Positions 1-64,000 of a DNA stretch of 64,000 nt are shown here, in pieces (the stretch's first letter is position 1; each line of letters begins with the position of its first letter). Position numbers and translations under genes: made by a program. Under the pieces are notes generated by a model. That model was not told the DNA's origin. It did not search any database and worked only from the letters and a program-made list of their open reading frames with translations. Location of the stretch: NCBI RefSeq assembly GCF_000797495.1, contig NZ_JTGN01000001.1:838683-902682 (forward strand), given 5' to 3'. The stretch is from Robinsoniella peoriensis (GTDB taxonomy: Bacteria > Bacillota > Clostridia > Lachnospirales > Lachnospiraceae).

Positions 1-383
1 TATTTGATTTTTTAAAAAAATGTGGAACCTATTATATCGCAACGATAGACGGAGATAAACCAAGAGTCCGCCCATTTGGAACTGTGGATATCTTCGAAAA
101 CAAAATGTATATCCAAACCGGAAAAACTAAAAATGTGTCAAAACAGATTCATTCTAATCCGCAAATCGAAATCTGTGGAATGGCAGATGGTAAATGGATC
201 CGCGTGGAAGCTGCTGCTATTGAAGACGACAACGTTGAAGCAAGGAAACACATGCTTGACGCTTATCCTGAATTGCAGAAAATGTATTCAGCTTATGATG
301 GCAATACCGAAGTTTTTTATCTAAAAGATGCTATTGCGACTATCTCCTCATTTACAGAAGCTCCCGTGACTATTAAGTTTTAA
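1..383 (+). CDS. Pyridoxamine 5'-phosphate oxidase-like flavin protein (5' end cut by window)
   Basis: The reading frame is open from base 3, so the true start lies before the window and an apparent GTG at 84 is internal. The visible 126 residues carry the YYIATIDGDKPRVRPFG pattern at the start of the split-barrel FMN-binding fold, followed by strands typical of small pyridoxamine 5'-phosphate oxidase-like proteins. Such proteins bind FMN or F420-type cofactors and often reduce unknown small molecules. No substrate can be named from the sequence. The gene ends with TAA, and its neighbours run on the opposite strand, so it looks like the end of a separate transcription unit. The family call is fairly secure; the function is not. 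Confidence 0.75.
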   Translation, partial: FDFLKKCGTYYIATIDGDKPRVRPFGTVDIFENKMYIQTGKTKNVSKQIHSNPQIEICGMADGKWIRVEAAAIEDDNVEARKHMLDAYPELQKMYSAYDGNTEVFYLKDAIATISSFTEAPVTIKF

Positions 384-571
384 TTCACAGATTGGCACCG
401 TACCGGCAGCAGATCTAGACAAGCCACCACACATTTTTATACATAGTTTCGCATTTTCACGCCCCCTTATATTATTTTTGACGTTCTCGGAAATCCGCTT
501 TGTAATCAACAATATTAAGGGGGCGGTCATGGGATAAAATGCAATCCAGACCTTAATAGAAATCAGTGCTG

Positions 572-730
572 TTATTTCCTGAGCAAAGCTTTTACTTCTT
601 TTGATGATAAACAATATTGCTTTGCAACTGTCTTGATATCCTGAATCTCTTTATACGTTTTGCTGATAGCCTCACTACTAATTTCAGCAGCTTCCGGCTC
701 ATTCATGTATTCTTTCATTTGTTCTTTCAT
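572..730 (-). CDS. Small 52-aa helical protein overlapping the GGDEF gene
   Basis: This short ORF has an AAAGGAG ribosome binding site six bases before its ATG, which is better placed than the upstream in-frame ATG at 754. It overlaps the last 32 bases of the GGDEF gene in another frame, which suggests translational coupling. The product is charged, predicted helical and has no membrane segment. It starts MKEQMKEYMNEPEAAE and ends KEVKALLRK. I do not recognise a family. The 190 bases between it and the first gene hold nothing I can support. It could be a spurious ORF; the good ribosome binding site and the overlap are the only support. Confidence 0.4.
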   Translation of the reverse strand: MKEQMKEYMNEPEAAEISSEAISKTYKEIQDIKTVAKQYCLSSKEVKALLRK

Positions 731-1784
731 TTGTTCTCCTTTTGATATCGGCAATCACTCTGTTTTTTCCACTCCGCTTTCCCTGATATAATAAGTTATC
801 TGCCTGATCGATCCAGTCGTTCAACGGTAAGTTATTAGTTCCTTTTGTCACACCAAATGTTATTGTGACCGGAATAGAACTATCATTATATTGAAACTGG
901 TAATTACTTATCCAGCGGCAAAAAAATTCCAGTTGTTTTTTGGGATCACTGTATTCTGCTTCTGAAAAAACCAGTACAAATTCCTCCCCACCCCACCGGC
1001 AAAGAAATACATTCGGATCAAATTGGGAACGCATCTGCTCAGCCATTTCTTTTAAGATAAAATCGCCGCATATATGTCCGTAGGTATCGTTAACTCTTTT
1101 GAAATTATCAATATCACCTATTGCCAGATAACTGTTATCGCCAGGACAGATATTGAAGCAGTCTTTTAAATAACGACGGCTGTATAATCCGGTAAGCTGG
1201 TCATAATCTGCCAGTTCACGCAGATTCCTATTTTCATTAATCAGCTCTTTTTTATTTACTAATGCACTTATTTTTGAAACGTATGCTGTGTAGAGTATCA
1301 TAATAAACATACTGATGCTGTTGCAGCTAAAGTAAAGATATAAAGATGTCTTTTCTGAATAAACCATTGGGTTATGTCTTATAAAATAAAAGTACAATAT
1401 AAACATTGTCGCTATATGCATGAATGAAAATATATAAGGTGTATATGAGGAACGAAACGGGCAGAAGTAGACCATACTCGCCATTGCTATTAAAAACATG
1501 TAAAAGCCCGCATCCCATCCAAACAGCAGTGTTTGTGTGATAACAAAAATACATGCTTCCAAATGGATCAGAACCACGGTAAGTGCATATTTATGTTTAC
1601 TGACAATCATCACTAATATCGTATAAAATAACACACTCAAAATATTATAGGCAAATGCAGGAACAATTTGAAAATAAATGTATATAAATGCATATACCAT
1701 ATGTAAGATGATACCCAGAAATGCGATGTTGCGATATACATTATGAATATAATCGATATCGTTCTGATTCTGTGATTTCAGCAT
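699..1784 (-). CDS. Membrane-bound diguanylate cyclase (GGDEF domain)
   Basis: Predicted to make cyclic di-GMP from two GTP at the cytoplasmic face of the membrane. The first ~200 residues form about six hydrophobic helices, an MHYT/7TM-like sensor of unknown ligand. The C-terminal ~165 residues are a GGDEF domain beginning at a YDQLTGLYSRRYL motif, with an RWGGEEF active loop, which is the catalytically competent form. No RxxD-type inhibitory site is evident. I chose the ATG at 1784 because AGGAGG lies seven bases upstream; an ATG at 1811 has no such site. The extreme C-terminus (NERTNERIHE) overlaps the 52-aa ORF downstream. It appears to be a single transcription unit with that ORF. Confidence 0.85.
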   Translation of the reverse strand: MLKSQNQNDIDYIHNVYRNIAFLGIILHMVYAFIYIYFQIVPAFAYNILSVLFYTILVMIVSKHKYALTVVLIHLEACIFVITQTLLFGWDAGFYMFLIAMASMVYFCPFRSSYTPYIFSFMHIATMFILYFYFIRHNPMVYSEKTSLYLYFSCNSISMFIMILYTAYVSKISALVNKKELINENRNLRELADYDQLTGLYSRRYLKDCFNICPGDNSYLAIGDIDNFKRVNDTYGHICGDFILKEMAEQMRSQFDPNVFLCRWGGEEFVLVFSEAEYSDPKKQLEFFCRWISNYQFQYNDSSIPVTITFGVTKGTNNLPLNDWIDQADNLLYQGKRSGKNRVIADIKRRTNERTNERIHE

Positions 1785-2137
1785 TTTGTATCCTCCTGCT
1801 CTCTGGAACATTTTTATATTTTTGTATCATAGTACTCCATCCGAACAGTAGTGTGTTTCGCCCGTTCTGTGTGATATGTGTGTAATAAGATTAATTTTAT
1901 TTTGCAAAGCGTCCATTAATCAGTTAAACCCAAATTATTCCTGCTCTTCTAAAGTTACAAATATTCATTCACTTCTATTAAAACTGATAAATTTATTATA
2001 GTATAGCATCCTTAATAAAGGAAGTAAACGAAAGCTTTTATATACGTATGAAAATTATTCTCTGCATCTGCAATCCCTTCTTTGCGGTATTTTTCCACTA
2101 TTTCAGGATGTATAGCGGGCTGCGTTGCCTGAACTTT
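1785..2137. other. Intergenic region without a recognisable gene
   Basis: About 350 bases between the GGDEF gene and the fucosidase terminator. It should hold the promoter of the GGDEF gene, but I could not pick a convincing -35/-10 pair. A minus-strand reading frame ending at 2012 looks protein-like for about 45 codons but has no start codon or ribosome binding site and runs through the terminator hairpin, so it is not called. Confidence 0.5.
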
Positions 2138-2173
2138 GAAAAAATCTCCAACCACATAAATATGGCTGGAGAT
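2138..2173 (-). terminator. Intrinsic terminator of the GH95 unit
   Basis: On the minus strand an 11-bp stem (arms 2163-2173 and 2144-2154, one G-T pair) closes an 8-base loop and is followed by six T. It lies beyond the GH95 stop and beyond the Big_2 fragment, so both share this transcript end. Confidence 0.7.
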
Positions 2174-2190
2174 AAATAATTACTATAACA

Positions 2191-2320
2191 TTATTTGACT
2201 CTAACTTCACAAACTGCCTGCATCCCGCTGCTTGTCTTTACTGTGATACTTGCATTTCCTCTTTTTATTCCATTAACAACACCTTTATTCGCTTTATGTC
2301 TATCTCTAATAATATTCCGG
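2191..2320 (-). pseudogene. Fragment of a Big_2 (bacterial Ig-like) surface protein gene
   Basis: Directly after the fucosidase stop, a minus-strand frame encodes the last third of a Big_2 domain: GVVNGIKRGNASITVKTSS followed by GMQAVCEVRVK and a stop. This is the typical C-terminal end of the Ig-like repeats seen intact in the large surface proteins at 26.7-35 kb. There is no start codon, no signal peptide and no room for the rest of a protein. It is either the remnant of a deleted surface-protein gene or the lost C-terminal module of the fucosidase after a frame change. The Big_2 assignment is by similarity to the neighbouring proteins. Confidence 0.6.
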
Positions 2321-2323
2321 TAA

Positions 2324-4489
2324 TTACCCTTCTTCATGAATCTCATACTTTTCTAAAACATGATCTTTCCAACGAATATCAATGGTTCTGTTACCTTTGA
2401 TCCGAAGACCTTTCACACACCCATCTTTCCATTCCACCGGAAGTGCCGGAAGTATCTTCAATTCTCCTCCTCTGTCCTGCACAAGCATATTTGCAATGGC
2501 TGCGCTGCCGGCGAAGTTACCGTCGATCTGAAATGGCGGATGCATATCCCAGAGATTGGGATAGGTAGATCTGGTAAGCAGGGTTCTCAGATATTCAAAG
2601 CTCATTTTCGCATCCCCCATGACAGCAAATACCTGAACGATCCATCCACAGCTCCATCCGGTGTGGCCTCCACCATTTTCCAGCCTTCTGTCCAGCGTTT
2701 TGCGGCAGGCTTCTTTCAGATATTCTTCTTCAAACAGCTCCGCCGGATACATTCCATACAAATGGGATATATGGCGGTGCCCCGGCTCAGATTCTTCATA
2801 ATCAACAGGCCACTCCTGGAGCTGTCCATATTTGCCGATCTTATAGGGATATAATTTTGCTTCTTTTTCTTCTATTTCCTGCAATAATTCATCTTCTATT
2901 TCTAACTCTGCACATATCTTTTTAAAATCTCCAAACACTTCCCGGATAATCGTCATATCCATGGTGCAGGCATAGGTCAGTGACGCTTTTTCCCCTTCTT
3001 TGCCGGGTACGAGAAAAACATTTTCCGGAGAAGCGGACGGACAGGTTACATAATAACCCTGATACGGCACCAGCCAGTCTGCGCAGAACAGCGCTGCCTG
3101 TTTCAAAACCGGATATGCAGTTTCCTTCAAAAATTCTTTATTGCGATGATACTCATAGTGCTTCCAGAATTCCTCACACATCCAGGCCCCTCCCAGCGGG
3201 AAGAAGGAATAACACCCACTGTTTTCCTGTCCCCCGGTTTTTCCATGGGCCACTCCAACCGGATTGGTGTTCATCCAGTAGTCCGTATTGTGGGACACGG
3301 TAAATCCTCTGCATCCGAAATGTGTTTGTGCCGTTTTCTGCCCCTCAATGCTTAATCCTTTTACAAAGTTGAAGTATGGCTCCAGGCACTCTGCAAGATT
3401 GCAGCTCTGGGCATGCCAATAGTTCATCTGGGCATTTATGTTTGTGGTGAAATTACAACTCCAGGGCGCACGGAATTCCCAGTTCCAGATTCCCTGCAGA
3501 TTCGCCGGTATTCCCCCTTCTCTGGAGGAACTGATTAACAGATATCTTCCATATTGGAAATATAATGCATACATCGCCGTATCTTCAATTCCATCTTTCA
3601 TATTCTGTAAGCGAATATCGGTTGGCACATCCGGTTGACTGCCCAGATCCAGTTCTACCCTGTTGTAAAGGTTCCCATAGTCCAATTCGTGCTTTTCTTT
3701 CACCCCTTTATATCCGCAGCTGTTAAATTCAGAGACCACATCGGGATTCCTGACTGCGGTCAATGCTATTATTATTTCCGAAGCATTATTCACTGCCAGG
3801 ACTGCCTTTTCCTCTTCGAATACGATTTCATGTGTTCCATCTGTTGACAGCAGGGTCAGATCTGCATGAAATTTCTGTCCGCGATCTCCCCATATAACAG
3901 GTGTTTCACTGTCCACATAACTTGGGTCTACATGCTCCGGGCAAGTTCCATTCATGCGGATCATCCCAGGCTTACTTTCATAAACCGGTTTTAAATCGCT
4001 TTCAATGGATACCCGAATCCCCATTACGCTTGCACTGCTGGAAAGCCGTATGTACATTGCTTTGGACGGAAAACTAGCAAAAAATTCTCTACTATAACCC
4101 ACCCCGTCAACATCATAGGCGACATTTGCCAAAGCATGGTCAATATCCAATCTCCGCACATAGTTTTCTACATTACTGCCATGGGAGAACTCTATTTTCA
4201 GATTTCCAAGCGGCAGATAGCTCTCTGTAAATTCAGCCAGCATTTTTTCTTCCACTAACCGCTGTGCTTCTGCATTTTTCCCTTCAAATATCAGTTTTCT
4301 TGCTTCGGGTAAAAATTCCAGTGCATTTTTATTATTCTTATCATGCTGATAACCTGACCATATCGTTTCTTCATTTAGACCTATGAGCTCCTGGCTGATA
4401 TTCCCCCAGATCATTCCTCCCAGGCTTCCATTGCCGATGGGAAGTGTTTCTTCCCACCTGGCAGCGGGCTGCTTATAATATAATTCCAT
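2324..4489 (-). CDS. GH95 alpha-L-fucosidase
   Basis: Predicted inverting glycosidase that removes terminal alpha-1,2-linked L-fucose from mucin or milk-type glycans. The 721-residue product begins MELYYKQPAARWEETLPIGNG, the usual N-terminus of the GH95 beta-sandwich. It has the (alpha/alpha)6 barrel motifs REGGIPANLQGIWN, NFTTNINAQMNYWH, SASPENVFL (probable general-acid Glu) and HPPFQIDGNF (Asp/Asn region assisting the base). There is no signal peptide, so the enzyme is probably cytoplasmic and acts on imported oligosaccharides. The start at 4489 follows an AGGAGG site; the frame stays open 58 codons further upstream without a ribosome binding site. A terminator follows at 2138-2173. Specificity between fucose and galactose cannot be settled from motifs. 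Confidence 0.88.
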   Translation of the reverse strand: MELYYKQPAARWEETLPIGNGSLGGMIWGNISQELIGLNEETIWSGYQHDKNNKNALEFLPEARKLIFEGKNAEAQRLVEEKMLAEFTESYLPLGNLKIEFSHGSNVENYVRRLDIDHALANVAYDVDGVGYSREFFASFPSKAMYIRLSSSASVMGIRVSIESDLKPVYESKPGMIRMNGTCPEHVDPSYVDSETPVIWGDRGQKFHADLTLLSTDGTHEIVFEEEKAVLAVNNASEIIIALTAVRNPDVVSEFNSCGYKGVKEKHELDYGNLYNRVELDLGSQPDVPTDIRLQNMKDGIEDTAMYALYFQYGRYLLISSSREGGIPANLQGIWNWEFRAPWSCNFTTNINAQMNYWHAQSCNLAECLEPYFNFVKGLSIEGQKTAQTHFGCRGFTVSHNTDYWMNTNPVGVAHGKTGGQENSGCYSFFPLGGAWMCEEFWKHYEYHRNKEFLKETAYPVLKQAALFCADWLVPYQGYYVTCPSASPENVFLVPGKEGEKASLTYACTMDMTIIREVFGDFKKICAELEIEDELLQEIEEKEAKLYPYKIGKYGQLQEWPVDYEESEPGHRHISHLYGMYPAELFEEEYLKEACRKTLDRRLENGGGHTGWSCGWIVQVFAVMGDAKMSFEYLRTLLTRSTYPNLWDMHPPFQIDGNFAGSAAIANMLVQDRGGELKILPALPVEWKDGCVKGLRIKGNRTIDIRWKDHVLEKYEIHEEG

Positions 4490-4666
4490 AAAATCCTCCT
4501 GATTAAATTCTATTCTATTTTTATTACATTTTACTTTCTTTCTATTATTCTGTATTTCTCTTATACATTTTAATACATCTTGGGCACAAAGGGAAGGATT
4601 ATCTTTGATATGACGATATGAGTGATACATAAGCTTTAGCACATTAAAATTTGCGGACTTCAATAA
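4490..4666. other. Upstream region of the GH95 gene
   Basis: The reading frame of the fucosidase stays open to an ATG at 4663 but lacks a ribosome binding site and the family's N-terminus begins at 4489. I treat this stretch as leader and promoter of the fucosidase; no other gene is visible. Confidence 0.4.
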
Positions 4667-4695
4667 TTGTTTCCTAAAGTGCGAAATGCTATAAT
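4667..4695 (+). promoter_or_regulatory. Candidate sigma-A promoter for the HTH-ABC operon
   Basis: TTGTTT at 4667-4672, a 17-base spacer and a perfect TATAAT at 4690-4695. The predicted start of transcription near 4702 puts the inverted repeat at 4748-4799 inside the 5' leader of the downstream operon. Confidence 0.55.
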
Positions 4696-4747
4696 CTAAG
4701 TCAGAAGATAATTTTAATCATTATAAATGCAAATTACATCTATAACT

Positions 4748-4799
4748 CAACCAAAGGTAGAGTTGTGAATAATCAAACAGATAACTCTACCTTTGGTTG
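4748..4799. repeat. Perfect 17-bp inverted repeat in the leader of the HTH-ABC operon
   Basis: Arms 4748-4764 and 4783-4799 are perfectly complementary (CAACCAAAGGTAGAGTT and its complement) around an 18-base AT-rich loop. No T-run follows, so a simple terminator is unlikely. Its place between promoter and GTG start suits an operator for the HTH domain of the first gene or an RNA leader structure. Confidence 0.7.
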
Positions 4800-4866
4800 G
4801 TGTTAAATGTGATGTATTTATATTAAATTTGATATGTAGATTACATTAAAATTTGGAGGGATAACA

Positions 4867-5946
4867 GTGAATCAAGTAAAAATCGGGAAATTTATAGCTC
4901 ATTGCCGTAAGCAAAAAGGGCTGACTCAAAGTCAATTAGCAGAAAAATTTGGTATTACAGATAAAGCAATATCCAAATGGGAAAATGGTAAGTCAATGCC
5001 AGATTTATCATTATTTATGCCTTTATGTAATTTGCTGGGAATAACCTTAAACGAGTTATTACTCGGAGAATACATTACAGAGGAAGATATAAAAGAAAAA
5101 TCAAATCAAGTTCTTTATGAAATTATTAATGCCTGGATTGGAAAGGATAGAAGTTTTTCATATATGTCAAAAAAACAATCAGAAGTTATACTAAAGGTGT
5201 CTGATTTGACTAAAATATACTCAAATAACGATTCTGAAGTTCGTGCAATTAATAATGTTAATTTTGAAATTCATAAAGGCAGTATCGTTGGAATCATGGG
5301 GGCATCAGGTTCAGGGAAAACAACATTGCTTAATATGGCAGCTACTGTTGACACGCCAACAAGTGGAACTATTATCATAAATGGGCAAGACTTGAAAACA
5401 ATTTCCCAAAAAAATTTAGCAAAGTTTCGGCGTGAAAATCTTGGGTTTGTGTTTCAAGACTATAATCTTCTTGATACTTTGACAATTTATGAAAATATTG
5501 CATTGGCTCTAACAATTAAAGCATTCCCTAAAGAGAAAATAAAAGAAAAAATTGAAAGCATAGCGGACACTTTGAATATTTTTGACGTGCTGCAAAAGTT
5601 TCCTTATGAAGTATCTGGAGGTCAACGTCAGCGTTGTGCCTGTGCAAGAGCTATTGCCGTAAATCCTAGTATAATTCTGGCAGATGAACCTACGGGAGCT
5701 TTAGATACTATTTCTGCAAAGCAGTTATTAGATACCATATGTTTGCTTCGTCAAAAATATAATGCGACTATTTTGTTAGTGACTCATGACACAGTATCTG
5801 CTAGTTATTGTGATAGAATTTTATTTTTGCAAGATGGTAAGATTCTTACGGAAATTCAAAGAAAAGAAGAACCTAAGCAGTGCTTTTTCACTCGTATATT
5901 AGATACAATAGCTAAAATTGAGGGAGGTGCTAACCATGTACTTTAG
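4867..5946 (+). CDS. XRE helix-turn-helix / BceA-type ABC ATPase fusion
   Basis: A 359-residue protein with an XRE-family DNA-binding domain at residues 1-65 (MTQSQLAEKFGITDKAISKWEN-like recognition region) and, after a short linker, a complete BceA/LolD-type ATPase from about residue 110. The ATPase has Walker A GASGSGKTT, Q-loop VFQDYN, signature SGGQRQR, Walker B ILADEPTGALD and H-loop THD. It would power the permease encoded next and could also repress or activate its own operon. The start is GTG at 4867 with GGAGGG seven bases upstream. BceAB-type systems usually move or sense antimicrobial peptides; that role is inference here. The AT-rich composition differs from the flanking genes, which suggests transfer. 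Confidence 0.88.
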   Translation: MNQVKIGKFIAHCRKQKGLTQSQLAEKFGITDKAISKWENGKSMPDLSLFMPLCNLLGITLNELLLGEYITEEDIKEKSNQVLYEIINAWIGKDRSFSYMSKKQSEVILKVSDLTKIYSNNDSEVRAINNVNFEIHKGSIVGIMGASGSGKTTLLNMAATVDTPTSGTIIINGQDLKTISQKNLAKFRRENLGFVFQDYNLLDTLTIYENIALALTIKAFPKEKIKEKIESIADTLNIFDVLQKFPYEVSGGQRQRCACARAIAVNPSIILADEPTGALDTISAKQLLDTICLLRQKYNATILLVTHDTVSASYCDRILFLQDGKILTEIQRKEEPKQCFFTRILDTIAKIEGGANHVL

Positions 5947-7246
5947 ATTAGCTCTCAGAAATGCAAAACGCTCTATGATTGATTATCTATTGTATACTTT
6001 TACTTTAGTAATTCTACTCACAATTATGTCTGTCAGCAATTATATTTCGATGATTAGTAATATTAATTTTGGTTTTCAAACAGTATCTCTCCCCATACTG
6101 ATCATTCTGATTTCGATTGTGCTTGTGGGATATATCAATAAATTTATGTTAACGCAGCGGTCTAAAGAATTTGCAAATTATTTACTTATGGGAATGGAAA
6201 AAAATTATTTAATTAAAATGTTCGTGATAGAATTTAATGGAATTAGTCTTATTTGTTTTTTTATTAGTAGTTTACTTTGTTTTCCAATTTGCTATTTGAC
6301 TGCGATTTTACTCAATATAAATATGTCAGTAATTATATTCATTCAAAGCATATTTCACGGAGTCATTTATTTTATAATCATTGAATCGTTTTCCACTTGT
6401 TTAATTATATATCATCGTATAAAAGATTTACAGATATGTGAACTAATGAAAGAGAAAAAGCGTAATGAAAGTTCAACTGTAAAATATAATTATCAGTTTT
6501 GGTATTTTATATTTTTGAGTAGTTTTATATGTTTTGTATTTATGCTTTGCGCAATAGTGTTTTCATCAGAAGACTTTGTATTTCTTTTAATACCGAGTAT
6601 TTCTTTACCAATATTACTGAACGTATTTTCATTTTATAATTGGTTATTTCAACTGCTAATTTCAAAAAGAAAAGAATGCAATGAAAAGCTGTATAAAAAG
6701 GAATATCTCTATTTAGTTGGTAAAATCACTTCCGCTTCAAAGAGTAACACTATCATAAATACTGTTTTTTGTTGCTGTTTGCTGTTTTCAGCAATGGCAT
6801 TCATATTCGGTGTACTAATGTTTACAGACACAGATTTGTTTTTAAATAAAGATAATCAAAATTGGATGGGAGTATTACAAATTTTCATCTGTATAATTTT
6901 TATTGTTTTATTTTTCTCTATTATTTCATTAAAAGAGATTATAGAAAATAAACATAAGGAAGAGGAAGTAAGGCTATTAACTTATCTAGGAAAAGATAAA
7001 AAACAACTGAAATCATTAATAAGAAAACAAACATTAATAAATTTATCTATACCTTCATTTATGGCTTTTGTTATATTGTTAGTTGCTACACCACTAATTA
7101 ATCATAAGGTAAACACTTTGCTTCCAAACGTATTGAATAATATTTGTTTATATTCATTAGGTGTCTACACTTTATGTTTTTTGGTATTGTACTTTTGCTA
7201 CTATATTATTGTATATGTTATTAATACCAAAAATATAAATTATTAA
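5936..7246 (+). CDS. FtsX/BceB-like ABC permease, short form
   Basis: Partner of the ATPase gene it overlaps by 11 bases (GGAGGT ribosome binding site, ATG at 5936). The 436 residues begin MYFRLALRNAKRSMIDYLLY, the standard N-terminus of BceB-like permeases, and contain about eight hydrophobic helices grouped in two FtsX-like halves. BceB proteins are usually near 650 residues with a large extracellular sensing domain between helices VII and VIII. Here that domain is not seen, so ligand recognition must differ. Only the permease class can be called with confidence. The gene is AT-rich like its partner and is followed by a strong terminator. Confidence 0.8.
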   Translation: MYFRLALRNAKRSMIDYLLYTFTLVILLTIMSVSNYISMISNINFGFQTVSLPILIILISIVLVGYINKFMLTQRSKEFANYLLMGMEKNYLIKMFVIEFNGISLICFFISSLLCFPICYLTAILLNINMSVIIFIQSIFHGVIYFIIIESFSTCLIIYHRIKDLQICELMKEKKRNESSTVKYNYQFWYFIFLSSFICFVFMLCAIVFSSEDFVFLLIPSISLPILLNVFSFYNWLFQLLISKRKECNEKLYKKEYLYLVGKITSASKSNTIINTVFCCCLLFSAMAFIFGVLMFTDTDLFLNKDNQNWMGVLQIFICIIFIVLFFSIISLKEIIENKHKEEEVRLLTYLGKDKKQLKSLIRKQTLINLSIPSFMAFVILLVATPLINHKVNTLLPNVLNNICLYSLGVYTLCFLVLYFCYYIIVYVINTKNINY

Positions 7247-7288
7247 CATAGATATTTTAGATATAGATATTCTTAAATACAGCAAATA

Positions 7289-7338
7289 AAAACCGCAGAT
7301 TATGAATCATTAATTAGTGAATTATAATCTGCGGTTTT
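7289..7338 (+). terminator. Strong terminator after the HTH-ABC operon
   Basis: A 15-bp perfect stem (7289-7303 with 7324-7338) with GC-rich core CCGCAGA and A/T flanks that give a U-run on either strand. It can end the plus-strand ABC operon, and possibly also the minus-strand XRE gene that stops at 7483. Confidence 0.85.
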
Positions 7339-7482
7339 GTAACATTTATCATATGCTTTTAATTATAGTGTCATATCTAAGTTCTTTTGTAAGTGGTAAA
7401 ATAGTAGTAAATCAAATGCAAAACCTGAGTTATTGCTGATAAACCTTGTGTTTAAGCGATAATCTGTATATCGCTTTTAAAC

Positions 7483-7686
7483 TTAATCAAATATAAATAT
7501 ATCCTCTATAGATGCTCCTACCACTCTGGAAATATCGATTGCCAGCTTTAACGATGGGTTATATTGAGCTTTTTCTAACCGCATTATAGTTTCCCGGCGT
7601 ACTCCCACCTCATTAGCCAGCTCTTCCTGCGTCATTTCTTTTAACTGCCTGTATTTTTTTAAATTGCATACAAAATCTGCTCCCAT
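7483..7686 (-). CDS. Small XRE-family repressor (YozG-like)
   Basis: A 67-residue protein consisting of a single helix-turn-helix domain (LKEMTQEELANEVGVRRETI) with a YNPSLKLAIDISRVV second half, as in the YozG-like family. Its ATG lies one base after the stop codon of the DUF3796 gene (TAATATG), so it is translationally coupled to it. The pair is transcribed from the promoter at 8378-8406, which carries three copies of an AAGTGATATATTT-type site. I infer that this protein is the repressor that binds them, an autoregulated arrangement common for this gene pair. Confidence 0.85.
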   Translation of the reverse strand: MGADFVCNLKKYRQLKEMTQEELANEVGVRRETIMRLEKAQYNPSLKLAIDISRVVGASIEDIFIFD

Positions 7687-7687
7687 A

Positions 7688-8332
7688 TTACTCTATATCC
7701 TCTGTGTCGTATTTATAAAGCAGGTAACTTGAGAGGAATATAACCAGAGCAATGATAAGAGAAGAGGAAACGATATAGGCAATTGCAACCACATCCGTAC
7801 TTAATTTATCCCCTACAAACCCCATGAACCAGGTCACAAGAAAGAGTATGGAAAATCCTGTTTTTAAAGCTGACAAATCAGCCCTGGTTTTCTCCTCCTT
7901 AAAACGCTCGTCAATGAGTGTATTGCTCAGCTTAGCCTCATAAAAAAAGCCAAAAAATCCGAAAAAGACAAAGAACATAAAAGGCCATACTGTCCGCTGT
8001 TCCATATACGTCATAATTCCAAAAAATCCGAAAAACCCGAAAAATCCAAACCACCCGAATTTCGGATTCAGGCTTCTGGTTTTGTTTTTTTCCTTATTAA
8101 CTTTATTTACTTTGAAAGAACTAATTATCATACTGAATATGAAATAAAACATATAAATCACAAAACAGGCAGTCGCGATAATCATTGGCAAATCATTCGT
8201 CTGGAATTGGTAGGTACTGAAATCCATTGGCTTTACAAGCCTTCCTTCGTTATAAACAGAAGCATAAAATACTGCAGCAAATTGTAAAAGCATCAATAAA
8301 ATTAAAACCGAAAACTTCTTATTTCGTTTCAT
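7688..8332 (-). CDS. DUF3796 membrane protein
   Basis: A 214-residue integral membrane protein with about six hydrophobic segments. It carries the aromatic hallmark NPKFGWFGFFGFFGFFG and a second GFFGFFYEAK copy, the pattern that defines DUF3796. Genes of this family habitually sit next to a small XRE regulator, as here. The molecular function is unknown. An AAGGAGGG ribosome binding site precedes the ATG. The Phe-Gly repeat is odd enough to be structural, perhaps packing helices closely. The family call is by motif. Confidence 0.8.
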   Translation of the reverse strand: MKRNKKFSVLILLMLLQFAAVFYASVYNEGRLVKPMDFSTYQFQTNDLPMIIATACFVIYMFYFIFSMIISSFKVNKVNKEKNKTRSLNPKFGWFGFFGFFGFFGIMTYMEQRTVWPFMFFVFFGFFGFFYEAKLSNTLIDERFKEEKTRADLSALKTGFSILFLVTWFMGFVGDKLSTDVVAIAYIVSSSLIIALVIFLSSYLLYKYDTEDIE

Positions 8333-8347
8333 TAATATCCCTCCTTA

Positions 8348-8435
8348 AAAGTGATATATTTATCTCTTTACATGACAAATATATCACTTTATAACGAGGC
8401 TGTCAAGACTATATTGATACAAATATATCACTTTT
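8348..8435 (-). promoter_or_regulatory. Promoter with three repeated operator-like sites
   Basis: On the minus strand TTGACA (8401-8406), a 17-base spacer and TATATT (8378-8383) form a near-consensus promoter for the DUF3796-XRE pair. The sequence AAAGTGATATATTT occurs at 8377-8390, over the -10 element, and again upstream at 8421-8435, both in minus orientation. An inverted copy lies downstream at 8348-8361. The arrangement suits cooperative repression by the XRE protein. Confidence 0.75.
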
Positions 8436-8458
8436 AATGAAAACAAAATATGTACTTA

Positions 8459-9541
8459 TTATTTTCGAACTGTGAATTTTACAACTTTCAGTGTATGTGA
8501 CCGTGATAAATCTTTATCCACAACAAACGACTCTAGGGATAAAGTCTTTCCTGCCCATTTTTTAAGCTTTAAATTTTTTAAGGTGAAATAACCCTTACTG
8601 TCAGACTTTACAGTCTGGATTCTTTTTCTGGATGGATCCCGGAGCACTATGGTAGCATTTTTATTAGCTTTTCCTGCAATTTTTTTCGTTTTCTTTGTAA
8701 TCTTATCAATAGATGAGGGCTTCATAATGTTTATGGTTTTTACAAGCTTCTGAAGCCGGAGTGTGTTTTGATACCAGGTGTTATTATTTCTAAATGCAAT
8801 TGGAGCCTTTTTATCCAGTTCTTTTTTGTTTAGACGATTGTTTTTCAATTCAAGATTAACAAAATTTGTATGCTTTGAAAGATTCGGCAGTTTCGTTATT
8901 CGATTCCCGTCAGCCATAAAATATTGTAAACCCGGCAGATTTTTTATTTCATTTACACTGGTGAGCTTATTTCCCATAACACTTACATATTCTAAGTTGA
9001 CCAAATGCTTGATCTGTCTTATACTTGTCAGCTGATTAGCATCAGCATAAAACATCGCTAACTTTCTTAAGTGCTCTACTCCTGAAAGGCTTTTTAACTT
9101 ATTCATGGCTACATCTAGACAGTCAATCTTCACTAGCCTTTCAATACCGGAAAGGGATGTAATTTGATTTTGTGATACGTCCAAATCTCTCAAGCCGCGC
9201 AGCGTTTTTAATTCTGAAATACTGGTAATCTGGTTATTCGAAAAATCTATTCCACTTAAATTTTTCAGTTTTTCTATCCCTTTTAAGGACCTTATTTTCA
9301 GCTTTGTATCTTTAATGTAGTAGGTATCCAATTGAGTTATTTCAGCAGCTTCCTTCTCTGTAAATGTTTCATCGTCATTTTTCTCCATTTCCCTTAAAAT
9401 AGTCAGATACAGGGCTTTGTCCGGAATACCTGTTTCATCATTGGGAATCACCTTGCTTTCAGCTAAAACATTCATTGGCAGCAATACCATCATGAACATT
9501 AATATCGCCAATGTCCACATCATACCATGTCTTTTTTTCAT
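8459..9541 (-). CDS. Secreted SDS22-type leucine-rich repeat protein
   Basis: A 360-residue exported protein. Residues 1-27 are a signal peptide ending VLA. A short cap is followed by about seven 22-residue LRRs of the internalin/SDS22 type (LKNLSGIDFSNNQITSISEL pattern) at roughly 75-245. The last ~85 residues form a small Ig-like domain ending VKFTVRK. No LPXTG or membrane anchor is visible; the Lys-rich end may hold it to the wall. LRR proteins of this kind usually bind other proteins or glycans, and no partner can be named. It is a single gene with its own AGGAT-type ribosome binding site, downstream of the B12-related gene run. Confidence 0.8.
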   Translation of the reverse strand: MKKRHGMMWTLAILMFMMVLLPMNVLAESKVIPNDETGIPDKALYLTILREMEKNDDETFTEKEAAEITQLDTYYIKDTKLKIRSLKGIEKLKNLSGIDFSNNQITSISELKTLRGLRDLDVSQNQITSLSGIERLVKIDCLDVAMNKLKSLSGVEHLRKLAMFYADANQLTSIRQIKHLVNLEYVSVMGNKLTSVNEIKNLPGLQYFMADGNRITKLPNLSKHTNFVNLELKNNRLNKKELDKKAPIAFRNNNTWYQNTLRLQKLVKTINIMKPSSIDKITKKTKKIAGKANKNATIVLRDPSRKRIQTVKSDSKGYFTLKNLKLKKWAGKTLSLESFVVDKDLSRSHTLKVVKFTVRK

Positions 9542-9704
9542 ATCCTTTCCCTCTCTTTTCCTTTTTCATAAATGCTGTATATGTAAAATTAAATTACAAA
9601 ACTATTTTATCATATTAATCTCAAATTTACATCAGGAAACAGATTATTGAAGGAAATTTTTTGGAAAGGGATTAAATAGTCCGGGTGATTAGCTCCTCCA
9701 AATT

Positions 9705-12116
9705 TTAGTATACAAAATCAATCAGCCACATTTTAATCTTTTTAAACAAATTTTTCTTTTTCAAAATAAGATGCAATGTCTCATCTTTCAGCTGCTCTGC
9801 CATTTCCCTCTGCTCCTTTGAAACATCCAGATCACCATAAACTGCTCCCTGTACCACATCCAGTGTCTCCCTGAATTTTTCTCCAAAATCTTCAGAATAT
9901 TTTTCTGAAAGAATTCCTACATAACCATAATGGGATCCCTTTGCTTTCGGGGTCTTATCATAGTGAAGCAAAAATAAAATATAAGCATAGAGATGCTTTA
10001 CCGCCAACCTATTATCAGCTACAAGGAAACTCTTTTTACGATTTGCAAGTTTCCTTCTGTGATAAAGTACATAGATCAGCAATGATAATATTAAAATGAC
10101 AGCCAGAGCAACTGCGGCAGTCACTAACATCTTTTTCACGGGTACTTCTGCCTTTTTGCCTGTCTTCTTTTTCTTTAATTCTTTTTCCTCATCTTTTATC
10201 TTTTCTGATTTGCCTGAGTCATCTGACTGACCTCCGTCTCCCGTAAGTGCCGGAGCCTGTGAAAATTCCGGTCTTTCCATAATGCCCAGATAAGGTGGTG
10301 TTGCTTCCATAGGTACCCAGCCAATGCCATCCTGATAGACTTCTACCCAGGCATGGGCATTTTCTCCGGTAATTTCGATTGGTTCATAAGCCTCCACACC
10401 TTTTACGTCCTCCGGTGTCACAAGATAACCTTCCACATATCTTGCAGGAATACCCAGATACCGGTACATCAGAACTGCAGCTGTTGCATAGTGGACGGAA
10501 TATCCTTTTTTCTGGCTCTGAAGAAACCATTGCAAAAAATCATAATTTCCTGAAAAGGTATCCACTTCTTCCGAATATTCTATATTCTTGTCCAGATATC
10601 CCATAATCAAAGCATTTGCTTCTTCATAGGGATAATGAGCACTCCCTGATGCCTCTTCTATTTTCAGAAGACTTTTCAGAATCTGTTTCTGGTGGTCCGG
10701 TATATCCAGGTAATTCCGGTAGATAAAGGCATTATAGTAACTTTCATTTCCCGCATACTCAGCTGCAGTATCACTATTCCTGATTTCATAAAACTTTGAT
10801 GCCAGTGTAGGATACCGTTTCACCAGATTACTGTTTGCAGTATAGTGATACAGGCGGTTTCCAAACAATCCTTGTGACTTTAAGGAAACATCCCCCATAT
10901 TTTTGCTCCCATCTATCTTACCGGGATCTGTCTTAAGTTCATAGGGGGTATAGATGTATTTGCTGTTTGCATTTACATTCTGCACCGTAATCTCCACAGT
11001 CTCATCATCCGTTTTCCCATTTTCCAGCTGATTCACCAGGGAGAGCTGGTTTAATCCATTAAAATTTGTTTCGTGAAGCCAGTAAAACAGGTCCTTCGCT
11101 TCATAATAGACGGATTTTTCTAACTCTTTCCAGCCATTCTGGGTGTAAGTACTTCCGACAAACCCGCGCAAATACAAGGATTCCGGCTTATCCATCAGCA
11201 CTTCCAGTGCAGTTGTATCCTTCAATGTCAAATTTCCCAGTCCCTTAAATTGTCCCTGTGTAAAAGAATTGGTCTTCTCTTTTTCATAGCGTATATTGGA
11301 AGTTGTTTTTGCTATTCCTTCTTTTAACGCCTCTGCTAATCCTGCTTTCGTGTAGCTATTTACAGATACTGTACTGACCATCAATCCCAGGAGCGCTGCA
11401 AAAGCAACCGTTAGTATTCCTGATACCTGCAGGATTGCCAAATATTTACCATTGCCAAATGCCCTCCGGTTTTTCCTGCCATGTACAAAAAAACTCAATA
11501 GAACCATTACGGACGCCAGCATCATTATCACAGGTATGATACCATAGTTTTCACCAGTACATAATTCCAGCAGCAATAATGGTAATACACTTATGCATAA
11601 GAGTACTATACTGCGCAGCCGGATAATTACGGTTACAACTGAAGCAGACAGCAGACAGCTCCATATCCAGAACAGACAAAGGGATATTCCATGTAATTCC
11701 TCAGCTATACCAATATCATAAACTTTCAGGAAAATTCCAAAGTTTCTGCCGACTACCTGCCCAATCCGGTTCATGGTCAGCAGAAAGCCGTCCAGCATCA
11801 ACTCCTGGCGTATTAAGAGAAACAGGATTCCAACAGCAGCCAGAAGAGCCGTACCTGCCTTCACATAACGGCTGTACTTTCCCTGTAACTGCAGCAGTAT
11901 CAGGATCAGCAGTCCAAAAGCTGCCGAATAGTATACCTCCACCGGCAGATCAAGAAGATAAATAAAAGACAAAGAGATGCCAAGATAAAGCAAAAAAGCC
12001 GGAAGTAATCCTGCCAGCAAGTGAAACAAACCTTCTCTGCCACTATTTTTCCGATTTTCCAATTGAATTGTAATTTGAGATTTTTTCTTAACTGTGTTTC
12101 GATTTCCATTTTTCAT
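9705..12116 (-). CDS. TgpA-like transglutaminase-domain membrane protein with Cys-to-Ser change
   Basis: An 803-residue membrane protein: about seven hydrophobic segments in the first 250 residues, an extracellular stretch, a transglutaminase-like core around residues 500-610, then one more helix near 675 and a cytosolic tail. In active members the core reads GYCxHFA; here it reads GYSVHYA, so the catalytic Cys is Ser540. The partner His588 (ENAHAWVEVY) and acidic Glu604 (GWVPMEATP) remain. Enzyme activity is therefore doubtful and binding is more likely. The gene closes a MoxR-DUF58-transglutaminase trio at the end of the B12-linked operon. The trio is common in bacteria and of unclear function. 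Confidence 0.85.
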   Translation of the reverse strand: MKNGNRNTVKKKSQITIQLENRKNSGREGLFHLLAGLLPAFLLYLGISLSFIYLLDLPVEVYYSAAFGLLILILLQLQGKYSRYVKAGTALLAAVGILFLLIRQELMLDGFLLTMNRIGQVVGRNFGIFLKVYDIGIAEELHGISLCLFWIWSCLLSASVVTVIIRLRSIVLLCISVLPLLLLELCTGENYGIIPVIMMLASVMVLLSFFVHGRKNRRAFGNGKYLAILQVSGILTVAFAALLGLMVSTVSVNSYTKAGLAEALKEGIAKTTSNIRYEKEKTNSFTQGQFKGLGNLTLKDTTALEVLMDKPESLYLRGFVGSTYTQNGWKELEKSVYYEAKDLFYWLHETNFNGLNQLSLVNQLENGKTDDETVEITVQNVNANSKYIYTPYELKTDPGKIDGSKNMGDVSLKSQGLFGNRLYHYTANSNLVKRYPTLASKFYEIRNSDTAAEYAGNESYYNAFIYRNYLDIPDHQKQILKSLLKIEEASGSAHYPYEEANALIMGYLDKNIEYSEEVDTFSGNYDFLQWFLQSQKKGYSVHYATAAVLMYRYLGIPARYVEGYLVTPEDVKGVEAYEPIEITGENAHAWVEVYQDGIGWVPMEATPPYLGIMERPEFSQAPALTGDGGQSDDSGKSEKIKDEEKELKKKKTGKKAEVPVKKMLVTAAVALAVILILSLLIYVLYHRRKLANRKKSFLVADNRLAVKHLYAYILFLLHYDKTPKAKGSHYGYVGILSEKYSEDFGEKFRETLDVVQGAVYGDLDVSKEQREMAEQLKDETLHLILKKKNLFKKIKMWLIDFVY

Positions 12117-12129
12117 ATCATTGTATCCC

Positions 12130-13299
12130 CTATATTACCAACTGGCATAATTCTTCTGTCATTGTCTCCGGTGTAAATACTACCAGCGAATGGTCCAAAT
12201 TCCCGGATACTTCCTGCTTATTTATCCGGCACTGCAAAACAGCCACAGAACAAATCTCACTTAAGCATTTCAGATCTTCTCCACCATCTGAGGCTGTTAT
12301 ATAGATCACATGGGCATAGGGATTGTCAATACAGTCCTCTAAATAATAATGGAGGCTGGTCTCTCCCAGCTCTTTATTCTGAATTCCGAGAAATCCTGCT
12401 GTCATCTCTGCTAACTCATCCACCGATGTAACATCCTGTCGGCGGAAGAGCCCCTTTTCCTGATCATACCACCCTAAAGTATGAAGATGCCCATTCTGAA
12501 TCAGAGACTGGGATACTGATAAAAAGGATTCCATCATTGCATCGCGAAGCGCGGCTTTTTCTTTCTTCTTTTCAAAAGATGCCGTTTCATATAACAGAAT
12601 TATGGAATTTTCTACAGGAAGGCTGAGTTCCTTTACATATAACCCATCCAGCTTGCCGGATACCTTCCAGTGGATATTCTTCGGACTGTCTCCCGCCTGA
12701 TATTCCCGCAGGCCAAATATTTCACTTGGATCGTCCCCTCTTTTGCTGTCTGAATAAGTAATGCTGTCCCAATTCGCACTCAGGCTGTCGCTGATTTGTA
12801 CATTTGCAGGAAATATGTCGGGTAATATTACAATATGTCCATGTTGATCCGGCTTCTCCCGCGCAGTAAAAATCCCAAGCCAGTCATATAAAGTTACCTT
12901 TTCAATGGTCACCTGTACATTTCCGCAATATCTGCTTTTCAGATTCCAGTTCAGCTTTTCCGTTTTTCCTGCCGGTATGGCGCAATAAATCTCCTGGGTC
13001 TGAGTCTCTCCGGTCAGCTGATTAAAAAACTGAAGGTAGCAGCACACTTTTAGCACAGGGAAAATACTCTGATTTTGAATGCTGAGTTCCCCTTGTACCT
13101 GCTTTCCCTTGCCTGCCATGGATACCGCTTGAAATGAATACGACAATTTGTGACGGACAGTCAGAATTGCCGCCCCGCAGACAGGGAGAATTGCCACAGA
13201 TGCAATCAGGAGAAAAAATGCCCAGTATGAGTCTGAATAGATGTACAGGATTACCGTCCCCAACAGCCATACTCCATAGCATATTCTTGTCTTTAACAT
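12130..13299 (-). CDS. DUF58 protein (MoxR partner)
   Basis: A 389-residue protein with two N-terminal hydrophobic helices (residues ~8-50), a beta-rich middle and the DUF58 signature SEIFGLREYQAGDSPKNIHW followed by KLDGLYVKEL near residues 195-225. The C-terminal part resembles a von Willebrand A fold without a clear MIDAS. DUF58 proteins work with MoxR AAA+ ATPases and transglutaminase-like membrane proteins, the two genes flanking it. Gaps of 13 bases on each side show one operon. The role in this locus is unknown; remodelling of the surface proteins or transporter made upstream is one possibility. Confidence 0.85.
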   Translation of the reverse strand: MLKTRICYGVWLLGTVILYIYSDSYWAFFLLIASVAILPVCGAAILTVRHKLSYSFQAVSMAGKGKQVQGELSIQNQSIFPVLKVCCYLQFFNQLTGETQTQEIYCAIPAGKTEKLNWNLKSRYCGNVQVTIEKVTLYDWLGIFTAREKPDQHGHIVILPDIFPANVQISDSLSANWDSITYSDSKRGDDPSEIFGLREYQAGDSPKNIHWKVSGKLDGLYVKELSLPVENSIILLYETASFEKKKEKAALRDAMMESFLSVSQSLIQNGHLHTLGWYDQEKGLFRRQDVTSVDELAEMTAGFLGIQNKELGETSLHYYLEDCIDNPYAHVIYITASDGGEDLKCLSEICSVAVLQCRINKQEVSGNLDHSLVVFTPETMTEELCQLVI

Positions 13300-13312
13300 A
13301 AAGTCCTCCTGG

Positions 13313-14242
13313 TTATGCGATTTCCGGTACAGAAACGGTCTTAGTAATTTCTTCCATAATAGACATGGCAGATACTCCGGTTACCTTTGCCTTGGGATGG
13401 AGTATCACACGATGGCTGCTGACGGAGGGGAAAATACCGATGACATCTTCTGGGGTCACATAACCACGTCCGGCTATATAGGCAGATGCTTTCGCCATAT
13501 TATTGACCGCGTAGGCACCACGGGGACTTACGCCCAGCTGAATATATTCATGGCTTCTGGTCGCTTCTGCAAGCCTTGTTATATAACGCAGTATCTCATC
13601 TTTTACCTTGACCCTGGACACTTCCATCTGCATCTCTTCCAAATCGGCCTTGTTAATCACTGCTTTGATTGTATCCAGCGGCTGGATTTCCTGACGGTCC
13701 TTTAAGATATTGACCTGACTCTCAAAATCCGGATATCCCATTTCCAGTTTTACCATAAAACGGTCTAACTGGGACTGGGGAAGCAGCTGTGTACCGGCGG
13801 AACCAAAGGGGTTCTGGGTGGAGATTACAACAAAGGGTTTTGGAACCTCATAGGTATTTCCGTCAACAGTAACATTTCCTTCCTCCATAACTTCCAGAAG
13901 TGCAGCCTGGGTCTTACTGGAGGTACGGTTGATCTCATCTGCCAGCAGCAAGTTACACATAACTGCTCCGGGCTTATAAACAAACTCACCGCTTTTTTTA
14001 TCATATACCGTATATCCTACAACATCGGACGGAATAACATCAGGGGTAAACTGGATTCTCTTGTAATCCAGTCCCAGTGTTTTGCTGATTGCAAGTGCCA
14101 GTGTAGTCTTGCCCACTCCTGGTATATCCTCCAGTAAAATATGTCCCTTTGCCAGAATTGCCATCAGCACTTTTTGAATAACTTCCTCTTTTCCTACGAT
14201 AACCTTTTGTATTTCCTGAACTAACTGTTCTGTATGCTTCAT
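13313..14242 (-). CDS. MoxR-family AAA+ ATPase
   Basis: A 309-residue AAA+ chaperone-like ATPase of the MoxR type. The Walker A is EDIPGVGKTTLA (residues ~38-50), Walker B LLLADEINR, sensor 1 STQNPF, and an arginine-rich lid with LGVSPRGA near residue 250. MoxR proteins act on partner proteins with VWA or DUF58 domains, and such a gene lies 13 bases downstream. A GGAGAGGT ribosome binding site precedes the ATG. It follows the ECF S-component gene by 26 bases and so is probably on the same mRNA as the B12 uptake genes, an unusual combination. Confidence 0.92.
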   Translation of the reverse strand: MKHTEQLVQEIQKVIVGKEEVIQKVLMAILAKGHILLEDIPGVGKTTLALAISKTLGLDYKRIQFTPDVIPSDVVGYTVYDKKSGEFVYKPGAVMCNLLLADEINRTSSKTQAALLEVMEEGNVTVDGNTYEVPKPFVVISTQNPFGSAGTQLLPQSQLDRFMVKLEMGYPDFESQVNILKDRQEIQPLDTIKAVINKADLEEMQMEVSRVKVKDEILRYITRLAEATRSHEYIQLGVSPRGAYAVNNMAKASAYIAGRGYVTPEDVIGIFPSVSSHRVILHPKAKVTGVSAMSIMEEITKTVSVPEIA

Positions 14243-14268
14243 GTATGTATACCTCTCCTTCCTGACCT

Positions 14269-14955
14269 TTAAAATATTCTATGTTTGATATTAATTCTCT
14301 TTAATTTTCTTCCGATTGGACCGATTCCCAGCATCAGAAAAACCACATTGGATATGGCATACTCGATGCTTACCGGAAGTGCGATTGCCTGTACCGTCAG
14401 ATATCTCGCCAGACTGAAGCTTCCGTCAAATGAAAGCACCGTCCATATGTCCATAATGGCTGAATATCCAAATCCCGCCAGGAACCCGTATACTGCCAAA
14501 ATTCCTCTGTTCTTCAAAATTTTCTGCATCACCGGCAGCCCCGCAATCAGCCCCAGGCTTCCCCAGGCAAGCATCTGAAAAGGCGTCCAGGGCCCCTGCC
14601 CATAAAACATATTTGAAATAATAGCTGACAGCGATCCAATTAAAAATCCGGATTCCGAACCCATATAGATAGCAGCGATCACCACAATCGCTGTTACCGG
14701 TTTAAAACCGGGCAACACCGCAAAAATCAATCTTCCCACAACGGATATCGCCACCATTACTGCCAGGACTACCATTCGGCGTATGCTGCCTTCCTTTTTT
14801 TCATATGCCATATAAAACGGTATGCAGGCAAGAAATGCAATCAGTATTGAGATCAGATTATACCTTCGGTCCTGAAACATACGCACACCGAAAACAATTA
14901 CCCCAAAAGCTGCCAGTATCAGCAGGACATTTATAGTTATCCGCTTTTTACTCAT
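14269..14955 (-). CDS. ECF transporter S component (putative cobalamin type)
   Basis: A 228-residue membrane protein with six or seven hydrophobic helices, the substrate-binding subunit of an energy-coupling-factor importer. The region from about residue 60 (VVLAVMVAISVVGRLIF, then GFKPVTAIVVIAAIYMG) is typical for S components. The start at 14955 overlaps the ATPase stop as ATGA and has GGAGG seven bases upstream. The substrate is not readable from sequence. Cobalamin or a corrinoid precursor is inferred from the riboswitch at the head of the operon and the transcobalamin-like neighbours. A dedicated T/A module in the same operon makes this a group I ECF system. Confidence 0.82.
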   Translation of the reverse strand: MSKKRITINVLLILAAFGVIVFGVRMFQDRRYNLISILIAFLACIPFYMAYEKKEGSIRRMVVLAVMVAISVVGRLIFAVLPGFKPVTAIVVIAAIYMGSESGFLIGSLSAIISNMFYGQGPWTPFQMLAWGSLGLIAGLPVMQKILKNRGILAVYGFLAGFGYSAIMDIWTVLSFDGSFSLARYLTVQAIALPVSIEYAISNVVFLMLGIGPIGRKLKRINIKHRIF

Positions 14956-16661
14956 ACCTGCTTCCTCCCGGTTGTCCTGCACATAGCGATAACATCCTCA
15001 CAGGTAACCACATCCCTGTACATATGCCTTGCAATCCGGTTTGCTGCCGTGGTATAAAAACTGTTATTGCAGAAAAAATTCTTTGGAAGATCAATAGAGG
15101 TTACTTCTTTGTCAAAAAACATACCGCACCTGTCCGATGCCTCTGCTGCAAATTCCACATCATGAGTTACCATCAGTATGGTTATCCCATTTTTCTTTAA
15201 ATCTCTCATAATTTCCAGTAACCGATTCTTCGAAGATGCGTCAATTCCCTTGGTAGGCTCATCCAGCAGCAAAATTTTAGGTTTTAACAACAGCATTTTC
15301 CCGATGGCTGCTTTCTGCTGTTCTCCGCCGCTTAAATCATAGGGGTGCTTGGGAAGAAGGTGTTCAATTTCTAACATCTTGGCCGTCTGCTCAATCATCC
15401 CACTCAATTCTTCCTTATCATAACCCATTACTTTCCCCATTTCCTCATAATCTTCCCATACACTTTCCTTTAAAAATACCGTCTGGGGATTCTGAGGCAG
15501 TGATGCCAGAATCTGTCGGTACAATTCATTTCCTTTATACGCTTTCTGTTTCTTACCAAAAATTTTGATTTTTCCTTTATATGCATGGTTTACATGAGAG
15601 ATCACACTGAGCAGTGTGGTTTTCCCGGAACCATTGCTTCCCAAAATGCTAACGATCTCCCCTTTATATAATTCCAGGCTGACACCCTCCAGGATATCCG
15701 GCAGCTCCCGTTCATAGCGAAACCAGACGTCTTTCATGGACAGTACTATTTCCTGCTTCAGCCCTTGCTGCGTGAATTCATGATCCCTGTGAATGGATTC
15801 GCTCTTCTGATCCAGTTCTGGTTCCTCCTTGTACCAGGTACTTAAAAACTGGCGCCCCTCTCTTACCGTAAGCGGACAGGCACAATCCACATCCAGCCCG
15901 TTATAGATCCGTACTGCACTGGGCAGTCCAAGCATCATTTTATGGTTTGCTTTAATTTCTTTTAATTTTTTTCCTGCTTCCCTGGGATTCTCCCACAACA
16001 GCAGCTTACCCTTTTCCATAATCCCAACTTTATCCGCAGCCGGGAAAACATCTTCCAGGCGGTGCTCCGTCAATATAATCGTGGTTCCAAGCTCCCGGTT
16101 CAGCTTTACAAGGGTAGCGATAAAATCAGATGATGCAATGGGATCCAGCTGGGAAGTGGGCTCATCCAGAATCAGCAGTCTGGGCTGCATTGCCATAATA
16201 GATGCCAGATTCAGCAACTGCTTCTGCCCTCCGGAAAGCTCAGAAGTATTTCTGCGAAACCAGCCGTCTATGCCAAAAAAACAAGCCATTTCTCCCACTC
16301 TTCTGCGAATAATCTGATTATCAAGCCCCATATTTTCCAGACCAAACGCAAGCTCATGCCACACTTTATCCATCACGATCTGGTTTTCCGGATTCTGCAT
16401 AACATATCCGATATCGCAGGCACTAACACGGTCTGTTAATTCCTTCTGCCTTACCCCCAGATAACGCACTTCTCCGTCTTTCTCCCCATGGGGTGCAAGC
16501 TCTCTTTTTAATAATCGAAGCAATGTGGTTTTACCACAGCCGGATTCCCCGCACAGAACAATAAACTCTCCCTCTTCTACCGAAAAGCTCACATGATCCA
16601 GTGCACTTGCCTCCTGTTCCGGGTATGTAAAACTTAAATTCTCGACCTTAAGTATTTCCAT
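14952..16661 (-). CDS. ECF transporter double ATPase (fused EcfA/EcfA')
   Basis: A 569-residue protein with two complete ATPase halves. The first has CGESGCGKTTLL and LILDEPTSQLD with signature LSGGQKQ; the second has LGSNGSGKTTLL, LSGGEQQK and LLLDEPTKGID. It energises uptake together with EcfT and the S component. I chose ATG at 16661 because AAGGAG lies just upstream and the family N-terminus MEILKVENLSFTYP starts there. An ATG at 16730 has no such site. The gene overlaps EcfT by 28 bases and the S component by four, so the three subunits are coupled. Both halves keep all motifs. Confidence 0.92.
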   Translation of the reverse strand: MEILKVENLSFTYPEQEASALDHVSFSVEEGEFIVLCGESGCGKTTLLRLLKRELAPHGEKDGEVRYLGVRQKELTDRVSACDIGYVMQNPENQIVMDKVWHELAFGLENMGLDNQIIRRRVGEMACFFGIDGWFRRNTSELSGGQKQLLNLASIMAMQPRLLILDEPTSQLDPIASSDFIATLVKLNRELGTTIILTEHRLEDVFPAADKVGIMEKGKLLLWENPREAGKKLKEIKANHKMMLGLPSAVRIYNGLDVDCACPLTVREGRQFLSTWYKEEPELDQKSESIHRDHEFTQQGLKQEIVLSMKDVWFRYERELPDILEGVSLELYKGEIVSILGSNGSGKTTLLSVISHVNHAYKGKIKIFGKKQKAYKGNELYRQILASLPQNPQTVFLKESVWEDYEEMGKVMGYDKEELSGMIEQTAKMLEIEHLLPKHPYDLSGGEQQKAAIGKMLLLKPKILLLDEPTKGIDASSKNRLLEIMRDLKKNGITILMVTHDVEFAAEASDRCGMFFDKEVTSIDLPKNFFCNNSFYTTAANRIARHMYRDVVTCEDVIAMCRTTGRKQV

Positions 16662-17515
16662 TGTATTTTCTCCTTCAATTCCAGTAATCCGGGAAGTATC
16701 ATAAATAATAAAACGACAGCATACCGCCAAATATCTCCGGCTTTCGTTCCAATCCCGGAGACAACCGGGTAGTAGTAAAAATCAAGTTTACCGGCAAAAT
16801 AATTTCCGCCTATATAAAACATCATAATCCCAATCGCTGTAATTAAAATAACATCTGCCTTCCGAAACCGGAAAAGAGAAAAATTCTTTCTCCCTGGCAG
16901 CCCGTATCCTCGCGCTTTCATTGCATCGGCAGTTTCAATAGAGTTTTCAAGAGACCAGGACAGCAGGCTGTCAAATACCCTCATAGAACTACCCAGCTTG
17001 TCAAACTTACTGTCCCTGGCATACAGCCCCATTGCCTTCTGTGCCTGGTTAATTTTTTTGATCTGTACTTTAAAGAGTGGAATAAAGCGCAGCGCCATAG
17101 ACAGCACCAGCGACAATTTCGGAATCGTTTTGCCAAACAGATACAAAAACTTATCCGATGTCATAATGACGTTTATACATTTACACCAGAACATTACCCC
17201 CACAATCATAACGGCGATGGCGCCTCCATACATAATCGCTTCCAGGGTAACCGGATTATCGTTCATGAAAAATAAAATTGTCTCTCCATTATGCGAAAAC
17301 AGGGGATTGGTGATTGCCAGCAGAAGAAACAGGAAAAAATAGAATACCAGGTTGCGCGCCACAATACGGGCGGAATGCAGCATGGAAAAAAAGAGAATTG
17401 AACCAAACAGCGTACACAGTAAAATCACCGGATGCGCAGTAAACATGGTAAACAAAATAACACATACATAATATAAAAATAATACAATCGGATGGTATTT
17501 TTCAAAACCGCTCAT
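16634..17515 (-). CDS. ECF transporter transmembrane coupling protein EcfT
   Basis: A 293-residue membrane protein with about five hydrophobic segments and the cytosolic coupling helices. The motif ADAMKARGYG, near residue 200, is the Ala-Arg-Gly coupling motif that contacts the ATPases. It starts with ATG after an AAGGAG site, 19 bases after the small DUF4430 gene. As the first of the three ECF genes it lies directly downstream of the membrane-anchored DUF4430 and alpha/alpha proteins, consistent with those proteins delivering ligand to this importer. Confidence 0.9.
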   Translation of the reverse strand: MSGFEKYHPIVLFLYYVCVILFTMFTAHPVILLCTLFGSILFFSMLHSARIVARNLVFYFFLFLLLAITNPLFSHNGETILFFMNDNPVTLEAIMYGGAIAVMIVGVMFWCKCINVIMTSDKFLYLFGKTIPKLSLVLSMALRFIPLFKVQIKKINQAQKAMGLYARDSKFDKLGSSMRVFDSLLSWSLENSIETADAMKARGYGLPGRKNFSLFRFRKADVILITAIGIMMFYIGGNYFAGKLDFYYYPVVSGIGTKAGDIWRYAVVLLFMILPGLLELKEKIQWKYLRSRI

Positions 17516-17534
17516 GTCTTTCTCCTTCGCTTAC

Positions 17535-18122
17535 TCATTCTTCTGTCTCAGTAGCTTTGCTGTCATTTTGCGTATCGAAGCTTCCTCCAATATCCCGTCC
17601 AAGGTCACAGGTATAAACAAATTCGATTATATCCTTATCCTTTGGTTTATAACGGCTGCAACCGTAATCCGGAAATGCTCCGTTTACCCGGTACATCCAC
17701 CCGCTCAGAGGACCGCAGGAATATTCATACAGAAAATTTATCCCCTGAATGTAGGCACTTCCGTAAACGTTATCCTGTGCCCCCTGATATTCCATATGAA
17801 TTTTTTCATGGCGCGTAGCACGGTTTAAAATATCAAAAACGGTGTCCTTCGGACGCAGTACATATTTTGTCGGTGCTAAGATTACACCGTCTGCCGGAAC
17901 GTATTTTTCATCCTGTAGTTCCGGTTTAAGCTGATCCCAGTTATCCAGGATTGTATCGCAACGGATGCTTAATGTAACAGTCTGGGAATCTTCTGTGATA
18001 TCGTCCACATGAGTGAGGTAATAATCTTCCACAGACTGGAACTTTGTGCCTTTAAACAGAACGATGATAATGATAGCCGCAAAGGCAAGTATCAGTAAAT
18101 CTTTTTTCATTTGTGTACCCAT
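17535..18122 (-). CDS. Membrane-anchored DUF4430 (transcobalamin beta-domain-like) protein
   Basis: A 195-residue protein: a short N-terminal membrane anchor (residues ~8-25, no clear cleavage site) and one extracytoplasmic DUF4430 domain over most of the rest. The signature is SGWMYRVNGAFPDYGCSRY, then KDKDIIEFVYTCDLGRDIGG. DUF4430 corresponds to the small beta-rich C-terminal domain of transcobalamin and intrinsic factor, which caps the corrinoid. This is the minimal version, 19 bases before ecfT, so it is the best candidate for the subunit that hands ligand to the importer. The start could also be the ATG at 18110. A corrinoid ligand is inference. Confidence 0.82.
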   Translation of the reverse strand: MGTQMKKDLLILAFAAIIIIVLFKGTKFQSVEDYYLTHVDDITEDSQTVTLSIRCDTILDNWDQLKPELQDEKYVPADGVILAPTKYVLRPKDTVFDILNRATRHEKIHMEYQGAQDNVYGSAYIQGINFLYEYSCGPLSGWMYRVNGAFPDYGCSRYKPKDKDIIEFVYTCDLGRDIGGSFDTQNDSKATETEE

Positions 18123-18266
18123 TTCCGATCACAGAGTTTCTGTGATACAGTCACTGCAAAAAAAGGTTAAAAACCTTTGTGACTTCCTTTCTAATTGCTA
18201 TTTTTCAACCTTTATGGAATGCTTAACCGTTATGTTTTCAGTCCGTAATTGTTATCATAGTCTTCT

Positions 18267-20282
18267 TCACCTTCGTGGCTTATCTTCGTTTTCTTCATAG
18301 TCTTCTTCATCTTCTTCATCATCGTCGTCATCATCGTTATTGTCTTTCATAAATTTCTCATTCTTTCGCCGTTTCCTCCTGCTCATGCGAATTACTACAA
18401 TCACAACCAGAATAATCACACAAATTCCGAAGAAAGCTGCCACAATTATAGCCGTTATCTGATTCTTAATTCTTACATTTGCCTGTACAATATCCTCATA
18501 TTGTAAGATCTTTGTCCGGTCATAGGCACTGAGGCTTTCGATTTTATTTTGTATTTGCTTCACTTCTTCCCTGTCTTTTAAGGATATTTTGTCCAGTGGA
18601 TACAGCTTCTTTGTTACTTCTTCATTAATTGATTTTATCGTTTCTTTAATCTGGTCGATCTCCTGTGATTTTTCTTCCAGTTTTTCTTTATACTGCTTAT
18701 AGTCCTCTTTATTATCGGACTTTCGGTATTTGTCCAGGAGCGTAACGACTTCCACGTAAGATTCGCTGGTAATGGGATCGGGCAGACTTTCTACTTTTTT
18801 TGCATCTTCATCTGTAAAATGGATATTTGCGGACATGTCAAGGTCCTGTCCAAAGAGAGATGTGACTGAACCATTTCCCTTTGTATTCACCCCCATATGT
18901 TCAGACAATGGCTCCGTGTTGTTTGCAATCCCATTTTCAGCCATTTTATCTGCCAGGACAGCATAGGAGTAAACATAGCTTCTTTCTTCTGGCGGAATTT
19001 GTTCATATGCATCGTAAACCGCTGTGATTTCCTCTGGTGATGTATCTTCCTTCAGGTTATGTATCCGGGTTTCCAAATCCGATATCTGTTTTTTTAATTC
19101 CGCTGTCTGTTCCGGACGGAAATCATAGAAATTCCGCATTCCCCCATAGAAGCGGCACAGAGCTGTCAGCGCACATAATGCCTGGTCACTTGCCATGGTA
19201 TTGGATTTATCCGGGTCGGCATTGGGGTTCTCCTCATCAAATTCTTTGGAATGGATGAATCCCCCTTCTTCCATATGGTACTGCATCAACCCATCAATGA
19301 CGGTATTTCCATTTTTAATAAACCGCTGATCATTTCCGGGATCGATGCCCAGACTTGCCAAAGCGATCAATACCTGGGAACAGCTTTCCGAATTCTCCGA
19401 TCCCCAGCTTGTGAAGCCGCCCGATTCCTGCTGGCTGGCTGAGAGGAATTGCAGGGCTTCGTCCACAACCTGCCGGACACTTTTTTCCTGTTCCTGCTTC
19501 GTTCCCTGCTTTGTTCCCTGCTTCGTTCCCTGCTGCACATAACGATAGGTCTTCTCACTGTTATAGTAAGGTGCCAATGCCTGAAGTGCCATGGCAGTCA
19601 TATCCACATCCGATTGAGCATCTAAGGATGTCAGATTAAACCCGCCATCCTTAATCTGGCTGCTGAGAATCCTCTCCAGCAAACCCTCTCTCGTATCTGC
19701 CGCATCCGCCGGAATATCATAACGCATGCTATCCATGAGCAGAAGTCCGAAGATCAGTCCGTTAGTTCCCTGTATACCCAGTGACATTACCTTTCCCCGA
19801 TTATAGCTGCCATCTGCCACCAGATCAACTGGATTGCCCTCCTGATCCTCTCCTATGGAAACCGGATCTCCTCCTGCTGACAGCACCGCAAGTGCGATTC
19901 TCTGCCATTCCGTCGCTTTTGTACGGTCTAAATATCCATTTTCCTGATAGGATTTACTGATATACGCTGCCGTAACGGCAATATAAGCATTGTAATCATC
20001 TGCATATCCACTTCTGCCTATGCCAATAGCTGCCCAATCCCCTGAGGTAGATCCCACACTGTCTAAAAAGACTTCTGACATCAGAGGTTCATCCATGCTG
20101 ACGCCTGAAATGGCTTTGCGCCAGTTTATAATGCCCTCCATGACATTTAACAGTTCGTCCGGGGTATAATCTTTGTGGGATGCTTCTGCAGTAATTGTGA
20201 ATATACCTGCAAGGAGACAGCAGGCAGTACACATTACCAGAAACTTCTTTATTAATTTATCTGCGTTCATTTTTAATCTCAT
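18267..20282 (-). CDS. Membrane-anchored alpha/alpha-toroid (transcobalamin alpha-domain-like) protein
   Basis: A 671-residue exported protein. Signal peptide at residues ~8-35; prenyltransferase/terpenoid-cyclase-like alpha/alpha-toroid at ~45-400 with repeats such as TEWQRIALAVLSAGGDP, DMTAMALQALAPYY, SCSQVLIALASLGIDP and RFIKNGNTVIDGLM; a helical linker; one transmembrane helix near 610-635; and a cytosolic tail of mostly Asp and Glu. The toroid matches the alpha domain of intrinsic factor and transcobalamin. Catalytic DxDD or zinc residues of cyclases and transferases are not evident, so a binding role fits. ATG at 20282 follows AAGGAG and lies six bases after the previous stop. An insert of three GTKQ repeats sits near residue 255. 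Confidence 0.82.
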   Translation of the reverse strand: MRLKMNADKLIKKFLVMCTACCLLAGIFTITAEASHKDYTPDELLNVMEGIINWRKAISGVSMDEPLMSEVFLDSVGSTSGDWAAIGIGRSGYADDYNAYIAVTAAYISKSYQENGYLDRTKATEWQRIALAVLSAGGDPVSIGEDQEGNPVDLVADGSYNRGKVMSLGIQGTNGLIFGLLLMDSMRYDIPADAADTREGLLERILSSQIKDGGFNLTSLDAQSDVDMTAMALQALAPYYNSEKTYRYVQQGTKQGTKQGTKQEQEKSVRQVVDEALQFLSASQQESGGFTSWGSENSESCSQVLIALASLGIDPGNDQRFIKNGNTVIDGLMQYHMEEGGFIHSKEFDEENPNADPDKSNTMASDQALCALTALCRFYGGMRNFYDFRPEQTAELKKQISDLETRIHNLKEDTSPEEITAVYDAYEQIPPEERSYVYSYAVLADKMAENGIANNTEPLSEHMGVNTKGNGSVTSLFGQDLDMSANIHFTDEDAKKVESLPDPITSESYVEVVTLLDKYRKSDNKEDYKQYKEKLEEKSQEIDQIKETIKSINEEVTKKLYPLDKISLKDREEVKQIQNKIESLSAYDRTKILQYEDIVQANVRIKNQITAIIVAAFFGICVIILVVIVVIRMSRRKRRKNEKFMKDNNDDDDDDEEDEEDYEENEDKPRR
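19501..19536. repeat. Tandem 12-bp repeat inside the alpha/alpha-toroid gene
   Basis: Three near-identical 12-base units (GTTCCCTGCTTT or one- to two-base variants on the plus strand) encode three GTKQ tetrapeptides in a surface loop between toroid helices. In-frame unit changes could vary the loop length. Confidence 0.85.
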
Positions 20283-20287
20283 GATGA

Positions 20288-22459
20288 TTACCACTCCTTA
20301 TCCCAGACGACTGATCCGGTGTCGGTGCCGTTTTGATTGCCATCTGGTGGCGGATTATTACCGCCCATTGCGTCGCCGCCGCCGATGTCCTTGCCGTATG
20401 CGAGGGTGAAACGGATGCGAACGTCATCACCGTCTTTTGGAACATAATCTGAAAATCCGATATTAGGATATTCTCCATTTACGGAATACATCCAGCCAGC
20501 ACCAATTGTAAAGTCCATTTCTCCTAATTGATTACTTCCCCGACACGTTTCTAAATGAAGAACTTGTGCCGTACCGGCATCCCATTCTACCAGTTTTTCC
20601 ATTAGATCTTCCGGTATCTGGAGCGTTTCATAAAGATTATAATTGGCTTTTATCGCTTTTAGATAGTAAGCCTCGTCTAAAGAACCGGTTATTTCTGTCT
20701 CAATCCCATATTTACCCAGGATTCTTTCTAACACATATGCCAGATTTTCTCCTTGTTTGATATCAACAGTTTCATCAAATATACTTGAAGCACCAACTGT
20801 TGTTGCCTCCATGGAAATATGCATTGTTCCTACTATTTTAGGACTGCTGGTGATCGTGAATGTTCGATCTTGTTCTTTTTGGTGATTTGTATCATAAGCC
20901 CATACCTTGATTGAGTACGTGCCGTCCGGTACACTGGCATTATAGCTTATCTTATTTATATTGGGATATACAGGTGTCATTTCTTCACCATTTAAATATA
21001 CTTTAATATCACTTGGCTGGATATACATGCCCTTATAATCTTTTGCTGCGACGTAGAAGGTAAATAATTCAGGAACAGTTTCCCCACTGCTTTCTATCTC
21101 CGCAAGATCCGTTATGATTACAGGCAAACGCGGATCTTCACCATCTTCACCAGGACCAGTCGCAAATGTATACTTGACATCATAAGGTTCCGGATACTTT
21201 CCATTATCATCATACGCTGTCAGTACAAAATGATATGTTGTTTCCTTTTCAAAAGTCATCGTATAATTACCATTACCGTCATCTGTCAGTTCATTGCCCT
21301 CACAGATAACTTTCATGCCTACTTTTTCTCCACCCCTTAACCCATAGGCGTAAAAAGTAATTTCCGGGATATCTACTACCTCAAAATCCCCCAGATTTGT
21401 ACTTATAGATAAATCACTGATGGGTTTATCATAGGTTATTGTATATTCTTTCTTCTCATTGACCTCACCTTCTGAAGCAGAAATCGAGAAATGGTTCTTA
21501 CCTTCCATTAATTCAGTTTTATATTTATTAGAGTCCGATGTAATGGTTTTTCCATTTAAAGTGACTATAACAGGAATTTCTTTGCCTGACAGTTCTGCGT
21601 ATGCAGTAAATGAATACGCACTTTTTGTCACAATATCACTGTCCTTAATATCGCAGTTTATTTGTATTTTCAAAAGTTCTAAAAAAACCGTATAAGTTTT
21701 AGAGACTGTGAATTCCTTCTTATCTTTATCCCGATAAACTACAGATATTTTAATTTGATTCTCACCGGGAGACAATTTAGCATATCCTGTTAAATCGGTA
21801 TCTCCATCATTATTTAAATTTACAAATGTGTTTTTTACAGTTAATTCCTTATTTAACTGGGTAATGGTAAACGAGTAATTACTATTGGTAACAGTTTCTC
21901 CATCAATTATAGACGATTTAAAATATTCATTTTTCTTGTCTCCATTTTTATCAAGCTCTTTGTTATTGTTTTCTTTTCCGCTTCCACCTGTTCCATCACC
22001 ATTATTGTTGCCATTACCATTGCCTTTTTGCCCGTTAGAACCCCCGGAATTTGTATTTCCGTTACCACTGCCTCCGCTATTTGCTCCCTGATTACCTTTC
22101 TGATTTCCAGCTCCTGTAGGTTGATTTTGTTTTTCTGGAGATTTATCAGAACTTTTAATGTTTTTCTTTTCTTCCTTTTTCTGTTCTTCACTGGAATCAG
22201 CATTTACTTTGGAAGTTGTCGCCGATGGTATTCCTTTTGGCAAAGTAGATACCACTTCATTTGTACTAGTCAATTTTACCAGGGAGCTGTCTTCTGACAG
22301 TCCCTGGATCGGATTGGATGGCATAGCTGAAGCCTGGCTGTTTAAGGCATTTATAAAAGTTACTGCTATCAAAACAATCACAAGAAGTGTTGTTATTCCG
22401 GTTGAAGCACTTCTATGTTTTTTTACACTAGCCTTGATATATGCCCATAATTTTTTCAT
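20288..22459 (-). CDS. Membrane-anchored multi-domain DUF4430 protein with Gly/Asn-rich stalk
   Basis: A 723-residue protein. An N-terminal transmembrane segment (residues ~18-40) anchors it as a type II membrane protein. Residues ~95-175 are charged and then Gly/Asn/Ser-rich, a flexible wall-spanning stalk. Several Ig/cadherin-like beta domains follow at ~180-530. A DUF4430 domain lies at ~540-690, with GAGWMYSVNGEYPNIGFSDY, DGDDVRIRFTLAYGKDIGGG and the tail DAMGGNN. The stalk would carry the corrinoid-binding-type domain away from the membrane. It is followed within a few bases by the alpha/alpha-toroid gene, giving a beta-alpha gene pair. Translation starts after an AAGGAGGT site preceded by a hairpin. 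Confidence 0.82.
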   Translation of the reverse strand: MKKLWAYIKASVKKHRSASTGITTLLVIVLIAVTFINALNSQASAMPSNPIQGLSEDSSLVKLTSTNEVVSTLPKGIPSATTSKVNADSSEEQKKEEKKNIKSSDKSPEKQNQPTGAGNQKGNQGANSGGSGNGNTNSGGSNGQKGNGNGNNNGDGTGGSGKENNNKELDKNGDKKNEYFKSSIIDGETVTNSNYSFTITQLNKELTVKNTFVNLNNDGDTDLTGYAKLSPGENQIKISVVYRDKDKKEFTVSKTYTVFLELLKIQINCDIKDSDIVTKSAYSFTAYAELSGKEIPVIVTLNGKTITSDSNKYKTELMEGKNHFSISASEGEVNEKKEYTITYDKPISDLSISTNLGDFEVVDIPEITFYAYGLRGGEKVGMKVICEGNELTDDGNGNYTMTFEKETTYHFVLTAYDDNGKYPEPYDVKYTFATGPGEDGEDPRLPVIITDLAEIESSGETVPELFTFYVAAKDYKGMYIQPSDIKVYLNGEEMTPVYPNINKISYNASVPDGTYSIKVWAYDTNHQKEQDRTFTITSSPKIVGTMHISMEATTVGASSIFDETVDIKQGENLAYVLERILGKYGIETEITGSLDEAYYLKAIKANYNLYETLQIPEDLMEKLVEWDAGTAQVLHLETCRGSNQLGEMDFTIGAGWMYSVNGEYPNIGFSDYVPKDGDDVRIRFTLAYGKDIGGGDAMGGNNPPPDGNQNGTDTGSVVWDKEW

Positions 22460-22473
22460 CTTTATACCTCCTT

Positions 22474-22501
22474 GAATAGCACAAGCTGGCTTGTGCTATT
22501 C
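22474..22501 (-). promoter_or_regulatory. Intercistronic hairpin next to the ribosome binding site
   Basis: A 12-bp perfect stem (22474-22485 with 22490-22501) with a 4-base loop ends two bases before the AAGGAGGT site of the DUF4430 gene. No T-run follows, so it is more likely an RNA-processing or translation-tuning element than a terminator. A second weak stem (GTTTGA...TCAAAC) lies at about 22513-22536. Confidence 0.55.
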
Positions 22502-22541
22502 CTTAATTAGTCGTTTGAAAGTGCTTTTCATTCAAACTTAT

Positions 22542-25500
22542 TTATTTCTTAATCTTTAATTTCTTGACAGAACTGTAGGAACCGTAGATGTATTTACCAA
22601 GTGAATCTTTCCGATAAGCTCTCACTCTCACATAATATGTCTTTTTCTTTTTTAGTTTTGAAATCGTCTTGCTTGTTCCTTTCATTGTTACTGTTTTCAT
22701 ACTTTTACGAAAACGTTTATCTAAAGCATATTGTACTTGATATCCCTGAGCATTTTTCACTTTTTTCTTCAGCACAACTTTTAACTTTTTGGATCCCGTA
22801 TTGGTAAGGTCTTTTAATACTGGCTTTGCCGGCTTCTTTACCTTTTCCCACTTTGCATAGAGCGTATAATTACTGCCTTTTCCTTTTTGTATCTTTTTAA
22901 TCTGCTTTTTAAACTTACGGTCGGTATACCATCCTTTAAAGAGATAACCTGCCTTTTTCGGTTCCTTTAAGGTAATGGTTTTATCCCCGTTATAAGTAAT
23001 AGGATTTTTACTGTAATCGCTTCCTCCGGCAAGCACATAAGTAAGACTGTAATTAGACACTGCTACATTACAGCTAACAGTCTGGTTTCCTACTTTAGCC
23101 GTGATTACCGCTGAACCGGCTCCTTGTCCGGTCACCCTTCCTCCAGTTACTGTTGCAACTTTATTATTGCTGCTGCTCCATGAAATTGTTCTGTCAGAAG
23201 TGGTATTAGCAGGCACGTATCCTATGGATAACAAGCTACTCTGTCCCTTTACAAGCGCAATATTGTTCTTATTTATAGTCAGGTTTTTAAGGGGTGACTG
23301 TACAACTACTCTGCATAATACTGAAAACTTACCAACATTAGCGGTAATCGCTGCTTCTCCGTTAGCAATTCCTTTTAACTGGCCATTTTGCACAGTAACT
23401 ACTTTGTTATTGCTGCTGCTCCATTTTACTGTTTTATCGTTTATCGTATTTATCGGATTATACGATACCTGAAGGCTGGCACTGGCTCCTACTTCTACAG
23501 TTAACTGATATGTGTTAAGACTAATACTCTTTAGCTGGAGGCTTAATATTCTTGCATACTCTGCTTCTGCATTTACCAGAATCTGATACTCCTCCTGTGA
23601 TACAAAAGCACGCTGATCTTCCTTTAAGATATCATATGCTGCCCGTGCTGACAGAATTGCATCCTTACTGCTCATTGATACAGTACCAATTGCAGCAATC
23701 TTATCTATTACCTCTTTTGCCTTTTTATAATTATATTTCATATTCGAAAGAATTTTTTCTGCCTGAACTAATACCTGATAATTGGAAATCATTTTCTTCT
23801 GACTTGCTGTCATTCGTCCGAATTCACGACGAATGGATACCAACTCCTCTTCTTTATCCAGCGTTACCTCTCCAATAGCATCAATCCGCTCTATTAATCC
23901 ATCAGCCAGAATTTTGTCCTTCTTCATATTTTCCAGATCCATCTCGGCCCGAAGCAATGTATAATAGTTATCTACTAATACTTTCTGTATATTATTTTCC
24001 AGTGCATCATATGAAGCTCTGGCTGCAATGATTTCCGATTCCATCTCTAAGGAGATTTCTCCTCCAAAAATCAATATTTTATTTACAACATCCATTGCAG
24101 CCACAAAATCTTCTTCCCTAGCCAGTTTCTGAGCCATATCATACAACTGTTTCTCTGCTTCTATAAGATGTGCCAGTGTTCCTGCCTCTATCTGAGCTCT
24201 TTCATCTTCTGTAAGCATTAAATATGCTGCATGTGCTTCCGTTATTAGCTGAAAACTATTGTCTTCAAGGTTAAGGTCCTCATTCTTTGGAATTACTGAT
24301 ATCTTTTCCTGAACCAAAGCGATTCTTTCAGCACTCTCTAATAATGTAGCAAGTATTTCTTCTGCAGACTCAAGCTTTTTCAAGCTATCTGCATCCACCA
24401 ATTCTTTTTGCTCTTCACTAAGTTCATTATAAGCTCCTCTGACTCTTTCCACTATTTCCTGAGATTCTAATGTTATCTCACCTATAGAATTTATCAGATC
24501 CACTACTTCTTTTGCCTTATTGCTATTTTCTACAAGTACTGCAAGTTTGGCCTCTGAGTCAACCAGTTTACTATAGTTTGTAACCAGTTCTTTATCGTCT
24601 TCCGATAATAATTCATAGGTTGCTCTTGCCTCCGATATAGCTTTCTCATCCTGCAGTGTGACTTCAGTTTTCAAATTATTGATTAACTCAATTACAATTT
24701 TACTTTCTTCCATCCCTGCTTCTAAAGCAGCAAGCTTTTCTTCTGCCTGAACCAAACGCTTATAATAACGAGCATTAATTTCTGCCTGCTGTATTGCACA
24801 CAGTCCATCATAGATTTCTCTCGCTCTTTTAATTTTAGACCTGTCTGAAATTGTTAATGCCTCTACATCTAACTTATTTACAATAGCGAAAAATTCGTTT
24901 AATCCGGTAGTGTAGTTTACAATCCATTTTGCATAGAATGATTGTGGTCCATAGCTGCCTTTCGGTATCTCTGTTACAGGTTCCCCAGTAAATGAGGGAT
25001 TTCTGTACCAACCTTTAAATATACACCCATCTTTAGTTATCTGCTGCTCTGTTGGCAAAACAATCGTATCACTATAAGGAGTGTAATTTTCCGGAATAAC
25101 AACTCCCTGGGCAAGTGTTCCTTCTCCAAGATTTATACTTATGGAATAATTATTTTGTCCATACTGTGCATAAAGCGTAATATCTTTTTCCGGCATTGAT
25201 AATAATTCTCCCGGCTGATAAAAACTTCCGCTTCCATCCTGCTTTGTATTCCATCCGATAAATTCCTGTTCATCAAGTGAAGTAAAAACGGGCATTGTTA
25301 CTTCAGCATAGGGACTGTATTCCTTTACATCTTCTTTTTCTACAGCATGATCATTTCCATCAAAAACAACTGTATATGAGGCAGGCGCCATTTCCTGATA
25401 ACTTCCATCCATCATATCAGTCATATCATACAATGTATTTTCCTTATTTATAAAACGGTCATAAGCAATTAAGCCATAAACCGCCTGATCTGTAGCCATT

Positions 25501-26651
25501 CCATTAACGGATGTTCCTGCACCACCGCCGCCATCAAATCCGGATGTTATGTGCTTAAATCCTCCAGACCCCGGTGATGCTCCACTTTTTGAAGCCCAGA
25601 AAGTAAGAAGCGCGTCAATCATATTGTTTGTGTTGACACCATCCTGTACCATGCCCTTCTGAATGAATCCGCATCTTTTACCAATATTCGGAAGCTCCAC
25701 ATCTGAAGACATCGGATCAATATTTAAAGCAGTCAATGCCACAATAACCTGAACAGTAGATTCCGCATTAACATTTCCCCATCCCTTAAATGCACCATTT
25801 GCTGCCTGCAATTTACTGAGTTCCAGAATCCCGCGCTCCACAACTTTTAAAAATTCACCATAAGGTGTATCTGCTCCACTGCGAAGGTATTTTGCCTGAT
25901 CCAAATAATATGGTGCCAAAGCCTGCAGTGCCATTCCAGTTACATCCGGATCCGGAAAATTGTTTATCAGTGAAAACCCTCCTTTTGTACCATCCTTCTG
26001 CTTTAGTTCTTTACTAACTATAAAATCTATCATTCTTCCATATGTATTTACATCACCAGGTTCAGCATCGGATGGATTTTTCATAAAAGAATATCCGCCT
26101 GTATTCATAGCGATAATTTCCCAAATTGGACCGTTTATTCCCTGCAAATAAGAAAATTTATAAGAAGATGATAATTTTTCTATAAAATCATAACCTCCGA
26201 TATCAGTAATATCATAACCCAGAGCAGTGAGTGCTAATATAACCCTGGACCACTCCGTTGACTTTGCAAAATCCAATTTGCCTTCTCTGTCAACCACATA
26301 CTGCTCAACCCTTTTCAAATAGTCACTAAAATATCCCTCGTCAATATAATTCATATAATCAGCGCCAATATACATTCCCCGAAGCAGATCCATTACTGAC
26401 CATTCGCCATTATTGGTTCCTACACTGGGTTCTTTCACATGCTCCAGGATATACCGTGCTCCTGCATTGATATAGAATCTTATACCAGGCTTTTCATCTT
26501 CCCAGAATCGAATATCCAGATTCTGATTTGCCTCATTGGGGTTCCACGCTTTCGCCTGAACCTTAAGAGAAGTGACCGGTACGATTCCTAAAATCATTAC
26601 AACAACTAACACCAGGGCAAGTACCCTTTTACAAAAAACATTCCACTTCAT
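22542..26651 (-). CDS. Giant secreted alpha/alpha-toroid protein with InlB, helical-repeat and Big_2 modules
   Basis: A 1,369-residue exported protein. Signal peptide ~1-35; alpha/alpha-toroid ~55-425 with STEWSRVILALTALGYD, VTGMALQALAPYY, STVQVIVALTALNIDP and MATDQAVYGLIAYDRF; InlB-type repeats ~430-590 (FIGWNTKQDGSG, FKGWYRNPSFTG); about seven 65-70-residue helical repeats ~590-1080 (IGEVTLDKEEELVSIRREF type); two Big_2 domains ~1085-1245; another InlB-type repeat; and a Lys-rich Fn3-like tail ending SVKKLKIKK. It has the toroid of transcobalamin-type proteins on a very long stalk. ATG at 26651 follows AGGAGG by six bases. Wall attachment through the basic tail is inference; no LPXTG is present. 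Confidence 0.82.
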   Translation of the reverse strand: MKWNVFCKRVLALVLVVVMILGIVPVTSLKVQAKAWNPNEANQNLDIRFWEDEKPGIRFYINAGARYILEHVKEPSVGTNNGEWSVMDLLRGMYIGADYMNYIDEGYFSDYLKRVEQYVVDREGKLDFAKSTEWSRVILALTALGYDITDIGGYDFIEKLSSSYKFSYLQGINGPIWEIIAMNTGGYSFMKNPSDAEPGDVNTYGRMIDFIVSKELKQKDGTKGGFSLINNFPDPDVTGMALQALAPYYLDQAKYLRSGADTPYGEFLKVVERGILELSKLQAANGAFKGWGNVNAESTVQVIVALTALNIDPMSSDVELPNIGKRCGFIQKGMVQDGVNTNNMIDALLTFWASKSGASPGSGGFKHITSGFDGGGGAGTSVNGMATDQAVYGLIAYDRFINKENTLYDMTDMMDGSYQEMAPASYTVVFDGNDHAVEKEDVKEYSPYAEVTMPVFTSLDEQEFIGWNTKQDGSGSFYQPGELLSMPEKDITLYAQYGQNNYSISINLGEGTLAQGVVIPENYTPYSDTIVLPTEQQITKDGCIFKGWYRNPSFTGEPVTEIPKGSYGPQSFYAKWIVNYTTGLNEFFAIVNKLDVEALTISDRSKIKRAREIYDGLCAIQQAEINARYYKRLVQAEEKLAALEAGMEESKIVIELINNLKTEVTLQDEKAISEARATYELLSEDDKELVTNYSKLVDSEAKLAVLVENSNKAKEVVDLINSIGEITLESQEIVERVRGAYNELSEEQKELVDADSLKKLESAEEILATLLESAERIALVQEKISVIPKNEDLNLEDNSFQLITEAHAAYLMLTEDERAQIEAGTLAHLIEAEKQLYDMAQKLAREEDFVAAMDVVNKILIFGGEISLEMESEIIAARASYDALENNIQKVLVDNYYTLLRAEMDLENMKKDKILADGLIERIDAIGEVTLDKEEELVSIRREFGRMTASQKKMISNYQVLVQAEKILSNMKYNYKKAKEVIDKIAAIGTVSMSSKDAILSARAAYDILKEDQRAFVSQEEYQILVNAEAEYARILSLQLKSISLNTYQLTVEVGASASLQVSYNPINTINDKTVKWSSSNNKVVTVQNGQLKGIANGEAAITANVGKFSVLCRVVVQSPLKNLTINKNNIALVKGQSSLLSIGYVPANTTSDRTISWSSSNNKVATVTGGRVTGQGAGSAVITAKVGNQTVSCNVAVSNYSLTYVLAGGSDYSKNPITYNGDKTITLKEPKKAGYLFKGWYTDRKFKKQIKKIQKGKGSNYTLYAKWEKVKKPAKPVLKDLTNTGSKKLKVVLKKKVKNAQGYQVQYALDKRFRKSMKTVTMKGTSKTISKLKKKKTYYVRVRAYRKDSLGKYIYGSYSSVKKLKIKK

Positions 26652-26688
26652 AACCATCCTCCTTCATCCCGCGAATAAGTTTAAATAC

Positions 26689-29616
26689 TTATTTTATAAC
26701 CATAATTTTTACGGTTTTAGATTTGCCATTTTTGCTTCTCACCTTAATCTTGCAATGTCCTGCTTTCTTCGCCCTTACTACGCCTTTCGAATTTACAGTA
26801 GCTATTTTTTCATTCGACGATTCAAAATAAATTTTTTCCGTTGCCGTAATTGGTTTTCTGACCACTGTAATCGTTGCCTTTTTCCCTTTTTTCAGGCTCA
26901 TACTGCTCTTATTTACTTTGATCGATTTGGTAACAACTTTGCTTTTTTGTACGTTTACCCTGCAGACTGCTTTTACACCACGTTTTGTCTTGACGGTAAT
27001 TTTAGCAGTTCCTTTCTTTTTTGCTGTAATTTTCCCACTCCTTGTAACCGTTGCCACTTTTTTATTTGAGCTGGTCCAGGATACAACCTTGTCTCCTTTT
27101 CCAATGCTTTTAACTTTCACTACTTTGGTTGATTTTTTCACCTGCAGAGGAATACTGCTTACATTTAATTTCACATAGGCTTTTGGCTGTGGTACCGGTT
27201 TTGGGGGCTGCGGAACAGGCGGTGTTGGAGTCGGCGGCGGCGTTGGCTTTGGTTCTGATTTCTTCTGAACGGTTATTTTACAGGAAGCCGCCTGATCACC
27301 GGAATATACTGTTATATTCGCAGTACCTAAAGATTTTGCTGTAATGGTGCCATCTTTGACCGTTACAATCCTTTCCTGATCGGATACCCATATAAACGGA
27401 TCCGTAGCATTTGCCGGTGATGTTTTGATCGGTAATGTTAATGTTTTTCCTTCTTCCAGAGATATTTCAGATTGGGAAAATGACAGACTGTTTACGGAAA
27501 CTGCTTTGTCAATCACTTTTACCATAGTACTGGCACTGACTCCGCTTTTATCTCCGTATGCCGTTATCCATACCGTACCGTTTTTCTTCGCCATCACCAG
27601 ACCTTTTTCATCTACACTTGCAATGGAAGAATCTGAGCTATTCCATCTAATATTTTCCGTATAGTTATCCGGCGATACGGTTAATAATAAGTTTTTAATT
27701 TTTACGCCGCTGACGCTGGACAGGGAAAAACAAGGGGAACTGATACTGATTTGCTGCAACGGTATTTCCTTTACGGTTACCTTACATGTTTTGCTAAATG
27801 CCCCTGACGAAACCGTAATATCCGCCTCCCCTTCGGCTATTCCCTTGACAATCCCGGTCTTACCCACGGTCGCCACTTCCGGATCAGATGTTACATAAGT
27901 CCAGGTAATGTCATCTGTTGCATCCTCAGGAATACTACTTGCCTTTAATGTCATTGTGGCACCTTTTGTTAATTCCATGGATTCCATACTAAGACTCATA
28001 TCCGTCATAGGAATCTCTTTGACATTTACTGTACAGGAGGCTTCAAAATCATTACAGACAGCCGTGATAATCGTCTCACCGGTTCCTTTCCCCACGACCA
28101 GACCTTTATCATCCACGGTTGCGGCATTTTCGTTAGAAGAAGACCATCGTACTTCCCTGCTGTCCGATGTATTTGATGGCAGATAGATTACTTCCAGTTC
28201 ACTTTCCTGTTTTTTCAGAATGTCCAAATGATCCGCACTCAGGTCAATCCCGGTCATAGGGCTTACCGGTACAGTAATGGTACAGGATGCCTGCATATCT
28301 CTATAACTGGCTGTAATCTGTGCCACACCCGGACTTACAGCCGTCACCACTCCGCTTTCTACCGACACCACTTCCGGATCACTGGATGTCCAGTGGAGAT
28401 TAACTGGAAAATGAGTTTGTTCCGGCTCCACTGCCACCTGCAATTCTTCACTGTCATTAATCATAATCTCTTTATCTTCTGACAGCATTTTTATAGCAGT
28501 TACTTCACCAATCAATGTTTCTTCCAACATATTTGATGTCTCATCTACCACATTTTGCTCTGCTCCTATATCCCTCATGACCTGGTTCGCCTGATTTACC
28601 ATCTGGCTGATCTTTGGATCATTCAGCAACGCTTCTCTATTTGCTGCAGAATTTATACTGGCAAGCAGATATGTCAGACGGTCTTTGTCTGCTACCAGAT
28701 AATAATCGTCAATATCCCCGCCACCCATTGCACCGGAGCCGCCGATCTCAGAACCATATCCTACCGTGAACTGTACGCGTACCACATCTCCGTCTGATAG
28801 ATAGGTATCCGCAAATCCTACATTTGGGAATACATTATTCAGACAATACATCCAGCCGCTCATACGGCTGAAATTAAATTCTCCCAGTTCTCCGTCAATA
28901 AAAGCAGTTGGATCAAAGGCATTGCGCACTTCATCAACAGTTGCCACCGTAGGCTCTAAAGCCGCATCCTTCAAAAATCCAGATGGAAGATTCTGAATTT
29001 TAGATAAATAAAAGCCGGTATCCAGGCTCCCCGTATATACCATATCATATCCATTTTTTTGAATCAGCCGCTGGAGTACACGAACGGAATTCTCACCTTC
29101 ATATACCGGTACCAGAACCGGTTCAATCAGATAATCTTTTGAAATCGTGAAAAGTTCGATATCAAAAGCCGCATATCCTATACAATCGCCTTTATCTGCC
29201 GCCTGATAGGTAAAATGATATTGAATCTCATTTTCTGCTTTGTCTGCCTTAAATCCCCTGACAATAATAACGTAACTGCCATCTGGCTTTCCTGACATAT
29301 TCAATAAATAGCTGGTCTTTTTCTTATCATTCCAGCTCACCTTCAGTGCTTCTCTGTCATTGGGCATATCTTCATTGTACAGAAATGCCTCTGAATCCAC
29401 TTTGTTATCTCCGCTGTCCCTTGCCCAGACATCAAATGTTCTTTTGCTTGACCGCTGGATAAAACCATCCTGTAAAGTCGTTTTCAGCATGATTACTTCT
29501 TGCTGACCGGAACCTGTTTCATCCGCCCGAACAATCATTACCGGAATATCTGTTATCAACAGCAGCATGACAATCATCCAAACGAAAAATTTCTGAATCA
29601 CTTTTTTCTCCCTCAT
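26689..29616 (-). CDS. Secreted DUF4430 protein with multiple Big_2 domains (first gene after riboswitch 1)
   Basis: A 975-residue exported protein. Signal peptide ~1-32; an N-terminal beta domain; DUF4430 ~130-300 with SRMSGWMYCLNNVFPNVGF, DGDVVRVQFTVGYGSEIGG and the tail AMGGGDID; then about six Big_2 Ig-like domains (WTSSDPEVVSVESGVVTAV type); a Pro-rich hinge near 790; and two more basic Big_2 modules at the end. It is the first gene after the cobalamin riboswitch and terminator. The ATG at 29616 follows AGGAGG by seven bases; an upstream ATG at 29643 has no site. The pairing with the toroid gene 37 bases downstream suggests that the two proteins work together. Confidence 0.84.
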   Translation of the reverse strand: MREKKVIQKFFVWMIVMLLLITDIPVMIVRADETGSGQQEVIMLKTTLQDGFIQRSSKRTFDVWARDSGDNKVDSEAFLYNEDMPNDREALKVSWNDKKKTSYLLNMSGKPDGSYVIIVRGFKADKAENEIQYHFTYQAADKGDCIGYAAFDIELFTISKDYLIEPVLVPVYEGENSVRVLQRLIQKNGYDMVYTGSLDTGFYLSKIQNLPSGFLKDAALEPTVATVDEVRNAFDPTAFIDGELGEFNFSRMSGWMYCLNNVFPNVGFADTYLSDGDVVRVQFTVGYGSEIGGSGAMGGGDIDDYYLVADKDRLTYLLASINSAANREALLNDPKISQMVNQANQVMRDIGAEQNVVDETSNMLEETLIGEVTAIKMLSEDKEIMINDSEELQVAVEPEQTHFPVNLHWTSSDPEVVSVESGVVTAVSPGVAQITASYRDMQASCTITVPVSPMTGIDLSADHLDILKKQESELEVIYLPSNTSDSREVRWSSSNENAATVDDKGLVVGKGTGETIITAVCNDFEASCTVNVKEIPMTDMSLSMESMELTKGATMTLKASSIPEDATDDITWTYVTSDPEVATVGKTGIVKGIAEGEADITVSSGAFSKTCKVTVKEIPLQQISISSPCFSLSSVSGVKIKNLLLTVSPDNYTENIRWNSSDSSIASVDEKGLVMAKKNGTVWITAYGDKSGVSASTMVKVIDKAVSVNSLSFSQSEISLEEGKTLTLPIKTSPANATDPFIWVSDQERIVTVKDGTITAKSLGTANITVYSGDQAASCKITVQKKSEPKPTPPPTPTPPVPQPPKPVPQPKAYVKLNVSSIPLQVKKSTKVVKVKSIGKGDKVVSWTSSNKKVATVTRSGKITAKKKGTAKITVKTKRGVKAVCRVNVQKSKVVTKSIKVNKSSMSLKKGKKATITVVRKPITATEKIYFESSNEKIATVNSKGVVRAKKAGHCKIKVRSKNGKSKTVKIMVIK

Positions 29617-29661
29617 TTCATTTCCTCCTGAATTATGTATCATATTTTTTTACACAAAAAT

Positions 29662-29695
29662 AAAAGCCTTCCTGTGTGTAAACAGAAAGGCTTTT
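29662..29695 (-). terminator. Riboswitch 1 expression-platform terminator
   Basis: On the minus strand a 14-bp stem with one mismatch (arms 29682-29695 and 29662-29675) is followed by TTTTATTTTTG. It lies between the cobalamin aptamer and the first gene, so ligand binding probably favours termination. Confidence 0.85.
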
Positions 29696-29756
29696 ATATT
29701 ATAATCAAATCGGATTCCCATCCTCTTTATTCCATCATTCTAATGCACCAAACATT

Positions 29757-30003
29757 AAATCGCGGTATAAAAACAAATCTGCTTCCTCATCCCGGAAATA
29801 CAGCAATCTGTTTTTACGGCAGGTATCCTGACTCCGCTTCGACCTTAGAAACGCCTTCTCAGCAGCTATCCGTGCAGCGCCAATGGCATATTGTTTCCTC
29901 GTCCACGTTACAGTAGAGGTGACTGTGCCGGAATTTAACCGGCTTCCCTATTATCACTTTCATGGCAGATTCTGAAAAAATGCATGAAAAATGACCGCAA
30001 TTA
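29757..30003 (-). ncRNA. Cobalamin riboswitch 1
   Basis: The minus strand carries the conserved aptamer core: a P1 strand GCGGTCA, ACAGTCACCTCTACTGTAA, GCCATTGG and the B12 box AGTCAGGATACCTGCCG (29817-29834), closed by a complementary ACCGC. A terminator follows. It controls the 11-gene run from 29616 to 9705, the strongest evidence that the run concerns cobalamin. Confidence 0.93.
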
Positions 30004-30022
30004 ATATTTTGTTTATGAAATA

Positions 30023-30051
30023 ATACTATCTCATTGATATGGGAAAGTCAA
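30023..30051 (-). promoter_or_regulatory. Promoter of riboswitch 1
   Basis: TTGACT (30046-30051), a 17-base spacer and TAGTAT (30023-30028) on the minus strand, about 20 bases before the aptamer. The same layout occurs before the other two riboswitches. Confidence 0.75.
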
Positions 30052-30131
30052 TGAATTTCTTTGGATAATTGGTATCTTTTTTATATTTTACCTCCAAAAC
30101 TATAAAAATATTTTTCTTTTAGCAGCTTCAT

Positions 30132-30614
30132 TTAAGAACATTTCTTATTTAGAAAATCAGCTAATCCATCTATATTTTTATATAGTATTTCATTTTTCTT
30201 AGGCTCCAGTTTCGACACCATGGCTGTTATTTTTTTATCGAAAAATCCCATTTTATGTTGACGAAGTTCACCTCCCATATTTACTGTTTTTTCAGCATGC
30301 TTTCGCAGCGAAGCGGGGAAATTTTTGATGAAGAACCCACTTTCCTGATCAGGTGTTGTACAGCACATAAATAAAATAATATTTTTTGTAAGCAGGCTTT
30401 GTAGATTCTGTTCACAAAAAACTTTTACTTCTTTTTGTATTTTCCCTATGTATATGGATCCGCCGATGATAACCCAGTCATATTGCTGCAAATCGACGGA
30501 TCCGGCTTCTTTTAAATTTATTGTTTTTACTTCCTGGTTCAGTTTATCTTTGAGATAGTTGCTGCAATCCTCTGTACATCCATATTTACTTGCATATAGT
30601 ATCAATATTTTCAT
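30132..30614 (-). CDS. Flavodoxin-domain protein (HemG-like)
   Basis: A 160-residue cytoplasmic protein starting MKILILYASKYGCTEDCS, the FMN phosphate-binding loop of flavodoxins, followed by WVIIGGSIYIGKIQKEV. The C-terminal half (FFDKKITAMVSK) resembles the flavodoxin-like PF12724 group that includes menaquinone-dependent protoporphyrinogen oxidase HemG. It probably transfers electrons; the substrate is unknown. The start at 30614 has GGAG eight bases upstream and is preferred over 30632. It lies between two B12-regulated units but has neither riboswitch in front of it. Corrinoid reduction is a tempting but unsupported role. Confidence 0.75.
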   Translation of the reverse strand: MKILILYASKYGCTEDCSNYLKDKLNQEVKTINLKEAGSVDLQQYDWVIIGGSIYIGKIQKEVKVFCEQNLQSLLTKNIILFMCCTTPDQESGFFIKNFPASLRKHAEKTVNMGGELRQHKMGFFDKKITAMVSKLEPKKNEILYKNIDGLADFLNKKCS

Positions 30615-30779
30615 GCACTTACTCCTATACACTTATTTTTTAGTTGTTGGTTTTTGGTTTTTGCATATACTTAACACTGTTAATTTAATTTATATCGTTA
30701 TCATATCCTATTATTATCTATTTGTCAATAAGGCCTGCAAAAATTTTATTTTGATACTTTTAGTCACTACATACAAAAA

Positions 30780-30866
30780 CTGCACGATCCGAACCGCAGA
30801 GAAAGAATTCAAATATGGACATCACCATAGATTGATTCATCATTTCTCTGCAGCCAGATCGTGCAG
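30780..30866 (-). terminator. Long terminator hairpin of the second surface-protein unit
   Basis: An outer stem of at least 10 bp (30780-30789 with 30857-30866) and an inner 9-bp stem (30796-30804 with 30843-30851) form one long hairpin. On the minus strand it is followed by TTTTTG. It ends the 35964-30908 unit and separates it from the flavodoxin gene. Confidence 0.75.
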
Positions 30867-30907
30867 TCGTATTTTAATTGTTTTAATTGGAATTTCGTGA
30901 CAAAATT

Positions 30908-33900
30908 TTATTTTTTGTTACTATTTATAACTTTCACTCTTACCGTTTTCTTCTTTCCATTTGACGTACGGATAATAATCTTACATTCTCCTTTTTTCTT
31001 TGCCCTTACTACTCCCTTAGAACCTACCGTCGCAACACTAGGATCAGAAGATTTAAATGTAACCTTATCTTTCGCCGTAATTGGTTTAAGTGTTACTGCT
31101 AATTTTGCCTTCTTACCTTTTTTCAGCTCAAGCTTTTTCATATTAACAGAAATAGAGGACACTTTCACCTTGCTTTTCTGTACGGTTACTTTACAGGTTG
31201 CTTTGGCTCCATATTTTGTAGTTACGGTAATTTTCGTATTTCCAGGTTTCTTCGCTGTTACTTTCCCTTTGTCCGATACCACCGCATATTTTTTATTGGA
31301 ACTCTTCCAGGAGACCACTTTATCCCCTGATGCCAATCCAGATACCTTAAGCGTCACCCGCTTTTTTAACTGTAATGGTAATTTTGTTGCATTTAATTTC
31401 ACATTTGCCTTTTTAACAGTAACTTTACAGGCAGCAGACTTACCGCTTCCATCTTGTGCGGATACTGTTATAACAGCAGTTCCTGCAGATTTTGCGGTTA
31501 TTTTTCCATTTGCGTCAACTGTGACTGCCTTTGTATTACTGCTCTTATAGGTTACTGATTTGTTTGCGGCATTGGCTGGTGTCACGGTTGTTTTCAGCAA
31601 TTGTACCTGGTTAGGATACATAGATATGGATGCTGTCTGTAATGTAACTCCTGTAACCTTTACTACTTCCGGCGGTACCGGTTTTGATAAATCAGCCAGA
31701 GTTTTTTCTGCAGCTGTTAAGACACTGTAATTGCTGACATATTTTTTTGCTGCATCTGCAAGAGCTTCATATGCAGCTCTTGCTTTTTCTATTGCCGCTT
31801 TGCTGTCTTTTGTTACCGGACCAATTGCTACAATAAGTTTTTCTACCGGCGCTGCTGCTGCTTTCAGCTCATCTACTGTGACATTTTCAGCGTCAAGTGC
31901 ATCGGAAAGCTGCCAGTAGTTTGGTACATATCTACGTAAAGAATTATCATTTAATTCTTTGAAAGTACTATTATAGGTTTCCATAGCACTATTTAAGGCT
32001 TCGTAATATCCTTCCGTTCCTTTTTTCGCTAATGCATTGTCAATTGTTGCTTTTAAGGTGTTTATAACGGATGTATCCTGGGCTGAGAACTCTGCACGAT
32101 AGTCATATATATAACGCATACCATTCAGATACCGCCAGGCAGCAACTAAACCATAACCTCCCTGATCTGTTGCCATGGAATTATATACTCCGTTAGATGC
32201 CGCAGCATTATCCGGATCATAATCAAAGGTATGGCAGAATCCACCGGACTCTAATTTGTACCGTAAAACACCGTCAATCAGGGTATTTCCATTTTTAATA
32301 AAGCGCTGGTCGGTCAAAGGATCTACTCCCACAGAAATAATAGCAAGCAGTACCTGAGACGTACTTTCCATATTTCGTGTTCCCCAGGATAAGTAATCAC
32401 CCAGATCTGTCTGCAATGTCCCCAATCTGTTCAATGCTTCATCGATTGCTGTACGAACCGTTTTGGTTACAGTCTCACCACTTGCCAGATTTGTGTAAGT
32501 ATATTCCGTATCATCCCAGTAATAGGCAGACAATGCCTGTACTGCCATAGCTGAGATATCAGGATCAGATACCGCTCCCCACAATGCCCATCCGCTGTAG
32601 CTTCCATTTTCACCGTCCTTCAGCTGTCTCTCCAGAATATATTTGATCAGATATTCATCAGAGTATTTCATTTCAGCGGGACGGGTAAAGTCCTGTATAT
32701 TCATTGCTATCAATGCAAAAATCGGTCCGTTAATTCCCTGCCTTGAGGGGTCTACAACAGCATTAAAGGCTCCATCATTGATTAGATTAATTCCATTGCC
32801 ATTATAAGTTCCAAAATCAGTAACATCGCCTCCGATTGCTGCGATTGCAAGTGCAGCACGATGCCATTCTGTCACTTTATTATCATCTAATTTTCCATCG
32901 TTCTCCGCATACCTTTTTTCGATATTTGCTTTCATTGCTTCCATGTAAGCGCTGTAGCCTTCATTATTTTCACCATCTTTATAATTCAGGTTTACGCTTC
33001 CATCGGAATTAACCGTGCCAAAACGTCCCATTGTAAATGCAGCCCAGTCGGACCAGGTTGAACTGGCACTCTTCAGGAATGGCTCGCTTCCCAGTACCAG
33101 GGTACCATCACCATCTCTGTCCCGGCGTGCCTCAAATGTCTGTGTAATCCATCCCGGCAGATTTTCTTCCAGGTGATTCCGTATAAATTCTACGGACACT
33201 GTATATTTCTTTGTTATTCTGCCATCCTTGGATATAACCGTATAAACAACCGGCTTCGTTAAATCCACTTCTTCTTCCGATTTTGGGGAAACTGTGGCAC
33301 CATCACTTAATTTGATGACTGGTTTCAATTTCGTAAGATCCGTATTTTCAGGTACGCTTACAACAATTTTATCATTTGTAATATTCCCTGTTCGACCGTT
33401 AATTGCAAGAGATGAAATATCCGCCAGATATCGTTTTTCTGTTGTTTCTGTGTAATGCTGCCTGATCTCAACGTTATCTTTAAATTCACCATTTTTAAAT
33501 TCAACTTTACCATTTTTGCAGCCATCTGCATCTTCTTTATCCGGTAAGCTGATAATCACATTTCCGGAAAAATAATCGGTATTTGAGATCGTCGTTGCTT
33601 CGGTATAAGTTTTTCCGTTAATGGTAAAGCCTTCGAATTTGTAATAATTATCTGCATTTTGATTGATCTCACCGGACATGCCAAAGTATATACGTTCTAC
33701 GTTGCCTTTTGGCATTTTGCCATTTTTAGCTCCAGCTTCCTCAGGAATAATTCCTGCATCCTCAGGACCGTAGCACCATTTCGCAGATACATTCCATACG
33801 TCGGTACCTGCCTCAAAGGTATAAAACGCACTCCACTGGGCAGTAAAGGTTACGTCATGATCCGGAATCGTATAATCATCACCCGGCTGGTAAGTCTGCG

Positions 33901-35056
33901 TTCCATCATTCCATCCATCAAAGTCATAACCTGCTTTTGTAAATGGATTTTCCGGTATTTTTACCTGGTCGCCTGGTTTCTGGTTTTTTAAAACGATTGG
34001 CGTTCCAGAATCAGCTCCACCTGATTCGAATTTAATATTAGATGTACCGGACTGCGCCCACTCTGCCGTGAAAGTGATACCTCCAAACGGCATGTTGTAT
34101 ACAGACCCCGGCTTATAAACATCTTGACCATCGTACCAACCCAGGAATCGATAACCGTTTAATGTAAAGGTATTTTCAGGTAAAGTAATTTCAACTGCTT
34201 CTTTACTAGTTATTTTTTCTGGTGCTGTTCCAACTGCTCCTTCTCCTCCGGTAAATACGGCATCAAAAACGGCATCGGGGTCTTTTTCAAAGTATGCATT
34301 TAGATGCACATCACGATTAGGCATCTTAAATAACTTTTCCGATGATGTTAAATTCTGTGAAAGCTCTGGATCAACAGGTAAATCTGGTCCCATCGAACCT
34401 GAAGTTGATATATCCCACGTCTTGAAACGATACCCTAAATTGGGTAAAGCCTTTATCGTAACATCTGTATTATAAGGGTTATACCATTTAGTTTCATCTT
34501 CATTCACATACTCTTCACCGGTTATTACTACTGTTCCGCCATTTTTTGGTTCCATATATACATTTCTAACACTATACTGCCTCATTAGATAAAGATCAAA
34601 TGTAACATCATTATCCGGCATTATAAATGAAAAAGTACCATTTGTAATCGCTTCAATCATATTGTTTTTATCAGCTTCTGATAATTCCAGACCTGTCACT
34701 TCTGCACGATTAAATACGTTTTGCGGATAGTTCCTGTATTCAAGCTGTAAATAGTATGTTTCACCAACTTTACAATATTTTGCAGGATCATAAATAACAT
34801 TATGATTACTATCTGATAATGCAAATGCAAAGCTATAGAAGTCCTCATCAGGCTCTACTCCCGATTCGCCGCAATACCCATTAATCGTAACCAATCTGGT
34901 ATCTGCATTAGTTTTTTCACTCATTCTGTCATAATATGACTCACTCTGTATATTCTCTGACTCTTTTACTTGCGCCTGTACATTTATCGGAACCATTGTT
35001 AAGCACATACACATGGACATCAATCCAGCCAGATAACGTTTTGCCTTTTTTATCAT
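30908..35056 (-). CDS. Giant secreted alpha/alpha-toroid protein with InlB repeats and Big_2 tail (second B12 unit)
   Basis: A 1,382-residue exported protein. Signal peptide ~1-28; beta-rich region and InlB-type repeats ~40-420 (FLGWYDGQDVYKPGS, FDGWNDGTQTYQPG); a cadherin-like/DUF5018-like domain ~530-620; alpha/alpha-toroid ~640-1020 with VTEWHRAALAIAAIGGD, DISAMAVQALSAYYWD, STSQVLLAIISVGVDP and RFIKNGNTLIDGVL; one or two helical repeats; then Big_2 and Lys-rich Big_2-like modules to the end. The toroid is very close to that at 18267-20282, including the RFIKNGNT element. It is the second gene after riboswitch 2, 68 bases behind a DUF4430 gene. No catalytic cyclase motif is seen. Confidence 0.82.
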   Translation of the reverse strand: MIKKAKRYLAGLMSMCMCLTMVPINVQAQVKESENIQSESYYDRMSEKTNADTRLVTINGYCGESGVEPDEDFYSFAFALSDSNHNVIYDPAKYCKVGETYYLQLEYRNYPQNVFNRAEVTGLELSEADKNNMIEAITNGTFSFIMPDNDVTFDLYLMRQYSVRNVYMEPKNGGTVVITGEEYVNEDETKWYNPYNTDVTIKALPNLGYRFKTWDISTSGSMGPDLPVDPELSQNLTSSEKLFKMPNRDVHLNAYFEKDPDAVFDAVFTGGEGAVGTAPEKITSKEAVEITLPENTFTLNGYRFLGWYDGQDVYKPGSVYNMPFGGITFTAEWAQSGTSNIKFESGGADSGTPIVLKNQKPGDQVKIPENPFTKAGYDFDGWNDGTQTYQPGDDYTIPDHDVTFTAQWSAFYTFEAGTDVWNVSAKWCYGPEDAGIIPEEAGAKNGKMPKGNVERIYFGMSGEINQNADNYYKFEGFTINGKTYTEATTISNTDYFSGNVIISLPDKEDADGCKNGKVEFKNGEFKDNVEIRQHYTETTEKRYLADISSLAINGRTGNITNDKIVVSVPENTDLTKLKPVIKLSDGATVSPKSEEEVDLTKPVVYTVISKDGRITKKYTVSVEFIRNHLEENLPGWITQTFEARRDRDGDGTLVLGSEPFLKSASSTWSDWAAFTMGRFGTVNSDGSVNLNYKDGENNEGYSAYMEAMKANIEKRYAENDGKLDDNKVTEWHRAALAIAAIGGDVTDFGTYNGNGINLINDGAFNAVVDPSRQGINGPIFALIAMNIQDFTRPAEMKYSDEYLIKYILERQLKDGENGSYSGWALWGAVSDPDISAMAVQALSAYYWDDTEYTYTNLASGETVTKTVRTAIDEALNRLGTLQTDLGDYLSWGTRNMESTSQVLLAIISVGVDPLTDQRFIKNGNTLIDGVLRYKLESGGFCHTFDYDPDNAAASNGVYNSMATDQGGYGLVAAWRYLNGMRYIYDYRAEFSAQDTSVINTLKATIDNALAKKGTEGYYEALNSAMETYNSTFKELNDNSLRRYVPNYWQLSDALDAENVTVDELKAAAAPVEKLIVAIGPVTKDSKAAIEKARAAYEALADAAKKYVSNYSVLTAAEKTLADLSKPVPPEVVKVTGVTLQTASISMYPNQVQLLKTTVTPANAANKSVTYKSSNTKAVTVDANGKITAKSAGTAVITVSAQDGSGKSAACKVTVKKANVKLNATKLPLQLKKRVTLKVSGLASGDKVVSWKSSNKKYAVVSDKGKVTAKKPGNTKITVTTKYGAKATCKVTVQKSKVKVSSISVNMKKLELKKGKKAKLAVTLKPITAKDKVTFKSSDPSVATVGSKGVVRAKKKGECKIIIRTSNGKKKTVRVKVINSNKK

Positions 35057-35124
35057 AACCTACCTCTTTCTAACATGAAGCAAGGCATCCGAAATGGGAT
35101 ACCCTGCTTTCTCACAAATTGTAA

Positions 35125-35964
35125 TTAGAATCCAAATCCAATATCTGCACCATAGTTACAGGTATATTGCCAATTAATTTTTTCTCCGCCTTCCAGATAA
35201 TACTGAGCTGCACCATACATTGGTAAAAACTCTTCTCCACCTTGAGGAATTACTGTATACATCCATCCGCTCATACCTCCGCAGGTAAATTCTCCCAGAG
35301 TATATGCACCTTTAGAAATTTTTGAGATGTAATTATTTTCTGCTCCAGTCAATTGAATCCCAAACCTATTTGCAGCCATTACTAATGCATCCATAACAGT
35401 ATCTCCTGCATTCATAGTAAGTTTAATATAAGAATTCTTATCATTTGAAGGAAGCATAATAGCAGTTGCTGCAGCCTGGAATTCAGTTCCATAATTAAAT
35501 GCATTAATAGTACGAATTCCAATTTCAACAGTAAGTTTTGTTGCATCCACAGTAGCCGTCAATTCATAAGCTCTGGTTTCCCCGCCATATGTAACCGAAA
35601 TTGTAGCTGATGACGCGGACACATCAACGTTATTAAATGTTCTTGTAGTACTTCCTGTAGCGCTTGTCTGACTATCAATGCTGACAGCTGCATCAGAATT
35701 TACACCAGTCAGAACAACTTTTAATTTCTTAAGATCACTTGTAGCTGTTCCAGATGGTAATTTTGCATTATAAGTATAACGTGTTACACCGCCAACGGTT
35801 ACTGTCTTTAATTCTGCTGCTGCACTTTTACCGGATGTAGGCGCTGTTAAAGTAACAGAACCAATCGCCAGGTTATCACTTGCTGCAGATGCTGTAATTG
35901 TGGTCATACCTAAAACTAATGTTAAAGCCAGTACCAACGCGGTCAATTTTTTAAAAATCTTCAT
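35125..35964 (-). CDS. Secreted DUF4430 protein (first gene after riboswitch 2)
   Basis: A 279-residue exported protein. Signal peptide ~1-28 ending SASA; a cadherin-like beta domain with SYIKL-type strands to ~140; DUF4430 ~145-279 with GGMSGWMYTVIPQGG, EKINWQYTCNYGADIG and stop directly after GFGF. It lacks Big_2 modules and any anchor, so it may be released or held by the toroid protein encoded next. AAGGAGG precedes the ATG. It pairs with the toroid gene at 30908-35056 as a beta-alpha set, the same order as in the first operon. A corrinoid role is inferred from the riboswitch and the domain. Confidence 0.84.
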   Translation of the reverse strand: MKIFKKLTALVLALTLVLGMTTITASAASDNLAIGSVTLTAPTSGKSAAAELKTVTVGGVTRYTYNAKLPSGTATSDLKKLKVVLTGVNSDAAVSIDSQTSATGSTTRTFNNVDVSASSATISVTYGGETRAYELTATVDATKLTVEIGIRTINAFNYGTEFQAAATAIMLPSNDKNSYIKLTMNAGDTVMDALVMAANRFGIQLTGAENNYISKISKGAYTLGEFTCGGMSGWMYTVIPQGGEEFLPMYGAAQYYLEGGEKINWQYTCNYGADIGFGF

Positions 35965-36150
35965 AAATCAAATCCTCCTTTTTCATGTCTCTCATTTTCA
36001 TGCTGTTCGGAACCAATCATCGCTATTTCCCCTCCTTTCCGTTCCATTCATCAGCTGTTGCTCCCTTTCTATAGAAATATGGTATCGTTAACCATAGAAA
36101 TGGACTTTTTAACTGTCCAAAAGCTATATAAACCTGAAAATCATTAAAAA

Positions 36151-36180
36151 AAGCCTTCCTGCACTCAGACAGAAAGGCTT
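36151..36180 (-). terminator. Riboswitch 2 expression-platform terminator
   Basis: An 11-bp stem with one mismatch (36170-36180 with 36151-36161), followed on the minus strand by seven T. It is the same AAGCCTTTCTG type of hairpin as at riboswitches 1 and 3. The remaining ~190 bases to the gene show no other structure. Confidence 0.85.
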
Positions 36181-36204
36181 ATTATTCCCCGTATGTAATT
36201 GATT

Positions 36205-36433
36205 GAATTGCGGCATAAAAATAAACCTATTTCCTCAGCCCAGAAATAAATAACTTGCAACACGGCAGGTATCCTGACTTCGCTTCATCCTTAGAAACAC
36301 CTTCTCGATAGTCTCCTATCAATGGTATTTGTCTCTTCGTCCACGTTACAGTAGAGGTGACTGTGCTGGATTCTCACCAGCTTCCCTATTATCACTTTCA
36401 TTGATTACTTAGATGAAAAATGACCGCAATTCC
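36205..36433 (-). ncRNA. Cobalamin riboswitch 2
   Basis: Minus-strand aptamer with the same core elements as riboswitch 1, including the B12 box at 36263-36280 and a closing P1 of AATTGCGG type. It is followed by a terminator and the 35964-30908 pair of surface-protein genes. Confidence 0.93.
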
Positions 36434-36462
36434 ATATTTAATTTTGTGATTTTCTGTAATAC

Positions 36463-36491
36463 ATCATAGCTCATATAAATTTAGTTGTCAA
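36463..36491 (-). promoter_or_regulatory. Promoter of riboswitch 2
   Basis: TTGACA (36486-36491), 17 bases, TATGAT (36463-36468) on the minus strand. The AT-rich stretch from here to 36739 contains nothing else that I can support. Confidence 0.8.
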
Positions 36492-36739
36492 TAGTATACT
36501 GACACTTTATAATAATAAACAATATTTTTTATTAACTACTAATTCTATCTATAATTAATTTGTAAACTCCACAAAAAACATTAAGTAAATATTTATATAA
36601 CAAATAAATGATATAGAGTTATATTTCAAATCATTAAGAACATAGTTCTCCAATATTTTGAATATAATAAGTATTCTATACTATTATACAAGTGTTTTTA
36701 TGTAATATTTTTATACTATTTGTAATTTTTTTACATAAT

Positions 36740-37582
36740 TTAACAGTATTCCCGTGTAAACCCAAATTTATCACAGTATTCATCCATTCTACTACCCCTT
36801 TTACATCGTATAACAGCACTTTTATTAATAATCCAATCCCCAATTTCATCCGGATCATGATGGATCTCCAGTATTTTCAGCCGGTTACATCCATGAAATA
36901 CCCATTTACCGATCTTCTTTAGGGATTCCGGCAATAACACATACTCTAACTGATTGCACTTAAAAAAGGCGCTGTCTTCTAAAACCCTCAGGTTACGGGG
37001 AAGCTTCAGCATCGTAAAGCCCGTCTGATAGAACGCCTCACGACCAATAGATTCTAATGTAACCGGAAAATGTAGTTTTGATAAATTCATACATTTATAA
37101 AACGCTCGTTCTTCAATACGGTTTATTTTACTTGGCAGTATAAGTTTTGTGAGATTCTGACATTGATAAAATGATTCTCTTGGTATGATAAAATTCACCC
37201 TGCTTGGTTCAAATGTGACTGACTCCAGACGCTTACACTCTTTAAAAGCTCCATCTCTGATTGACTTTGTACTAGCCGGAAAATATATTTCCTTTAATTT
37301 TGAGCATCCGCAAAATGCTTCTTCCTGAACCACTTCCAGATTTCCAAAGCTGACTTTATATAATGAAGTACATCCGTAAAAGCTTCTTTTCCCGATTTTC
37401 TTTATATTCGGAGAAAGATCTGCCGTTTTCAGACGTATTTTATTACGAAGTGCCTGATCTGAAACTTCATCAAAAATTGTTCCAATACTCAGATTTTTAT
37501 CTGCGCACTGTTTTCCTTCCCGCATGCCAAATACTCGAAAGCCGACATTTCCTCCCTTATAAATAAGTACTTGACTTCCCAT
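36740..37582 (-). CDS. LRR_5 (BspA-like) leucine-rich repeat protein without signal peptide, behind riboswitch 3
   Basis: A 280-residue protein made of about eight BspA/TpLRR-type repeats of ~23 residues (IKKIGKRSFYGCTSLYKVSF, IEERAFYKCMNLSKLHF) at ~45-265 and a Cys-containing end. I chose ATG at 37582 after GGGAG; the longer frame to 37639 runs into the riboswitch terminator. No signal peptide or membrane helix is visible, so it is probably cytoplasmic, unusual for this repeat class. It is the only gene directly under the third cobalamin riboswitch. Function unknown; a scaffold or ligand-response protein is possible. Confidence 0.8.
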   Translation of the reverse strand: MGSQVLIYKGGNVGFRVFGMREGKQCADKNLSIGTIFDEVSDQALRNKIRLKTADLSPNIKKIGKRSFYGCTSLYKVSFGNLEVVQEEAFCGCSKLKEIYFPASTKSIRDGAFKECKRLESVTFEPSRVNFIIPRESFYQCQNLTKLILPSKINRIEERAFYKCMNLSKLHFPVTLESIGREAFYQTGFTMLKLPRNLRVLEDSAFFKCNQLEYVLLPESLKKIGKWVFHGCNRLKILEIHHDPDEIGDWIINKSAVIRCKRGSRMDEYCDKFGFTREYC

Positions 37583-37615
37583 TTTACTCTCCCTTTTCCT
37601 TTGTATCCCTCTTTT

Positions 37616-37654
37616 AAAAAAGAAAGCCCTTCTGTACATAGACTGAAAGGCTTT
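37616..37654 (-). terminator. Riboswitch 3 expression-platform terminator
   Basis: On the minus strand a 13-bp stem with two mismatches (37642-37654 with 37623-37635) is followed by six T. It matches the hairpins of the other two cobalamin leaders. Confidence 0.75.
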
Positions 37655-37669
37655 TCATAACATATAAAT

Positions 37670-37897
37670 TTTTGCACAAAAATAAACTCATTTCCTCATC
37701 CCGGAAATAAAGTAAGCTGGGCATTACGGCAGGTATCCTGACTTCGCTTCATCCTCAGAAACGCCTTCTCAATATTTTTCAATATCAATGGCATCCTGTT
37801 TCTTCGTCCACGTTACAGTAGAGGTGACTGTGCCGGTCTTTCACCGGCTTCCCTTTTAACATTTTATCCCACATCATCTGTGGAATATGACCGCAAT
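37670..37897 (-). ncRNA. Cobalamin riboswitch 3
   Basis: Minus-strand aptamer with ATTGCGGTC at its 5' end, the ACTGTAACGTGGACGA core, and the B12 box at 37727-37744. The 3' border is approximate because the closing P1 strand is less clear than in copies 1 and 2. It precedes the LRR_5 gene. Confidence 0.9.
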
Positions 37898-37921
37898 CCT
37901 TAAATTTCTTCTTATTTTACC

Positions 37922-37950
37922 ATAATATCTCAAACACATTTAAAAGTCAA
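37922..37950 (-). promoter_or_regulatory. Promoter of riboswitch 3
   Basis: TTGACT (37945-37950), 17 bases, TATTAT (37922-37927) on the minus strand, about 25 bases before the aptamer. Confidence 0.78.
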
Positions 37951-37985
37951 TTGTTTTTGGCCATGGAAAGTTCTTTTAGAGCTTT

Positions 37986-38114
37986 TTAGAGCTCGTTCAC
38001 CCCCAATTCGGGAGTTACCTTTTTTTTCTCACCCGGCTTAAGTTCTATCAGCTGATGATTGGTCCTTGCCGCATTTCTAAGTTCAGCATACCCGGTAGAC
38101 GGAATTAATCTCAT
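37986..38114 (-). CDS. Possible 42-aa protein upstream of riboswitch 3
   Basis: A short minus-strand frame reads MRLIPSTGYAELRNAARTNH and continues to a stop after LGVNEL. An AGGA motif lies eight bases before the ATG. The composition is protein-like and well balanced. No family is recognised. It could equally be the C-terminal remnant of a longer gene, since the frame continues about eight codons upstream before a stop. It ends 36 bases before the promoter of riboswitch 3. Confidence 0.35.
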   Translation of the reverse strand: MRLIPSTGYAELRNAARTNHQLIELKPGEKKKVTPELGVNEL

Positions 38115-38126
38115 TACATATTCCTG

Positions 38127-38159
38127 CACCCCTGACTGCCATTACGGCAGCCAGGGGTG
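38127..38159. terminator. Hairpin after the membrane-protein pseudogene
   Basis: A 14-bp GC-rich stem with one mismatch (38127-38140 with 38146-38159) and a 5-base loop lies 18 bases after the pseudogene stop. No T-run follows on the minus strand, so termination is plausible but not typical. Confidence 0.5.
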
Positions 38160-38176
38160 TGAAGTTAAGTATCATT

Positions 38177-38686
38177 TTACAAAGTATTTCTATTCGTAAC
38201 TGTTTTAATCGTATTCCATATAGTGGGTACTGCTCCTAATGCAGTAAAAGCATATAACATACAGAGATCCTTTATGTAAATCCCCCCGTCTATAGCTCCT
38301 TGCCTGATCATGACCGGAATAAGGCGGAACGCACTGAAAACATCTATATTTAGTACATCTGCCGCATCTATTGCCCAACTGAGCTGCTGGCTCACATAGA
38401 CTACTCAGATCATAAAAACAGATGATATAACTATTCCTTTCAAGCTCATCTTTCCGGCCAGCATCTGATATCCTTTTATCGCACACACACCCATCACTAC
38501 ACCTGAGATAGATGCCATATATCCAAGCTGGTCCACTACTACGATACATAACAAACCAATCAGAGTTCCCAAAAATGCTCCTACTATACCTGCTATAATA
38601 TTTTCTTTCTTTTCTTCAACCGGCTGCACGCTTTGCTTATAGTGAAACTGGGTTCCGGTTCCGTATGGGTCCAAATTTCTTTCCAT
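38177..38686 (-). pseudogene. Small membrane protein gene interrupted by one in-frame TGA
   Basis: Two minus-strand frames join in the same phase: 38686-38405 ends FMI-TGA, and the sequence directly after the stop continues VVYVSQQLSW to 38177. Together they make a ~170-residue protein with an N-terminal cytosolic segment (MERNLDPYGTGTQFHYKQ), three or four membrane helices, and a hydrophobic C-terminal part. The type is common in Lachnospiraceae genomes and has no known function. The TGA could be a TGG (Trp) mutated by one base, so the gene is either recently inactivated or affected by a sequence error. The ribosome binding site AGGAGG is intact. Confidence 0.7.
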
Positions 38687-38941
38687 TTCCTTTTCCTCCT
38701 GAAGTATTCTCTTTACCTTTCCGGCACTTTACTAATTTCGTTCCATGCCGGGATAAATATTATAACCTAGAACCAGAGATACATTGTATTCAGTGTATTG
38801 AAAAGACTTTTTTATGTCATGAAAACCTCACGATATTAGTTTTAAACATCCATGAATAAATAAATTTCCCAGGTAATATATATGATAACAGAGAAACTGG
38901 CCTGTACCGGTTTCAAGGAAGCAGAAAAAAGGAGGAGAACG

Positions 38942-40048
38942 ATGACCGATATATATATTGTTTCAGGATTTTTAGGAGCCGGCAAAACTACATTGATTCA
39001 AAAACTGCTAAAAGAAGGATTCCAAGGTAAGAAGGCAGCTCTGATTGAAAATGATTTTGGGGATATCAGCGTAGATGCGGCTCTGCTAAGAGATGGAAAT
39101 GTACAGGTAAAAGAAATGAACGCAGGCTGCATTTGCTGCAGTCTTTCCGGCGATTTTGTAAAAGCCATGAAAGACCTTCTGGATCAATTTCATCCGGATA
39201 TTATCCTGATTGAACCTTCCGGTGTTGGAAAATTATCTGATATTACAAAGTTCTGCGCAAATCCACAGATCCGTTCTCTTGCGCAGATCAAGCAAAAAAT
39301 TACGGTTGCTGATGTGAAGCGATGTGCCATTTATCTTGAAAATTTTGGTGAGTTTTTTGAGGATCAGATAATAAATGCAGATACAATACTGCTTAGTTGG
39401 GCAGAAGATTATCCGGGCAAAGTAAAAAGTGCGTTCCAACTGGTCAGCAGATTGAACCCAGATGCAAAAATACTTTCTGAACCCTGGATGAAAATCAATA
39501 CAGCCCGGCTTCTGAATCTCTATCAAAATGATCAATCTATGATATCTGAGAAGGATTATTTGGACAAAGGCCACTGCATCGATAATCCTGAACTGAAAAG
39601 ACAACTTAAACCACTTTACTGTGACAACCATACCGAACAAGATGAAGGACAAGATTCCTGTGACTGCGGCCATACCCAGCAGAACTCTGACCTAGTTTCC
39701 TGCGGTTGCAGTTGCAGCTGCAGCCATACCCAGAATTCTGATCATGTTTCCGGTAGCTGCGTCAGCAGCCATTCAGCAGAAGAGGTTTTTGACACGGTGA
39801 CGATACATCCCGCAAAGGTATTCAACACTACTGATTTACAGAGACGTCTGTGGCAGATGGAAAGAAACACATCCGGAACTGTTTTGCGTGCCAAAGGAAT
39901 TGTCCACACTGCAGGCGGATATCTGAATGTTCAGTATGTGCCAGGGAGCGTACAGATGAAGGAGTGTTCTTCCAGTGGTGACATGTTGTGTATTATAGGA
40001 CGGGGGCTGAAACAAGATGAATTAGCCTTCCTGTTTGATGGGAACTAG
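38942..40048 (+). CDS. COG0523 GTPase (CobW/YciC-like metallochaperone)
   Basis: A 368-residue G3E-family GTPase. Walker A GFLGAGKTT (residues 9-17), the metal-binding CICC motif at 63-66 in MNAGCICCSL, and EPSGVG as the switch-type motif. The CobW C-terminal domain runs from about 275 to the end (DTVTIHPAKVFN ... AFLF). Between them, about residues 225-270, lies a Cys/His-rich segment (SCDCGHTQ, SCGCSCSCSH) that should bind metal. Members deliver Zn or Co to target proteins. The neighbours are permease-type genes, so metal import or efflux is the likely theme, with Zn and Co equally open. ATG at 38942 follows AGGAGG. It starts a three-gene operon. Confidence 0.88.
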   Translation: MTDIYIVSGFLGAGKTTLIQKLLKEGFQGKKAALIENDFGDISVDAALLRDGNVQVKEMNAGCICCSLSGDFVKAMKDLLDQFHPDIILIEPSGVGKLSDITKFCANPQIRSLAQIKQKITVADVKRCAIYLENFGEFFEDQIINADTILLSWAEDYPGKVKSAFQLVSRLNPDAKILSEPWMKINTARLLNLYQNDQSMISEKDYLDKGHCIDNPELKRQLKPLYCDNHTEQDEGQDSCDCGHTQQNSDLVSCGCSCSCSHTQNSDHVSGSCVSSHSAEEVFDTVTIHPAKVFNTTDLQRRLWQMERNTSGTVLRAKGIVHTAGGYLNVQYVPGSVQMKECSSSGDMLCIIGRGLKQDELAFLFDGN

Positions 40049-40051
40049 GCC

Positions 40052-41638
40052 ATGATGATTCCTGTTTATGTTGTTACCGGATTCTTATATGCCGGAAAAA
40101 CCTCTTTTCTAAATGCCATGCTAAATCGGGATGACCGGAGCGATATCCAGACTTTATTGCTGCAGTTTGAATCCGGCGAGGAAAAATTTCACGGATCATC
40201 AGATTATTGCACCAGCCGTTGTTTTTCCAAAAAAGAACTGGAAGGACAGCCGGATGCGATTATAAAAACCATATATAAATGTGTGAAAAATCAGACTCCG
40301 GATGAGATCTGGATAGAATGGAATGGGGTAACATCTTTTTCCCTTTTACAGGAGTTTTTCCTGAGTCCTTTGCTGCGCAATTGCAGAATACAAAAAGTCA
40401 TTCACATTGCAGATGCCCCAGGTTTAGAAGAAACTCTAGGCAGAACCGGGAACTCACTGCCGGAACAAATTGCAAACAGTGATGCCGTTATCCTGCGCAC
40501 TGCCCAGACAAGTTACGGTAAGGCTGTGTATCAGAGAATGCGCCATATGATAAAAAAGATAAATCCCGGTGTCCCTATTTTTAAACTAAAAGATACGTAT
40601 CCGGAAAACTTATATAAAAGGGTTTTGGAGAAAAAGCCCTCGCCGCTTTACTCCTTTTTCAGATCATTGCTTTTTCTGGCAGCGGCATATTTTTTAACGA
40701 AACCAGTTCTGGATCAGCTTTCTTTATCCACAAATACGATTATAAATGTATTTTTGGGCATTATACTGCAGGCAATTCCATTTCTGCTTCTGGGTGTGCT
40801 CCTTTCTTCCTTGCTCCAGATTTTCGTCCCCGGAGACTGGATTGAAAAGCGGTTTCCAAAGACTCTTGCCGGAGGAATGCTGCTTGCCCTGGTGGGCGGA
40901 TTTTGTCTTCCCGTATGTGACTGTGCTTCCATTCCCATCTTCAGAAGCCTGGTACGAAAGGGTGTACCCCTTCCTGCCGCTGTTACATTTATGCTGGCCG
41001 CTCCGGTTATTAATCCGGTAGCTATTTTATCCACCTATTATGCATTTGGAGGAGATCTGGCAGTTGTAGCGGGACGTGTGGGTATGGGCAGCTTTGCTGC
41101 TGTAGTGATCGGGCTAAGTTTTGCAGCCTGCCCTTCAAAAGGACAGGTATTACCCACCGGTAGATTTGATGGTGTGATGTGCAGCTGCGGATGTTACCCG
41201 GGAACCAGTTCCGAATCTGGTCTGCGTACTAAAATGGAGTGGTTTATCCGCCACGCACAGGTTGAATTTTTTGATGTGGGGAAATATCTGATTATCGGAT
41301 CTTTTGTTGCTTCCGTCTTTCAGGGATTCGGTACGGATCTGTTCATAAATGCGCAGAATAAAGCGGGAAATGCAGTATCTGCCATGATTATGATGGCGAT
41401 GGCATTTGTTCTTTCCCTGTGCTCCTCCTCCGATGCTATTGTTGCGCGCAGTTTTTCTGCCCAGTTTTCTATGATGGCTATTATGGGTTTTCTTATATTT
41501 GGTCCGATGATGGACATTAAAAATATGTTGATGCTTTCCGCAGGTTTTTCAAAACGATTTATCATTCGCTTGCTGGTTACTTCATTTTTCGTTTGTTTTG
41601 CTGTTGTGTTCTTATTTTATCAATTAGGAGGGATATAA
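40052..41638 (+). CDS. COG0523-like GTPase domain fused to PF03773-type permease
   Basis: A 528-residue fusion. Residues 1-~190 resemble a G3E GTPase, with Walker A GFLYAGKTS, but lack the CxCC metal motif. From ~205 a permease of the PF03773 (DUF318/ArsP-like) type follows, with eight or more helices, a CDCASIPIFRSLVRKGVPLP motif and LAAPVINPVAILSTY. A loop with MCSCGCYPG is Cys-rich. PF03773 permeases and COG0523 GTPases are often neighbours; here they are on one chain. Transport of a metal or metal complex energised or gated by the GTPase is inference. It starts three bases after the previous stop and abuts the next gene. Confidence 0.82.
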   Translation: MMIPVYVVTGFLYAGKTSFLNAMLNRDDRSDIQTLLLQFESGEEKFHGSSDYCTSRCFSKKELEGQPDAIIKTIYKCVKNQTPDEIWIEWNGVTSFSLLQEFFLSPLLRNCRIQKVIHIADAPGLEETLGRTGNSLPEQIANSDAVILRTAQTSYGKAVYQRMRHMIKKINPGVPIFKLKDTYPENLYKRVLEKKPSPLYSFFRSLLFLAAAYFLTKPVLDQLSLSTNTIINVFLGIILQAIPFLLLGVLLSSLLQIFVPGDWIEKRFPKTLAGGMLLALVGGFCLPVCDCASIPIFRSLVRKGVPLPAAVTFMLAAPVINPVAILSTYYAFGGDLAVVAGRVGMGSFAAVVIGLSFAACPSKGQVLPTGRFDGVMCSCGCYPGTSSESGLRTKMEWFIRHAQVEFFDVGKYLIIGSFVASVFQGFGTDLFINAQNKAGNAVSAMIMMAMAFVLSLCSSSDAIVARSFSAQFSMMAIMGFLIFGPMMDIKNMLMLSAGFSKRFIIRLLVTSFFVCFAVVFLFYQLGGI

Positions 41639-42499
41639 ATGCAGATAAAGGTAAAAACATTCAATCCACAGATTTTTCTGGAATGCCTGTGCTGCGGATT
41701 CTTTTCCGGTCTGCTGGTCTATCTGATCAGAAGTCAGAAATACCTCTCCTATGTGACTCCCAGGATGAAACCATATCTTTATTTTTCCGCTGTTGTGATG
41801 GGGATATGGGCTCTGGCTGGAGTATTTCGCCTGCTTCAGCCCCAATACAAAGCACGCTCCATGCATTGCCTTGTCCTGGCAATCCCTATTTTGATGGTTT
41901 TACTGCCTCACTCCCCTATGGAACTTTCCGATATCACGGATAATTACAGTCCAGGAAGCAGCCTGTCCGCGAGTAATCTGTCCGCGAGCAGCCAATCAAC
42001 TGACAAAGGAGCAGAGCCTTCTTCTGCAACATCGCGTATTGATAATCCCAGTTCTGCCGCTGTTCAGAATGACACCAATACAGCGGATGATGCTTCTCAC
42101 CTGCCTGGATTGGATGTTCAGAACAAGAAAATCACCGTTTCTAACGAAGATTTTGCATTATGGCTTGCCGAGATGGATTCAAATGGCATACAGTATGAAG
42201 GCTACACAATCACTATGACAGGGTTCGTCATGAATGCCTTCAAAGTACCAAAGAAAAACGAATTCATTGTTTCACGGCTGGCAATGACCTGCTGTATTGC
42301 TGATTTATCACCTACTGGTGTCCGGTGTATCTATGACAAGGCTTCCGAACTTGAAAGCGAATCCTGGGTGACAGTGGAAGGTACACTTTCGATCGGGGAA
42401 TATCAATATAACGATAAGACTCTGAAAGAGCCCCAGATCCAGGTTACGAAGATTACTCCCACAGAACCGGTTGAAGGATATGTTTATCCATTTGTATAA
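41639..42499 (+). CDS. TIGR03943-like permease partner subunit
   Basis: A 286-residue protein with two or three N-terminal membrane helices (CGFFSGLLVYLIRS, YLYFSAVVMGIWALAG), a Ser-rich linker ~100-155 and a beta-rich C-terminal OB-like domain (DUF1980 type) with MTCCIADLSPTGVRC, whose cysteines may bind metal. Proteins of this family sit next to PF03773 permeases. GGAGGG overlaps the end of the fusion gene, so the two are coupled. The product may form the extracellular cap of the permease. A terminator at 42551-42585 ends the operon. Confidence 0.8.
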   Translation: MQIKVKTFNPQIFLECLCCGFFSGLLVYLIRSQKYLSYVTPRMKPYLYFSAVVMGIWALAGVFRLLQPQYKARSMHCLVLAIPILMVLLPHSPMELSDITDNYSPGSSLSASNLSASSQSTDKGAEPSSATSRIDNPSSAAVQNDTNTADDASHLPGLDVQNKKITVSNEDFALWLAEMDSNGIQYEGYTITMTGFVMNAFKVPKKNEFIVSRLAMTCCIADLSPTGVRCIYDKASELESESWVTVEGTLSIGEYQYNDKTLKEPQIQVTKITPTEPVEGYVYPFV

Positions 42500-42550
42500 T
42501 GATAAACAAAACAGAAGTAAGCGTTGGAAAATCTTTAAAGGCAAAAAAAT

Positions 42551-42585
42551 ATAGACAGCAGCCGGTTATTCCGGCTGCTGTCTAT
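42551..42585. terminator. Terminator of the COG0523-permease operon
   Basis: A perfect 15-bp stem (42551-42565 with 42571-42585) with a 5-base loop and an A/T-rich flank on both sides. It lies between convergent genes and probably works in both directions. Confidence 0.85.
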
Positions 42586-42618
42586 ATTTGAAAAACGTGC
42601 TGAGTGATACATTTTCAA

Positions 42619-43113
42619 TTAAGATACGGGATACAATTCCCCAAATAATGTCATATGGAAAGTTTCATACACGGAACAGATCTTATCCGCCATACAAACA
42701 ATAGCTGTCTCACGGTACCGGGGCGGAATCGGTGTGAGTGGAAACATATGTTTTCTGATCACATCTTTTTCGATCTGGGTCAGATCGAATTCCAAACAGG
42801 CATTTTTCAGCGCCCTGCCCGGATGTGTAAATCCATGAAAACGGTGGTCTGCGCTCTTCTCATGCCAGTCATATAAAAAATAATCGTGTAGAAGTGCCCC
42901 CCGGATCAATTCCTTAACCTGAACCTGCCAGCCATATTTCAGTGCGATCCAATAGCTTAAATAAGCGACAGCCAGACTGTGCTCATAAACGGTTGTTTCT
43001 CCGTGCTGTATATATTCTTTTAACTTTGTGTACTTTGGATTTTCTACTATTTCTTTCACAAGATCCAAAAACTGCTGCTCATCTTTTGGATCCATTCTTT
43101 TTTCGGCTGCCAT
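42619..43113 (-). CDS. HD-domain hydrolase
   Basis: A 164-residue cytoplasmic protein with an HD phosphohydrolase fold: a conserved His (YEHSLAVAYLSYWIA), the HD pair (RGALLHDYFLYDWH), and a third-metal-type His (FHGFTHPGRAL). Members hydrolyse phosphomonoester or phosphodiester bonds of nucleotides or RNA. The substrate here is unknown. The start at 43113 has GGGGGAG nine bases upstream, better than an ATG at 43161. It is a single gene pointing away from the BspA-like gene and convergent with the permease operon. Confidence 0.8.
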   Translation of the reverse strand: MAAEKRMDPKDEQQFLDLVKEIVENPKYTKLKEYIQHGETTVYEHSLAVAYLSYWIALKYGWQVQVKELIRGALLHDYFLYDWHEKSADHRFHGFTHPGRALKNACLEFDLTQIEKDVIRKHMFPLTPIPPRYRETAIVCMADKICSVYETFHMTLFGELYPVS

Positions 43114-43324
43114 TTGTGATGACTCCCCCTTTGGAATTACCATTCGTCCATAAAGCCTCAAATTCGATAAATATTAAAACTCTATGAACAACTAAATTTT
43201 CTGTCTTTATTAGTATAGCACGGTTGTATAAAAATGCAATGTAGAATTCCTTATAATTTTCTTACAGAATTTCTACCATTCTCATAATTATAATTCTATC
43301 AAGACCTGTACACACCCCACGAAA

Positions 43325-43357
43325 AGCCCCACCGAGCTTTGGCAGCTCGGTGGGGCT
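43325..43357 (-). terminator. Terminator after the BspA-like gene
   Basis: A perfect 14-bp stem (43325-43338 with 43344-43357) around a 5-base loop. On the minus strand a TTTT follows. It is 27 bases past the stop codon. Confidence 0.85.
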
Positions 43358-43384
43358 GAATGGAACCTGATAACAGAGTCCTTT

Positions 43385-45664
43385 TTACTTCGTAATTTTG
43401 ATCTTTTTGACACTGCTGTACTTACCATAGATTTTTTTACCGGCAGAGTCTAATTTGTATGCCCTGACTTTTATAAAATAATTCTTATTCTTCTGAAGTT
43501 TGTTTATATTCTTATTGACATATGAGGTGAAGAGAGCCTTTTTATCTTTTGTGAAAGAAGAATTCCTTGCATATGTAATCAGATATCCCTTAGCACCCGA
43601 TACTGCCTTTGTATTTACTGTCACTCTATTTGCTTTGGTATTTTTTAAGGAAACAGAAGATACTTTACCTACCGTTACTTTTTTCCAATGAGCATAGAGA
43701 GTGATATTCTTCTTTCCAGTGATCTTTGATGATGATGTGATCTTTGTACCGCCGCTTTTTTTTGTATACCATCCACTAAAGCTGTATTTTGCCCTTTGTG
43801 GAGTGGGAAGCTTACCATATTTCTTTTTATAGTAAACATTTTTATAGGATTTTTCTGTGGTTCCGCCATTTGCTTTGAATTTTACCTGAAGCACAAGCTG
43901 GCCTTTTTTTACTTTTTTATTATGATAAGCCCCTTCTTTAATGATATTATCGATCTTTTTACACTTTGGACCATAATTTACAGTTAACCCCGTGCTATCT
44001 TCTGCCGTATTGTCAAAACAGCTTGTATATGGGCCATGTGACGACTCGCCATCATCATTAATGCGATCCTTCTCAAAGGGCGAATAGATGGTCATGCTTC
44101 CCTTCAAATTACGACAATTGGTAAATGCCCAGGCCATATTCTCTACTGTCTCGGGTATATCAGGTGCCTTAGTAATCTTCAAACATCCTGAAAATGCACT
44201 TCCCATATTTTTTAATTTAGAAGGAAGCTTTGGTGCTCTTTTTAAAGATTGACAATAAGAAAACGCTCCATACATATTGATGACACTATCGGGTATTAAA
44301 GGTGATTCTTCCAATTTACTGCAGTCAAAAAATAAATTAGCGATAGATTTCAATCCTTCCGGTAATTTAGGAGCCTTCGTTAAAGAAGCACAACCATAGA
44401 AAGTACCATTCATCTCAGTTACTCCACCAGGAATAGAACCGCTCGTTACCAGACTTGTACATTCTGAAAAAGTACCATCCAAACTTTTCAAACCAGCAGG
44501 AAGCTTTGGCATTTCCTTTAAAGAAGAACATTTACTAAATGTATTGTCTAGCTCGGTTACTCCTTTGGGAATGTCCGGTACCTGCACTAACTTTTCACAA
44601 CCGCTAAATGCTTCACCCATATCCACTAATTGTACCGGTAAATTTTCTATTTTATTGAGGCTCTTACAATTTTTTAAAGCCCCTTTCATAATTCTAACTG
44701 AGTCCGGTAATCGGGATATTTCTGTTAAATTAATACAATCTTCATAGATATTGCTTATATCCGTGATCCCTTGCGGAAGTTCAGGTCCTTTTTTTAAACT
44801 TTCACACCCTTGAAAGCTTCCTATTAAGTTGGTTACGCCACTTGGTATGCCAGGAGATTCTTCTAACGCTTCACAACTAATAAATACCCGTACCATATCT
44901 TTTAGATTTGCCGGTAGTTTATCTATTTTCTTTAATTTTGAGCAGAACATGAATGTGCTTTCCATTTTCGTAACACTATCCGGAATGCCTGATACACTTT
45001 CTAAATTATTGCAATCGGCAAATGAATACGACATATCGTTATCCTCAAAACTCACGCCATCCAAAAATCTTATTGTTTTTATTGCAAAATTAGCACTAAA
45101 AGCTCCATTAAAATATGGATAATCTTTTGATTCCGTATATTTAGCAATTCTGACTGAATATTCCTGTCCCTGAATAATTGTCTGACCGGGAATAACAAGG
45201 TTTTCCGTTTTTCCTTTATATTTTTTTAATGTGATCATTTTATCATTTTGTTCATATTCCCACTCGCTTAAATTCAGATCTGAAGACCCTTTTTGCTGAT
45301 TGTTTAAACTTTTCGCTTCTGCCTGTTTTCTAACGGCTTCAGTGTTATTCCCAGATACCTGTTCTGTTTCTACAAACTCAGTTTCTTGTGTTTCCGTAAT
45401 AATCTCTTTATTATCCGTCTCCTGCTCTGTTTCTGTTTCCTGCATTCCAAGTCCCATCTGTGGTTTTTCAGAATCATTGTTCCCGGTATCTGTCTCTGAT
45501 TCCACTGAAACTGTGCCGGTCTCTTGATTTTCTGTAAATGCTTCTGTCTGAGGCATTGGATTTTCTCCTGTTTCATTCGCAAATACCACGATATTGGATG
45601 AAACTGCAATTGACGCTGCCATAATGATACTAAGAATTCGTTTACTCTGCTTGAATCTCTTCAT
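43385..45664 (-). CDS. Secreted BspA-like LRR surface protein
   Basis: A 759-residue exported protein. Signal peptide ~1-29; a low-complexity Glu/Thr-rich region ~30-125 (TETEQETDNKE); about fourteen LRR-type repeats of ~23 residues ~170-560 of the form LPxxLKxMxxxFxxCxxL; an InlB-type repeat ~595-665 (FSGWYTKKSGGTK); and a Lys-rich Fn3-like tail ending SVKKIKITK, nearly the same as in the toroid protein at 22542. Such proteins bind host or microbial surfaces. It has its own terminator and probably its own promoter in 45665-45790. No riboswitch is seen. Confidence 0.82.
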   Translation of the reverse strand: MKRFKQSKRILSIIMAASIAVSSNIVVFANETGENPMPQTEAFTENQETGTVSVESETDTGNNDSEKPQMGLGMQETETEQETDNKEIITETQETEFVETEQVSGNNTEAVRKQAEAKSLNNQQKGSSDLNLSEWEYEQNDKMITLKKYKGKTENLVIPGQTIIQGQEYSVRIAKYTESKDYPYFNGAFSANFAIKTIRFLDGVSFEDNDMSYSFADCNNLESVSGIPDSVTKMESTFMFCSKLKKIDKLPANLKDMVRVFISCEALEESPGIPSGVTNLIGSFQGCESLKKGPELPQGITDISNIYEDCINLTEISRLPDSVRIMKGALKNCKSLNKIENLPVQLVDMGEAFSGCEKLVQVPDIPKGVTELDNTFSKCSSLKEMPKLPAGLKSLDGTFSECTSLVTSGSIPGGVTEMNGTFYGCASLTKAPKLPEGLKSIANLFFDCSKLEESPLIPDSVINMYGAFSYCQSLKRAPKLPSKLKNMGSAFSGCLKITKAPDIPETVENMAWAFTNCRNLKGSMTIYSPFEKDRINDDGESSHGPYTSCFDNTAEDSTGLTVNYGPKCKKIDNIIKEGAYHNKKVKKGQLVLQVKFKANGGTTEKSYKNVYYKKKYGKLPTPQRAKYSFSGWYTKKSGGTKITSSSKITGKKNITLYAHWKKVTVGKVSSVSLKNTKANRVTVNTKAVSGAKGYLITYARNSSFTKDKKALFTSYVNKNINKLQKNKNYFIKVRAYKLDSAGKKIYGKYSSVKKIKITK

Positions 45665-45792
45665 AACTCATTTCCTCCTTGTGTAATTTTATGCATTAAT
45701 TTACAAGCATATTTCTAATTATATACCTCTTGTTTGTAAAATGCAACACTGCTGACTAAAGCTATTTTCAGCACAATAGATCTCAATTAAAA

Positions 45793-45819
45793 AGGCAAAG
45801 CCTATAAATGGCTTTGCCT
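45793..45819 (-). terminator. Terminator of the pduS-pduT unit
   Basis: A perfect 10-bp stem (45793-45802 with 45810-45819) with a 7-base loop, followed on the minus strand by TTTTT. It is 41 bases after the pduT stop. Confidence 0.85.
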
Positions 45820-45859
45820 CTGCTATAACTCTTAATCGATTTTCTTTTTACAACATTAA

Positions 45860-46399
45860 TTACAGTAACGCTTCATACAACTTATCTGTCGGTCTTGGAA
45901 TCACTACGCTGTGAACCATAAGCTCGCTCACTGCCTCTGCTGCCTTCACCGCTTCTGTTACGGCACTTACATCTCCGCTCATAGTAACGAATCCTTTACC
46001 GCCTACCGCAAATCCGGTACGAATCTCAATCAGCGTGATCGCTGCTGCCTTTGCTGCAGTATCTGCTGCAACGATAGCCGATGCAACGGAATAAAATTCG
46101 ATGACGCCCACTGCCCCTTCTGTAGGAACCTGCGAAGTACTGCTGATGGCAGGCATAAGCTGGTCACTGACATTGGCAATTAATAATTTATCTACCAGGA
46201 AATGTCCTGCTGCTGCTTCTCCGACTTTCATGGAAGCATCTACACTCCCTGTATCTCCACCAATGATAATCATATATTTTCCAGGACAGATTGTAGATGA
46301 TCTCAATAATTCTACATTCGCTGCCTTTAACATTTCATCACAGGTTTCAATTCCTTTCGCTATACTGGATAGTTCTATCATTCCAACTGAATTTCCCAT
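45860..46399 (-). CDS. pduT: Microcompartment shell protein PduT (BMC-T)
   Basis: A 179-residue tandem BMC-domain protein with the two halves at ~1-90 and ~95-179. Residues 35-42 read STICPGKY with Cys38, the residue that in PduT holds a [4Fe-4S] cluster at the trimer axis. The C-terminus HSVVIPRPTDKLYEALL is also PduT-like. PduT conducts electrons through the shell to PduS, which is encoded 14 bases upstream. No other shell protein, diol dehydratase or signature enzyme is in the window, so this pair is orphaned here. Confidence 0.9.
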   Translation of the reverse strand: MGNSVGMIELSSIAKGIETCDEMLKAANVELLRSSTICPGKYMIIIGGDTGSVDASMKVGEAAAGHFLVDKLLIANVSDQLMPAISSTSQVPTEGAVGVIEFYSVASAIVAADTAAKAAAITLIEIRTGFAVGGKGFVTMSGDVSAVTEAVKAAEAVSELMVHSVVIPRPTDKLYEALL

Positions 46400-46413
46400 T
46401 CCTTAATCCTCCA

Positions 46414-47763
46414 TTAGTTTTCACTGATTCTGATGCCAGATGATGTTACATCACATACGGTTCCATTTATGCTTGCATGTATATTTGTGGATAAACCTGT
46501 TGCATCAGCACTGGCAATCACGTCACCTTCACACACCTTGTCACCCACATTTTTTACGGCTACTGCCGGCTTACCTATATGTTGTGACAATGGGATGAAA
46601 ACTTCTTTCGGATGAAGTTCTATACAGTCATGTGCATGTAATCCATTGTATTTGCCCAGATCCAGTCTGGCAATTAAACGGTCGGTTGGGACTCTGTTCA
46701 ACTCCACTGTCGGTCTGGAGACAGGATGCATGTTCTTTTCAACCGAAATTCCTCTTTCCTGGAGCTTTCCTTTCATATATCCGTTGACTCTTCTTGGAGA
46801 AAGCCCCATAGGACATGAGAATAATTCACATAATCCGCAGTTACAGCAATTTACCGCATCACCAAAACATTCCTCAAATTGTTTATCAGAATCAATGCTA
46901 TTCTCTCTCCAGATGTTTCTCATAACAAGATGTGGTTTAATGCGGTGGCCAATCTGGAATCTCGGACATAAATCTGTACACATACGGCACTGTATACAAG
47001 CACTTCTTGCCTGGTGTTTGATCCTGTCCATAGGCACATGGGTTCTTTCAATTAAATAATGATTTTTCGGCAGTACAATAATATTTCCGGTTGTCTTTGT
47101 TACGAACTGCTGGTCTATCGCCTCGTCATCTGCAACCACTCGTCCCATCATTGGTCCGCCCAGAATAATTGCATAATCAGAAATCTTCGGGTTAGCTGCC
47201 TGAATACATTCTCTGATCGGTGTTCCGATTGGTACCTGAAGCATAATCGGCTCCTGAACCTCTCCCACAACAGAAAGAAATTTACTGGTATTTTTTTTAC
47301 CGTGAACTATGGCATTATACATTCCGACAATAGTACCGACATTGTTGATTACCGCACCAACCTCAATCGGAAGCCCTCTCTCGGGGACACTTCTTCCGGT
47401 TACCTGCTGAACGATAACCTGTTCATCTCCTGCCGGATAAAACGTCCGCATTTCAAAGATTTCGATATCCGCACCGTTTTTTTCAATGGCTTCCCTTAAT
47501 GCAGCTATTTCCGGTTTGTATTTCGCTTTTATTGCAATGACAGATTTCTTGGCTTCCAGATGTGTGGAGATCATCATAATTCCTTTAATCAGCTCATCTG
47601 CAAATGTTCTGCACAAATATTTATCTGTTTCTATCAGGGGCTCACACTCAGCAGCATTTACAATATAGTATTCTGCTTTGGTATTCAATTTCACATGTGT
47701 AGGAAATCCTGCACCGCCCGCACCGACGATCCCGGCATCTTTAATTGTTTCAATCAGATTCAT
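46414..47763 (-). CDS. pduS: PduS-like corrin reductase (RnfC-like flavoprotein)
   Basis: A 449-residue iron-sulfur flavoprotein. The N-terminal GIVGAGGAGFPTHVKL motif binds flavin/NADH. Two cluster motifs follow: CIQCRMCTDLCP and CCNCGLCELFSCP. A RnfC-like SLBB region and a C-terminal barrel-sandwich domain (GDKVCEGDVIASADATG) end the protein. PduS reduces cob(III)alamin or cob(II)alamin for adenosylation or repair inside microcompartments. The start at 47763 has GGAG six bases upstream; 47775 does not. With pduT it forms a two-gene unit. Its place about 10 kb from the B12 uptake region fits a corrinoid theme but is not regulated by a visible riboswitch. Confidence 0.92.
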   Translation of the reverse strand: MNLIETIKDAGIVGAGGAGFPTHVKLNTKAEYYIVNAAECEPLIETDKYLCRTFADELIKGIMMISTHLEAKKSVIAIKAKYKPEIAALREAIEKNGADIEIFEMRTFYPAGDEQVIVQQVTGRSVPERGLPIEVGAVINNVGTIVGMYNAIVHGKKNTSKFLSVVGEVQEPIMLQVPIGTPIRECIQAANPKISDYAIILGGPMMGRVVADDEAIDQQFVTKTTGNIIVLPKNHYLIERTHVPMDRIKHQARSACIQCRMCTDLCPRFQIGHRIKPHLVMRNIWRENSIDSDKQFEECFGDAVNCCNCGLCELFSCPMGLSPRRVNGYMKGKLQERGISVEKNMHPVSRPTVELNRVPTDRLIARLDLGKYNGLHAHDCIELHPKEVFIPLSQHIGKPAVAVKNVGDKVCEGDVIASADATGLSTNIHASINGTVCDVTSSGIRISEN

Positions 47764-47925
47764 AGTTTTCTCCATTCATTATTTAACATTATCTTGCCAC
47801 ATAAAACATTTCCTAAATCAGAAAAAAGACACAGTGATCCTGTATTTTGTTTTTTGTTGAATTTTGTTGTTTGATAATAAAATAACGCACTTTAAACTAT
47901 TTGTCAAGTTGACATCACAGAAAAG

Positions 47926-48591
47926 TCAATATTTTATACCTATTTCTTTCAATTTTTTGATTTTCTCTGAATCCAGATTTAACGTGCCGTCTCCCCGTAC
48001 TTTTTCCCGCTGTGTATAGACCCATCTTCCCAGGCGCTTTCCGTCCCCGGTCACATAATCTACAGGCACTTGAAGATTTCCAAAAGTTTCATAATAACAC
48101 TGGGCCTCTTCATACCATTCATCCCATGCTCTTCTTTGCCGCTTCCTCCAGACCATACCTAATACTTCCAGTTTTAACTGCCTCTGGTAACTTAAATTAT
48201 TCTTTCGGAAACATTTTCTCTGGTAGCTGATCCATTCTCCAATTGCTGCATCCTGATATATCAAATTCCTCGGAATGTCAATATTTCCATTTTCGATATA
48301 ATATCTTTTACAGTACTCATACCAAATATTCCATTCTGTCCGTACGCTTATTTTCCAGATCATCCCAATCTGGTCCAGCAGATATATTTTGTGGGCATCT
48401 ATCCTGTAAACCCCTTTTTCATGATACGCCGCCCGCTGCCGTTCAATCCACCGCCCTAATAAATATCCATTTTCCGTCCTGTACTTCACAGGGATTTTCA
48501 GATTTCCATTCTTCAGATAATATTCTTTTGCAAACTGATACCACCCAGTCCATTCTAAACGGGTATAGTGCCGCTTTACTCTATGCTCCAT
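47926..48591 (-). CDS. Helicase-associated (HA) domain-only protein
   Basis: A 221-residue protein made of three repeats of ~65-70 residues, each with the pattern W..........YY...GN..IP......G..LG.W......, the helicase-associated (PF03457) domain. No helicase motor or other domain is present. Such repeats normally follow DEAD-like helicases in actinobacteria and phages and are thought to bind nucleic acid. It has an AGGAGAGGG ribosome binding site and stands alone. The function is unknown. Confidence 0.8.
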   Translation of the reverse strand: MEHRVKRHYTRLEWTGWYQFAKEYYLKNGNLKIPVKYRTENGYLLGRWIERQRAAYHEKGVYRIDAHKIYLLDQIGMIWKISVRTEWNIWYEYCKRYYIENGNIDIPRNLIYQDAAIGEWISYQRKCFRKNNLSYQRQLKLEVLGMVWRKRQRRAWDEWYEEAQCYYETFGNLQVPVDYVTGDGKRLGRWVYTQREKVRGDGTLNLDSEKIKKLKEIGIKY

Positions 48592-48680
48592 TGTATATCA
48601 CTCCCTCTCCTTCATATTGTAAATCTGTTACAACAGGGGATCTGTTTATCAGATGTATTTCAAATCCTTTATACGCAAAA

Positions 48681-48717
48681 GAGCCTTAAATCTGTATTAC
48701 CTACAGGCTTAAAGCTC
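48681..48717 (-). terminator. Terminator of the desulfoferrodoxin gene
   Basis: A long stem with three mismatches (48681-48696 with 48702-48717), followed on the minus strand by TTTT. It is 58 bases after the dfx stop. Confidence 0.7.
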
Positions 48718-48774
48718 TCGTTACTTTTCACAATCCAGCTCTATACCAGATAGATTTTTTTCCTTTTTCTTCCA

Positions 48775-49167
48775 TTATATCAGCGTAGTTTTGTCGTTCT
48801 TCCACAATCCGTGAAGATTGCAGTATGCATAGGCACTTATGATGCTTTCATTCTCGGCAAGTGCAAAGGCAGCTGTAGGTTCATCAAGCGGTGCCAGGAC
48901 TTTGCGATACACTCCTTTTGTAGTACGTATACAAATCCACCCTATGTAATGCTGTTCCGTCATGGGATGCGGCGCGGCACCAACATTGACAATCACTTGT
49001 GATCCGTATACAATGATTTCCGGAACATGTTTTTCATTTGCTGCTTCTGTGCTGTTTGGTACTAATTCCTCCATTTTATCTTCGCAGCAAACAAGAACAC
49101 CCCCGCCTTTTTGGATTAACTCCACAATGTTGCCACAATGTTTACAAATATAAAATTTTTGCTCCAT
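48775..49167 (-). CDS. dfx: Desulfoferrodoxin (superoxide reductase)
   Basis: A 130-residue two-iron protein that reduces superoxide to peroxide. Residues 1-36 are a desulforedoxin domain with CKHC and CC ligands. The rest is the neelaredoxin fold with EKHVP, PHPMTEQHYI and the Cys-His ligand pair CNLHGLW for the active-site iron. The full length and all ligands are intact. The gene is single, with AAAGGAG before its ATG and a terminator after. It indicates an anaerobe with oxygen defence. Confidence 0.96.
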   Translation of the reverse strand: MEQKFYICKHCGNIVELIQKGGGVLVCCEDKMEELVPNSTEAANEKHVPEIIVYGSQVIVNVGAAPHPMTEQHYIGWICIRTTKGVYRKVLAPLDEPTAAFALAENESIISAYAYCNLHGLWKNDKTTLI

Positions 49168-49397
49168 ACCTTTTCTCCTTTGTTATTTTGTTTATAGGAA
49201 AAGACTCTTTTATTGAGTCATCATACCGTTTTAAACTGCTCAGTGCTTGAAATTAAATATAAATATATCTGCATAAATTGACAAAAAAGGAAAAAATATT
49301 ACAATTTATTTATTTTTTTAGCAAGAAATAAAATTTAAATGAGTTTATAATGAAATTTATTGATTTAAATATATTATCAAATATGAGGTGCCGCACA

Positions 49398-50789
49398 ATG
49401 GTAGGTATATTATTAAATGAACTTGTAACTATCGCAAAAACTTCAAAAACAGACTTTGCACTGCATATGAATATGACTCCCAGTGGACTTAGCAAAATTT
49501 TAACCGGAAAAAGATTACCCATGCTAAAAGAAAAATGGGAATTCTGTAATCAGGCAGCAAACTATTTCTCACAGCATATTTATGCAAGAAATTGTTATCT
49601 GAAATTACAGCGTATTTTTCCGATCATCTATGATTTTGATTCGCAGCGTGAGCTTGAGGAGTTTATACGTTCATCTGTGGAATACGCTTTGAATCGTGAT
49701 TTTGCATGTGAAAATAAAGTCCCCACAGATTATTATGAAAAAGGCCCTTACTATATGGGGGATAAAATGATTTTAAATATTTTGTGCATTATGATTTCCG
49801 ATGTAATCGTAAATAGTGCTGAAAATGAATCATTTGTATTCTACAGTTCCTTTTTCAATTATGATATTTATTATGATGAAATATTCAAAAGAATTAAAGC
49901 CACCTGTCCAGACAAAATGCGAAATGTAATATTAAATTATCTGGTTAATTTATCTCAGTTTGATAACCTTACGGTAAATCAATTCGATATTCTTTCCAAT
50001 ATTACACGGTTACAGGAATATGCCCAGATGAATCTTTGGGAGATGAATAACCAGATAAGCCATCCTTTTATTCTTTTAAAAGGAAAATTTCTGGTGTATT
50101 TTACTACACAGATAGACGGAACTATTTTTATGCAATTAATTCAGTATAAAAGCTATTTAACAATATTTCTCAATACTTTGTTAAATGGAAATATAAATAA
50201 ATTAAGTTATACTACAAAGGAAGCAATTGCATATTTAGACAAGCATCCTTCCTTTGTGGATGAATTGACAGACAGCGGCATTGATGCAGTATATAACTTT
50301 CTTTCCATGGGCTATTTAATTAAAGATGACGACTTTAAGCGCAAAGAAAATAAAGTGATTTTAAATAAACAGATGCAAAAATTGTTTAAAAGAATTCTGT
50401 CTGACGACTCTGCCTTTTATGTCTCTAATTACGCAATGACCGGCTTTTATACAAAGGGCAAAATTATCGTTCCTCTGTCCGGTGAAATAAAAATCCCAGC
50501 GGAAACCCGTATCTCCTTCCTGAAAAGATTTAATAAATATGTGACTCGAAATGACAAGAAAAAATTAAAAATTATTACCAATGATTTTCCACCGGTTACC
50601 ATACTTTTTTCCGGTAAGTTTACCATTATTTATACTTATAACAGCACAGACAAACTGGAAAAATTACATGTTTTCAAGACCCGTAAAATGTATGATATTA
50701 TAAATAATCAAATTCAGGAGAAGATCAAGAACATGATAGACCTAAGTTACGAATTGTGGGATGCTTATATTAATGATCTTACGAAATAG
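49398..50789 (+). CDS. Unrecognised protein with N-terminal HTH-like domain
   Basis: A 463-residue soluble protein. Residues 1-60 resemble an XRE-type helix-turn-helix (SDFALHMNMTPSGLSKILTGKR type: FALHMNMTPSGLSKILTGK). The rest is rich in aromatic and charged residues, mixed alpha/beta, with no membrane segment or known motif. The start at 49398 has GAGGTG seven bases upstream; an ATG at 49350 has no site. The gene is more AT-rich than its neighbours and stands alone, ended by a strong terminator. It may be a regulator, but I do not recognise the family and do not assign a function. Confidence 0.7.
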   Translation: MVGILLNELVTIAKTSKTDFALHMNMTPSGLSKILTGKRLPMLKEKWEFCNQAANYFSQHIYARNCYLKLQRIFPIIYDFDSQRELEEFIRSSVEYALNRDFACENKVPTDYYEKGPYYMGDKMILNILCIMISDVIVNSAENESFVFYSSFFNYDIYYDEIFKRIKATCPDKMRNVILNYLVNLSQFDNLTVNQFDILSNITRLQEYAQMNLWEMNNQISHPFILLKGKFLVYFTTQIDGTIFMQLIQYKSYLTIFLNTLLNGNINKLSYTTKEAIAYLDKHPSFVDELTDSGIDAVYNFLSMGYLIKDDDFKRKENKVILNKQMQKLFKRILSDDSAFYVSNYAMTGFYTKGKIIVPLSGEIKIPAETRISFLKRFNKYVTRNDKKKLKIITNDFPPVTILFSGKFTIIYTYNSTDKLEKLHVFKTRKMYDIINNQIQEKIKNMIDLSYELWDAYINDLTK

Positions 50790-50822
50790 TAATCACAGTT
50801 ATACGGACATAGTAAGAGAATT

Positions 50823-50875
50823 AAAACGGCATGACAAAAAGCATTGTCCCTCAACGCTTTTTGCCATGCCGTTTT
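50823..50875 (+). terminator. Terminator after the HTH-like gene
   Basis: A 20-bp stem with one mismatch (50823-50842 with 50856-50875), then a T-run on the plus strand. It is 33 bases past the stop codon. Confidence 0.9.
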
Positions 50876-50970
50876 TAGCGATCCATTCAGATAAATTATT
50901 ACTTCTTATTAGGCTGTCGCAATAACATTCACTTATGTTATAATAATTTACAGAAAGGAAGGAGCATAAA

Positions 50971-51834
50971 ATGAACGATATATCCCCTTTAGAAAAAGCC
51001 GTCAGCTATATTGAAACCCATTTAGAGGAAAACATCGGACTAAATGATGTCGCCAGGGAAACCGGTTATTCCTATTATCACATGACCCGCCTGTTTGCCT
51101 CCGCCTTAGGGGAACCCGTTGGCAGCTACATCCATAAACGTATACTCTACAATGCATCCAGGAAACTTCTGTATACCGATATGCGGGTAATTGATATTGC
51201 GTTGGAAAGCGGATTTGAATCCTCCGAGGCATTTAGCCGCGCTTTTAAATCCATATATGGAAGCAGCCCCACAGTTTACCGTAAGAATGGGCTGGATTTG
51301 GTAATAAAAGCAAAAAAGGAATTAGATAAGAAAAGCCTGAGACACATTACCGGAAACATTACATTAGAACCGGTAATTGTGGAAATGGAGGAGGTGAAAC
51401 TGGCTGGAATCCGTGGAACGACAACCCTCGCCGATAATCGCCTGCCTGATCTGTGGGAACAATATCTGCAGCTTCGTGAAAAATATTCTGCCGGGAATGC
51501 AGATGGTTTCAGTGTATGTGAAACAGACAGGGCTGTTTATGACGAAGCAGGTGATGTGTCATTCTCCGTGATGATCGGCTCGCCGGCTGATAGCTTTTCT
51601 TATATACCGGACATTTTAATACAAAAAACAGTTGCAGCCGGAAAATATGCCGTATTCACGCACCGTGGGGAACTTGGCACTCTGGAGCAGACTTATGATT
51701 ATATTTTCGGCACCTGGCTGCTTTCAGGAAAAGGATTGTTGGATGAACGGGAAGATTTTGAGGTATACCGCAGTAAAATAACTGCTTTTGATGACCCGGA
51801 AAATATGGTGGAAATCTATATCCCCATAAAATAA
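50971..51834 (+). CDS. AraC-family regulator with GyrI-like effector domain
   Basis: A 287-residue transcription regulator. Residues ~5-105 carry the two AraC helix-turn-helix motifs (GLNDVARETGYSYYHMTRLFA and VIDIALESGFESSEAFSRAFK). Residues ~125-287 form a GyrI-like/effector-binding domain (VEMEEVKLAGIRGTTTLA ... ENMVEIYIPIK), which in relatives such as Rob and BmrR binds small toxic compounds. A GGAAGGAG site precedes the ATG. It is a single gene with a shared terminator against the CsoR gene. Targets are unknown. Confidence 0.88.
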   Translation: MNDISPLEKAVSYIETHLEENIGLNDVARETGYSYYHMTRLFASALGEPVGSYIHKRILYNASRKLLYTDMRVIDIALESGFESSEAFSRAFKSIYGSSPTVYRKNGLDLVIKAKKELDKKSLRHITGNITLEPVIVEMEEVKLAGIRGTTTLADNRLPDLWEQYLQLREKYSAGNADGFSVCETDRAVYDEAGDVSFSVMIGSPADSFSYIPDILIQKTVAAGKYAVFTHRGELGTLEQTYDYIFGTWLLSGKGLLDEREDFEVYRSKITAFDDPENMVEIYIPIK

Positions 51835-51866
51835 AAATAAGCAGGACAATAAAGGCTGCTTATTTT
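51834..51866. terminator. Bidirectional terminator between AraC and CsoR genes
   Basis: An 11-bp stem (51834-51844 with 51856-51866) between the convergent genes, with A/T-rich arms that give a U-run in both directions. It overlaps the last bases of the CsoR gene. Confidence 0.7.
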
Positions 51867-52168
51867 ACAAATTGGTCAATGGCTTTATTTAATTCTTCAA
51901 TGGCTTCCATATTTCCGGTTTCAATAGAATCAATCAGACAATGGGAAAGGTGATCCTTCAAAACTACTCTTCCTGTGTTATTGATAGCCGCTTTCACTGC
52001 TGATAATTGTATTAAAACCTCACTGCAGTCACGCCCTTCCTCAACCATCACCTTGATAGACTTCAAGTGCCCGATAGCACGGGACAGACGATTCAAAACT
52101 GCTTTTGTATTCTCATGGGGATGTGTATGATGCGGGTGTGGATGCATATAATCTGTATTTTTTTCCAT
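51860..52168 (-). CDS. CsoR/RcnR-family metal- or sulfur-sensing repressor
   Basis: A 102-residue all-helical repressor. After a His-rich tail (HPHPHHTHPHE, residues ~9-19) the family core begins: LNRLSRAIGHLKSIKVMVE, CSEVLIQLSAVKAAINNTG and HLSHCLIDSI. The Cys of DCSEVL plus the later His and Cys (LSHC) match the metal-site positions of CsoR/RcnR. The His tail suggests Ni/Co or Zn. The ATG at 52168 follows GGGAG; the longer frame to 52315 has no site. It is divergent from the DJ-1-like gene, with a GC-rich inverted repeat in between. Confidence 0.85.
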   Translation of the reverse strand: MEKNTDYMHPHPHHTHPHENTKAVLNRLSRAIGHLKSIKVMVEEGRDCSEVLIQLSAVKAAINNTGRVVLKDHLSHCLIDSIETGNMEAIEELNKAIDQFVK

Positions 52169-52223
52169 ATCGGCTCCCTGTTTCATTTGTATAGTTAAAA
52201 GTATAAACGAAAAATGAGCAGCA

Positions 52224-52279
52224 TACAAGCCGCCCATGGGGATATATTTTTCAAATAATATCCCCCCACAAGGCTTGTA
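52224..52279. promoter_or_regulatory. Inverted-repeat operator between CsoR and DJ-1 genes
   Basis: Two nested inverted repeats: TACAAGCC (52224-52231) with GGCTTGTA (52272-52279), and GGGGATAT (52238-52245) with ATATCCCC (52258-52265). CsoR-family repressors bind GC-tract inverted repeats flanked by A/T, so this is their likely site. Confidence 0.6.
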
Positions 52280-52330
52280 AAGGAATATCTGTCTTGATAC
52301 ACTTAGTCTATACAAAATGGAGGTATTTGC

Positions 52331-52912
52331 ATGAAGGTAAGTATTGTACTATATGATGATTTTGAAACATTGGATGCGTTTGGTCCTGCTGAATTATTTG
52401 GAAAGATACCAGAAGAATTTCATATCGAATACGTGTCTCTGACCGGTAAAATCGTAAACAGCGCACAGGGTGTTAAAGTGTGGACAGAACCTCTGGTTCC
52501 GGACGAAATAGGAAATGCCATATTAATCCCTGGCGGTTCGGGTGCCAGAAGGCTCTTAGAGGACTTCGATTCCCTGGAGATTTTGAAAGAAGCTATTGAA
52601 AAAAGTTCCTACTGCCTGACTATTTCTACCGGATCTGCCCTGCTTGCAAAAACAGGAAAAGCATTCCGCCGGAGGATGGCTCAGTACGAAAAAAACATAT
52701 TCTGGGCACTGCATACTATGAATGGGGTACACTGGATTGAAGGTGCAAAATGGGCTGCTGACGGGAAATATTATTCTTCCTCAGGAAGTATGGCGGGAAT
52801 GGATATGACACTGGGATTTATTGCGGATATTCTGGATATTGATGTGGCGGTTAAGATAGCGGATGATATTGGATACAAGTGGGATCCGGACGATGAATGT
52901 GTCTATATTTAA
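52331..52912 (+). CDS. DJ-1/PfpI-family protein lacking the nucleophile Cys
   Basis: A 193-residue class I glutamine amidotransferase-like fold. It begins MKVSIVLYDDFETLDAFGPA with the conserved acidic residue, and the elbow region reads CLTISTGSALLA. In enzymes of the isonitrile-hydratase type this is CTGA; here the Cys position is Ser99, with a Cys four residues earlier. The later HTMNGVHWIEGAKWAADGKYY and SSSGSMAGMDM match the family. It may be inactive or have another role. Divergent from the CsoR-like gene, so it is probably derepressed by its metal or sulfur signal. A GGAGGT site precedes the ATG. Confidence 0.8.
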   Translation: MKVSIVLYDDFETLDAFGPAELFGKIPEEFHIEYVSLTGKIVNSAQGVKVWTEPLVPDEIGNAILIPGGSGARRLLEDFDSLEILKEAIEKSSYCLTISTGSALLAKTGKAFRRRMAQYEKNIFWALHTMNGVHWIEGAKWAADGKYYSSSGSMAGMDMTLGFIADILDIDVAVKIADDIGYKWDPDDECVYI

Positions 52913-52947
52913 ACCGCGAAAAATCTAATCCTGAGGTAAGCTTTGTA

Positions 52948-52991
52948 TTCCGCAAGTTATATACAGTTTTTTGCTGCATAAACTTGCGGAA
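52948..52991. terminator. Inverted repeat between convergent DJ-1 and mannosidase genes
   Basis: A perfect 11-bp stem (52948-52958 with 52981-52991) with a partly paired 22-base interior that includes TTTTTT. It lies between convergent genes and may terminate both, but no clear T-run follows the stem. Confidence 0.5.
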
Positions 52992-53032
52992 ACTAAAATG
53001 AATATCCGGAACTCTCTAGATTTTTAGCTATA

Positions 53033-56000
53033 CTATTTTGTAATCAGCACGGTAATAATCTCATTCGCACCCAGGCTGAATACGGCTTCCCCGTCATTTA
53101 CGGGTACCGGTGTCTGGATTTCCTCTTTTATATCTGTAATATAAGCCTTGTTGAAAAGCTGATGAAGCTTTAAGGCAGTCTCAGTTTTCTGTCCGCAGCA
53201 TTCCATTATCCTGACTACAATAGCATCCCTGTTAAATGCAGGTTTCACACAGGATATCCAGATATTTTTGTTATCACATTGAAGCAATGGACTTTCGTTA
53301 TTACTGTTATCGTAATTGCAGCAGGCTGCAATCGGCGGCTGATTGAAGGAAGCCGCGTCCCTGGTAAGTTCTGCCTTATCCGTTAATCCATAGTATGGCT
53401 TTAAGGCATAACAAGTACTGGTCATACCTTCATCTGGCCTTGCACTCGGAGAATAGGAACCCCGGACCATAGTCATAGACAGTGTTGATCCCTGTGCCGA
53501 GAATCCGAATTTGCAGTTATTGAACATTGCAAGTGTTCTTTCTTCACCGGAAACGGCTGTATAGCGGTAAGAAGGAAGTTCCGTATTATGCCGGCCTCTG
53601 GTAATACTTCCAAAAGGCGTTTCATAGATAAAATCAGGCTTTTGAATGTCGCTGGTAATTCCAACTTTTAATGTTGGAACACCGATCACATCGCTGCCAA
53701 ATTCCTGCCAGTCAACATCTGCTTTAAAATCAATTCTGTCGAACCGGGTATATAAAGTTATGTATTGCTCTATCGTGGTTTTGTTATAGGTATGCAATAT
53801 TTTAATTGTCGTAAATACTGGTCCCTTTGCAGCAATTGAAATCTCAGGAATTCCTATGATATTTTCATATTTATATTCATTTCCCAGAATCCATGCGGAC
53901 ATAATACGGGGCTGCTCAAAAGAAATTTTCAAGAGATTGGAACTTTTATGTGCACAGAATGAACCGGCATCTTCAGCATAGGGCTGCATCTCTTCTAGTA
54001 CATGCTTCTTTTCCTTTTTATCATACAGTTTCATAATTGTTCCGGTAAGCATGCTGAGTTCCATCACATACCGCTCTGTCTCCGCCCGTAAAAAACCGCC
54101 GGATTTGGGAGTTCCGGTTTTTTCAATTCGAACGCTGGTTCCCGGTATCTTTTCATTTGTTATCAGATATTTTGTAACTGACAGCGGAAGAAGATCCTGT
54201 GCTGTAAAATGCAGCTTCCCATCTTCGATCTGATAAGGAATCAAACAGCCGTCTGCATCTTTTAAGGTTCCAGCCGGAGGGATATTTGACGGTGCATCCA
54301 CTCTTACCACCTCACTCCGCGTTTGAGCAAGCTGGTTATAAACACTGATTACCTGATCCGATTCATTGGTATGGAACATGCCATTTACGGTTTTTTCAGC
54401 TCTGTCCACTATACTTTTCCCCAAAGCATAGTCATACTCGTCCTGTGCATGATTCCCGCATCCGCATATAATATCATGAAATCCCAAGAACCCCAAATCT
54501 TTCCACGCTTCTGTAAGTTCCCCCATATAATGTATCTGATCCTGACGGGTGCTCTGATATGCAAGTACCGATTCTGCATTCAGCAGCCCTGCCTCCCCGT
54601 CTCTGGCATACTTTTTTATCTTTGTCTTTGTTGTGTAGCATCCTGCGAATATCGGGTTCTGCTCATCCTTAACAACAGGAAAATCCTTTTTTAATATCAA
54701 GACTTCATCAAAGAAATCGCATACTTTGGAAAATACAAACCTGGGCAGTCCTGGTTTTTGATCCAGATATCGTTTAACCTTAATGTCATATTTTGTCGGT
54801 CCTCCCCCATGGTCCCCCACACCAAACACAAACATGGAACTTTTTAGCCCATAATGATCAAATAAACTGTGAACAACCGGCATGACATTCTGGGGGCGGA
54901 TCATATTATTATACGGTCCAAATGCAAAATCCAGTATCCGGGAGCCATCGGTTCCTTCCCACCAGGTAAGTCCCGCACCCCTGGGACATCTGAAATGATA
55001 ATAATATTCCACCCCTGCTTTGGCAAGTATATTTGGTGTGGATGCCGGATGGCCAAAAGTGTCCGGTTCCCAGACAACTCTTGAAGGTATTGTCTTTAAT
55101 ACCTCTTTTGCATAATCAGAAGCATGATACAGATTACGTGCCATGGTCTCCCCGCCAGTCATATTTAAGTCATTCTCAGACCAGGTAGCTGCCGTCACTT
55201 CCCATGTGCCTTCCTGAATCTTTTTCAGAACCCTTTCAAACGTTGCAGGATCTTTTTTCTGCACAATGTCATATACACAAGACTGGCTCTGAGAAAATCT
55301 CAAATCCGGATTTTCATCCATAATATTGCAGATTGTCCTGAAATCCCTGATACAGATATCTTCGGTATCCTGATAATCCCAAAGCCAGTTCATATCAATA
55401 TGGGCATGGGCAATCATATGTACTTTAAACTCTTTTGCAAATACGTCGGTGTTCTTCAGCACTTCATCAATCAGTTCAAGCTGTTTCCGGATTTCCACCC
55501 AATTCCGGTTCCGTACAGTATCCGTATCCAGTTTCCTTTCCAGGATATCCAGGTATTTATTTATCTCAGAACCATGCAGTAATGCAAGTTTTTGAGTAAA
55601 CAACAGCTGTTCAACAGCAGTCATCAATTCCAGCATCTGTTTATCCAGAATATCGCAATTGATATAGATCCCCAGATAAGCATCCCCCCCTGTTTCCGGC
55701 GTCTTCAATACCAGTAAATATTTCTGGCCTTTTTTATGATTTTCATTTATACATAGTTCACAGTGGCGGGTATCCCCCCAGTATTTAAAATCTGCAATCT
55801 TTACTCCGTCTAAAAAAACCTGAACCGGTGCAAGTATAGTCATGGTAATCGATATTTTTGCATTATCAGTGCATATCCCCTCCACGGTAGATGGGTAAGT
55901 GATTTGTTTCCTTAAAGCTGCTTCCCCATATGACATATTCCAGTCACGGGTTTCTATCCCTGCTTCTCCTTGAACACTCCCTCCGGAGCCAGTGTTGATT

Positions 56001-56176
56001 CCATTGATGGGCACACTTTTTCCCATCACCTTCTCCCAGGCAGAATCGTCAAAATTAACCATTTCACAATCCTCCACATTACCCTGGGCAAACGTACAAA
56101 TCCCGATCTGCCCTGCTTCTGATATTTTACTGGTCAATTCTTTCACTTCATCGATCCATTTGTCAATATTATTCAT
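53033..56176 (-). CDS. GH38 alpha-mannosidase
   Basis: A 1,047-residue cytoplasmic glycosidase that removes alpha-linked mannose with retention. The N-terminal part has an accessory beta domain. The catalytic domain begins ~255 with AHAHIDMNWLWDY (zinc-binding His and Asp) and contains WEPDTFGHPAS with the nucleophile Asp, then a helical domain and the C-terminal beta-sandwich. No signal peptide is present. The frame also opens at a TTG at 56188, but ATG 56176 is likelier. As the last gene of the ABC sugar locus it would cleave the imported mannoside. Confidence 0.93.
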   Translation of the reverse strand: MNNIDKWIDEVKELTSKISEAGQIGICTFAQGNVEDCEMVNFDDSAWEKVMGKSVPINGINTGSGGSVQGEAGIETRDWNMSYGEAALRKQITYPSTVEGICTDNAKISITMTILAPVQVFLDGVKIADFKYWGDTRHCELCINENHKKGQKYLLVLKTPETGGDAYLGIYINCDILDKQMLELMTAVEQLLFTQKLALLHGSEINKYLDILERKLDTDTVRNRNWVEIRKQLELIDEVLKNTDVFAKEFKVHMIAHAHIDMNWLWDYQDTEDICIRDFRTICNIMDENPDLRFSQSQSCVYDIVQKKDPATFERVLKKIQEGTWEVTAATWSENDLNMTGGETMARNLYHASDYAKEVLKTIPSRVVWEPDTFGHPASTPNILAKAGVEYYYHFRCPRGAGLTWWEGTDGSRILDFAFGPYNNMIRPQNVMPVVHSLFDHYGLKSSMFVFGVGDHGGGPTKYDIKVKRYLDQKPGLPRFVFSKVCDFFDEVLILKKDFPVVKDEQNPIFAGCYTTKTKIKKYARDGEAGLLNAESVLAYQSTRQDQIHYMGELTEAWKDLGFLGFHDIICGCGNHAQDEYDYALGKSIVDRAEKTVNGMFHTNESDQVISVYNQLAQTRSEVVRVDAPSNIPPAGTLKDADGCLIPYQIEDGKLHFTAQDLLPLSVTKYLITNEKIPGTSVRIEKTGTPKSGGFLRAETERYVMELSMLTGTIMKLYDKKEKKHVLEEMQPYAEDAGSFCAHKSSNLLKISFEQPRIMSAWILGNEYKYENIIGIPEISIAAKGPVFTTIKILHTYNKTTIEQYITLYTRFDRIDFKADVDWQEFGSDVIGVPTLKVGITSDIQKPDFIYETPFGSITRGRHNTELPSYRYTAVSGEERTLAMFNNCKFGFSAQGSTLSMTMVRGSYSPSARPDEGMTSTCYALKPYYGLTDKAELTRDAASFNQPPIAACCNYDNSNNESPLLQCDNKNIWISCVKPAFNRDAIVVRIMECCGQKTETALKLHQLFNKAYITDIKEEIQTPVPVNDGEAVFSLGANEIITVLITK

Positions 56177-56198
56177 ATCCCTACCCAATCCTTTCCGG

Positions 56199-56232
56199 TT
56201 TGGGCTTATTTCAATTTTGGAATAAGCCCAAA
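56199..56232 (-). promoter_or_regulatory. Intercistronic hairpin before the mannosidase gene
   Basis: A perfect 12-bp stem (56199-56210 with 56221-56232) with a 10-base loop between the binding-protein gene and the mannosidase. No T-run follows on the minus strand. It may protect the upstream mRNA, raising binding-protein output over the enzyme. Confidence 0.6.
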
Positions 56233-56269
56233 TCAGTTATCTGTATTCACACTTTTATTGTGACATAAT

Positions 56270-57358
56270 TTATTTCTGGCCGTATGATTCTATAACCTTT
56301 TGTCTCTCTGCATATTCTTTCTGATACTCTTCTAAGTTCTCATTTGTCACCAGTGAAATTCTGGTAGCAACTATTTTTTCTTCTGCAGTTTTTCCTTCCG
56401 CACCAGCTATACACAGTTCCATTCCTTTTTTCCCGATATCGATGCCATCCTGTACTACCATGCCTTTAAACTGTTTTCCTCTTTGCAGGGCTGCAATTAA
56501 TTCCGGATCATCATCGACGGCAATTACCAGATAATCCGTTCTGTTTGCGGATTCCGTAACAGCATTTGCACCAACGCCAGTCGTAGCATTGGCCGCAAAT
56601 AATAAATCAAATGAGCCTTCAGGATATGTCTGGATCAAATCATCCATTAAAGCCTGGGCACTTTCCGGTGTCAGTTCAAGTACATTTTTTTCAATAATTT
56701 CAATTTCAGGATATTGGGATAATTCCTCTTTAAAACCACTGACTCTTTCTGCCATACTCGTTACCTGCGGATAATTAATTACGATAGTCTTTCCCTTTTC
56801 CGATCCATTTTTTTCTTTTAACAGCTTTGCAGCGTATTCACCTGCCATTTTACCAATCTCTTTGCTGTCCGATGCTGCGTGGGCAAATACATCCCCACCA
56901 TTGGATTTTGTATCTACTGTGATCACCGGTATTCCTGCTTTATTTGCTTCTTCCACTACAGGAACAATTGCATCACCATCAACCGCGTTGACAAATAATG
57001 CCTTCATTTTTCCGCTGCTGATTAAATCCTCCAGTCCCTGCTGCTGTGTTGCAGCATCCCAGTTTGCATCCACAGCCGATACGGTATAGCCTGCTTCTTC
57101 TGCAGTATACATTGCACTTTTCATAATATCCTGCATAAAAGGATGATTAAATGCCATAAGCGACATACCGATTACCTTATCATCCAATGCTTCTTTTGAC
57201 TGCCCGGCTCCCGGTTCTGTTTCCGTTTTTTCTTCTGCTGCATTTTCCTGGACTGCCTTTGTTTCCGATGAGGTATTATTTTCACCGCATCCTGCCAATA
57301 AGGATGCTCCCATAATACCTGCTGCTAAAACCACCAATAATTTTTTCTTCATTTTCAT
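56270..57358 (-). CDS. Sugar-binding lipoprotein of an ABC importer
   Basis: A 362-residue lipoprotein. The signal peptide ends in LLAGC, with the lipidated Cys near residue 24, and an acidic linker follows to ~62. The rest is a type I periplasmic binding fold (KVIGMSLMAFNHPFMQDIMK, IPVITVDTKSNGGDVFAHAASD) of the ribose/galactose class. It captures a sugar and delivers it to the permease encoded upstream. The mannosidase downstream suggests a mannoside or related sugar. The spacing of 15 bases to the permease gene shows one operon. Confidence 0.92.
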   Translation of the reverse strand: MKMKKKLLVVLAAGIMGASLLAGCGENNTSSETKAVQENAAEEKTETEPGAGQSKEALDDKVIGMSLMAFNHPFMQDIMKSAMYTAEEAGYTVSAVDANWDAATQQQGLEDLISSGKMKALFVNAVDGDAIVPVVEEANKAGIPVITVDTKSNGGDVFAHAASDSKEIGKMAGEYAAKLLKEKNGSEKGKTIVINYPQVTSMAERVSGFKEELSQYPEIEIIEKNVLELTPESAQALMDDLIQTYPEGSFDLLFAANATTGVGANAVTESANRTDYLVIAVDDDPELIAALQRGKQFKGMVVQDGIDIGKKGMELCIAGAEGKTAEEKIVATRISLVTNENLEEYQKEYAERQKVIESYGQK

Positions 57359-57373
57359 ACCCTTCCTTTTCCA

Positions 57374-58354
57374 TTACTTTTTCTTTGTACTATACAAACT
57401 GATCGCGACAATCAGAATGATACCTTTGAGTATCTGCTGCCAAAAAGATGAAATACCTATGATATTAAAACCATTCCCTAAAAATGTCAGGAAAACACAT
57501 CCCAGCAGTGTACCCAGCATATAACCTCTGCCACCTGTAATTGCAGTCCCTCCCAAAACTACCGCAGTAATTGCATCCATCTCTAATCCTTCTGCCAGAG
57601 TAGGCTGTCCGGATCCCAGTCTCATGGTAAGCAATATTCCTGTAATAGCTGCACAAAGGCCGCTGATTGAGTATACAATCAATTTTATTTTATTGACATT
57701 AATTCCAGAAAGCCTCGTACATTCCTCATTTCCGCCAATGGCATAGATATATCTCCCAAACCTTGTACAGGCAAGTACAATCCACGCAATTGCCAAAACT
57801 ACAGCCATCACGATTACCGGAATCGGAATTGCACCTAAATATCCTCTGCCCAAGTCCAATGCCTGATTTGGTAATTTTGAAATTGGTGAACCGTCTGTAT
57901 AAACCAGTGCGATACCTCTAACTGTACTCATCATAGCCAGTGTCACAATAAATGGCGGCAGTTTAATCCTGGTAATAATAATCCCATTTATAAGCCCGAT
58001 AAAAGTACCTGCCAAAAGTGCCAGCAGAATAGCTGCAACGACCGGGATCGGCTGCATGCCGTTTTTTCCGGTCATCAGGCCTGCTGCAAGCAGTCCTGAC
58101 AAACAGGCAGCGGAACCCACAGAAAGATCCATGCCGCCCAGAATAAATACAAATGTCATACCAATAGACACAATAATACTAGTTGATGTCTGCCGAAATA
58201 CATTGATAATATTATTAAAAGTAAAAAATGAATTTGAAACAAATGAAAATACAATCAGAAGCAATAACAGCGCAATGAGAATACTAAATTGCGGAAACCT
58301 GCTTACTCTCTCCCATACAAGCTTTTTGCCTGCCGGTACCTTTTTATAATCCAT
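57374..58354 (-). CDS. RbsC-like sugar ABC permease
   Basis: A 326-residue membrane protein with eight to ten helices. The motif FVFILGGMDLSVGSAACLSG and the EAA-like loop GGTAITGGRGYMLGTLLGC are standard for ribose/xylose-class permeases. It works as a homodimer with the ATPase encoded 21 bases upstream and the lipoprotein encoded downstream. GGAGGG precedes the ATG. No truncation is seen. Confidence 0.93.
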   Translation of the reverse strand: MDYKKVPAGKKLVWERVSRFPQFSILIALLLLLIVFSFVSNSFFTFNNIINVFRQTSTSIIVSIGMTFVFILGGMDLSVGSAACLSGLLAAGLMTGKNGMQPIPVVAAILLALLAGTFIGLINGIIITRIKLPPFIVTLAMMSTVRGIALVYTDGSPISKLPNQALDLGRGYLGAIPIPVIVMAVVLAIAWIVLACTRFGRYIYAIGGNEECTRLSGINVNKIKLIVYSISGLCAAITGILLTMRLGSGQPTLAEGLEMDAITAVVLGGTAITGGRGYMLGTLLGCVFLTFLGNGFNIIGISSFWQQILKGIILIVAISLYSTKKK

Positions 58355-58375
58355 ATCAATTCCCTCCTGTTGTCG

Positions 58376-59854
58376 TTATACTGCATATGACATCACTTTT
58401 TCCTGTGTTGCCAGACCTGCATCTAATATTACTTTCTGCTGACCCTCATGCATCACCAGCACCCGGTCGGACATCCCAAGAACTTCCGTCATTTCAGATG
58501 AAATCAGGATAATGCTAAGTCCTTCTCCCGCCAGTTTTGATATCAGCTTATGAATCTCCTCTTTCGCTCCGATATCTACCCCTCTGGTCGGCTCATCCAG
58601 AATCAGGACATCTAACTCCCTGGAAAGCCATTTTGCAAGAACTACTTTTTGCTGGTTTCCTCCTGAAAGATTTCCCGCTTCCTGAAAAATAGAGGGGGTT
58701 TTTATTTTAAGTTTTTCAACCATTCTGTTGGCAAGTTCTCTTTCTTTCCGGCGATCCAAAAAACCCTTTGGGGCTGTTTGATCCATATTGGTTAAGGATA
58801 TATTATTGCTGATGCGGGCGTTCAGATCAAGTCCCAGAACTTTCCTGTCTTCCGGCACATATGCAATTTTATATTTTATTGCATCACCAGGATTTCGTAT
58901 TTTAATTTCTTTCCCATTCAAATACACCCTGCCGTCTGTAATGGGAAGCGCACCGAAAATCCCCATCGCCATCTCCGTTCTTCCTGCCCCCACCAGTCCG
59001 GAAACTCCTAAAATTTCACCTTTTCTCAAATCAAAATTAATATTTTCGAATACACCTTTTTTTGACAGTCCTTCCACTTTTAAAACAGTTTCCCCTAATT
59101 TTGTTTTTTCTTTAGGAAACGGTTTTGAAATTTTCCTACCAACCATGGCACAGATCACTTCTTCTGGTTTCATGTCCTTTAGGGACCATTCACCTGCCAG
59201 TTCTCCATCCCGCATAATCGTAATATAATCACCGATCTCAAATACTTCTTCCATGCGGTGTGATATGTAGATAATGGTGATTCCCTGTTCATTCAGTTTT
59301 TTAATAATCTTAAATAGTAAACGTACTTCAGGTGCAGTAAGTGAAGATGTAGGTTCATCCATTATAATTATTCTGGCATCCAGGGAAAGCGCTTTAACAA
59401 TTTCCAGCATTTGCTGATTTGCGACACTCAGTTGACTGACCACTGCCTTAGGATCAATATTTACCCCATATTCTTCCATCAAAAGACGGGTTTTTGACAA
59501 TAATGCTCTTTTGTCTAAAAATAAACTTTTTGTTATTTCCCGTCCGATAAAGATATTTTCTTCTACCGTCATATCCATAATAAGATTTAATTCCTGGTAT
59601 ATCATGGCAATATGATGTTTGATTGCGTCACCGGGACTCTCAATAGAAACTTTTTCCCCAGCAATCAAAATCTCACCACTGTCTTTTTTATGTGCGCCCA
59701 CTAAAACACGCATTAATGTTGATTTTCCTGCCCCGTTTTCTCCCATCAGGACATTCACTTTGCCTGCCTTTGCATGAAATGTTACTCCCTTCAGTGCATG
59801 GACACCTTTAAAACTTTTACTTATGTTTGACATATGCAATACATTTTCAACCAT
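58376..59854 (-). CDS. RbsA/MglA-like sugar ABC ATPase (two intact halves)
   Basis: A 492-residue double ATPase. The first half has GENGAGKSTLMR, VANQQMLEIVKAL and IIMDEPTSSLT with the H-loop ISHR. The second half has the degenerate Walker A VSGLVGAGRTEM usual for this family, LSGGNQQKVVLAKW and ILDEPTRGVDIGAK. All catalytic motifs of the first half are present, so this subunit can power the transporter. A second copy without them is encoded 137 bases upstream. The start follows AAAGGGTATAGGG. Confidence 0.94.
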   Translation of the reverse strand: MVENVLHMSNISKSFKGVHALKGVTFHAKAGKVNVLMGENGAGKSTLMRVLVGAHKKDSGEILIAGEKVSIESPGDAIKHHIAMIYQELNLIMDMTVEENIFIGREITKSLFLDKRALLSKTRLLMEEYGVNIDPKAVVSQLSVANQQMLEIVKALSLDARIIIMDEPTSSLTAPEVRLLFKIIKKLNEQGITIIYISHRMEEVFEIGDYITIMRDGELAGEWSLKDMKPEEVICAMVGRKISKPFPKEKTKLGETVLKVEGLSKKGVFENINFDLRKGEILGVSGLVGAGRTEMAMGIFGALPITDGRVYLNGKEIKIRNPGDAIKYKIAYVPEDRKVLGLDLNARISNNISLTNMDQTAPKGFLDRRKERELANRMVEKLKIKTPSIFQEAGNLSGGNQQKVVLAKWLSRELDVLILDEPTRGVDIGAKEEIHKLISKLAGEGLSIILISSEMTEVLGMSDRVLVMHEGQQKVILDAGLATQEKVMSYAV

Positions 59855-59991
59855 CCCTATACCCTTTCTGCCATCTGGATTCTCCAGTTATTCCGACTTG
59901 ATCTGTTGCTTTTCTATATGAAAAGTGTATCATTTTAATCCTCTGGCAGGTAGGGGTGTATCCTCCTTTTTAAGGGGTGATTCTTACGGTT

Positions 59992-61437
59992 TTAAATAGA
60001 ATTTTGTTCCCCGGAATGAGATTGAAACAACAAAAATTCATCACTCCTGCAATCTTTTATCATCTTAGCATCTTTCATAATCAATACCCGGTCCGCAACA
60101 TCCATCAATTCTGATATGCTGACGGTTAAAATTACAATCGTGATTCCCTTATTCTTCAATTTTTGAATCAGCCCCAGAATATGGCGCCGCAGATACATAT
60201 CAGCCTGGGCTAGAGGCTGTATGCAAAATAGGATTTTGGGATGATAGAGATGGTATCGGAAATATACAATATTATACAAAGAAGACAGTTCCAGCTCTGA
60301 AATATTTTTCGTATGTATTTCCGGTCCAATGAATGGCTCATATTCGTTTATTACGCTTTTTAACAGCTTTTTTCTGGAAATGCTTTTTTTTATTTTAACG
60401 TCAGTAAAAAAACAGATATTTTCTGTATAACTGAAGTTTTCAAATATTTGACCGGGAATGGGATCTGCCGGAATAATTCCAATATTTTGTGCGGACTCTT
60501 TTCCTCCTTCACATAAAACAGCCCCCTGTAACGGGCTTTTTTCACCCAATATCAGTGCAATTATTTCTTGTAAACCAGAATTATTCATATCTAAAATAAC
60601 AGTACATTCCCCTTTGTTTATGGAAAAAGACAAGTTCTCAATATAGTCTGTACTGACATTTTCAAACTGAAAAATAGAACTTCCTGCTTCCGGACTCTCC
60701 ATCATGGTTAGGGAATCAAAAGAAATAATATACGGGCTGATATGCCCGGCACTCATCTCCTTTTTAGGCAGAATTTTTATAATTTTGCCTGAATCCAGGA
60801 TGGCAATTCTGTGACAGGCTTGAATAAGTTCCTTATAATCACAACTGATATAGAGAAATGCAATTCCTTCCTTTCGGAAAAACTGAACAATATCCAGAAA
60901 TTTTCTTAACTCCACCGTGCTGAAAAAGCTGCTTAAATTGTTAAGGATGATTAACTCAGAGCCAGCCGTTACGGCCCGCAGCAATTCCACCGTACACCGC
61001 TCTAAGGATGAAAGTCCTTTGACCTGCCGCCCCGGCTTCATTTCTATATTGATCTCTTCCAGTAATTTTTGCACCTGGAGATTCAGTACGCTGCGTTTAA
61101 TAAAACACTTCTTAAACCCCCGGCGCAAAACAAAAATATTATCTGATATGGTCAGATTGTTAACCAATCTGCTCCCTGCCCCTATTAAGGAGACCCGGTT
61201 TCTGGTCATATCACTATGGGCATAACTATTTACCAGAAGATCATCAAAGTAAATTCTACCGTATTGGATAGGCAGATTCTGGCTGATTAACGAAACCAGC
61301 TGATGCTCCCCCTGGGAATTTAAAGTCAAAAGGCCCATGATTTCGTCCTTAAATATATGAAAATTAATATTGTTCAGATAGGTAATCCCTTCAATTTGTC
61401 TTGTAACGTTTTCCATTCTCAGGATTTCTTTTTTCAT
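59992..61437 (-). CDS. Degenerate RbsA-like protein lacking all ATPase motifs
   Basis: A 481-residue protein of the same length and layout as the intact ATPase, with no stop or frameshift. The Walker A of half 1 is GLLTLNSQGEHQL (35-47, no Lys), the signature is LSSLE (142-146), Walker B is LIILNNL (162-168, Asp-Glu to Asn-Asn) and the H-loop His is Cys199. Half 2 has ILDMNNSGLQEI (281-292), SELELSS (380-386) and ILFCIQPLA (402-410). It cannot bind or hydrolyse ATP in the usual way. Four bases after the histidine kinase gene, it sits with the two-component genes, so a regulatory or coupling role is likely. Confidence 0.85.
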   Translation of the reverse strand: MKKEILRMENVTRQIEGITYLNNINFHIFKDEIMGLLTLNSQGEHQLVSLISQNLPIQYGRIYFDDLLVNSYAHSDMTRNRVSLIGAGSRLVNNLTISDNIFVLRRGFKKCFIKRSVLNLQVQKLLEEINIEMKPGRQVKGLSSLERCTVELLRAVTAGSELIILNNLSSFFSTVELRKFLDIVQFFRKEGIAFLYISCDYKELIQACHRIAILDSGKIIKILPKKEMSAGHISPYIISFDSLTMMESPEAGSSIFQFENVSTDYIENLSFSINKGECTVILDMNNSGLQEIIALILGEKSPLQGAVLCEGGKESAQNIGIIPADPIPGQIFENFSYTENICFFTDVKIKKSISRKKLLKSVINEYEPFIGPEIHTKNISELELSSLYNIVYFRYHLYHPKILFCIQPLAQADMYLRRHILGLIQKLKNKGITIVILTVSISELMDVADRVLIMKDAKMIKDCRSDEFLLFQSHSGEQNSI

Positions 61438-61440
61438 TAG

Positions 61441-62475
61441 CTATTCCTTTACAATGGGAAGTGTAATTTCCACATCCGTTCCCACATTTTGTTTACTATA
61501 GATATAAATACCGTATTCTTCACCAAATAATATTTTGATACGATTATTCACGTTTTCGACTGCAATACTGCCGCCTTTTTTATCTTGATGAAATGTAGTA
61601 ATGGAAGCAGTTTTTAATTTTTCATTCAGACCATCTACTACAGTTTCATTCATTCCCAGTCCATTATCAGAAATTGTGATAATACACCGGGAAGCCGTAT
61701 TCTCTATTTTTACACATAAAATTCCATCCCCGATCTTACGTTCTATCCCATGATAAATTGCATTTTCTACTATGGGCTGCAGTATGAGCTTTGGCAGCCT
61801 GCATTTTAAGATTTCCCGTTCTTCCTCCGCGTCAATCTCCACATGGTATTTAAGCCTTTTACCAAACCGGAACTGCTGTATAATATAATAATTTTCAATA
61901 TTGGCAAGTTCGTCCTCTAAAGTCACCAAGTGCTCTACGTTTGAGATGGTATAGCGAAAAAAGGTCGCCAGTGCCTCCGTCATCTCTGCAACCGAATCGA
62001 TACCTGCATATAATGCCTCACTTCTTATCCCTTCCAGGGTATTGTATAAAAAATGGGGATTGATCTGATTTTGCAGTGCCAGGTACTCTGCCTGCTTTTT
62101 CGTCAAACTTATCAACTCTTTCATATCCAGTAATTCCCTGAATTTATTTGTGGCGGCTTCCATCTGGGGAGACAGAGGCACTCTTAGTTCAAATAACCCC
62201 TGCAGCAAATATCCCTCTGAAAATAACCTGCACACCTTTTCCGTATCCCGGTAAGGCTTATATAAAAAATGATATCCGAAATAAATAATTGCCCCAAACA
62301 GGCCATACAGACCAATCAATAACAGAATATAGAACATGCCCTCTTGCCGGAAAATTGTAAGCATAATAAGCATAATCAGTGAAAACCCTCCCAGCAGGAA
62401 CATTATGACTGCACTCCGTATCATAATATAATTAGTTTTTCTTCTTTTTGCACCACTCCCTTTATCATTACCCAT
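61441..62475 (-). CDS. YesM-like histidine kinase without extracellular sensor domain
   Basis: A 344-residue kinase. Two N-terminal helices (~18-70) with a very short loop between them replace the large extracellular dCache region usual for YesM proteins. A short HAMP-like linker, the His_kinase domain (QINPHFLYNTLEGIR, phospho-acceptor His) and an HATPase_c domain (IVENAIYHGI, ISDNGLGMN, GGSIAVENVNNRI) follow. With no room to bind a ligand outside, the signal probably comes through a partner protein. AGGAGG precedes the ATG. It lies between the response-regulator gene and the dead ATPase gene. Confidence 0.9.
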   Translation of the reverse strand: MGNDKGSGAKRRKTNYIMIRSAVIMFLLGGFSLIMLIMLTIFRQEGMFYILLLIGLYGLFGAIIYFGYHFLYKPYRDTEKVCRLFSEGYLLQGLFELRVPLSPQMEAATNKFRELLDMKELISLTKKQAEYLALQNQINPHFLYNTLEGIRSEALYAGIDSVAEMTEALATFFRYTISNVEHLVTLEDELANIENYYIIQQFRFGKRLKYHVEIDAEEEREILKCRLPKLILQPIVENAIYHGIERKIGDGILCVKIENTASRCIITISDNGLGMNETVVDGLNEKLKTASITTFHQDKKGGSIAVENVNNRIKILFGEEYGIYIYSKQNVGTDVEITLPIVKE

Positions 62476-62502
62476 ACGGATATCCTCCTATATCTGCAAG
62501 CA

Positions 62503-64000
62503 TTACGAATATAATTTTCGGTATTCATTCGGTTTTAATCCAGTATGCTTTTTAAAGTTTTTCGTAAAATATTTCACATCACTGTACCCCACCTGTTCAC
62601 ATATAACTGCAACATTCAAATTTGTTTTCTTTAGAATATCTTTTGCTGCTGTCATCCTGATCTTAGATAGATATTCCAGAAAAGTACTACCGGTTTCTTT
62701 TTTGAAAAGAGAACTAAAATAAGTTGCACTAAAGCCTGCGGCATTACTGACCTCTTCGATAGTGACAGCGTTCATGTAATGATCCTGTATATATAACTTA
62801 GCAGTTCTTATAGGCCTGCTATCCTCCTGCTTTTTATCTTCAGCAATTAATTGCAGTCCGTCAGCTATTGCTTCCCCCAGAAAGGAAAACAGCTGCTCTC
62901 CGCTGCTGCAATCAGCAGCCTGCTGCCGAAACCGGTTTATACTTGAATAGGCCTCTTTCACAACGATCTGATTATTCCGCATACAAGATATAAAGATATT
63001 GCACACCTCCTCTGCCGCTTGTATTACATCATGTCCCGTTATATCAGACTGGCTAAATATATTCTCTTTTAAAATTTCTACGGACGATTTAGCCAATTCA
63101 GCATCCATCCGCTCGAAAGCATCCGTCAAAGATTTATTAAAGGTAAAGAACATTGGGTTTGCTGAAATATTTTTAATTTCAGATGAAACCTCCTCTATGA
63201 TTTTGCCGGTGCCCGCTATCAACCGCTGCTCCAGTGCCAGTTCCGCTGCTCTGGATGACTGATGCAGTTTTTGTATTTTTTCCACCGCTGTACCAATTCC
63301 TATTGTAAATTTCACCTGTTCAAATAAAGCTTCCTGAAGGGTTATTTCATCCAGTAACGCTTTGATTTGTTTTCGGATAATCTTTTTATTTTCCTCCTTA
63401 TAATTTAACAGGCAGTATTCAGCCCCTGCTATAAAGTAACATTCTATCTCCCAGCATAGTTCTTTAATCCGGTTCAATGCGGCATTAGCAACTTTATCTC
63501 CCAGATACTCAATACTTGCTTTACTTAAATCACCACTGTGATCAATTTTTATTATAATAACCTGAAAACAGCCCTCCTGAAATTGAAACTGATATCTATT
63601 ATTTATATCTTCTAAATAGAATTTCTCTTCTTCCGTCTGCTGCATCAGTAAATCTATAAAAATACTGGAACGGATCTTCTGAATACTCTGTTCCAGCAGC
63701 CGCTTTATTTTTTCCTCCCTGGAGCTGTTTTCATTTTTCTTACGATATTTTTCTCGCATTTTATTCAGAGTCTGCATCAGTTCTTCTTTTTTAATAGGTT
63801 TTAACAGATAATCATTGACCCCATATTTAATGGCACTTTGCGCATAGTCAAAATGTCGATAACCACTGATAATGATAAATTCTACAAATTCATTAAGCTC
63901 TTTTGATTTTTGTATCAGCTCTAAACCATCACATCCAGGCATTCGGATATCCGTAATTACAATATCGGGATTAAAAACTTTTATTTGTTCCAACGCCTCC
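62503..64000 (-). CDS. YesN-like response regulator with AraC output (N-terminus beyond the window)
   Basis: The frame is open to the window edge, so the first ~35 residues are missing. The receiver domain shows the phospho-acceptor Asp in DIVITDIRMPGCDGLEL and the conserved Lys in DYLLKPIKKEEL. A long middle region of ~250 residues follows, and the C-terminal ~100 residues are an AraC-type HTH pair (VTIEEVSNAAGFSATYFSSLF, NVAVICEQVGYSDVKYFTKNF). It is activated by the kinase encoded 27 bases downstream and probably drives the sugar transporter and mannosidase genes. Confidence 0.92.
   Translation of the reverse strand, partial: EALEQIKVFNPDIVITDIRMPGCDGLELIQKSKELNEFVEFIIISGYRHFDYAQSAIKYGVNDYLLKPIKKEELMQTLNKMREKYRKKNENSSREEKIKRLLEQSIQKIRSSIFIDLLMQQTEEEKFYLEDINNRYQFQFQEGCFQVIIIKIDHSGDLSKASIEYLGDKVANAALNRIKELCWEIECYFIAGAEYCLLNYKEENKKIIRKQIKALLDEITLQEALFEQVKFTIGIGTAVEKIQKLHQSSRAAELALEQRLIAGTGKIIEEVSSEIKNISANPMFFTFNKSLTDAFERMDAELAKSSVEILKENIFSQSDITGHDVIQAAEEVCNIFISCMRNNQIVVKEAYSSINRFRQQAADCSSGEQLFSFLGEAIADGLQLIAEDKKQEDSRPIRTAKLYIQDHYMNAVTIEEVSNAAGFSATYFSSLFKKETGSTFLEYLSKIRMTAAKDILKKTNLNVAVICEQVGYSDVKYFTKNFKKHTGLKPNEYRKLYS

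What the first reader, a model, noticed from the sequence alone, without database searches (positions are those of the whole stretch)
9705..37897. B12-riboswitch regulon of transcobalamin-like surface proteins plus an ECF importer
Seen directly: three cobalamin riboswitches on one strand, seven exported or anchored proteins that alternate between DUF4430 and alpha/alpha-toroid domains, and a full ECF T/A/S module in one run from 29616 to 9705. Known: transcobalamin and intrinsic factor consist of an alpha/alpha toroid plus a small beta domain to which DUF4430 (PF14478) corresponds. Inference: this is a bacterial extracellular corrinoid-capture system analogous to intrinsic factor. I cannot tell from here whether it has been described.
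Basis: partly seen in the sequence, partly recalled or inferred. Interest (0 to 1): 0.95.

Follow-up and report, generated by a model that had tools for sequence, protein, structure and literature searches.

The report
Bacterial split transcobalamin-like B12 capture system
A bacterium's 28-kb gene cluster carries three vitamin B12 riboswitches, a predicted B12 importer and seven alternating exported-looking proteins that likely act as split versions of transcobalamin, the carrier animals use for B12, and would catch the vitamin outside the cell.

Summary
Three RF00174 cobalamin riboswitches (94-102 bits), four DUF4430 proteins and three alpha/alpha-toroid proteins in strict alternation, and ECF T, A and S genes lie on one strand. 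The S component's best PDB match is 6FNP, the cobalamin transporter CbrT (E 3.6e-11). Of 43 loci found with the membrane-anchored toroid, 38 also encode DUF4430 and 28 carry 33 cobalamin riboswitches, all 33 on the toroid's strand. Some relatives fuse toroid and DUF4430 in transcobalamin order. AlphaFold of one such fusion (pLDDT 91) has transcobalamin, intrinsic factor and haptocorrin as its 15 best Foldseek PDB matches, over both domains, though with low whole-chain TM-scores. A DUF4430 profile's best PDB sequence hit is the transcobalamin beta domain (weak, E 0.015). Against: the toroid alone is generic (closer to terpene cyclases), PF01122 finds none of the proteins, binding is untested, and 12 of 22 DUF4430 genomes sampled show no adjacent riboswitch. 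Best reading: riboswitch-repressed, two-piece transcobalamin-like clamps outside the cell feeding a CbrT-like ECF importer. Ten paper searches in one open-access library found no report of it.

The parts
37711..37910 (-). cobalamin riboswitch R1, with terminator-like hairpin at about 37655-37620, upstream of the LRR gene
   Evidence: RF00174 101.3 bits; sequence; promoter-like site 37950-37922
36740..37582 (-). BspA-type LRR protein without an obvious signal peptide, behind R1
   Evidence: LRR_5 3.7e-50; likely start at 37582, after the hairpin
36247..36443 (-). cobalamin riboswitch R2, terminator 36180-36151, upstream of D279
   Evidence: RF00174 101.6 bits; promoter-like 36491-36463 and terminator
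35125..35964 (-). D279: secreted-type DUF4430 protein (transcobalamin beta-like domain)
   Evidence: PF14478 3.9e-5, 24.5 bits, cut-off 23.8; window-free profile 2.3e-25
30908..35056 (-). T1382: alpha/alpha toroid (about 661-998) plus InlB-like and Big_2 repeats; N terminus looks signal-like by eye
   Evidence: window-free toroid profile 2.4e-76; Pfam
30132..30632 (-). flavodoxin-like protein between the two units; role unknown
   Evidence: PF12724 8.1e-29
29801..30014 (-). cobalamin riboswitch R3, terminator 29697-29660, in front of a long run of genes on one strand
   Evidence: RF00174 94.5 bits; terminator and promoter-like 30051-30023; sequence
26689..29616 (-). D984: secreted-type DUF4430 protein with Big_2 repeats
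   Evidence: PF14478 1.5e-7; profile 8.8e-33
22542..26657 (-). T1371: secreted-type toroid protein (64-420) with InlB-like and Big_2 repeats
   Evidence: profile 6.8e-76; Pfam
20288..22459 (-). D723: DUF4430 protein with N-terminal hydrophobic segment
   Evidence: PF14478 1.1e-8; profile 4.7e-33
18267..20294 (-). T675: toroid (67-407) with C-terminal hydrophobic anchor (609-641); membrane-proximal clamp half
   Evidence: profile 6.1e-96 and hydrophobic segment; AlphaFold pLDDT 85.8
17535..18122 (-). D195: DUF4430 protein with N-terminal hydrophobic segment; membrane-proximal clamp half next to ECF T
   Evidence: PF14478 9.6e-16; profile 2.8e-40
16634..17515 (-). ECF T component (CbiQ family)
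   Evidence: PF02361 1.2e-10
14952..16730 (-). ECF A1A2, two ATPase domains in one chain
   Evidence: ABC_tran, 2 stretches; TIGR04520 5.5e-104, 2 stretches
14269..14982 (-). ECF S component, CbrT-like
   Evidence: PF12822 2.8e-9; 6fnp_A E 3.6e-11
13313..14242 (-). MoxR AAA ATPase
   Evidence: PF07726 1.5e-54
12130..13299 (-). DUF58 protein
   Evidence: PF01882 1.2e-6
9705..12116 (-). TgpA-like membrane transglutaminase
   Evidence: PF01841 1.3e-24

Best explanation
A 28-kb cluster with three cobalamin riboswitches encodes four DUF4430 proteins and three alpha/alpha-toroid proteins in strict alternation, followed by ECF importer genes, and these proteins likely work as split, two-piece transcobalamin-like clamps that would capture corrinoids outside the cell and pass them to the CbrT-like importer. 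When internal cobalamin is low, the three terminator-type riboswitches are predicted to let transcription through (inferred from aptamer plus hairpin). The outer pairs (D279/T1382, D984/T1371) would be secreted or wall-associated and bind corrinoid at a distance; D723, T675 and D195, which carry membrane-anchor-like segments, would form the membrane-proximal station; one toroid and one DUF4430 domain would close around the corrinoid as the alpha and beta domains of transcobalamin do; the corrinoid would then go to the S component for ATP-driven import. Shown here: riboswitches, domain identities, order, conservation of the arrangement, a transcobalamin-like model of a natural fusion from a relative, the S component's similarity to CbrT. 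Inferred: export, pairing, corrinoid binding, relay, hand-over.
Confidence: 0.78

Rival explanations
1. The toroid proteins are exported enzymes (terpene-cyclase-like or glycosidase-like) and DUF4430 is an accessory domain; the riboswitch link reflects a corrinoid-related metabolic need.
For: Toroid sequence and fold are closest to squalene-hopene and drimenyl cyclases, then GH105-type enzymes; source annotations say prenyltransferase/squalene oxidase repeat or terpene cyclase.
Against: The DxDD motif printed for squalene-hopene cyclase (DVDDTA) reads DVDMTA, DPDVTG and DPDISA in the three window toroids, so its last Asp is missing; six of the seven proteins have export- or anchor-type N termini; the two-domain natural fusion ranks 15 cobalamin-carrier chains above any cyclase by Foldseek E-value.
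Confidence: 0.07
2. The ligand is not complete B12 but another corrinoid or B12 fragment (cobinamide, pseudocobalamin, lower-ligand nucleoside), the outer pairs having different specificities.
For: Several divergent pairs in one cluster (DUF4430 domains of the window are 22-31% identical to D195); other riboswitch-linked permeases in the genome; PMC4350170 passages say haptocorrin-type carriers accept cobinamide.
Against: The S component is nearest to CbrT, described as cobalamin-specific.
Confidence: 0.1
3. The large Big_2/InlB-repeat proteins are adhesins or wall scaffolds cross-linked by the transglutaminase, under B12 control but not binding corrinoids.
For: Repeat domains in three of the seven proteins; MoxR, DUF58 and TgpA together in 12 of 43 loci, and a toroid-transglutaminase chain in L036.
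Against: The shared core across loci is toroid plus DUF4430 (38 of 43); only 2 of the 19 loci with ECF T have the trio in the stretch held.
Confidence: 0.05

Closest known systems
Animal transcobalamin, intrinsic factor, haptocorrin (e.g. PDB 2BB5, 3KQ4, 4KKI)
   Same: alpha/alpha toroid plus small beta domain; Foldseek top 15 for the natural bacterial fusion; DUF4430 profile's best, though weak, PDB sequence hit
   Different: bacterial, split into separate chains in the window, several pairs, anchored or with wall-type repeats, behind riboswitches, beside an ECF importer; toroid not recognised by PF01122
ECF-CbrT vitamin B12 importer of Lactobacillus delbrueckii (PMC5997447; abstract and passages)
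   Same: S component similar over 164 residues (6fnp, E 3.6e-11)
   Different: T and A1A2 genes directly beside S, and a long array of exported-looking proteins; the passages I saw mention none such
BtuG, BtuH and BtuJ (DUF4465) surface B12-binding proteins of Bacteroidetes (PMC6143338 search listing only; PMC8941943 and PMC13398666 start of abstract and passages)
   Same: capture of corrinoids at the cell surface, in analogy
   Different: other protein families in Gram-negative bacteria; [quoted passage not shown] PMC13398666 describes a beta-jellyroll

Membership tests
Transcobalamin/intrinsic factor/haptocorrin | toroid and beta domain in one chain | tested here: not met
   Window proteins are split; present in relatives such as L032. 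So the window system is called transcobalamin-like, not a member
Transcobalamin/intrinsic factor/haptocorrin | beta-domain fold and homology | tested here: inconclusive
   Beta domain of the relative's fusion model matches 5no0 with TM 0.76 by target; DUF4430 profile's best PDB sequence hit is 5no0 but only E 0.015; the window's own DUF4430 domains were not modelled
Transcobalamin/intrinsic factor/haptocorrin | alpha/alpha toroid fold | tested here: met
Transcobalamin/intrinsic factor/haptocorrin | Pfam PF01122 match | tested here: not met
   none at E<=0.1 for the seven proteins
Transcobalamin/intrinsic factor/haptocorrin | cobalamin binding | not testable with these tools
   needs protein
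ECF transporter, cobalamin type | T, A and S components; S related to CbrT | tested here: met
ECF transporter, cobalamin type | cobalamin transport | not testable with these tools
   needs uptake assay
Cobalamin riboswitch RF00174 | covariance-model match with an expression platform | tested here: met
   94.5-101.6 bits, terminator hairpins; switching itself not tested
Class II terpene cyclase | DxDD catalytic motif | tested here: not met
   DVDMTA, DPDVTG, DPDISA in the three window toroids
Bacteroidetes BtuG/BtuH/BtuJ | their domain families | tested here: inconclusive
   no DUF4465 or propeller family among Pfam matches at E<=0.1 of the seven proteins; not compared directly

The most novel reading that the evidence does not exclude
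Gram-positive bacteria run an extracellular bucket brigade of split transcobalamins: variable outer toroid/DUF4430 clamps scavenge different corrinoids and pass them inward to a conserved membrane-proximal pair that docks on the ECF importer, with a transglutaminase fixing the array in the wall; the animal B12 carriers descend from this bacterial toroid-DUF4430 fusion.
Probability: 0.3. Interest if true: 0.95.

Novelty: new variant of a known kind. Interest (0 to 1): 0.85.

Why it matters
How Gram-positive gut bacteria catch B12 outside the membrane is little known (PMC8941943 says so in a passage), while Bacteroidetes use surface proteins for it. A transcobalamin-type clamp in bacteria would give a function to DUF4430 and to exported proteins now named terpene cyclase or squalene oxidase repeat, show that animals and their microbes could compete for B12 with related proteins, and open the origin of intrinsic factor to direct test.

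Tried and rejected
Looked for the toroid-transcobalamin link by sequence: a 44-sequence toroid profile found no transcobalamin at E<=10 among 54 PDB sequences, which are cyclases, alpha-2-macroglobulins, complement, prenyltransferases and the like. A 69-residue piece of transcobalamin 173-241, chosen because I recalled its SVDTAAMA motif, scored 7.9, 7.7 and 5.1 bits (human, bovine, rat) against the toroid profile, with Asp176 in register with the conserved DVDMTAMA; the best of 2,661 reported among 5,000 shuffles was 4.9. The piece was picked for the motif, so this is weak; that Asp176 and Asn224 touch cobalamin is recalled, not from a call.

VIA-align on the fusion model listed no transcobalamin among its best 50; the rows cover mainly residues 21-301, the toroid, so this excludes nothing. 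The window's toroid-DUF4430 pairs could not be folded together (single chains only, two jobs).

Searching T675 and D195 alone against PDB sequences gave nothing useful. NCBIfam has no match for D195, ECF T or DUF58, and only far-below-cut-off matches for T675 and ECF S.

Promoter-like sites in 29400-38400 number 42 against 32.6 (sd 5.5) in shuffles, so single ones mean little; terminator-like sites number 11 against 5.0 (sd 2.2).

Papers: 10 answered searches in one open-access library without bioRxiv. In their listings no paper ties bacterial DUF4430 or these toroids to corrinoids; of the papers listed I opened four, for passages only. Subscription papers were not searched.

Five of 43 loci lack DUF4430 in the stretch held (L014, L030, L035, L043, L052) and 15 lack a riboswitch; some are cut short. 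DUF4430 matches in L047, L049, L050, L053 and L055 are weak (domain E 5e-6 to 3e-3). The ECF A count may include other ABC ATPases (e.g. L035, L050). The 43 include near-duplicates (L015, L016, L019, L020, L021, L024; L038, L039), so they are not 43 independent cases. For A3 and A4 I used 43 of 51 listed DUF4430 and 44 of 49 listed toroid domains, six loci having been dropped before the toroid list. For model alignments I gave 68 of the 120 listed fusion relatives and 45 of the 120 listed T675 relatives.
Full report
What is there. The minus strand from 37910 to 9705 reads: riboswitch R1, LRR gene, riboswitch R2, D279, T1382, flavodoxin, riboswitch R3, D984, T1371, D723, T675, D195, ECF T, ECF A1A2, ECF S, MoxR, DUF58, TgpA-like transglutaminase. 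All three aptamers match RF00174 end to end (94.5, 101.3, 101.6 bits). Each has a promoter-like site just upstream. Each is followed by a similar hairpin that begins AAGCCTTTC and ends in a T run: two found by the scan at 36180-36151 and 29697-29660, one read directly at about 37655-37620. They look like copies of one terminator-type off-switch.

The seven proteins. Pfam gives DUF4430 above cut-off in four and Big_2 or InlB-like repeats in three of the seven. Pfam barely sees the toroids: Prenyltrans 2.8e-5 in T675, below cut-off, none in the other two, no PF01122 in any. Profiles built from 41 toroids and 39 DUF4430 domains of other organisms, window sequences removed, find the three toroids at 6.1e-96 to 6.8e-76 and the four DUF4430 domains at 2.8e-40 to 2.3e-25 (E for a nominal 5,000 sequences), and none of the other nine window proteins given. 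Six of seven have an N-terminal hydrophobic segment by a simple hydropathy rule; T1382 falls below it though its start looks signal-like. T675 has a second one at 609-641. Export is therefore inferred.

Genome context. In its 7.39 Mb all 4 DUF4430 matches, all 3 toroid matches and 3 of 8 cobalamin riboswitches are in this cluster. Genes behind the other five riboswitches include CbiM and a CbiO-CbiK fusion, NuoE/NuoF-like genes, two BtuC/FecCD-type ABC permeases (below their NCBIfam cut-offs), and CbiD/CbiF (ten proteins were scanned, so these clusters are only sampled).

Relatives. Searching the species-genome collection with T675 gave 43 loci, mostly Bacillota by record title, among them Kurthia, Paenibacillus, Tetzosporium, Aneurinibacillus, Desulfotruncus, Alkalibaculum and many gut Clostridia. 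Counts of 43: DUF4430 38; riboswitch 28 (33 matches, 33 on the toroid strand, 31 of them 5' of the toroid match); ECF A 21, S 20, T 19; MoxR 14, DUF58 13, TgpA 13, all three together 12. The loci are not all independent and some are short. At the own genome's density fewer than one riboswitch would be expected in these 714,684 bases. In 11 of the 19 loci with ECF T the feature directly before it is a DUF4430 gene, in 4 more a toroid gene.

Test from the other side. In 56 genomes of the order, 22 have DUF4430. Besides the own genome, 9 of the 21 others have a same-strand riboswitch within 2.3 kb upstream of a DUF4430 match (one, in G008, below the gathering score); one (G052) has a weak one on the opposite strand 8 kb away. 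12 of 22 have none that this filtered search saw. Some of those still have DUF4430 beside ECF T and A, with toroid (L064, L065, L071) or without one in the short stretch (L070); others have DUF4430 in other settings (L057, L058, L067). DUF4430 is therefore no proof of B12 by itself.

A conserved inner DUF4430 protein. Against D195, the 42 other DUF4430 domains of alignment A3 (three of them the window's own) fall into two groups: 16 at 38-60% identity and 26 at 21-32%. Ten of the 16 sit immediately before ECF T in their loci. So a membrane-proximal DUF4430 protein is conserved across these bacteria while the others vary.

By sequence, the DUF4430 profile has transcobalamin-2's beta domain as best hit among 177,635 PDB sequences, E 0.015; an unrelated plant methionine synthase follows at 0.36, then three more transcobalamin sequences at about 0.4. 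The invariant Trp of SGWMY is aligned to a transcobalamin Trp there. The ECF S component matches 6fnp at 3.6e-11 over 164 residues; 6FNP is ECF-CbrT, an ATP-dependent cobalamin importer (PMC5997447 abstract and passages).

Mechanism. The most economical reading is a split transcobalamin: toroid and DUF4430 proteins close over a corrinoid outside the cell, outer pairs collecting it and the anchored T675/D195 pair handing it to the CbrT-like S component. Riboswitches, module order, CbrT homology and the fold of a natural fusion are shown; export, pairing, binding and hand-over are inferred. That separate alpha and beta fragments of intrinsic factor can reassemble around cobalamin is recalled, not looked up.

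Literature. Ten searches of one open-access library listed no paper that links bacterial DUF4430 or these toroids to corrinoids. The paper with DUF4430 and a B12 topic concerns vertebrate carriers (PMC4350170; passages). Bacteroidetes B12 surface proteins BtuG, BtuH and BtuJ are different systems (PMC6143338 listing; PMC8941943 and PMC13398666 passages). A report in a subscription journal or preprint is not excluded.

Noticed in passing
window 9705-14242; L036:7697-10609: MoxR, DUF58 and a TgpA-type transglutaminase occur together in 12 of 43 related loci; in L036 toroid and transglutaminase core share one chain.
   Followed up: partly
window 36740-37910: A BspA-type LRR gene without obvious signal peptide sits behind its own cobalamin riboswitch and terminator-like hairpin.
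   Followed up: partly
window 30132-30632: Flavodoxin-like gene between the two clamp units; possible corrinoid reductase or unrelated.
   Followed up: no
L075:1072-1713, L076:1267-2227 (genomes G008, G042): Minimal version without toroid in the stretch: riboswitch (below gathering score in G008), small DUF4430 protein and, in L076, a small membrane protein that by eye resembles an ECF S component (no Pfam match).
   Followed up: partly
L027:1255-4923: Three cobalamin riboswitches in a row, the first two each followed by a small DUF4430 gene of the same length, the third by a larger one: probably a recent tandem duplication.
   Followed up: no
L086 (G000:C23): Cobalamin riboswitch upstream of NuoE/NuoF-like genes.
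   Followed up: no
L035:4916-11671, L043, L052: Toroid proteins without a DUF4430 match in the stretch held; L052 still has ECF T, A and S matches.
   Followed up: no
window 38882-40048(+): By eye, a CobW-like GTPase with a His/Cys-rich stretch, divergent from the cluster.
   Followed up: no
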